NCBI GenBank assembly: GCA_031266435.1
Contig: JAISAZ010000025.1
Span: 1 to 33,214, forward strand
Origin: Accumulibacter sp.
GTDB taxonomy: Bacteria; Pseudomonadota; Gammaproteobacteria; Burkholderiales; Rhodocyclaceae
Direction of reading: 5' to 3'
DNA length: 33,214 nucleotides
The notes under the pieces were generated by a model, which ran no database searches, had not been told where the DNA came from, and saw only the letters and a program-made list of their open reading frames with translations. The position numbers and the translations under genes were made by a program. Positions 1-33,214 of the stretch are shown in pieces. How positions within the stretch are numbered: the stretch's first letter is position 1; each line of letters opens with the position of its first letter.

Positions 1-99
1 CTGTTCCGGGGGCATGAAAAGCGAGCTACGCTTGCCGCACGAAGAGAGAGAAGCCGCTACGAGAACGACGACGGCGAGAAAAAGGAATCGGGAGCGCAT
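1..99 (-). CDS. lptM: LptM/LppL-like small lipoprotein, N-terminal part only (runs off the left edge)
   Basis: Reading the minus strand from the ATG at 99-97 gives 33 codons that run off the window edge without a stop. The product starts with basic residues (MRSRF), has a hydrophobic stretch (about residues 5-18) and then a lipobox LSSC with the lipidated Cys at residue 21, followed by GKRSSLFMPPEQ. This is the pattern of the small LptM/LppL (YifL) lipoproteins, which have a short mature chain beginning CG(Q/K)K/R..L; the family assists maturation of the LPS translocon LptD in the outer membrane. In betaproteobacteria this gene usually lies divergent from cyaY and upstream of lysA, which fits the position. 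No clear Shine-Dalgarno is seen. The rest of the gene and lysA would lie outside the window. Confidence 0.72.
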   Translation of the reverse strand, partial: MRSRFLFLAVVVLVAASLSSCGKRSSLFMPPEQ

Positions 100-149
100 G
101 ATCGTTATATGGCAAAATGGTAGCATAAGGAAACGCAGGGTAACACAAG
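100..149. promoter_or_regulatory. Divergent lptM / cyaY promoter region
   Basis: This 50-bp gap between two divergent start codons must hold start signals for both genes. It is AT-rich compared with its surroundings. On the minus strand TTGCCA and TATAAC can be read but are too close together to be a standard -35/-10 pair. No confident promoter can be assigned. Confidence 0.3.
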
Positions 150-452
150 ATGACCGACAAAGAATTCCAAGCCTTGACCGATACGTTTTTCGAGCGGCTC
201 GCCCGCGCGCTCGACGGTTCCGACGCCGACCTCGTTCAGACGGGTTCGGGCGTTTTCGAGATCGAATTTGACAACGCAGAGTCGATCGTCGTCAACCGCC
301 ACGCGCCTTCGCGTGAAATATGGGTCGCCGCCCGATCGGGCGCGCATCATTTCCGGTGGAACGGCGAGGACTGGCGCGATACACGTTCCGACGAAACGAT
401 CCGCGCGGTGCTTTCCGGGATGATTGATCTGAGGACAGAGGACAGAAGATAG
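150..452 (+). CDS. cyaY: Iron donor protein CyaY (bacterial frataxin)
   Basis: The 100-residue product matches frataxin/CyaY in length and order: an acidic N-terminal helix (D/E at residues 3, 5, 11, 15, 22, 25 and 27), then beta-sheet motifs with VNRHAPSREIWVAARSG and FRWNGEDWRDTRS, the hallmark segment of the family. CyaY binds iron and modulates Fe-S assembly on IscS/IscU in the cytosol. It lies divergent from the lptM-like gene and convergent with mrcA. The last seven codons (LRTEDRR) and the TAG stop are encoded by repeat element R1, so the natural C-terminus has probably been replaced or extended. The RBS before the ATG is weak. Confidence 0.93.
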   Translation: MTDKEFQALTDTFFERLARALDGSDADLVQTGSGVFEIEFDNAESIVVNRHAPSREIWVAARSGAHHFRWNGEDWRDTRSDETIRAVLSGMIDLRTEDRR

Positions 453-601
453 AAGACAGAGCGCTCACTGCGTTCGCTTTGTGATCAGTTTCCAGTATTC
501 AGATGTCGGATGGGATGCTCCCTCAGATTACGGATTACGGATTACTGATTACAAAGGCCGAAGGCCGCTCTGTCATCTGTCCTCAGTCCTCTGTCTTCTG
601 G
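430..601. repeat. Composite heptad-repeat hairpin element R1
   Basis: Left arm 431-461 consists of 7-bp units AGGACAG, AGGACAG, AAGATAG, AAGACAG. It is followed by GCGCTCACT/GCGTTCGCT, then TGATCAG-type heptads ending in TATTCAG, a GGATGGGATGCTCC block, four GATTACN heptads (about 528-552), a GGCCGAAGGCC mini-hairpin, and a right arm 568-601 of CTGTCNT heptads that is an imperfect reverse complement of the left arm. It overlaps the last codons of cyaY and stops 3 bp before the mrcA stop codon, filling the whole convergent intergenic space. It could act as a two-way transcript end, but lacks a T-tract. Confidence 0.85.
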
Positions 602-604
602 ATA

Positions 605-2962
605 TCAGGGTGTCACTTCGTGCATATGCTCGCTGATCGCGCGGGCGACCGCGTCGCGCGGCGGCGGGGTTTCGGTGTGTTCTTCCGGCGGCGGGACGTT
701 TTCCTTGTAGATCAACTCCCTGAGCATCGGCTTGTCGGGGTTCAGCGATTCGGCTTCGACCGAGACGAGCCCCGACGGCCGGGGCATGAAGGTTTGCGGA
801 ACGCCCTTGAGCGTCTTGTCCATATAGCCGATCCAGACCGGGAGCGCCGCGCTGCTGCCCGTTTCGCCGCGCCCCATTTTTTTCGGCTTGTCGTAGCCGA
901 TCCACGAGCACGCCGCGACGGTGCGCTGGTAGCCGCAGAACCACGTGTCCATGACGTCGTTCGTCGTCCCGGTCTTTCCGGCGAGGTCGCGCCTCCTGAG
1001 CTGGACAGTCGCGCGCGCCGCCGTGCCGTAGATCGTTACGTCGCGGAGCATGCTGTCCATCAAATAAGCGTTGCGGGGGTCGATGACCTGGATCGACTTG
1101 TCGCCGGCGCCGACCGGCTCCGCCTGCGCGAGCACCTGATCCCTGCTGTCGACGATGCCCTGGACGATATACGGCTGGATACGGTATCCGCCGTTGGCGA
1201 ATACCGAGTACGCCGTGACCATCTGCCAGGGCGTGACGAGGCCGGCGCCGAGCGCCATCGTCAGGACGGGCGGGTGCTTTTCGCCGTCGAAGCCGAAGCG
1301 TGTGATGTAGTCGTGGATGAAGCTGATGTTGCTTTCCTGCAAGAGGCGGATCGAAACCATGTTTTTCGACTTGGCGAGCGCCATCCTGAGGTGGATCGGC
1401 CCTTCGTATTTCCCGTCGTAATTCTTGGGGTCCCACGTCTGGCTTCCCGTGATCGACGCGGGCAGGTTGATCGGCTCGTCGTCGACGATCGTCGCCGGCG
1501 TGAAGCCTTTTTCGAGCGATCCCGAATAAATGAAGGGCTTGAAGCTCGACCCCGGCTGACGCCACGCCTGCGTCGCGTGGTTGAACATGTTGCGGTCGAA
1601 GTCGAAGCCTCCCACGAGCGCGCGAACCGCGCCCGTTTGGGGGTCGACCGAAATGAAGGCGGCTTCGACTTCAGGGCGCTGGACGATGCGCAACTTGTTT
1701 TTTTCGTCGCGTTGTATCCTGACGACGGCACCCTTGCGCAGCCGCTTGTTCGCCGGCGCGTTGTCGCCGGTCATCCGCGCCACGAGTTTCAGGCCCTCGT
1801 CTCGGATTTCGAGGAGTTCGCCTCCGCGCCGATAGAGCTGGACACGGGCAGGTTCGGCTTCTAGGACGACGGCGACGAGCAGGTCTTCTTCGTCGTGAAA
1901 GCTCTGCAGGCGCTCGTCGAGTTTATCGTCCTGCCCCGAAATCGCTTGATTGATTTCGATGAAGGCTTCGGGGCCTCGGTAGCCGTGCCTCAAATCGTAG
2001 TTGATCACGCCCTGGCGGAGGCTTTCGTAGGCCGCTTCCTGATCTTTTTTCAGAATCGTCGTGTAGACGCGGAAACCGTGCGTGTAGACGTCTTCCGGGA
2101 AACGCTCCTGAACCATCTGGCGGGCCATTTCGGCGACGAATTCGGCGTGGACGGGGAAATTGTTCAGACTGTTCGCGTTCCGCTGAACGATCAGGGGCTG
2201 CTTCAGGGCGTCTTCTCTTTGCGTTCTGTCGATGACGCCGATCTCGAGCATTTGGTTGAGGACGTAGGTCTGGCGCTGGCGCGCGAGTTTCGGGTTCGCG
2301 ATCGGGTTGTTTTTCGACGGCGAACTCGGCAGACCCGCGAGCATCGCGGCTTCGGCCAGCGTAACGTCTTTCAGGGGTTTGCCGAAATAAATCTGCGACG
2401 CGGCGGCGAAACCGTAGGCGCGCTGCCCCAAGGATATCTGGTTGATGTATAGTTCCAGAATCTGATCCTTGGTCAGATTGTTTTCTATTTTGAGAGACAG
2501 GAGTATTTCGTACAGTTTGCGGATATAGGTTTTTTCCGGGGAAAGGAAAAAATTCTTCGCGACCTGCTGGGTGATCGTCGAACCGCCTTGGCTTTTTCTT
2601 CCGCGCAGGACGTTGGCGCGGATGGCCCTTGCGATGCTGACCGGGTTGACGCCGCTGTGCTGGTAAAAATGTTTGTCTTCCGCAGCTAAAATGGCCCACT
2701 TCATGACGTCAGGAACGTCCTGCATGCCGACGAGCGCGCGGCGTTCTTCTCCGAATTCGCCGATGAGGAAGCCGTCCGCCGTGTAGACCTTGAGCGGGAT
2801 TTTGGGCCGGTAGTCGGTCAGGATGTCGAGCGAAGGCAGTTTCGGATAGATCAGAGTGGCGACGATGACGACGGCGGAGACGCCCATCACGGTCACTCCG
2901 GCAAGAAAGGCGAGCGGGTAAAGAACCCAGCGGGGGACGACCCGGCGAAAAGTGGCGCGCAA
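605..2962 (-). CDS. mrcA: Penicillin-binding protein 1A (bifunctional glycosyltransferase / transpeptidase)
   Basis: The 785-residue class A PBP polymerises lipid II glycan and cross-links peptides in the periplasm while anchored in the inner membrane. It has an N-terminal membrane segment (about 14-37) and a GT51 domain with the catalytic Glu95 in AAEDKHF and GGSTITQQVAKN at 126-137. After a long insertion typical of PBP1A comes the transpeptidase with nucleophile Ser472 (SSFK, 472-475), SKN at 532-534 and KTGT at 663-666. All key residues are present. The start is TTG at 2962-2960, since no in-frame ATG lies close upstream; no good RBS is visible. In many proteobacteria mrcA is divergent from pilM, as here. 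The stop lies next to repeat R1. Confidence 0.97.
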   Translation of the reverse strand: MRATFRRVVPRWVLYPLAFLAGVTVMGVSAVVIVATLIYPKLPSLDILTDYRPKIPLKVYTADGFLIGEFGEERRALVGMQDVPDVMKWAILAAEDKHFYQHSGVNPVSIARAIRANVLRGRKSQGGSTITQQVAKNFFLSPEKTYIRKLYEILLSLKIENNLTKDQILELYINQISLGQRAYGFAAASQIYFGKPLKDVTLAEAAMLAGLPSSPSKNNPIANPKLARQRQTYVLNQMLEIGVIDRTQREDALKQPLIVQRNANSLNNFPVHAEFVAEMARQMVQERFPEDVYTHGFRVYTTILKKDQEAAYESLRQGVINYDLRHGYRGPEAFIEINQAISGQDDKLDERLQSFHDEEDLLVAVVLEAEPARVQLYRRGGELLEIRDEGLKLVARMTGDNAPANKRLRKGAVVRIQRDEKNKLRIVQRPEVEAAFISVDPQTGAVRALVGGFDFDRNMFNHATQAWRQPGSSFKPFIYSGSLEKGFTPATIVDDEPINLPASITGSQTWDPKNYDGKYEGPIHLRMALAKSKNMVSIRLLQESNISFIHDYITRFGFDGEKHPPVLTMALGAGLVTPWQMVTAYSVFANGGYRIQPYIVQGIVDSRDQVLAQAEPVGAGDKSIQVIDPRNAYLMDSMLRDVTIYGTAARATVQLRRRDLAGKTGTTNDVMDTWFCGYQRTVAACSWIGYDKPKKMGRGETGSSAALPVWIGYMDKTLKGVPQTFMPRPSGLVSVEAESLNPDKPMLRELIYKENVPPPEEHTETPPPRDAVARAISEHMHEVTP

Positions 2963-2994
2963 AGCAGTTTGTCGGAAGAAATGAACGAATTTGG

Positions 2995-3000
2995 ATTATA
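2995..3000 (-). promoter_or_regulatory. Candidate -10 box of mrcA
   Basis: A perfect TATAAT reads on the minus strand 33 bp upstream of the mrcA TTG start. The best upstream match at usual spacing is weak (TTTTCA-like at 3020-3015, 14-bp spacer), so recruitment may depend on an extended -10 or an activator. The call is by inspection only. Confidence 0.45.
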
Positions 3001-3045
3001 AACGTAATTTTGTGTGAAAAAGGTCACGAGAATCGAGAAAAAAGC

Positions 3046-3073
3046 TTTACATGCTCAATGCGTCTGTTATCAT
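3046..3073 (+). promoter_or_regulatory. Sigma70-type promoter of the pilMNOPQ operon
   Basis: TTTACA (3046-3051) and TATCAT (3068-3073) are separated by 16 bp in the AT-rich pilM/mrcA divergent region. The start codon of pilM is 69 bp further on, leaving room for a leader of about 60 nt containing the GGGAG ribosome site (3130-3134). No other candidate in this gap is as good. Confidence 0.6.
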
Positions 3074-3142
3074 CTTAAAGTGAATTATCAATATTGTCGC
3101 TAACTATCAATATTCAAAAGGTTTTTAACGGGAGATATTAAT

Positions 3143-4222
3143 TTGCAGCTCGATCTTTCGTTTCTGAGCGCAAAGTCGCCGCCGCTGATCGGCCTCGACA
3201 TCAGTTCGTCGGCCATAAAGATGGTCGAGTTGTCGAGCGACGGCAAGCAAGGCTATTGCGTCGAGCGCTACGTGGTCGAAATCCTTCCCAGGGACGCGGT
3301 TTCGGACGGGAATATCGTGAATCTGGAAGACGCCGCAGGCGCGGTGCAGCGCGCGTGGAGAAAACTCGGCACGTCGGTCAAGCACGTCGCCGTCGCGATT
3401 CCGGCGTCGCAGGCGATCACGAAGAAAATCATCGTACCCGCCGGTCAGCGCGAGGAGGAACTCGAAGTTCTCGTCGAGTCCGAAGCGAACCAGTACATCC
3501 CGTTTTCTCTCGACGAGGTGAATCTGGACTTTCAGGTGATCGGTCCGGCGGGGTCTCCGCTCGACGAGGTCGAAGTGCTGATCGCCGCTTCGCGCAAGGA
3601 AAAGGTGGAAGACCGCGTCGCTGTCGCCGAGGCGGGCGGTTTGAATCCGATCGTCGTCGACATCGAATCCTACGCCGTCCTCTCGGCTTTCGAACTCGTC
3701 AAAAAACAGCTTCTTCGCGGCGGCAACGGGCAGATCGTCGCGTTGATCACCGTCGGCGCGAACATCATGAGCCTGGTGGTGATGCGCGACGACCAGCAAC
3801 TCTACGTGCGTGACCAGACTTTCGGCGGGAACCAATTGACGCAGGACATCGCGCGGCTGTACGGAAAGACCTTCGACGAGGCCGAAGCGGAAAAGCGCAA
3901 GAATACACTCCCCGAAAATTATGAGTCCGAGCTGCTGAGACCCTTCGTCGAGAATTTTGCGCTCGAAGTCTCACGCGTCCTGCAGTTCTTTTTCACGTCG
4001 ACGCAGTATACGAAACTCGACCACATCGTCCTCGCTGGCGGTTGCGCGATCCTGCCCGGCGTGCGCGCGGCGGTCGCGTCGCGCACGCAGGTCAATACGA
4101 TCATCGCCAACCCCTTCGCCGATATGTCGATGCACAAGCGCGTCCGCGGCAAGGCATTGAAGGCGGACGCGCCGTCCCTGTTGGCGGCGTGCGGTTTGGC
4201 TTTGCGGAGATTCGACGCATGA
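3143..4222 (+). CDS. pilM: Type IV pilus assembly protein PilM
   Basis: The 359-residue actin-like (FtsA/PilM fold) cytoplasmic ATP-binding protein binds the N-terminus of PilN and links the pilus alignment subcomplex to the motor. The family phosphate-binding motif GLDISSSAIKMVEL is at about residues 17-30, and the second ATPase segment LITVGANIMSLVV and the AGGCAILPGV loop near residue 300 are present. The start is TTG at 3143 with GGGAG 8 bp upstream; no ATG fits. It is the first gene of the pilMNOPQ operon, with its TGA stop overlapping the pilN ATG. Length and context are standard. Confidence 0.95.
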   Translation: MQLDLSFLSAKSPPLIGLDISSSAIKMVELSSDGKQGYCVERYVVEILPRDAVSDGNIVNLEDAAGAVQRAWRKLGTSVKHVAVAIPASQAITKKIIVPAGQREEELEVLVESEANQYIPFSLDEVNLDFQVIGPAGSPLDEVEVLIAASRKEKVEDRVAVAEAGGLNPIVVDIESYAVLSAFELVKKQLLRGGNGQIVALITVGANIMSLVVMRDDQQLYVRDQTFGGNQLTQDIARLYGKTFDEAEAEKRKNTLPENYESELLRPFVENFALEVSRVLQFFFTSTQYTKLDHIVLAGGCAILPGVRAAVASRTQVNTIIANPFADMSMHKRVRGKALKADAPSLLAACGLALRRFDA

Positions 4223-4800
4223 TACGAATCAACCTCCTCCCCCATCGCGAAGAAAAACGTCGGGCGAAGCGCCAGCAGTTTTACGGCCTGTGCTGCCTCA
4301 TCCTCATATTGGGCGGCCTGATCGTCTTTCTCGGTTATACGATCATCGACGGCACGATCACGGCGCAGCAAGAGAAGAACGACTTCCTGAAAAGGGAAAT
4401 CCTTGCGCTCGACAAGCAAATCGACCAGATCAAGCGCCTTCGCGAGCAAACGCAGGCGCTTCTTTCCCGCAAGCAGATCATCGAATCGTTACAACGCGAC
4501 CGTTCGAGGGCGGTCCACCTTTTGAGCGAACTCGTCAAGCAGATGCCCGAAGGCATCTACATCCGCTCGGTCAAGCAAACCGACGCGAAGGTGTCGGTGA
4601 ACGGCTTCGCGCAATCGTCCGCGCGCGTCTCGGCGCTGATGCGGAACATCGAGGCGTCGCCTTGGCTCGAAAGGCCGCAGCTCATCGAAGTCAAGGCCTC
4701 CACCGTAGACAGGCGCCGCGTCAATGAATTCAACCTGGACTTCTACATGAAATCCGCAGCCGCTCCCGCGCCCCCGCCTCAGAGAGGAACCCGAAGATGA
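4219..4800 (+). CDS. pilN: Type IV pilus inner-membrane alignment protein PilN
   Basis: The 193-residue protein starts with MIRINLLPHREEKR, the conserved PilN peptide that docks into PilM. One membrane helix (about 21-43) is followed by a periplasmic coiled coil (about 48-85) and a small ferredoxin-like domain that pairs with PilO. I chose the ATG at 4219, which overlaps the pilM stop (ATGA), over the upstream in-frame start at 4042: the 59 extra residues would lie wholly inside pilM and have no PilN similarity. The short Ala/Pro-rich tail ends in an ATGA overlap with pilO. Confidence 0.95.
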   Translation: MIRINLLPHREEKRRAKRQQFYGLCCLILILGGLIVFLGYTIIDGTITAQQEKNDFLKREILALDKQIDQIKRLREQTQALLSRKQIIESLQRDRSRAVHLLSELVKQMPEGIYIRSVKQTDAKVSVNGFAQSSARVSALMRNIEASPWLERPQLIEVKASTVDRRRVNEFNLDFYMKSAAAPAPPPQRGTRR

Positions 4801-5471
4801 ATTTGCCGTCTCTTTCTCTCCCGCAGATCAGTCTCGAATCGATTCGTGACGATTTCCGCAACCTCGACCCCAAGGATATCGGCGCGTGGCCCGCAGTTCC
4901 CCGATTTGGCGTGCTCGCCGCGATTTTCGTCGTGGTTTTGGTGCTCGGGTGGTTTTTGCTCCTCAGCGAGCATTTGAACAACCTCGAAGTCCAGAAAATG
5001 GAAGAAACAAAACTCAGGGAGCAGTACGTTGCCAACAAGACGCAGGCGGTCAACCTCGACCTGTATATGCAGCAACTGACCGAGATGGACCGCACTTTCG
5101 GCGTATTGCTGAAACAACTGCCGAGCAAATCCGAAATCGAATCGCTGTTGATCGAAATCAACCAGTCGGGGATGGGGCGCGGCCTGCAATTCGACCTCTT
5201 CAAACCGACGAACGAAAACGTCCTGGATTTTTACGCCGAACTGCCGATCGCCTTGCGCGTGACGGGGAGCTACCACGACTTCGGCGCGTTCGCCGAGGAC
5301 ATCGGGAAGCTCTCGCGGATCGTGACGCTCGGTAATATCGCGATCAACCAGGTCCCGCAGAAGGAAGGCGTCCTCGTCATGGAAGCCGTGACGAAAACCT
5401 ACCGCTACCTCGACGACAACGAAATCGCCGCCAGGAGAAGGGCCGCGCAGGGGCGGGGAGGACGGCGATGA
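4797..5471 (+). CDS. pilO: Type IV pilus inner-membrane alignment protein PilO
   Basis: The 224-residue bitopic protein has a cytoplasmic N-terminus, one membrane helix (about 38-56), a coiled coil (about 57-90) and a C-terminal periplasmic domain with the segment LPSKSEIESLLIEINQSG near 105-125, typical of PilO. It forms heterodimers with PilN and binds PilP, bridging the inner-membrane platform to the PilQ secretin. It overlaps pilN and pilP by 4 bp each, which indicates translational coupling. The C-terminus is Arg/Gly-rich (RRRAAQGRGGRR). Confidence 0.95.
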   Translation: MNLPSLSLPQISLESIRDDFRNLDPKDIGAWPAVPRFGVLAAIFVVVLVLGWFLLLSEHLNNLEVQKMEETKLREQYVANKTQAVNLDLYMQQLTEMDRTFGVLLKQLPSKSEIESLLIEINQSGMGRGLQFDLFKPTNENVLDFYAELPIALRVTGSYHDFGAFAEDIGKLSRIVTLGNIAINQVPQKEGVLVMEAVTKTYRYLDDNEIAARRRAAQGRGGRR

Positions 5472-5980
5472 AAAGACTCGGCATCGTCGTTTTTTGCGCG
5501 CTGACGGCGGCGTGTTCCGGCGGCGAGCACGAGGATCTGCGGCTCTGGATGGTCGAGGCGACGCGCGACATCAAGGGGAAAGTCACGCCGCTACCGCAGA
5601 TCAATGTCTACGAATCGGCGACCTACGAGGGGACGAATCTTCCCGATCCGTTTTCCGCGAGCCGGATCGGCGGCGAAAAGAAGGTCGGTCGGGGCGTCGA
5701 TCCGGGTAGGGATAACCGGCCGAAGGAGCCGCTAGAATCGTATCCGCTCGAATCGCTGAAATACGTCGGAATTATGGTTAAAGACAAGGTCCCGTACGCC
5801 GTTATCGAAGCGGATGCCTCTTTGTATCAGGTCAAGGTCGGAAACTACATGGGGCAGAATTTCGGGAGCATCGCGAAGATAGAGGAGACGGTGATCACGC
5901 TGAACGAAGTCGTTCAGGACGCCGCCGGCGACTGGGTCGAACGAGAGAGTACGCTGCTATTGCAGGGACAGGAGGGATGA
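5468..5980 (+). CDS. pilP: Type IV pilus lipoprotein PilP
   Basis: The 170-residue lipoprotein has a short signal peptide and lipobox LTAAC with the lipidated Cys at residue 16. The middle region is unstructured, with the conserved DPF segment (NLPDPFSASR), and a C-terminal beta-sandwich domain contains YPLESLKYVG and VKVGNYMGQNFG, the PilP family core. PilP connects PilN/PilO to the periplasmic N-domains of PilQ. It overlaps pilO and pilQ by 4 bp each. Confidence 0.95.
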   Translation: MKRLGIVVFCALTAACSGGEHEDLRLWMVEATRDIKGKVTPLPQINVYESATYEGTNLPDPFSASRIGGEKKVGRGVDPGRDNRPKEPLESYPLESLKYVGIMVKDKVPYAVIEADASLYQVKVGNYMGQNFGSIAKIEETVITLNEVVQDAAGDWVERESTLLLQGQEG

Positions 5981-8118
5981 AAATGAAACATTTCAAACAC
6001 GGTTTGCTCGGTGCGTTTGTCGGGCTTTTCCTGGTCTTCTCGTCGGTGGGCGCGCAGGATCCCGACGTGGGCGCGCCGAATGCGCTCGAAACGATCGGCG
6101 TCGCCCAGCAAGGCGGCGTGCTGAACGTGCGACTCGGATTCAAGGAAGCGCTCACGGTGCCGCCTTCGGGCTTCAGCATTTCGATGCCGGCGCGGATCGC
6201 GCTCGACTTCGATCGTACGACGAACGGCCTCGGAAAAACGAACCAGGTCTATAATCAGGGCGATCTGCGTAGCGTCAACATCGCCTCCGTGGGCGAGCGG
6301 ACGCGCCTCGTCCTGAACCTCAACCGCGCGATGAATTACGAGACCGCGATCGAGGGCAAGACCTTGCTTCTCACGCTGTCGCCGTCGGTCGAAGCCGATT
6401 CCCGGAAGGGCGGTGTCGCGCAGCGCGTCGAGCATTTCGCGCCCGGAGAGCGCTCGACGATCGGGCATAACAGCATTCTCGATATTTCCTTCCGCCGGGG
6501 GCAGGACGGCGAAGGACGGATCACCGTCGATCTCAGCAATCCGAATACCGGGATCGACTTGCGGCAGGAAGGCAAGAACCTCGTCGTCGACTTCATCAAG
6601 ATGACGGTGCCCGATGGCTTGCGGAAACGCCTCGACGTGACCGACTTCGCGACGCCGATCCAGAGCGTGAACACCGTCCAGCACGGCGCGAACGCGCGGA
6701 TGACGGTCGCGTCGTCCGGCCTCTGGGAACACAACGCGTACCAGACCGAAAACCAGTTCGTCATCGAAGTGAAGCCGATCGTCGAGGACCCGAACAAACT
6801 CGTCCAGGGGTCGCGCGGCGGGTATCAGGGCGAGAAGCTGTCGCTGAACTTCCAGAACGTCGACGTGCGCCGCCTCCTGCAGGTCATCGGCGAGTTCACC
6901 GGAATCAACATGGTCGTCAGCGACTCGGTCTCGGGGTCGATCACGCTCGTCCTGAAAGACGTCGCGTGGGATCAGGCGCTCGACATCATCATGCGCCAGA
7001 AGGGTCTCGACATGCGGAAGAACGGTAACGTCATTCTCATTGCGCCGAGGGAGGAGATCAATACGAAGGAAAAGCTCGAATACGAGGCCAAGTCGCAGAT
7101 CAGCGAGCTGGCGCCGATGGTGACCGAAGGCTTTCAGTTGAATTACGTCAAGGGATCGGACTTGCGCCGCGTCCTGATCGACCCGAGGCAGACGCTCCTC
7201 TCGAAGCGCGGGACCGCGCTCGTCGACGAGCGTTCGAACATGATCTTCGTCACCGACGTCCCCGAGCGCGTCGAAAAAATCCGGATGTTGCTCCAAAAGA
7301 TCGACATCCCGGTCCGGCAGGTCATGATTGAAGCGCGGATCGTCGAAGCGACGGATAATTTTTCCAGAGAACTGGGTACGAGACTTCGCTGGGGCGGTAC
7401 CAAGCGGACAGAGGAAGATGGCAGAGTAATATATCAACCGGATAACCCGATGTCAACTGTCGATAAACAAGGCATATTGCCGATAAATAGGGTTCACGGC
7501 GCTGGTTATTCGCAAGGCGGTGGTACGAACCTTCCGGGGGCAAGCCGCCTGTCAAACGGTGGTGCTTTTGCTTTGACTCTGTATAACAGCAACCTCTCAA
7601 AATACCTTAGCGCGGAAATTGCGGCGATCGAAACCGATGGTCGCGGCAAGGTCATCGCAAGTCCGCGCGTCATGACGGCGAACCAGTCCGAGGCGATCAT
7701 CGAGCAAGGCGTCGAAATTCCTTTCCAGCAGGCGACGAGTTCGGGTGCGACGAGCGTCATGTTCAAGAAGGCCAACCTCTCGCTGAAAGTCAAGCCGCAG
7801 ATCACCCCCGACGGGAAGATCACGATGACGCTCGACATCAACAAGGATACTCCAGATTGGGGTAACCGGTATAATGGTATGACTCCGATCAACACCCAGC
7901 ACGTCCAGACTGAAGTCCTGATCGAGAACGGCGGGACGGTCGTGATCGGCGGGATTTTCAAGCAAGATACCGGACAGACCACGAACAAGGTTCCTTTTTT
8001 CGGCGATCTGCCGTATCTGGGTTGGCTGTTCAAAGACAGGACGTGGAACGACAGTAAGAATGAACTCCTCGTCTTCATCACGCCGAGGGTCGTTGTCGAG
8101 AGTCTGGCGATCCGCTGA
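5977..8118 (+). CDS. pilQ: Type IV pilus outer-membrane secretin PilQ
   Basis: The 713-residue secretin forms the outer-membrane gate for the pilus. It has a signal peptide (cleavage likely after SSVGA, about residue 26), two AMIN-type peptidoglycan-binding domains (about 38-130 and 160-265), an STN/N0 domain (KLSLNFQNVDVRRLLQVI, about 287-355), a secretin N-domain (about 375-445) and the C-terminal secretin barrel with SPRVMTANQSEA and VPFFGDLPYLGWLFK. The segment at about residues 463-548 (DNA 7361-7620) is visibly AT-richer and uses different codons, and falls at the variable start of the secretin domain. It is the last gene of the operon and is followed by a terminator. Confidence 0.97.
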   Translation: MKMKHFKHGLLGAFVGLFLVFSSVGAQDPDVGAPNALETIGVAQQGGVLNVRLGFKEALTVPPSGFSISMPARIALDFDRTTNGLGKTNQVYNQGDLRSVNIASVGERTRLVLNLNRAMNYETAIEGKTLLLTLSPSVEADSRKGGVAQRVEHFAPGERSTIGHNSILDISFRRGQDGEGRITVDLSNPNTGIDLRQEGKNLVVDFIKMTVPDGLRKRLDVTDFATPIQSVNTVQHGANARMTVASSGLWEHNAYQTENQFVIEVKPIVEDPNKLVQGSRGGYQGEKLSLNFQNVDVRRLLQVIGEFTGINMVVSDSVSGSITLVLKDVAWDQALDIIMRQKGLDMRKNGNVILIAPREEINTKEKLEYEAKSQISELAPMVTEGFQLNYVKGSDLRRVLIDPRQTLLSKRGTALVDERSNMIFVTDVPERVEKIRMLLQKIDIPVRQVMIEARIVEATDNFSRELGTRLRWGGTKRTEEDGRVIYQPDNPMSTVDKQGILPINRVHGAGYSQGGGTNLPGASRLSNGGAFALTLYNSNLSKYLSAEIAAIETDGRGKVIASPRVMTANQSEAIIEQGVEIPFQQATSSGATSVMFKKANLSLKVKPQITPDGKITMTLDINKDTPDWGNRYNGMTPINTQHVQTEVLIENGGTVVIGGIFKQDTGQTTNKVPFFGDLPYLGWLFKDRTWNDSKNELLVFITPRVVVESLAIR

Positions 8119-8143
8119 GCGGAGCGGGAACTTACGCAACGAG

Positions 8144-8169
8144 AAAGCCGGCTTCCCTGCCGGCTTTTT
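8144..8169 (+). terminator. Intrinsic terminator of the pil operon
   Basis: The stem AAAGCCGGC (8144-8152) pairs perfectly with GCCGGCTTT (8159-8167) around a 6-nt loop, and the T-tract TTTTT runs 8165-8169. It sits 26 bp after the pilQ stop and before aroK, so aroK-aroB is probably transcribed separately. Confidence 0.85.
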
Positions 8170-8197
8170 CGTTTCAGCGATCGATGCGCGCTTGCGG

Positions 8198-8203
8198 TAA
8201 AAT
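8198..8203 (+). promoter_or_regulatory. Candidate -10 box of aroK
   Basis: TAAAAT ends 6 bp before the GTG start of aroK. Transcription from it would begin at or within a few bases of the start codon and give a leaderless or near-leaderless mRNA. No good -35 is seen at 16-18 bp, so the call is tentative. Confidence 0.35.
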
Positions 8204-8209
8204 GCCCGC

Positions 8210-8743
8210 GTGGAAAAATCCGGAAAGAAAAACATCTATCTCGTCGGGCTGATGGGCGCGGGTAAGACCGTTCTCGGAAGGAGCCTCGCGCAGCGTCTGC
8301 GGCTTGACTTCAAGGATTCCGACCACGAGATCGAGGCGCGTACCGGCGTTTGCGTTTCGACGATTTTCGAGATCGAGGGCGAGGCGGGGTTTCGCAAGCG
8401 CGAATCGCGCGCACTCGCCGAACTTTCCGCGCTCGAAGAAACCGTCATTTCGACCGGCGGCGGCGCGGTGTTACTCGCCGAAAACCGCGCGAACATGAAG
8501 TCGAGTGGTTTTGTGATCTATTTGAACGCGCAGCCGATCTCGCTTTACGAGCGCCTGCGTCACGACAGAAGCCGCCCCTTGCTCAAAGGCCCTGACCCCT
8601 TGAAGAAGCTCGAAGAGCTTTTTGAAGCGCGCGACGCGCTTTACCGCGACGTGGCCGACCTCGTCGTCGAGAGTGGGCGGATGAGGGCGGCGTTCGTCCT
8701 TCGCATGATCGAGGAGGGAATCGAGGATCGATGGAAACCCTGA
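8210..8743 (+). CDS. aroK: Shikimate kinase
   Basis: The 177-residue P-loop kinase phosphorylates shikimate at the 3-hydroxyl, the fifth step of chorismate synthesis. It has Walker A GLMGAGKT (13-20), the shikimate-binding Asp pair DSD (36-38), FRKRES with Arg62, the GGG loop at 83-85 and the LID segment RHDRSRPLL (about 118-126). The start is GTG at 8210, right after the pil terminator; the nearby ATG at 8202 is out of frame. The 3' end overlaps aroB by 13 bp, so the pair forms one transcription unit. Confidence 0.96.
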
Positions 8744-9822
8744 ACGTTCGACTCGGAGACCGGAGCTACCCGATCCACATCGGACGGGGGCTTCTGGACG
8801 ATGCCGACCTTCTGGCGCCCTTCATTCCGCATGGTCGCGTCGCCGTCGTGACGAACGACATTGTCGCGCCGCTGTATCTGCGGCGCTTGACCGACGCGCT
8901 CGCGCGCGTCGGCGTCGAAGCCGTCGCGGTCGTTTTGCCCGACGGCGAAGAGAACAAGAACTGGCGGAACTTGAACCGCATCTTCGACGAAGTGCTCGAA
9001 GCGCGCTGCGAACGCTCGACTCCGTTGGTGGCGCTCGGAGGCGGCGTCGTCGGTGACATGACGGGCTTCGCAGCCGCGTGCTATCAGCGCGGCGTCCCCT
9101 TCGTCCAGATTCCGACGACGCTGCTCGCGCAAGTCGACTCGTCGGTCGGCGGAAAGACGGCGATCAATCATCCCGGCGGGAAGAACATGATCGGCGCGTT
9201 TTACCAGCCGCGCGTCGTCGTCGCCGATCCCGGCGTCCTCGATACCTTGCCCGACAGGGAATTGCGTTCGGGTCTCGCGGAAGTCGTCAAATACGCGCTG
9301 ATACGCGACTTCGCTTTTCTCGAGTGGCTCGAAATACACTTGGACGATTTGTTGAAACGCGACCCCGACGCGCTCGAATACGCGATTTTTCGTGCGTGCC
9401 TGAACAAGGCCGAAATCGTCGCCGCCGACGAGCGCGAGGCCGGAGAACGCGTCCTTCTCAATCTGGGGCATACGTTCGCGCACGCGATCGAAACCGGCGT
9501 GGGCTACGGCGTCTGGTCGCACGGTGAAGCGGTTTCGGCGGGCTGTGTCCTCGCAGCCGAGGTCTCGCGTCGCGCCGGCTGGATTTCCGACGACGATTTC
9601 AGAAGGGTCGAGGACCTCTTTTTGCGCGCGGGGACGCCGGTTTTCGGCCCCAAAGGGATCAAGGCGGAGTATCTCGTCGAACTCATGCGGCGCGACAAGA
9701 AAGTCGAGGACGGCAAAATCCGTCTCGTTCTGTTGAAGGCGCTGGGGGACGCCTTCGTCAGCGACGCCGTCGCGCCGTCCGAACTCGCGCGTGTGTTCGA
9801 AGCGAGGACGTTCCGCGCTTGA
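8731..9822 (+). CDS. aroB: 3-dehydroquinate synthase
   Basis: The 363-residue NAD- and zinc-dependent enzyme converts DAHP to 3-dehydroquinate, the second step of the shikimate pathway. It contains the NAD-binding [14 protein letters not shown] (about 106-119), the substrate segment [19 protein letters not shown] (about 136-154), and metal-ligand motifs [12 protein letters not shown] and SHGEAVSAG around 247-275. Length is standard. The ATG lies inside the 3' end of aroK. Confidence 0.97.
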
Positions 9823-9868
9823 GGCGGCGCCCTGAGGCTGCGTCGCTAAAGCGTTTTGGGAAATAAAC

Positions 9869-9890
9869 GGGTTCTGAGGCTTCAGAACCC
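9869..9890. other. Perfect stem-loop after aroB
   Basis: GGGTTCTGA (9869-9877) and TCAGAACCC (9882-9890) form a perfect 9-bp stem with a 4-nt loop. There is no T-tract on the plus side; on the minus strand the following bases are GTTTATTT. It ends exactly where the -35 of the gltB promoter begins. It could be a Rho-assisted transcript end for aroKB or an operator for gltB; the sequence does not decide. Confidence 0.5.
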
Positions 9891-9918
9891 TTGAAGGCGC
9901 GCGGATTCGCGTTATACT
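9891..9918 (+). promoter_or_regulatory. Sigma70-type promoter of gltBD
   Basis: TTGAAG (9891-9896) and TATACT (9913-9918) are separated by 16 bp. A start near 9925 gives a leader of about 90 nt to the gltB GTG. The leader contains the terminator-like hairpin at 9945-9966. Confidence 0.55.
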
Positions 9919-9944
9919 TATACACTCCCCGCGTGTTTTCGTGA

Positions 9945-9966
9945 GCTGGCCACGGCCGGCTTTTTT
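9945..9966 (+). terminator. Terminator-like hairpin in the gltB leader (possible attenuator)
   Basis: GCTGGC (9945-9950) pairs with GCCGGC (9955-9960; one T-G pair) around CACG, followed directly by TTTTTT (9961-9966). It lies downstream of the best gltB promoter and 50 bp before its start codon. It may be the aroKB terminator read through by gltB transcripts, or a real attenuator. Confidence 0.5.
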
Positions 9967-10015
9967 GATGTTCGGCAAAAGGAAACCTTCCTTGCCATTC
10001 TATAGAGGGTCTAAC

Positions 10016-16138
<6,123 letters not shown>

Positions 16139-16155
16139 CGCGCGAAGTTTCCCGG

Positions 16156-16186
16156 CGAACGGGGGCGCCGCCGCGCTTCCCGTTCG
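16156..16186 (+). terminator. Possible factor-assisted stem-loop after gltD
   Basis: CGAACGGG (16156-16163) and CCCGTTCG (16179-16186) form a perfect 8-bp stem with a 15-nt GC-rich loop, 18 bp after the gltD stop. No T-tract follows, so this is at best a weak or factor-assisted terminator. Confidence 0.35.
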
Positions 16187-16200
16187 ATGAACTTCCATGG

Positions 16201-16227
16201 CATAATGCGGGCTTGGCTAAAGGGAGG
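16201..16227 (+). promoter_or_regulatory. -10-like box and ribosome site before the membrane winged-helix gene
   Basis: CATAAT (16201-16206) is the only -10-like box in this short gap; a -35 match is poor. A strong ribosome site AGGGAGG (16221-16227) lies 5 bp before the ATG at 16233 and supports that start. Confidence 0.4.
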
Positions 16228-16232
16228 CCGGG

Positions 16233-17060
16233 ATGAATCTGGAACTGCAGAAATCGTTGCAAATGAGCACGCCGTCGAGCGCGATCGACGGTTATATGCT
16301 CGTCCTTCTTCTGATCATGCTCGCAGCGGGAATTCTCGGCGGGGCGGTCAACTACTACCTGAGCGAGCAGAGCGAAGACGCTTCTTTGAGAAGCTGGATA
16401 AAGTACCTGACGCTCGGCGTTTTTTCGGCGCTGACCGTTCCGCTCTTTCTGAACATGCTTTCGAGCAATTTGATGGATGCCGGACGAACGCACCCGATCA
16501 GCTTTTTCATTTTTTCGGGTTTTTGTCTGGTGTATGTTCTTCTGTCGCGCCGCTTTTTTGAAGCCGTCGTCGCCAAGCTCTTCGCCTCGAAGAAGATCGC
16601 GGAGAATTCGCCGACCGGCGAATCGTCCGAAGTACCGGTATCCCTGCGCGCGCTGGACCCGGTCGATCCCGCCGCGCCGGAATCGCTCTTTGGAACGAAA
16701 GGCGACGCCGACGCCTCGGCGCAAGTCCCGAATCCACCGAACTCGCTGAATCCACCTCCCGCCTCGCCCCCCTTTCCCCAGCAGCCGCCCAAGCCCGAAA
16801 AAACCATCGAATCGCTGACGCTCAACGACATCTCGATCGTGCGCGTCCTGTCCGAAGATTCTTTCGTCTGCGGCAATATTTCAGCTCTGACCGAAAAAAC
16901 CGGTTTGTCGCGCGACTTCATCAGTGCGCGGCTGACCGTTCTCAAGAACCAGGGGATCATCGAGACGCGCATAGACGATAAAAATATCCTGCACTGGTAC
17001 GTTTCGCCCAAAAACAGACAAACCCTCGATGACATTCTCTCAAGCCAAAAAGAAAGCTGA
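16233..17060 (+). CDS. Three-TM membrane protein with C-terminal winged helix (YEATS-associated-like)
   Basis: The 275-residue protein has three predicted membrane helices (about 21-43, 55-77, 88-107; first one with [11 protein letters not shown]), a Pro/Ala-rich linker (about 120-190) and a C-terminal winged-helix domain (about 195-270) with [20 protein letters not shown] as the recognition-helix region and a wing ending in ILHWYVSP. The three-TM block resembles the YEATS-associated three-TM module, but this is from memory and not tested. The architecture suggests a membrane-tethered DNA-binding regulator. It overlaps glmU by 32 bp, so it is co-transcribed with glmU-glmS. The function is unknown; control of, or response to, cell envelope status is only an inference from that operon. 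Confidence 0.7.
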
Positions 17061-18438
17061 AACGCGCGCCGGCGACGGCCTCGACGTCGTCATCCTCGCC
17101 GCCGGCCAGGGAAAGCGGATGAATTCCCCGCTTCCCAAGGTACTCACCCCCCTCGCGGGAAAGCCGCTCGTCTCGTACGCGATCCGCGCGGCGAAAAGTC
17201 TCTCCCCCCGGAGCGTCTGCGTCGTCCACGGTCACGGCGGCGACGCTGTCCGCCGCGCGGTCGGCGCGTCCGACTTCTCGTGGGTTCTTCAGGAGACGCA
17301 GTCGGGGACGGGGCACGCGCTCCTCCAGGCGATGCCCCACCTTGAGCGAGACGGAATCGCGCTCGTGCTCTTTGGCGACGTCCCGCTGATCCGTGTGGAG
17401 ACGCTGGAAAAACTCGTCGAAGCCGCGCACGGCGCGCTCGCGGTCCTGACGGTCGAGCTTTCCGACCCGACGGGTTACGGGCGGATTCTGCGCGACGGAC
17501 ACGGCAAAATTCTTCGCATCGTCGAACAAAAGGACGCGAGCGAAGACGAGCGCCGCGTGCGCGAAGCGAACACCGGGATCATGGCGATTCCCGAGGTGCG
17601 GCTCGGCGACTGGCTCGCGCGCCTGTCGAACGACAACGCGCAGAAAGAATACTACCTGACCGACATCGTCGCGCTCGCGGTCGAAGAAGGTTTTCCGGTT
17701 CGCACGGTACAAGCGGAGTGCGAATGCGAAGTCCTCGGTGTCAACAGCCCGAAGGAACTCGCCACGCTCGAACGTATCGTCCAGCGCGCGAGCGCGGAAG
17801 ACCTGATGGCGCGGGGCGTCCGGCTTGCCGACCCGGCGCGGATCGACGTGCGCGGAGAACTGCACTGCGGGCGCGGCGTCTTCATCGACGTCAACAACGT
17901 ATTCGAAGGCGCGGTCGAACTCGGCGACGACGTCGAGGTTGGCCCGAATTGCTTCCTCCGCGACGCGACGATCGGCGCCGGCTCGCGTATTGCGGCCTTC
18001 ACGCACATTGACGGCGCGAGCGTCGGCGCGGAAGCCTCGATCGGCCCTTACGCCCGCCTGCGTCCCGGTACGGAACTCAAAGAGAAAGTCCACGTCGGCA
18101 ATTTCGTCGAAATCAAAAAAAGCCGCGTCGACGCCGGCTCGAAGGCCAACCACCTCGCCTACATCGGCGACGCGATCATTGGGCGCCGGGTCAATATCGG
18201 CGCCGGGACGATCACCTGCAATTACGACGGCGCGAACAAATTCCAGACCGTCATCGAAGACGACGCGTTCATCGGGTCGGATTCTCAACTCGTCGCGCCC
18301 GTCCGCGTCGGCCAGGGTGCGACGCTCGGTGCAGGGACGACGCTGACGCGCGACGTTCCGGCGGGCGCGCTCGCCGTCACACGGGCGAAGGCTTCGTTCG
18401 TCGCCGCGTGGAAACGGCCGACCAAGAAGGAGGATTGA
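17029..18438 (+). CDS. glmU: Bifunctional GlcNAc-1-P uridyltransferase / GlcN-1-P acetyltransferase
   Basis: The 469-residue enzyme makes UDP-GlcNAc for peptidoglycan and LPS. An N-terminal pyrophosphorylase domain has LAAGQGKRM (about 23-31) with Lys in PLPKVL, and LFGDVPLI near 114. A C-terminal left-handed beta-helix acetyltransferase (about 250-469) has repeated hexapeptides and the active-site segment [17 protein letters not shown]. The ATG at 17029 adds about 17 residues before the core and overlaps the upstream gene by 32 bp; no later ATG or GTG precedes the conserved core. It is followed by glmS after 3 bp. Confidence 0.96.
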
Positions 18439-18441
18439 GCG

Positions 18442-20271
18442 ATGTGCGGAATCGTCGCGGCGGCATCGGACGGCGACGTCGTCCCCGTCCTTCTCGAAGG
18501 GCTGCGTCGGCTCGAATACCGTGGCTACGATTCGGCGGGGATCGCGCTCACGAGCGGACACGGCCTGCACTGCCTGCGCGCGGTCGGGCGCGTCGCCGAA
18601 CTCGAAGCCGAAGTCGACGCGGCGCGCGTTTCCGGGCCTACCGGGATCGCGCATACGCGGTGGGCGACGCACGGTGTTCCCTGCGAGCGCAACGCGCACC
18701 CGCACGTCTCGGGCGGAATCGCCGTCGTCCATAACGGAATCATAGAAAATCATGAAGAACTCCGCGACCGCCTGAAGAAAGAAGGCTTCATCTTCGTTTC
18801 GGATACCGACACCGAAGTCGTCGGCCACCTGATCGCCTCCGAACTGAAAAACGAGCCGGACTTTTTCGCGGCGGCATGCCGTGCGATCGCGCAGTTGCGC
18901 GGCGCTTTCGCGCTCGCGATTCTCTGCGACACGGCGCCGTCCTCGATCGTCGTCGCGCGCGAAGGCGCGCCGCTCCTGATCGGCATCGGCGAAAACGGAA
19001 ACTACGCGGCCTCCGACGTCTCGGCGCTCTTGCAGGTCACACGCCGTGTGATCTACCTCGAAAACGGCGATTGCGCCGAAATTTCGCGGGAAAGCGTTTC
19101 CATCGCGCGCTTCGACGGGACGCCGGTCGTCCGCGACGAAATCGAGTCGCAACTCTCCGGGGAGGCGATTCAACTCGGCGCGTACCGTCACTATATGCAG
19201 AAGGAAATCTTCGAGCAGCCCGCCGCGCTCTCGAATACGCTCGAAATGCTCGAAGTGGCGGGGAGCGTCCAGCCGGGGCTTTTCGGCGCCGAGGCGGAGA
19301 AGACCCTGAGCGGCGTCCGGCAAGCGCTGATCCTCGCGTGCGGAACGAGCTACCACGCCGGACTCGTCGCGCGCTACTGGTTCGAGTCGATGGCGAAACT
19401 CCCGTGCGTCGTCGAGATGGCGAGCGAATACCGCTACCGAGATTCCGTCCCCGACGCGGAAACCCTCGTCATCACGCTCTCGCAGTCGGGCGAAACCGCC
19501 GACACGCTCGCCGCGCTCCGCCACGCGAAAACGCTCGGAATGAACAAGACGCTCTGCGTCTGCAACGTACCCGAATCTTCGCTCGTCCGGGAAAACGCCC
19601 TGCGCTTCATCACGCGCGCCGGACCGGAAATCGGCGTCGCATCGACGAAAGCCTTCACGACGCAACTCGCCGCGCTCTACCTCCTGACGCTGATCCTGGC
19701 GAAGCAACGCGGGAGGCTTTCCAATGCCGACGAAGCGGTCGCGCTCCAGTCGATGCGCCACCTTCCGGTCGCCGTTTCCAGAGTGCTCGAACTCGAAGAA
19801 GAAATCCGGCGATGGGCCGAAGGCTTTGCGACTAAGCAGCACGTACTCTTCCTGGGGCGTGGTCGGCACTACCCGATCGCGATGGAAGGCGCGCTCAAGC
19901 TCAAGGAAATCACCTACATTCACGCCGAAGCCTACGCGGCGGGCGAATTGAAGCACGGGCCGCTCGCGCTCGTCGACCGCGAGATGCCCGTCGTCGCCGT
20001 CGCGCCGAACGACTTCCTGCTCGAAAAGCTCAAATCGAACCTCCAGGAAGTCCGCGCGCGCGGCGGCGAGCTTTACGTCTTCGCCGACCGCGACAGCAGC
20101 ATCCCCGCGTCGGACAACGTCCACCTCATCCACCTCCCCGAACACTACGGGCAACTCTCGGCGCTGCTGCACGTCGTTCCCCTGCAACTTCTCGCGTACC
20201 ACACCGCGCTCGCGCGCGGCGCCGACGTCGACAAGCCGAGAAACCTCGCCAAGTCGGTCACGGTGGAGTGA
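18442..20271 (+). CDS. glmS: Glutamine-fructose-6-phosphate aminotransferase (isomerizing)
   Basis: The 609-residue enzyme makes glucosamine-6-phosphate from fructose-6-phosphate and glutamine, the first step to UDP-GlcNAc. It has Cys2 as nucleophile (MCGIV), the glutaminase motif AHTRWATHG, two SIS sugar-binding domains (ACGTSYHAGL and LSQSGETADT, about 300-360) and the C-terminal KSVTVE. The AAGGAGG site at 18427-18433 is 8 bp from the ATG. I see no glmS ribozyme-like leader: the gap to glmU is 3 bp. Repeat R2 begins 3 bp after the stop. Confidence 0.98.
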   Translation: MCGIVAAASDGDVVPVLLEGLRRLEYRGYDSAGIALTSGHGLHCLRAVGRVAELEAEVDAARVSGPTGIAHTRWATHGVPCERNAHPHVSGGIAVVHNGIIENHEELRDRLKKEGFIFVSDTDTEVVGHLIASELKNEPDFFAAACRAIAQLRGAFALAILCDTAPSSIVVAREGAPLLIGIGENGNYAASDVSALLQVTRRVIYLENGDCAEISRESVSIARFDGTPVVRDEIESQLSGEAIQLGAYRHYMQKEIFEQPAALSNTLEMLEVAGSVQPGLFGAEAEKTLSGVRQALILACGTSYHAGLVARYWFESMAKLPCVVEMASEYRYRDSVPDAETLVITLSQSGETADTLAALRHAKTLGMNKTLCVCNVPESSLVRENALRFITRAGPEIGVASTKAFTTQLAALYLLTLILAKQRGRLSNADEAVALQSMRHLPVAVSRVLELEEEIRRWAEGFATKQHVLFLGRGRHYPIAMEGALKLKEITYIHAEAYAAGELKHGPLALVDREMPVVAVAPNDFLLEKLKSNLQEVRARGGELYVFADRDSSIPASDNVHLIHLPEHYGQLSALLHVVPLQLLAYHTALARGADVDKPRNLAKSVTVE

Positions 20272-20273
20272 GG

Positions 20274-20440
20274 ATCAGAGGACAGATGACAGAGGACAGA
20301 TGACAGGACGGCCTGCGGCCTTTGTAATCAGGGTTCAGTAGTCTGAAGGAGTATCCTACGCGACATCTGAATACTGAAGACAGACCACGGAGCGAACGCA
20401 GTGAGCGCTCTGTCATCTGTCCTCAGTCTTCTGTCTTCTG
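20274..20440. repeat. Composite heptad-repeat element R2
   Basis: Begins with CAGAGGACAGATGACAG-type heptads 3 bp after the glmS stop, then a GGCCTGCGGCC mini-hairpin (about 20310-20321), degenerate TCAG heptads, CATCTGAATACTGAA, GCGAACGCA/GTGAGCGCT and a closing arm of CTGTCNT heptads to 20440. It is the reverse-oriented form of R1: the GGCC hairpin lies on the left. It fills nearly all of the glmS to UPF0126 gap. Confidence 0.85.
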
Positions 20441-20446
20441 TAAAAT
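20441..20446 (+). promoter_or_regulatory. -10-like box directly abutting repeat R2
   Basis: TAAAAT begins on the base after the last heptad of R2, 34 bp before the TTG start of the next gene. The -35 position (about 20418-20423) falls inside the repeat arm and is a poor match (TGTCCT). Confidence 0.35.
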
Positions 20447-20479
20447 GCCCCGAAGCGCAATTTTGGACGAGAGAAGCGA

Positions 20480-21127
20480 TTGTATTTGTCGGAACTGAAT
20501 TTCCCGAACCTGAGCGACTTCATGTACTGGGCCGGAATCGCCGCGGTCGCGGTCAGTGCCGTTTCGGGGACGCTCGAAGCGGGCGCGCGGCGGATGGACA
20601 TCGTCGGCGTGACGGTCGTCGGGCTTGCGACGGCGCTCGGCGGCGGGACCGCGCGCGACCTTCTTCTCAGCCGCCCGATCTTCTGGGTCGTCGACCCGTC
20701 TTACCTCTACACCGCGTTTCTCGGTGCGCTCGTGACCTTCTTCGTCGCGCGCGCCGTTTACTTGCCGGCGCGGCTCTTCGTGATTCCCGACGCAATCGGA
20801 CTCGCGCTCTTTACCGTCGTCGGCGCGCAAGTCGCGCTCGACATGCGCGTCCCGTGGTTCGTCGCCGTCATGATGGGCGTCGTGACGGCGACCTTCGGCG
20901 GCGTCGTCCGCGACATCTTCTGCAACATGATCCCGCTCGTTTTCCTGCCGGGCTACCTTTACGCCGCCGCGTCGTTTTTCGGCGCGGTCGCGTACATCGT
21001 CGTCCAGGAAGTGCTCGGCGGCGGGCACGTCGCGGCGGGCTGGATCGGGATGGGTACTGCCTTCGGCCTGCGGCTTTTGGGGATGTATCTGAAGGTTATG
21101 CTCCCCGCGTTCAGAAACCGCGAATGA
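20480..21127 (+). CDS. UPF0126 / TRIC-like membrane protein (YicG family)
   Basis: The 215-residue protein has about seven hydrophobic helices and two copies of the family unit, each with the Gly-rich motif followed by Arg-Asp: ALGGGTARDLLL (about 54-65) and FGGVVRDIFC (about 140-149). UPF0126 proteins are inner-membrane proteins related to TRIC cation channels; the ion or solute carried here is not known. The start is TTG at 20480 with GAGAGAAG upstream; the ATG at 20522 (14 codons later) is an alternative that still gives a complete domain. It is flanked by repeats R2 and R3 and convergent with parC. Confidence 0.88.
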   Translation: MYLSELNFPNLSDFMYWAGIAAVAVSAVSGTLEAGARRMDIVGVTVVGLATALGGGTARDLLLSRPIFWVVDPSYLYTAFLGALVTFFVARAVYLPARLFVIPDAIGLALFTVVGAQVALDMRVPWFVAVMMGVVTATFGGVVRDIFCNMIPLVFLPGYLYAAASFFGAVAYIVVQEVLGGGHVAAGWIGMGTAFGLRLLGMYLKVMLPAFRNRE

Positions 21128-21129
21128 TT

Positions 21130-21330
21130 GACAGAGGACAGAAGACTGAGGACAGAAGACAGAGCGCTCGCTGACGCTCGCTTCGTGATCAGTTTTCAGT
21201 ATTCAGATGTCGCGGGGGACGCTCCTATAGGTTGGGCTGAACGAAGTGAAGCCCAACATCAGAATACAGATTACTGACTACAGAGGCCGAAGGCCGTTCA
21301 GTCCTCTGTCCTCTGTCTTCTGTCCTCTGA
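21130..21330. repeat. Composite heptad-repeat hairpin element R3
   Basis: Left arm of AGGACAG/AAGACTG heptads from 21130, then GCGCTCGCT/GACGCTCGC, TGATCAG-TTTTCAG-TATTCAG, a GGGGGACGCTCC block, an embedded GTTGGGCT...AGCCCAAC hairpin (21231-21257), GATTACT heptads, GGCCGAAGGCC and a right arm of CTGTCCT/CTGTCTT heptads to 21330. It lies between convergent genes, starts 3 bp after the UPF0126 stop, and its right half is translated as the parC C-terminus on the minus strand. Confidence 0.87.
21231..21257. repeat. GTTGGGC hairpin module inside R3
   Basis: GTTGGGCT (21231-21238) and AGCCCAAC (21250-21257) flank GAACGAAGTGA. The same TATAGGTTGGG...CCCAA module recurs in R4, R6 and R7, so it is a mobile or recombining sub-unit of the elements. 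Confidence 0.75.
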
Positions 21331-23629
21331 TACTCACCTCGTCGAGCGGGCCGACCGTGGCGCCACGGCGCGCGCGTTGTCCGAGATGTCGGGCTTCGGA
21401 CAGGATTTCTTTCGGGTGTTTGCGGCGCTTTCCTTCGATGCGTACCGTCGCGCCCTGGACGGCGATCGCCGATACGAGCGTTTCCCCGGCCTTCAAGCCG
21501 ATGATCTGTACGCCCTTGCCGCCGGAAAGCCGTTTCATCTGTTCGAGCGGGAAGACGAGCAGGCGACCGTCGCCGGAGAGCGCGGCGACGTGGTCTTTTC
21601 CGTCGACGCGCGAAGGCGGGAGGATAAAAGCGCCGTCCTCGACCGTCAGGAAGGTTTTCCCGCTCTTTTGGCGCGAAAGCAGGTCGCCGAAAGCGCAGAC
21701 GAAGCCGTAACCCGAAGACTTGGCGATCAGCCACTCGTCTTCGGGTTTTCCCGTGAAGACGTGCGCGATCTTTCCGCCGCCCAGATCGACGAAGGACGCG
21801 AGCGGCGCGCCGAGACCCCGACCGTCTGGGAGCGCGGCGACCGGCACGGTAAAGGCGCGCCCTTCGGTCGAGAGGATCACGAGCGCGTCTATCGAGCGGC
21901 ATTCCCACGCCGAACCCGGAGAATCGCCGTCCTTGTACGCGACGCTGTCGAGCTTGATCGCGTGTCCCTGACGCGCGCGCGCCCAGCCCTTCGCCGAGAC
22001 GATCAGTGTGACCGCCTCGTCCGCGACCGTCGCGGCTTCCTGGCGCGTGATCGTCGAAGCGGGTTCGATGAGCGTCCGTCGCGCGTCGGCGTATTTCGCC
22101 GCGTCGGCTTCGATTTCGCGCACGACGAGCCGGGAGAGGCGCGACTCGCTCGCGAGGAGTTTTTCGAGTTCGGCTTTTTCGGCGCGCAGCTTCTGAAGCT
22201 CCTGCTCGATCCGAAAGCCTTCGAGCCGCGCCAACTGGCGCAAGCGGATTTCGAGGATGTCTTCGGCCTGACGTTCGGAAAGCCCGAAGCGCTCGATGAG
22301 GCGCGGCTTGGGTTCGTCCGACGCGCGGATGATGCGGATGACCTCGTCGATATGCAGAAAGACGATGTGGCGGCCTTCGTTGATGTGGATGCGGTCGTCG
22401 GTGCGCGCGAGGCGGTGCGCGCTACGGCGGCGTACCGTCTCGATCCGGAAGCGGCGCCACTCGTCGAGCGTTTCGCGCAGCGTTTTCTGGCAAGGTCGAC
22501 CGTCGATTCCGACGGCGACGAGGTTGATCGGCGCGTTGATTTCGAGGCTCGTATGCGCGAGCAGCATCGCGGCGAATTCTTCGCGGTCGATGCGCGAATT
22601 CAGCGGTTCGAAGACGAGGCGCACGGCTTCGTCCTTGTCGGATTCGTCGCGCGCGCGCTCGACCTGCGACGCGAAGAGCGCTTTGAGCTGCGCCGCCGAT
22701 TGCTCGGCGCTTTTTTTCCCCGATCGAAGCTGAGGGTTCAGAATCGCGCCGATTTCGGAGAGAACGCGCGCCGCCGAGACTCCCGGCGGCAGCGCGCTGA
22801 CGACGAGCTGCCACGCGCCGCGCGCCATTTCTTCGAACGCGTAGCGCGCGCGAACGCGCAGACTGCCGCGCCCGGTCTCGTACGCGGCGGCGATCTCGGA
22901 CGCCTGCGAAATGATCTGCCCGCCTCCGGGGTAATCCGGCCCCGGAATGAAGCGGAGGAGTTCTTCCAAAGAGAGGTCGGGATTTTCGACGAGCGCGGCG
23001 GCGGCGCGCGCGACCTCGCCCAGGTTGTGCGGCGGGATTTCGGTCGCCATGCCGACGGCGATTCCCGACGCGCCGTTCAGCAAGCTAAAGGGCAGGCGCG
23101 CGGGCAAAAAGGCCGGCTCGTCGAACGCGCCGTCGTAATTGGAGCGAAAATCGACCGTCCCCTCGTCGATTTCGTTGAGCAGAAGTTCGGCGATCGGTTT
23201 CAAGCGCGCCTCGGTATAGCGCATCGCCGCCGCGTTGTCGCCGTCGCGCGAACCGAAGTTCCCCTGACCGTCGACGAGCGGGTAGCGCAGCGAAAAATCC
23301 TGCGCGATCCGCACCATCGCGTCGTACGCCGACACGTCGCCGTGCGGGTGGAATTTACCGATGACGTCGCCGACGACGCGCGCCGATTTCACAGGTTTCG
23401 CACCCGCCGAGAGGCCGAGTTCGCGCATCGCGTAAAGTACGCGGCGCTGTACGGGTTTCTGCCCGTCGCGCACATCCGGCAGCGCGCGCCCCTTGACGAC
23501 GGCGATCGCGTATTCGAGGTAGTCGCGCTCGGCCGATTCGTGCAGGAGGATGCTGTCGTCGTCGTCGGTGGCCTTGGGGGTGTCGTTCGTGAGCGGTAAA
23601 TCGTCGAAGAGGTCGGGGGTGTCGTTCAT
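21278..23629 (-). CDS. parC: DNA topoisomerase IV subunit A
   Basis: The 783-residue type IIA topoisomerase subunit decatenates chromosomes together with ParE, which is not in the window. Features are [20 protein letters not shown] (about 49-68), HPHGD (94-98), catalytic Tyr138 in [22 protein letters not shown] and a C-terminal beta-pinwheel. The pattern [22 protein letters not shown]-like around Tyr138 and [20 protein letters not shown] separate it from GyrA. The position following HPHGD (Ser80 in E. coli ParC) is Val99. The native end was probably near DEVS; the final residues [16 protein letters not shown] are encoded by repeat R3. It is 17 bp downstream of the DUF898 gene stop, hence likely co-transcribed with it. 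Confidence 0.95.
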
Positions 23630-23646
23630 CGTGGGCGCTTTTGCTC

Positions 23647-24855
23647 CTAGAGCGAAATGTCGAAGTCGAAGGCGTCGAGGATTTCCTCACCCGTCGCGCG
23701 TGTCTCCTCGGAGACCTTGCCGACGAAGTCGTCGAGTCCGCCCTCGGTGACGAGCAGGGTATTCCGCGCGCGGTACGCGGCGAGGCGGACTTTTGCCCAC
23801 GGCCAGTAAAGCCCCAGCGTCAGCAGCGTGAACAGCCAATTGACCGCGGTCAGCGCGAACAGTCCCTTGAAGGTCTGCGTGCTGACGAAGCAATGCCTGT
23901 CGAGCGCCGTGTTGTTCCAGACGAAGTTCGCCGTGCGCGACTGGTAGTACGCGAGGAAGATGGACAGGAAGACGAGATACCACAACATCATGGTGAGCGT
24001 GAAGATAAGAAAGATTGCCCCGCCTTCAGGCTTGGCTCCTCCCATCACACTGATGAAAAAGGGAACGAAGCAGAAAGTGAGGATGAGCATGAAAACGATC
24101 AAGATCAGGGCCGCGCGAAGAAAAATCGCGTAAAAGGCGCGCGGCCAGATCTTCGTTTTGAAAAGCGAATCGCCGAACGAAAGATTATTGAGTTGAAAGC
24201 GCTTGAGAGCGCAATACATCGCCGGAAACGCGAGCGCGAACGCGATCGTGGGGGAGAGCATCATCCAGAGTTGCGCCGTCGTAAAATCCATTCCCCCGGT
24301 ACTTATGAACTCGTTCGTCGCGTAATTCGCAAGGAATGCGGTGCCGACGAAAAGAATGATATAGGGCAGGAAAGTCATCAGGCACTCGCGGTAGGTGCTG
24401 TGGAAATTGAAGTGCAGGCCGCGATACGAAATGTTCCGCGCGCGAAAGGAGAAAGAACGGACGAGCAGCCACGGTGCGATCGGCGCGACGGCGATCAAGG
24501 CGTAGATGTAAAACGAAGGAAGGAAATTCTTCAGGAGGCCGAGCACGACGAGAAGGCCGTAGGCGATGAGGCGCCCCTTGAGGATCGCGATCGCCTTCCC
24601 GTGGTAGTCGAAACCGCTGCCGTCGAGGAGCGTGTTTCGATGGAAGTACTGCTCGCGCCGCACCTTCGCCCACGCCGAATAAATCCCCAGCGTGATGATG
24701 CTGAGGATGAGGTTGAGGATCCAGATGCGGAAGTATTCACCGCCCGAACCCGTGAACTCGAAAGCGCATTCGACCGTCGCGTTCGGAGGTATTTCGCTGG
24801 GCGCTACGCTTGATGCGTCTTCGGGAAGGTCGAAGGTGTCGTTCGTCGCATTCAT
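23647..24855 (-). CDS. DUF898 (YjgN-like) multi-pass membrane protein, without J-like domain
   Basis: The 402-residue protein has a short polar N-terminus (1-30) and then the DUF898 membrane region. The motif [17 protein letters not shown] near residue 56 recurs near the end as [17 protein letters not shown], and two weaker copies ([19 protein letters not shown] and [18 protein letters not shown]) lie between, so the family seems to be built from about four related units. YjgN-family function is unknown. The ATG at 24855 has a good ribosome site (GGAGGA, minus strand). It is adjacent to an M48 peptidase gene, a pairing often seen for this family, and upstream of parC on the same strand. Confidence 0.85.
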
Positions 24856-24914
24856 GTCTTTCCTCCGAAAAAAGGCCGGCCAATCCGGTTCGGAAGGCGG
24901 CAGTTTACCGCGAA

Positions 24915-25306
24915 ACAGAGTTCAGAAGACTGAAGACAGAAGACTGAGGACAGAATTGTGATCTGTTTTCAGTATTCAGTGATGCGCCTGCGGAACGTTG
25001 TGGCTCTCGTTCCTCAGCCCAACCTATACCGCCGAAGACGGAGCGGAGACGCTATAGCTTGGGCTGAACGGAGTGAGAGCCACAACGTTTCCGGGGCGGT
25101 ATGGTTCAGGAGACAGAAGACTGAGGACTGAGGACTGAGGACTGAGGACAGAGGACAGAGGACAGAGGACAGAGCGGCCTTCGGCCTTTGTGTAGGCATC
25201 AGTAATCAGAAGGAGGAAGTCATGCGACAACAGAATACTGAAAACTGATCACGAAGCGAGCGTCAGCGAGCGCTCTGTCTTCTGTCTTCAGTCCTCTGTC
25301 TTCTGA
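24915..25306. repeat. Composite heptad-repeat element R4 (largest, about 390 bp)
   Basis: Left heptads (24920-24955) and TTTTCAG/TATTCAG, then a long hairpin of the GTTGGGC type (24994-25089), a pure heptad array about 25112-25173 (ACTGAGG about four times, then ACAGAGG about four times), a GGCCTTCGGCC mini-hairpin, CATCAGTAATCAG heptads, GCGAGCGTCAGCGAGCG and a final arm of CTGTCTT heptads to 25306. It holds the whole gap between the DUF898 and M48 genes; I see no other gene in this stretch of more than 400 bp. The final 19 bp overlap the end of the M48 gene. Confidence 0.85.
24994..25089. repeat. Long imperfect hairpin within R4
   Basis: The 35-nt arm at 24994-25028 (AACGTTGTGGCTC...CAACCTATA) is almost the reverse complement of the 37-nt arm at 25053-25089, with a small internal mismatch patch and a 24-nt loop. 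Both ends close on AACGTT. Confidence 0.8.
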
Positions 25307-26343
25307 TTTCTCAATCGCCGGATGCGCTCGCCGGTCTCCGGGTGCGAGGAAAACCAGTCGAAGGATCGCTTTTTGTTCTCGCTCTCACACTGCTTTTCTT
25401 CGGAACCGCAAACGCTTTTGCGGTGCGCTTTTTCGAGTTTTTCGAGCGCGCTGACGAGCAGCAAGGGCGACAGCCCCTCGCGGCGCAGCACGGCGGCCGC
25501 GTAGTCGTCGGCTTCGAGTTCCATTTCGCGCGAGTATTTGCTGTTGAGCACCGCGGCGGAAAGACCGGCGACCAGGGTCGAGACGTCGCCGAGATAGATC
25601 GCGGCGGCAAAACCGACGACCGAAGACTGGATCAGCATCCTGACGCCGTGACGCTTGTGAAAATGGCCGAGTTCGTGCGCGAGAACGGCGAGCAACTCAT
25701 CGTCGCTTTCGGAGAGTTCGACGAGTTTGTCGAGCATGACGATCTGGCCACCGGGGAGCGTGAAAGCGTTCGGCCCCATGAAGCCGGCGTTTCGAAAGTA
25801 AAGGCGCAGATAAGACCGGTCGGGCGTGAGTTCGGGGTCGGCGGCGATGATTTCGCGGAAGCGATCGGCGAGCGCTTTTTGGCGCGCGGCGTCCAGGCCG
25901 GAGGATTTGAGCATATTTTTGTCGAAATCGTCGAAAAACCTTGCAGAAATCTTCTCCATCACCACGATGGGGACGTGCGGCGCGGCGACTTTTGCGACCC
26001 ACGGCAGACCCCAGAGATACGCGGCGCACACCGCCAGGCAAACACCGACGAGCGAAAAAAGCGCCCATCGCCAGCGGCTTTGCAGACGCACGGCGGTTGA
26101 ATCGCGGTGGCCGAGCTTTTTCAGCAGTTCGAGGAGTTCCGCGCTCTGCGGGACTTCGCAATAGTCGCCGTCGGGGAATCGCAGCGTTCGCGGCGCTTTC
26201 CCCTGGGGTTCGGAGACGAGCACTTCGGAAAAAATGACGCGCCGCTTTCCAGCCGACGTATGAAGAAGCAAGATACCGGGTTCGGCGTCGACGTGCGCCA
26301 CATGGCGCCGCGAACTCCGACCGTCGAAATAAAAGGCATCCAT
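25288..26343 (-). CDS. M48 family zinc metalloprotease, membrane-anchored
   Basis: The 351-residue protein has an N-terminal beta-rich domain (FDGRSSRRHVAHV at about 6-18, PRTLRFPDGDYCEVP near 51-65), one membrane helix (about 93-113) and an M48 catalytic domain with HELGH (223-227) and the third ligand region EMELEADDYAA (Glu275, Asp279). It resembles the M48 proteases adjacent to yjgN-like genes and probably cleaves envelope proteins; the target is unknown. The start codon at 26343 directly abuts repeat R5, with no ribosome site visible. The last residues (NQKTED) and the stop come from repeat R4. Confidence 0.88.
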   Translation of the reverse strand: MDAFYFDGRSSRRHVAHVDAEPGILLLHTSAGKRRVIFSEVLVSEPQGKAPRTLRFPDGDYCEVPQSAELLELLKKLGHRDSTAVRLQSRWRWALFSLVGVCLAVCAAYLWGLPWVAKVAAPHVPIVVMEKISARFFDDFDKNMLKSSGLDAARQKALADRFREIIAADPELTPDRSYLRLYFRNAGFMGPNAFTLPGGQIVMLDKLVELSESDDELLAVLAHELGHFHKRHGVRMLIQSSVVGFAAAIYLGDVSTLVAGLSAAVLNSKYSREMELEADDYAAAVLRREGLSPLLLVSALEKLEKAHRKSVCGSEEKQCESENKKRSFDWFSSHPETGERIRRLRNQKTED

Positions 26344-26344
26344 A

Positions 26345-26612
26345 TCAGGAGACAGGAGACAGAGGACGGGAGACAGAGCGCAAGCTACGCTTGCTTTGTG
26401 ATCTGTGTTCGGTATTCAGATGTCGCATGGGTAGCTCCTTTCAGGTATCAGATGTCAGGGGCCAGGTATCAAAACCCACCCCGGTCCCTCCCTTGTCAGG
26501 GAGGGGAGGGATGGGGAAGGGTTCCCGATCGGTGTTTTGTTGTCTCTTCTCCGACCGAAGGCCGCAAGAATTCTCTGTCTCCCGACATCTGTCTCCTGTT
26601 TCCTGTCTTCTG
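26345..26612. repeat. Composite heptad-repeat element R5
   Basis: Starts with AGGAGACAGGAGACAG heptads at the M48 start codon, then GCGCAAGCTACGCTTGC, TGTTCGGTATTCAG, CAGGTATCAG units, a CCCTCCC...GGGAGGG hairpin with a G-rich run, GATCGGTGTTTTGTTG, a CCGAAGGCCGC block and a right arm of CTGTCTC/CTGTTTC heptads ending 4 bp before the next stop codon. Its right third is almost identical to that of R6. No gene seen in this interval. Confidence 0.82.
26486..26521 (+). other. G-rich run with G-quadruplex potential next to a CCCTCCC hairpin
   Basis: CCCTCCC (26486-26492) pairs with GGGAGGG (26499-26505), and the plus strand 26499-26521 has five runs of three to four G separated by one or two bases. 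Hairpin and quadruplex would compete. Confidence 0.5.
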
Positions 26613-26616
26613 AAAA

Positions 26617-28047
26617 TCATAACGCAATATCGAAGTCGAAAACGTCGAGAATTTCCTCGCCGGTGGCGCGCGTCTCTTCGGAAACCTTCCCGACGAAGTT
26701 GTCGAGGCCGCCCTCGGCGACGAGCACGGTGTTCCGTGCGCGGTACGCGGCAAGTTTGACCTTGGCCCACGGCCAGTAGAGTCCCAGCGTCAGCAGCGTG
26801 AAAAACGTGTTGACCGCGATCACCGTGAGCAGCCCCCCGAAAGTCTGCGTGCTGACGAAATAATGCCTATCGAGCGTCGTGTTATTCCACATGAAGTTTG
26901 CCGTGCGCGACTGGTAGTACGCGAGGAAGCTGGCATGGAAGACGAGAAGCATCAAGGTCGGAGTGGACAAGAAGAAGAGGATATGGCCCGCCTCGCTTGG
27001 AGATACTCCCCCTTCACGCACGTACATGTAGTTGCCAGCGATCCAGAGCGCGAGGGGGATGCAGAAGACGACGAGAATCAGAGTCGTGCGAAAAAAAATT
27101 CCGTAAAACGCGCGCGCCCGTATCCCGGTTTTGAAACGCGAATCGCCGAACGAAAGATTATTGAGCTGAAAACGTTTGAGATCGCAATACAACGCAGGAA
27201 ACATGAGCGCGAACGTGAGGAAGGGAGACGCCATCATCAGCACTTGCGGCCCCGAAGGATCACTCGCCTGTCCGGCGCTTATCATCTCGTTCGTCCCATG
27301 GTACGCAAGGAATACGGCGCCGACGAAAAGAACGAGGTAGGGCAGGAAGGTCATCAGGCATTCCCGATACGTGCTGTGGAAATTGAGTCGCAGCCCACGA
27401 TACGAAGTATTGCGCGCGCGGAAAGCGAAAGAACGCACGAGCAGCCATGGGAAGATCGGAGACACCACGAGCAAGGCGGGCGGGTAGTATAAAGGGGAAA
27501 AAGTATCGACCGCGCTGAGCGCGAAGAAGATGCCGTAGGCGATGAGGCGCCCCTTGAGGATCGCGGTCGGCCTGCCGTAGTAGTCGAAACCGCTGCCGTC
27601 GAGGAGCGTATTGCGGTGGAAATACTGCTCGCGCCGCACTTTCGCCCACGCCGAATAGATTCCCAGCGTGAGAATGCTGAGGACGAGGTTGAGGATCCAG
27701 ATGCGGAAGTACTCGCCACCCGAACCCATGAATTCAAAAGCGTATGTGTCCGGCGTTTTCGATCGCGTTTCGGAAAGGGCGTCGCGCGGCGCGGTCGGGG
27801 CGCTTGCGTCTGGAAAGGCGTCCGGCGAAGGTGTGCCGAAAAGCGCATGGTCGTACGCTGCTTTTCGGTCGGGGTCGCGCAGGACGGCATAAGCCTCCTG
27901 CATTGCGTCGAAGTCTTCCTTGGGAAATGGTCGCCCCTCCTTGTGGTGCGCAACGAAGCGCCGCAACGCCCTGTCGTGCGCCGCGTCGACTTCCACCTGC
28001 ATCGCGCCGTCCCTCAGACCGAGGAGCTGATAGTGATTTTTTTGCAT
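26617..28047 (-). CDS. J-like domain / DUF898 fusion membrane protein, copy A
   Basis: The 476-residue protein starts with a J-like domain (about 4-71): HYQLLGL, an AAHDRALRRF helix, then FDAMQEAYAVLRDPDRKAAYD, matching helices I-IV of DnaJ. The HPD tripeptide is missing (FVAHHKEG at 31-38), so Hsp70 activation is unlikely. A linker (72-100) leads to a full DUF898 membrane region ([34 protein letters not shown]). It is a close paralogue of copy B and of the J-less gene at 23647-24855. A TTGAAA-17-TAGAAT promoter precedes it. Function unknown. Confidence 0.85.
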   Translation of the reverse strand: MQKNHYQLLGLRDGAMQVEVDAAHDRALRRFVAHHKEGRPFPKEDFDAMQEAYAVLRDPDRKAAYDHALFGTPSPDAFPDASAPTAPRDALSETRSKTPDTYAFEFMGSGGEYFRIWILNLVLSILTLGIYSAWAKVRREQYFHRNTLLDGSGFDYYGRPTAILKGRLIAYGIFFALSAVDTFSPLYYPPALLVVSPIFPWLLVRSFAFRARNTSYRGLRLNFHSTYRECLMTFLPYLVLFVGAVFLAYHGTNEMISAGQASDPSGPQVLMMASPFLTFALMFPALYCDLKRFQLNNLSFGDSRFKTGIRARAFYGIFFRTTLILVVFCIPLALWIAGNYMYVREGGVSPSEAGHILFFLSTPTLMLLVFHASFLAYYQSRTANFMWNNTTLDRHYFVSTQTFGGLLTVIAVNTFFTLLTLGLYWPWAKVKLAAYRARNTVLVAEGGLDNFVGKVSEETRATGEEILDVFDFDIAL

Positions 28048-28074
28048 CCGCGTGTATTCGACCCCGAAAGGAAC

Positions 28075-28103
28075 ATTCTAAACGCGTAAGCGGAGTTTTT
28101 CAA
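28075..28103 (-). promoter_or_regulatory. Sigma70-type promoter of J-DUF898 copy A
   Basis: On the minus strand TTGAAA (28103-28098), a 17-bp spacer and TAGAAT (28080-28075) lie about 28 bp upstream of the start codon, predicting a leader of about 20 nt. The same promoter precedes copy B. Its -35 is at the edge of repeat R6. Confidence 0.65.
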
Positions 28104-28293
28104 TCAGAGGTATAGGTTGGGGTGAGCGCAGCGATGCCCAACGATTCCGCAGGCGCATATCAGGTATCAGGAATCAGGAGACGGGAGACAGGAGACAGAT
28201 GGAAACCGATCGGTATTTTGTTGTCTCTTCTGCGGCCGAAGGCCGCAAGAATTCTCTGTCTCCCGACATCTGTCTCCTGTTTCCTGTCTTCTG
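28103..28293. repeat. Composite repeat element R6
   Basis: Contains the TATAGGTTGGG...CCCAAC module (28111-28142), CAGGTATCAGGAATCAG heptads, AGGAGACGGGAGACAG heptads, AACCGATCGGTATTTTGTTG (28204-28223), GCGGCCGAAGGCCGC hairpin and a right arm of CTGTCTC/CTGTTTC heptads ending 4 bp before the copy B stop codon. Right part matches R5, left part matches R7. No gene seen in the interval. Confidence 0.82.
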
Positions 28294-28297
28294 AAAA

Positions 28298-29731
28298 TCA
28301 TAACGCAATATCGAAGTCGAAAACGTCGAGAATTTCTTCACCTGCGGCGCGCGTTTCTTCGGAAACCTTCCCGACGAAGTTGTCGAGGCCGCCCTCGGCG
28401 ACGAGCACGGTGTTCCGCGCGCGGTAAGCGGCGAGCTTGACCTTGGCCCACGGCCAGTAAAGCCCTAGGGACAACAGCGTGAGAAGTCCGTTGGAGACGA
28501 GGATCGCGAACAGTTCCTTGAAAGCCTGCGTACTGACGAATTGGCGTCTGTCGAGCGTCGTATGGTCCCATACGAAATTTGCGGCGCGCGACTGAAAATA
28601 AGCGAGGGTTGCGATTTGGGTCGCAAGAAGCAACAACATCATGATAACCGAGAAAAGAATACCTTTCGGCAACAATCGAGACGCCACGGTGGCAAAGAGA
28701 AAGAAGAGAACGATAGATGCCAAGCTCGTCAGCACCGTGCGCAGGAAGATCGCGTAAAACCCGCCGAAGCCCGCCGCGCACTTGAAGCGTGACCGACCGA
28801 ACAAGAGGTTGTTGATCTGGAATCGCTTGAAGCTGCCGAAGATCGCCGGGAATACCAGCGCGAGGACGAGAGGCAGAGTCAGCGCCATCAGGATTTGCAT
28901 CCCAAAGGAATATCCTCGGCTGCCGCCGCGCATTTTATGCCAGAAGAGTAGGATGACGGCGAGGAAAAGCAGAAGGTAGGGCAGGAAGGTGATCACGCAC
29001 TGCATATACGTGCCGTGGAAATTGAAACGCAGCCCGCGATACGAAGTATTGCGCGCCCGGAAACCGAAGGAACGGACGAGCAGCCACGGGACGATCGGAG
29101 ACGCCGCAAGCAAGGCAAGCGGGTAGAAAAAAGGGAAAAAATTTTCCACCACGCTGAGCGTGAGGAAGAGACCGTAAGCGATGATGCGCCCCTTGAGGAT
29201 CGCGGTCGGTCTGCCGTGGTAGTCGAAGCCGCTGCCGTCGAGAAGCGTATTGCGGTGGAAATACTGCTCGCGGCGCACCTTCGCCCACGCCGAATAGATT
29301 CCCAGCGTGAGAATGCTGAGGACGAGGTTGAAGATCCAGATGCGGAAGTATTCGCCACCGGACCCCGTGAACTCGAAAGCGTAGCTGACCGGCTCTTTCG
29401 ATCGCGCTTCCCAGAGGGGGTCGCGCGGCGCGATTTCGCCGTCGCCACCGCCCGGAATGCCCCGCCCGTCGGGGAAAGTCGCGTTCGGAAGAGCTTGCCG
29501 CGCGACGGGGGAGGGTGCGCCGAAGAGTTCCCGGTCGTACACGGCTCTTCGGACGGGTTCGCGCAATACGGCGTAGGCTTCCTCCATCGCATCGAAGTCT
29601 TCCTGCGAAAGCGGCTGCCCCTCCTTGTGGTGCCGGACGAAGCGCCGCAACGCCCTGTCATGCGCCGCCTTGACCTCCTCCTGCGTCGCGCTCTCCCTCA
29701 GGCCGAGGAGCTGATAGTGATTTTTATGCAT
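28298..29731 (-). CDS. J-like domain / DUF898 fusion membrane protein, copy B
   Basis: The 477-residue paralogue of copy A. The J-like domain (4-71) again has HYQLLGL, AAHDRALRRF, FDAMEEAYAVLREPVRRAVYD and lacks HPD (FVRHHKEG). The linker is longer and contains a Gly/Asp-rich patch (about 83-103). The DUF898 region is nearly identical to copy A at both ends ([17 protein letters not shown]; the last 38 residues differ at one position) but diverges strongly in the middle (about 240-390). Same promoter as copy A. Function unknown; a membrane role of the DUF898 domain is inferred from hydrophobicity. Confidence 0.85.
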   Translation of the reverse strand: MHKNHYQLLGLRESATQEEVKAAHDRALRRFVRHHKEGQPLSQEDFDAMEEAYAVLREPVRRAVYDRELFGAPSPVARQALPNATFPDGRGIPGGGDGEIAPRDPLWEARSKEPVSYAFEFTGSGGEYFRIWIFNLVLSILTLGIYSAWAKVRREQYFHRNTLLDGSGFDYHGRPTAILKGRIIAYGLFLTLSVVENFFPFFYPLALLAASPIVPWLLVRSFGFRARNTSYRGLRFNFHGTYMQCVITFLPYLLLFLAVILLFWHKMRGGSRGYSFGMQILMALTLPLVLALVFPAIFGSFKRFQINNLLFGRSRFKCAAGFGGFYAIFLRTVLTSLASIVLFFLFATVASRLLPKGILFSVIMMLLLLATQIATLAYFQSRAANFVWDHTTLDRRQFVSTQAFKELFAILVSNGLLTLLSLGLYWPWAKVKLAAYRARNTVLVAEGGLDNFVGKVSEETRAAGEEILDVFDFDIAL

Positions 29732-29758
29732 ACACGCGTATTCGACCCCGAAGGGAAC

Positions 29759-29787
29759 ATTCTAAACGCGTAAGCGGGGATTTTCAA
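29759..29787 (-). promoter_or_regulatory. Sigma70-type promoter of J-DUF898 copy B
   Basis: TTGAAA (29787-29782), 17-bp spacer, TAGAAT (29764-29759) on the minus strand, 28 bp before the start codon. Identical boxes to copy A with small spacer changes. Confidence 0.65.
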
Positions 29788-29979
29788 TCAGAGGTATAGG
29801 TTGGGGTGAGCGCAGCGATGCCCAAGGTTTCGCTTGCGCGAAGCGCAAACCATTTCAGGTATCAGGAATCAGGTATCAGGAATCAGATCAGTTAGCGGCG
29901 GCGTTGCCGCCGGAGAGAATCAACAAAATACCGATCGGTTTTCATCTGATCCCTGTCATCTGATTCCTGATACCTGATC
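29786..29979. repeat. Composite repeat element R7
   Basis: Contains the TATAGGTTGGG...CCCAA module (29795-29825), a hairpin GGTTTCGCTTGCGCGAAGCG (about 29826-29851), CAGGTAT/CAGGAAT heptads (29857-29888), a GGCGGCGTTGCCGCC hairpin, CAACAAAATACCGATCGGTT (29921-29940, the inverted form of the R6 segment) and a closing arm of CTGATNC heptads running up to the parA stop codon. Arms pair with each other (TATCAGGAATCAG with CTGATTCCTGATA). No gene seen. Confidence 0.82.
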
Positions 29980-30603
29980 TCAGGCTTCCACCCACTCGAG
30001 GAGCGGCGCCCACTGCTCCAGGTCCTTTTCCGCGCGCGAGAACGAAAGGTCGAAAATCGTCATTCCGTTGGCGGCGGTCTGCACGTAAAGCTGCGTATCT
30101 CTCAAATACGTGAGGACGGGCAGGCCGCAGGATTCGAGAAAGCGTTCGAGTTCGGCAGCCGCGCGCGTCCGGGCGTCGACGCGCATTCCGACGACGGCGA
30201 TGAAGACTTTTTCCTTGCGGACGGCTTTTTCTTCCATCAGCGTTTCGATGAAACCGCGCGCCGCGAGAATGTCGAAGATCGACGGCTGAACCGGGACGAC
30301 GACGCGGTCAATGCGTTTCAGAATGCTTTCGAGCGCCTTGCCGCGCAGACCCGCGGGCGTGTCGAGGACGACGCGCGTCGTCCCTTCGGGCGCGCGGATT
30401 CGCGCGTCCTTCCCGATGACCGCCGCGTGGATTTTCGGGAGCAGCGACGGACGCAGTCCCAGCCAGTCGCGCGAAGATTGCTGGCGGTCGGCGTCGCCGA
30501 GCATCACGCCGTGCCCGCGCGAAGCGAAGTAACCCGCGAGGTTGACAGCGAGCGTCGATTTCCCGGAGCCGCCCTTCGGATTGGCGATCAGAAACGATTT
30601 CAT
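29980..30603 (-). CDS. ParA/MinD-type ATPase coupled to uvrD
   Basis: The 207-residue protein has the deviant Walker A motif KGGSGKST (10-17, with signature Lys10), a Walker A' region (LGDADRQQSSRDWL) and a Walker B-like VVLDTPAGL. It is a compact single-domain ParA. I chose the ATG at 30603, which overlaps the uvrD stop (ATGA), rather than the in-frame ATG at 30639, which would lie inside uvrD and add 12 residues not seen in ParA proteins. No parB is next to it, so it may position something other than the chromosome origin; its cargo is unknown. The stop lies at the edge of repeat R7. Confidence 0.88.
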   Translation of the reverse strand: MKSFLIANPKGGSGKSTLAVNLAGYFASRGHGVMLGDADRQQSSRDWLGLRPSLLPKIHAAVIGKDARIRAPEGTTRVVLDTPAGLRGKALESILKRIDRVVVPVQPSIFDILAARGFIETLMEEKAVRKEKVFIAVVGMRVDARTRAAAELERFLESCGLPVLTYLRDTQLYVQTAANGMTIFDLSFSRAEKDLEQWAPLLEWVEA

Positions 30604-32951
30604 GCGGGTGTCAGATGTGCGTACGCGAGCGACAGCCACTTCGTCCCGGCGCGCCCGAATTCGACCTGGACGCGCGCGTCGCTCCCGTAGCCCTCGGCTG
30701 AAACGATGACGCCCTGGCCGAATTTGGCGTGCGCGACGCTCTGGCCGATGCGGAATCCGTTGATCTCACCTCCTTCGGCGAGCGAAGACGCTTTGCCGAA
30801 GGAGACCGTCTCGTTTCTCCGGCTCCGGGACGCGCCGGAGCCGTTGGAGAAGTCGTTGGAAAAGCTCTTGGAAGAGTTCCTGGAAAAATCCCTGGAAAAT
30901 TCGCCGGAGAAGTTCGTCGAAGCGCGCGCGAGGCTCCCGCGCGTCGAAAACGCGCTTCCCGACGACGATGTGGCGCGCTTTTTCAGCAAATTTTCGGGGA
31001 TTTCGTCGAGAAAGGACGACGGCAGGCCGTAGCGCGTCTGTCCGTGCAACATGCGCGCGCGCGCGTACGAGAAATAGAGCTTTTTACGCGCGCGCGTGAT
31101 CGCCACGTACATCAGGCGGCGCTCCTCTTCGAGACCGTCGCGGTCCGCCGCCGAGTTCTCGTGCGGGAAAAGCCCTTCTTCGAGGCCGGTGATGAAAACC
31201 TCGTCGAATTCCAGACCCTTCGCGGCGTGCACGGTCATCAATTGCACGGCCTCGTCTCTTTCACCCGCCTGGTGTTCGCCGGATTCGAGCGACGCGTAAG
31301 CGAGGAAGGCCGCGAGAGGGTCGGCGCCGCTCTCTTCCTCCGGGAGTTCCGTTCTCTCGTCGAGAAAGCTCGTGGCGGCGCTGACGAGTTCGTTGAGGTT
31401 TTCGAGACGCTCGCGGCCCTCCTTCTCCTTGAGGTAGTGTTCGCGCAGCCCGCTCTTGTCGAGCACGAGTTCGACGGTCTCCGGGAGCGTGAGCGCCTGC
31501 GCATCGACGCGAAGCGCCTCGATGAGGCGGATGAAGTTGGCGACCGAGGCGCCCGCTTTCCCGCCGAGTCCCGCCGCCGCGTTGTAAAGGCTCGAATGCG
31601 TGAGACGCGCGTTTTCGACAAGCGCCTCGACGCTTCTTCCGCCGATGCCGCGCGTCGGGAAGTTGACGACGCGCGCGAACGCGCTGTCGTCGTCCGGGTT
31701 GGCGAGAAGCCGCAGGTAAGCGAGCGCGTGCCGGATTTCCTGGCGGTCGAAAAAGCGCTGACCGCCATAGACGCGGTAAGACACGCCGTTCGAAAACAGT
31801 TGATGTTCGAGTACGCGCGATTGCGCGTTGGAGCGGTAAAGAAAAGCGATCTGCATCGGCGGGACGCCCGCGCGGATGCGCTCGCGCGCCTGATTGACGA
31901 CGCTGCGCGCTTCGTCGAGGTCCGTCGCGCATTCGAAGACCGAAATACGCCCGCCCGCGCCCGAATCGGTCCAGAGGTTTTTGCCGAGGCGCCCCCGGTT
32001 ATTCTTGATCAAGGCGTTCGCGGCGTCGAGGATGTTCCCGAACGAACGGTAATTCTGCTCGAGGCGGATCACGTTTTCGATATGGAATTCGCGCTCCAGG
32101 TCGCGCATATTGCCGACATCGGCGCCGCGAAACGCGTAGATCGACTGATCGTCGTCGCCAACGGCGAAAAGACACGCGCGCGTCGAAGCCTCTTCGTTCC
32201 CCTCTGTGTGCGCGTCCGGCACGGCGGGAGCGGAAGGCGCGTACCCTCCTGCCAGCAGTTTCAGCCACGCGTACTGCAGGCGGTTCGTATCCTGGAACTC
32301 GTCGACGAGGATGTGGCGGAAACGCGCTTGGTAATGCGTTCGCAAAGGCTCGTTGCGACGCATGAGTTCGAAGGTTCGCAGCAAGAGTTCGGCAAAATCG
32401 ACGACGCCCTCGCGCTGGCATTGCGCGTCGTACTCGGCGAAGATCGCGACGCGCTTTTTCGTGTGTTCGTCGTAGGCTTCGGCGTTCGCCGCGCGGAGAC
32501 CCTGCTCCTTGTGCGCGTTGATGAAGTGCGCGATCTCGCGCGGCGGAAATTTTTCCTCGTTGAGATTCAAGGTCTTCAACAGGCGTTTCACCGCCGAGAG
32601 CTGGTCGGATGCGTCGAGAATCTGGAAAGACTGCGGCAATTCCGCCTCGCGGTGGTGCGCGCGCAAAAAACGGTTGCACAGCCCGTGGAAAGTCCCGATC
32701 CACATCCCGCGCGCGTTGATCGGCAACATCGCCGACACGCGCGCGAGCATTTCCTTCGCCGCCTTGTTCGTAAAAGTGACCGCCATCACTTCGCGCGGGA
32801 AAGCCTTCCCCGTCGCCAGCAGCCACGCGATCCGCGTCGTCAAAACGCGCGTCTTGCCGCTCCCCGCTCCGGCGAGGATCAGCGCGTGCTGCGCCGGCAG
32901 CGTGACCGCGGCGCGTTGTTCGGGGTTGAGTTTATCGAGAAAGTCGTGCAT
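30600..32951 (-). CDS. uvrD: UvrD/PcrA/Rep-type superfamily 1 DNA helicase
   Basis: The 783-residue 3'-5' helicase acts in repair and replication. It has a Q motif (LNPEQRAAV, 8-16), Walker A AGAGSGKT (27-34), VTFTNKAAKEM, Walker B VDEFQDTN, DDQSIYAFRGAD, VHAAKGLEFDEVF and YVAITRARKKL. The C-terminal tail (730-783) with FGQGVIVS and GTKWLSLAYAHL matches the UvrD/PcrA Tudor-like domain. The linker before it (about 662-729) is an unusual Ser/Phe/Asn/Arg low-complexity stretch with a four-residue rhythm (FSGEFSRDFSRNSSKSFS). UvrD versus Rep cannot be settled fully, but the C-terminal domain favours UvrD. It is translationally coupled to the ParA gene. Confidence 0.93.
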   Translation of the reverse strand: MHDFLDKLNPEQRAAVTLPAQHALILAGAGSGKTRVLTTRIAWLLATGKAFPREVMAVTFTNKAAKEMLARVSAMLPINARGMWIGTFHGLCNRFLRAHHREAELPQSFQILDASDQLSAVKRLLKTLNLNEEKFPPREIAHFINAHKEQGLRAANAEAYDEHTKKRVAIFAEYDAQCQREGVVDFAELLLRTFELMRRNEPLRTHYQARFRHILVDEFQDTNRLQYAWLKLLAGGYAPSAPAVPDAHTEGNEEASTRACLFAVGDDDQSIYAFRGADVGNMRDLEREFHIENVIRLEQNYRSFGNILDAANALIKNNRGRLGKNLWTDSGAGGRISVFECATDLDEARSVVNQARERIRAGVPPMQIAFLYRSNAQSRVLEHQLFSNGVSYRVYGGQRFFDRQEIRHALAYLRLLANPDDDSAFARVVNFPTRGIGGRSVEALVENARLTHSSLYNAAAGLGGKAGASVANFIRLIEALRVDAQALTLPETVELVLDKSGLREHYLKEKEGRERLENLNELVSAATSFLDERTELPEEESGADPLAAFLAYASLESGEHQAGERDEAVQLMTVHAAKGLEFDEVFITGLEEGLFPHENSAADRDGLEEERRLMYVAITRARKKLYFSYARARMLHGQTRYGLPSSFLDEIPENLLKKRATSSSGSAFSTRGSLARASTNFSGEFSRDFSRNSSKSFSNDFSNGSGASRSRRNETVSFGKASSLAEGGEINGFRIGQSVAHAKFGQGVIVSAEGYGSDARVQVEFGRAGTKWLSLAYAHLTPA

Positions 32952-32984
32952 CGAAATCGAAACCGTAGAATTGTACTTTCCCCG

Positions 32985-32990
32985 ATTATA
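32985..32990 (-). promoter_or_regulatory. -10 box of uvrD, next to repeat R8
   Basis: A perfect TATAAT reads on the minus strand 33 bp before the uvrD start codon. The repeat begins one or two bases upstream, so the -35 position lies in the heptad arm and matches TTGACA poorly. Confidence 0.5.
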
Positions 32991-32991
32991 C

Positions 32992-33100
32992 TGTCAGAGG
33001 ACAGAAGACAGAGGATAGAAGACAGAGCGCTCGCTGCGCTCGCTTTGTGATCAGTGTTCAGTATTCAGATGCAGGATGGGACGCTCCATCTGATTAGTAA
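32992..33100. repeat. Half-length composite element R8
   Basis: Only the left half of the R1/R3 type is present: AGGACAG/AAGACAG/AGGATAG heptads, a perfect GCGCTCGCT GCGCTCGCT direct repeat, TGATCAG-TGTTCAG-TATTCAG and the GGATGGGACGCTCC block, then it breaks off at CTGATTAGTAA. The GGCC hairpin and right arm are missing. Confidence 0.82.
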
Positions 33101-33104
33101 TTGT

Positions 33105-33150
33105 CTATGAATAATATTTACAGTTAGATGTTCATAGGTTATACTGTAAA
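33105..33150. promoter_or_regulatory. Strong promoter inside two interleaved inverted repeats
   Basis: TTTACA (33117-33122), a 17-bp spacer and TATACT (33140-33145) form a good sigma70 promoter. It is framed by TTTACAGT (33117-33124) / ACTGTAAA (33143-33150) and overlapped by CTATGAA (33105-33111) / TTCATAG (33131-33137), both perfect inverted repeats. This arrangement is typical of an operator bound by a dimeric, often self-regulating, repressor. Confidence 0.6.
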
Positions 33151-33152
33151 GC

Positions 33153-33214
33153 ATGACAGATAAAGACGAAAGCGCATTGAGAATGCGCATAGACATTATG
33201 CTCCCGTCGCTCAA
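33153..33214 (+). CDS. Start of an unidentified small gene, apparently leaderless (cut by right edge)
   Basis: The ATG at 33153 lies 7 bp after the -10 box, so transcription would begin at or next to the start codon and no ribosome site is present. The 20 visible residues read MTDKDESALRMRIDIMLPSL. I do not recognise the family; the short beta-like RMRIDIML segment would be compatible with a ribbon-helix-helix protein but is far too short for a call. The segment is AT-richer than the rest of the window, suggesting a different origin. Confidence 0.5.
   Translation, partial: MTDKDESALRMRIDIMLPSL

What the first reader, a model, noticed from the sequence alone, without database searches (positions are those of the whole stretch)
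430..33100. A dense family of mosaic, heptad-built hairpin elements (R1-R8) at gene ends
At least eight intergenic elements in 33 kb share a modular plan: 7-bp units AGGACAG/AAGACAG as one arm, GCGCTCGCT 9-mers, NNNTCAG heptads, a GGATGGGACGCTCC block, GATTACN heptads, a GGCC-GAA-GGCC mini-hairpin, and the reverse-complement heptad arm. Modules are swapped, inverted and inserted between copies (GTTGGGC hairpins, CAGGTAT heptads). Heptad repeats are known in cyanobacteria (STRR), and REP/BIME elements elsewhere, but this nested all-heptad palindrome with several distinct heptad classes is not a type I can name. No transposase is nearby, so they may be moved in trans or spread by recombination or slippage.
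Basis: partly seen in the sequence, partly recalled or inferred. Interest (0 to 1): 0.78.

Follow-up and report, generated by a model that had tools for sequence, protein, structure and literature searches.

The report
Dispersed hairpins kin to rRNA inserts
Many copies of a hairpin made of 7-letter repeats sit at gene ends in a relative of the bacterium Accumulibacter; their arms match those of an insert in a ribosomal RNA gene that carries the small S23 gene, and such repeat arms flank most S23 genes examined, which hints at an overlooked kind of mobile element.

Summary
In detail: eight heptad-armed palindromic elements lie between genes in the window. Family I (R1-R4, R8) is dispersed in the genome (40 near full-length places, R1 included, with 40 of 231 candidates scored; rough estimate 140). 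In a 428-kb sample 43 of 44 have their midpoint outside predicted genes, and most abut a stop codon. Only some species of the genus have them. No Rfam match, no target duplication above shuffles, no Y1 transposase found.

The clue lies outside the window. In a congener the same arms (TCAG-AGGACAG-AAGACAG...CTGTCCTCTGA) flank a PF05635 (S23) gene inserted in 23S rRNA, a classical intervening sequence (IVS). Family II arms resemble, less clearly, an IVS of another family. The rule looks general: in 65 of 71 S23 loci examined the strongest flank period is 7 or 14 bp, and in 49 the arms are clearly inverted.

R1-R8 are probably S23-less, non-autonomous relatives of S23/IVS elements. RNase III probably cuts their RNA hairpins (shown in print for an IVS, inferred here). 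How they move is unknown; S23 is the only candidate. Against: no covariation, no S23 found in this genome, and its 23S gene is not assembled.

The parts
428..600 (+). R1: full family I element; arms about 431-460 and 568-600, core between
20272..20440 (-). R2: family I in reverse, directly after the stop codon of glmS (18442-20271)
   Evidence: the sister contig G024:C190 ends exactly at this stop
21128..21333 (+). R3: family I with a nested GTTGGGC hairpin (21226-21257); starts at the stop of the left predicted gene and holds the stop codon of the parC-like ORF (21278-23629, -)
24915..24983 (+). R4a: partial family I arm and start of core
25096..25307 (-). R4b: family I in reverse with a 9-heptad array (25112-25174)
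26344..26609 (+). R5: hybrid; left half family I-like, right end shared with R6
28153..28290 (+). R6: mixed element with CAGGTAT/CAGGAAT and CAGGAGA heptads
29853..29978 (+). R7: family II element, long near-perfect stem of CAGGTAT/CAGGAAT heptads
32994..33096 (+). R8: left half of a family I element; no 3' arm

Best explanation
R1-R8 are short, non-autonomous, S23-less members of a class of heptad-armed hairpin elements. The gene-bearing members of this class carry one small gene, S23 (four-helix bundle, PF05635), and include intervening sequences (IVS) of 23S rRNA. An element typically begins TCAG-(purine heptad)n, ends (pyrimidine heptad)n-CTGA, and lies between genes, mostly next to a stop codon. 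As RNA it folds into a long stem. Because the arms are tandem 7-mers they pair equally well in several registers, so gain or loss of a heptad does not destroy the hairpin. In transcripts the stem should be an RNase III substrate, as shown in print for a 23S IVS, which would make an insertion tolerable because the element is cut out or forms the 3' end. Shown here: arms, copy number, gene-end placement, register tolerance, patchy occurrence, arm likeness to an S23-IVS, and the wide S23-heptad association. Inferred: RNase III processing and descent from an S23/IVS parent. Speculative: S23 mobilises them in trans.
For: Arms: R8, R3 and R1 family I arms score 56, 54 and 40 against the S23-IVS arms of congener G007; the best of 70 other S23 flanks scores 21, 24 and 21 (R2 and R4 arms were not scored). 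That insert lies inside 23S rRNA (RF02541) where G005, G006, G009 and G026 have a short stem-loop. In G007 all 8 heptad-pattern matches lie in its two insert copies. Wide rule: strongest period 7 in 28 of 33, 26 of 30 and 6 of 8 S23 loci, against 24 of 302 control stretches; own-arm inverted match 34.6, 39.5 and 41.6 against 17.2, 18.6 and 18.4 for arms of different loci. S23 similarity tracks arm dialect (Mantel r 0.357, 0 of 2000 permutations, 64 of 71 loci used; shared descent not removed). Hairpins: R1 -90.2 kcal/mol, z -8.8; others z -5.3 to -10.8. Registers: 84.9-87.3% Watson-Crick at shifts of 7, at most 39.1% at other shifts. Placement: of 84 flanking gene ends 38 are stops and 3 are starts within 30 nt. 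The same arms carry another core in G025 (43 near full-length places, 90-98% identical besides the query). Print: RNase III cuts an S23-IVS at the start of its first heptad (unit GACAGAT; PMC4990558, passages).
Against: No S23 gene was found in the own genome or in the other five heptad-rich genomes, and none of the six gave a 23S rRNA match, so the parent element is not seen. No covariation: 2 of 37 consensus pairs have a double change, and own arms pair no better than arms of other copies. Family II fits less cleanly: R7 arms score 42 and 40 to the G077 insert but 34 (L155) and 35 (L172) to other S23 arms; R5 scores 36 to G007 against 33 (L178); R6 scores 26 against 33 (L178). Exceptions to the S23 rule: L264 has no visible arms; 22 of 71 loci are under the inverted-match threshold of 29, lowest L155, L138, L131 and L141; L173 and L176 have direct arms by eye; six of 71 have period 8 or 9. 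23S inserts of G010 and G022 show no lag-7 signal (12 and 10 of 28). Six of 18 terminator-like sites in 20000-33214 fall in the elements, which favours a terminator role.
Confidence: 0.62

Rival explanations
1. REP/REPIN-like or IS200/IS605-derived elements moved by a Y1 (RAYT) transposase.
For: Palindromic, intergenic, many copies, no target duplication above shuffles; a separate REP-like GTTGGGC hairpin is nested in R3 and R4.
Against: No PF01797 match and 0 first-look candidates in the own draft genome (control genomes rang in 5 of 14); the ends are TCAG/CTGA, not GTAG-type (the GTAG mark is recalled); S23-bearing members exist.
Confidence: 0.12
2. MITEs of a DDE-type IS with terminal inverted repeats.
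For: Inverted ends, several alternative cores, many alike copies in G025.
Against: No direct target duplication of 2-9 bp above shuffles in 25 G025 and 53 G000 copies; the ends are variable tandem heptads.
Confidence: 0.05
3. Transcription terminators or mRNA 3'-end hairpins spread and kept by selection; the likeness to IVS arms is convergence.
For: 38 of 84 flanking gene ends are stops within 30 nt; convergent junctions are over-represented (14 of 42 against 47 of 322, p 8e-4). Six of 18 terminator-like sites found in 20000-33214 (shuffles 16.1, sd 3.9) fall in R3, R4b, R5 and R8; all elements together make up about 10% of that stretch.
Against: Copies differ between sister genomes at the same junction, family I exchanged for family II; no covariation; 19 of 28 genus genomes have no heptad match. 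The place may only reflect what is tolerated.
Confidence: 0.17
4. Simple-sequence expansion: heptads arise by slippage and are shuffled by recombination, without mobility.
For: Variable heptad number; long arrays; an 83-bp internal duplication in G000 against G024; three tandem copies at L276.
Against: Common ends TCAG/CTGA with mostly different flanks in 24 copies; inverted arms around a conserved non-repeat core.
Confidence: 0.06

Closest known systems
23S rRNA intervening sequences (IVS) encoding S23 (PF05635)
   Same: Same heptad arms (G007), inverted, hairpin RNA, patchy occurrence; heptad units are reported for one IVS (PMC4990558, passages)
   Different: The window elements are not in rRNA, carry no S23 gene, have a core of about 110 bp and dozens of copies
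Cyanobacterial STRR heptanucleotide repeats and TAACTGA heptads (PMC4679880, abstract and passages)
   Same: 7-bp tandem units, intergenic, dispersed, patchy
   Different: TAACTGA sets are described as direct repeats, mostly just upstream of start codons; a term search of that text found no S23, 23S or intervening. Here they are inverted arms of a hairpin
REP/BIME/REPIN with RAYT transposase
   Same: Short intergenic palindromes in many copies
   Different: No Y1 transposase found, no GTAG end, tandem heptad arms
NEMIS/Correia elements (recalled, no call)
   Same: Intergenic hairpins of similar size in Betaproteobacteria, processed by RNase III (recalled)
   Different: Those have defined TIRs and a TA duplication (recalled); no duplication seen here

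Membership tests
23S rRNA IVS / S23 element | Located in a variable helix of 23S rRNA | tested here: not met
   All eight window elements lie between protein genes; 23S of this genome is not assembled
23S rRNA IVS / S23 element | Inverted heptad arms of the same dialect | tested here: met
   Family I against the G007 insert 40-56, best of 70 others 21-24; family II weaker, R6 not met
23S rRNA IVS / S23 element | Encodes S23 (PF05635) | tested here: not met
   0 matches in the own genome, 5 first-look candidates scored
23S rRNA IVS / S23 element | Excised by RNase III | not testable with these tools
   Stable stems predicted; cleavage inferred from PMC4990558
REP/REPIN (RAYT) | RAYT (Y1 transposase) in the genome | tested here: not met
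   genome is a 96% complete draft
DDE MITE | Target-site duplication | tested here: not met
Cyanobacterial STRR | Tandem heptanucleotides, intergenic | tested here: met
   the host is not a cyanobacterium
Rfam-catalogued RNA | Match over gathering score | tested here: not met
   0 matches in the window

The most novel reading that the evidence does not exclude
Heptad-armed S23 elements are an unrecognised, cross-phylum class of mobile genetic element: one small four-helix-bundle gene between inverted tandem 7-mers, inserted without target duplication at preferred gene junctions and rRNA helices. 23S IVSs with S23 are one lineage of it, and dispersed heptad hairpins (window R1-R8, possibly also cyanobacterial STRRs) are its non-autonomous derivatives.
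Probability: 0.45. Interest if true: 0.92.

Novelty: new variant of a known kind. Interest (0 to 1): 0.8.

Why it matters
Two old puzzles, where 23S intervening sequences come from and what dispersed 7-bp repeats are, could become one. The S23 family, whose role is unknown, gains a testable partner (the heptad hairpin) and a concrete hypothesis (an element-encoded RNA- or DNA-binding factor). The heptad-rich Accumulibacter-like genomes offer natural comparisons, with different cores on the same arms.

Tried and rejected
Covariation of arms: RNAalifold on 30 copies gave a covariation term of -0.6; arms of the same copy pair no better than shuffled arms at register 170 (53 of 500 shuffles as good or better) and worse at 177 (496 of 500). 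Insertion into existing hairpins: host flanks are not complementary beyond CAG/CTG. Target duplications of 2-9 bp: none above shuffles. RAYT: none found. Rfam: none. Asking whether S23 follows its site: same-site S23s of different families are more alike than shuffled labels (0.548 against 0.44, 0 of 2000), but the best cross-family relative sits at the same site for only 11 of 31 loci, so strict homing is not shown. The pattern read backwards is not a usable control because heptads resemble themselves reversed; genomes with zero matches served instead. Gene calls on the sample are a home-made codon score; in the window they chose a wrong ORF over glmS, so context counts are approximate. The sample contigs were picked from contigs with hits, so density is biased upward. 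The 44 sample elements include the mixed R5 and R6 and the half element R8.
Full report
What is there. The window is one contig (G000:C97) of a 2.66-Mb draft genome. The closest named relative of its parC-like protein is Accumulibacter sp. Gx485_bin129 (97% identical); its contig is identical to G024:C75, so G024 is that MAG. That such isolate codes mean termite guts is recalled, not from a call. Period-7 arrays are found at them, and the heptad pair is far beyond chance (16 matches, shuffles 0.01).

Copy number. R1 finds 40 near full-length places in its genome, itself included, the others at 81-88% identity, with 40 of 231 first-look candidates scored. The triple-heptad pattern (up to 1 mismatch) gives 739 matches in G000, 724 in G025, 370 in G004, 280 in G001, 186 in G024, 74 in G011, 8 in G007, 3 in G021, 1 in G016 and 0 in the other 19 of 28 genus genomes. 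R1 matches 8 of 59 genomes, its own included, all of one genus; only G000 and G024 gave near full-length matches. In a 427,766-base sample 44 distinct elements cover at least 100 positions of the family I model, R5, R6 and R8 among them. Scaled by the pattern (232 of 739 matches lie in the sample) that is about 140 per genome. The sample was taken from contigs with hits and is not random.

Placement. The midpoint is outside predicted genes for 43 of 44, for all 44 if 30 nt of overlap are allowed. Of 84 flanking gene ends 38 are stop codons within 30 nt or overlapping, 3 are starts; convergent junctions hold 14 of 42 elements against 47 of 322 junctions (p 8e-4). In the sister G024 some of the same junctions hold different elements: family II where G000 has two family I copies (L205/L215), family I where G000 has family II (L186/L223), and an 83-bp internal duplication in G000 at L193/L211; L194/L218 share a family I copy. 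Six of 18 terminator-like sites in 20000-33214 fall in elements.

Structure. R1 folds at -90.2 kcal/mol (z -8.8), two other family I copies at z -5.7 and -5.3, family II R7 at z -9.9, the G007 insert at z -10.8. The two arms pair at 84.9-87.3% Watson-Crick when the register is moved by exactly 7, and at 11.6-39.1% at the other shifts tried (30 copies). There is no copy-by-copy covariation. My reading: heptad arms give a hairpin that survives slippage without compensatory change.

Ends. In G025 the same arms surround another core: 43 near full-length places at 90-98% identity besides the query, with 40 of 423 candidates scored. Twenty-four copies with an exact core motif, from 20 loci searched, mostly show TCAG or CCAG at the left and CTGA or CTGG at the right; flanks differ, except for three tandem copies at L276. 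No target duplication above shuffles and no flank complementarity beyond CAG/CTG. So between species the arms, not the core, are shared.

The link to S23. In G007 the arms TCAGAGGACAGAAGACAG... and ...CTGTCTTCTGTCCTCTGA enclose a PF05635 gene inside 23S rRNA (RF02541), where G005, G006, G009 and G026 have a short stem-loop. I take it for the helix-45 IVS; the helix number rests on likeness to the published case. Family I arms (R1, R3, R8) match it at 40-56, and no other of 70 S23 flanks exceeds 24. The insert of G077 has CAGGAAT/CAGGGAT/CAGATCAG heptads like family II, but other S23 arms come close (34-35 against 40-42), and R6 fits a Nostoc S23 arm better. A published IVS has GACAGAT heptads in variable number and is cut by RNase III at the first of them (PMC4990558, passages). 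The inserts of G010 and G022 have no heptad signal, so not every insert is of this kind.

The wide rule. I took S23 loci without looking at flanks: 3 of the genus (L127, under the cut-off, and L128, a second copy, were dropped), the best locus of 30 of the 83 matching genomes among 399 order-wide, of 30 of 61 among 398 phylum-wide, and 8 of 25 plasmid records. The strongest period is 7 in 60 of 71, 14 in 5, 8 in 5, 9 in 1; in 302 control stretches it is 7 in 24. Mean lag-7 matches are 20.8, 21.4 and 24.0 of 28; controls 12.3 and 12.6. Inverted match of the two arms of one locus: 34.6, 39.5, 41.6; arms of different loci: 17.2, 18.6, 18.4; direct match: 18.9, 19.4 and, in plasmids, 31.0. Scores of 29 or more (control 99th percentile 28.4): 24 of 33, 19 of 30, 6 of 8. 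Dialects vary widely and follow S23 similarity (64 of 71 loci). S23 is co-directional with the upstream neighbour in 48 of 62 and the downstream one in 44 of 54; arms start within -10 to +20 nt of the upstream stop in 25 of 40 measured. Of three further loci read by eye, two have arms and L264 has none.

Sites. Of 68 S23 loci, 45 share both neighbours with another locus, in 13 groups, 9 of them across families: for example ahcY-metF (Pfam, L125 and L147) and 23S rRNA. In 11 of 31 cross-family cases the nearest foreign S23 is at the same site, in 20 it is not. Repeated insertion at favoured junctions would explain this; fast divergence or thin sampling could too. Of 27 genus genomes in which that ahcY end was found, only G021 has S23 behind it; G004 has S23-less AGGACAG heptads there (first 150 nt read).

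How it probably works. Shown: form, copies, placement, arm likeness. Inferred: RNase III removes or trims the hairpin in RNA, so insertions behind stop codons or in rRNA helix tips do little harm. Speculative: S23 binds arms of its dialect and helps the element move; in the heptad-rich genomes the acting S23 could sit in an unassembled 23S gene (0 of 6 gave a 23S match).

Literature. Ten searches over the held open library listed no paper that I could see to join S23 genes outside rRNA with heptad arms, or to describe dispersed S23-less IVS arms. Listings are capped and most subscription journals are not held, so this is weak evidence of absence.

Noticed in passing
window 21226-21257, 25053-25084, 28111-28142, 29795-29826: A second palindromic repeat (TATAG-GTTGGGC...GCCCAAC), REP-like in form, nested in or beside the heptad elements; no Y1 transposase was found in the genome.
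   Followed up: partly
window 21278-21337 and 428-452: The parC-like ORF (-) and the ORF 150-452 (+) have their stop codons inside R3 and R1, so the elements would supply their last codons.
   Followed up: no
window 23647-24855, 26617-28047, 28298-29731: DUF898 genes in a row: two by Pfam, one of these with an N-terminal DnaJ domain, the third by DNA likeness; heptad elements lie between them.
   Followed up: partly
L227 15700-16600 and L223 near 11483-13753: A third palindrome of the form GGGCACGGCGNGCCGTGCCC recurs beside the heptad elements in this genome.
   Followed up: no
L172 and L176 (Anabaena and Pseudanabaena plasmids): S23 genes with heptad flanks sit between cas6 and cas4 of CRISPR loci in two cyanobacterial plasmids.
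   Followed up: no
L160, L164 (G010, G022 23S rRNA): 23S inserts of about 130-140 nt at the same place without heptads or S23, with a GTGCG stem end.
   Followed up: partly
G000:C9 7753-7855 (contig length 7857): A contig ends inside a pure AAGACAG array, so assembly may break at long heptad arrays.
   Followed up: no
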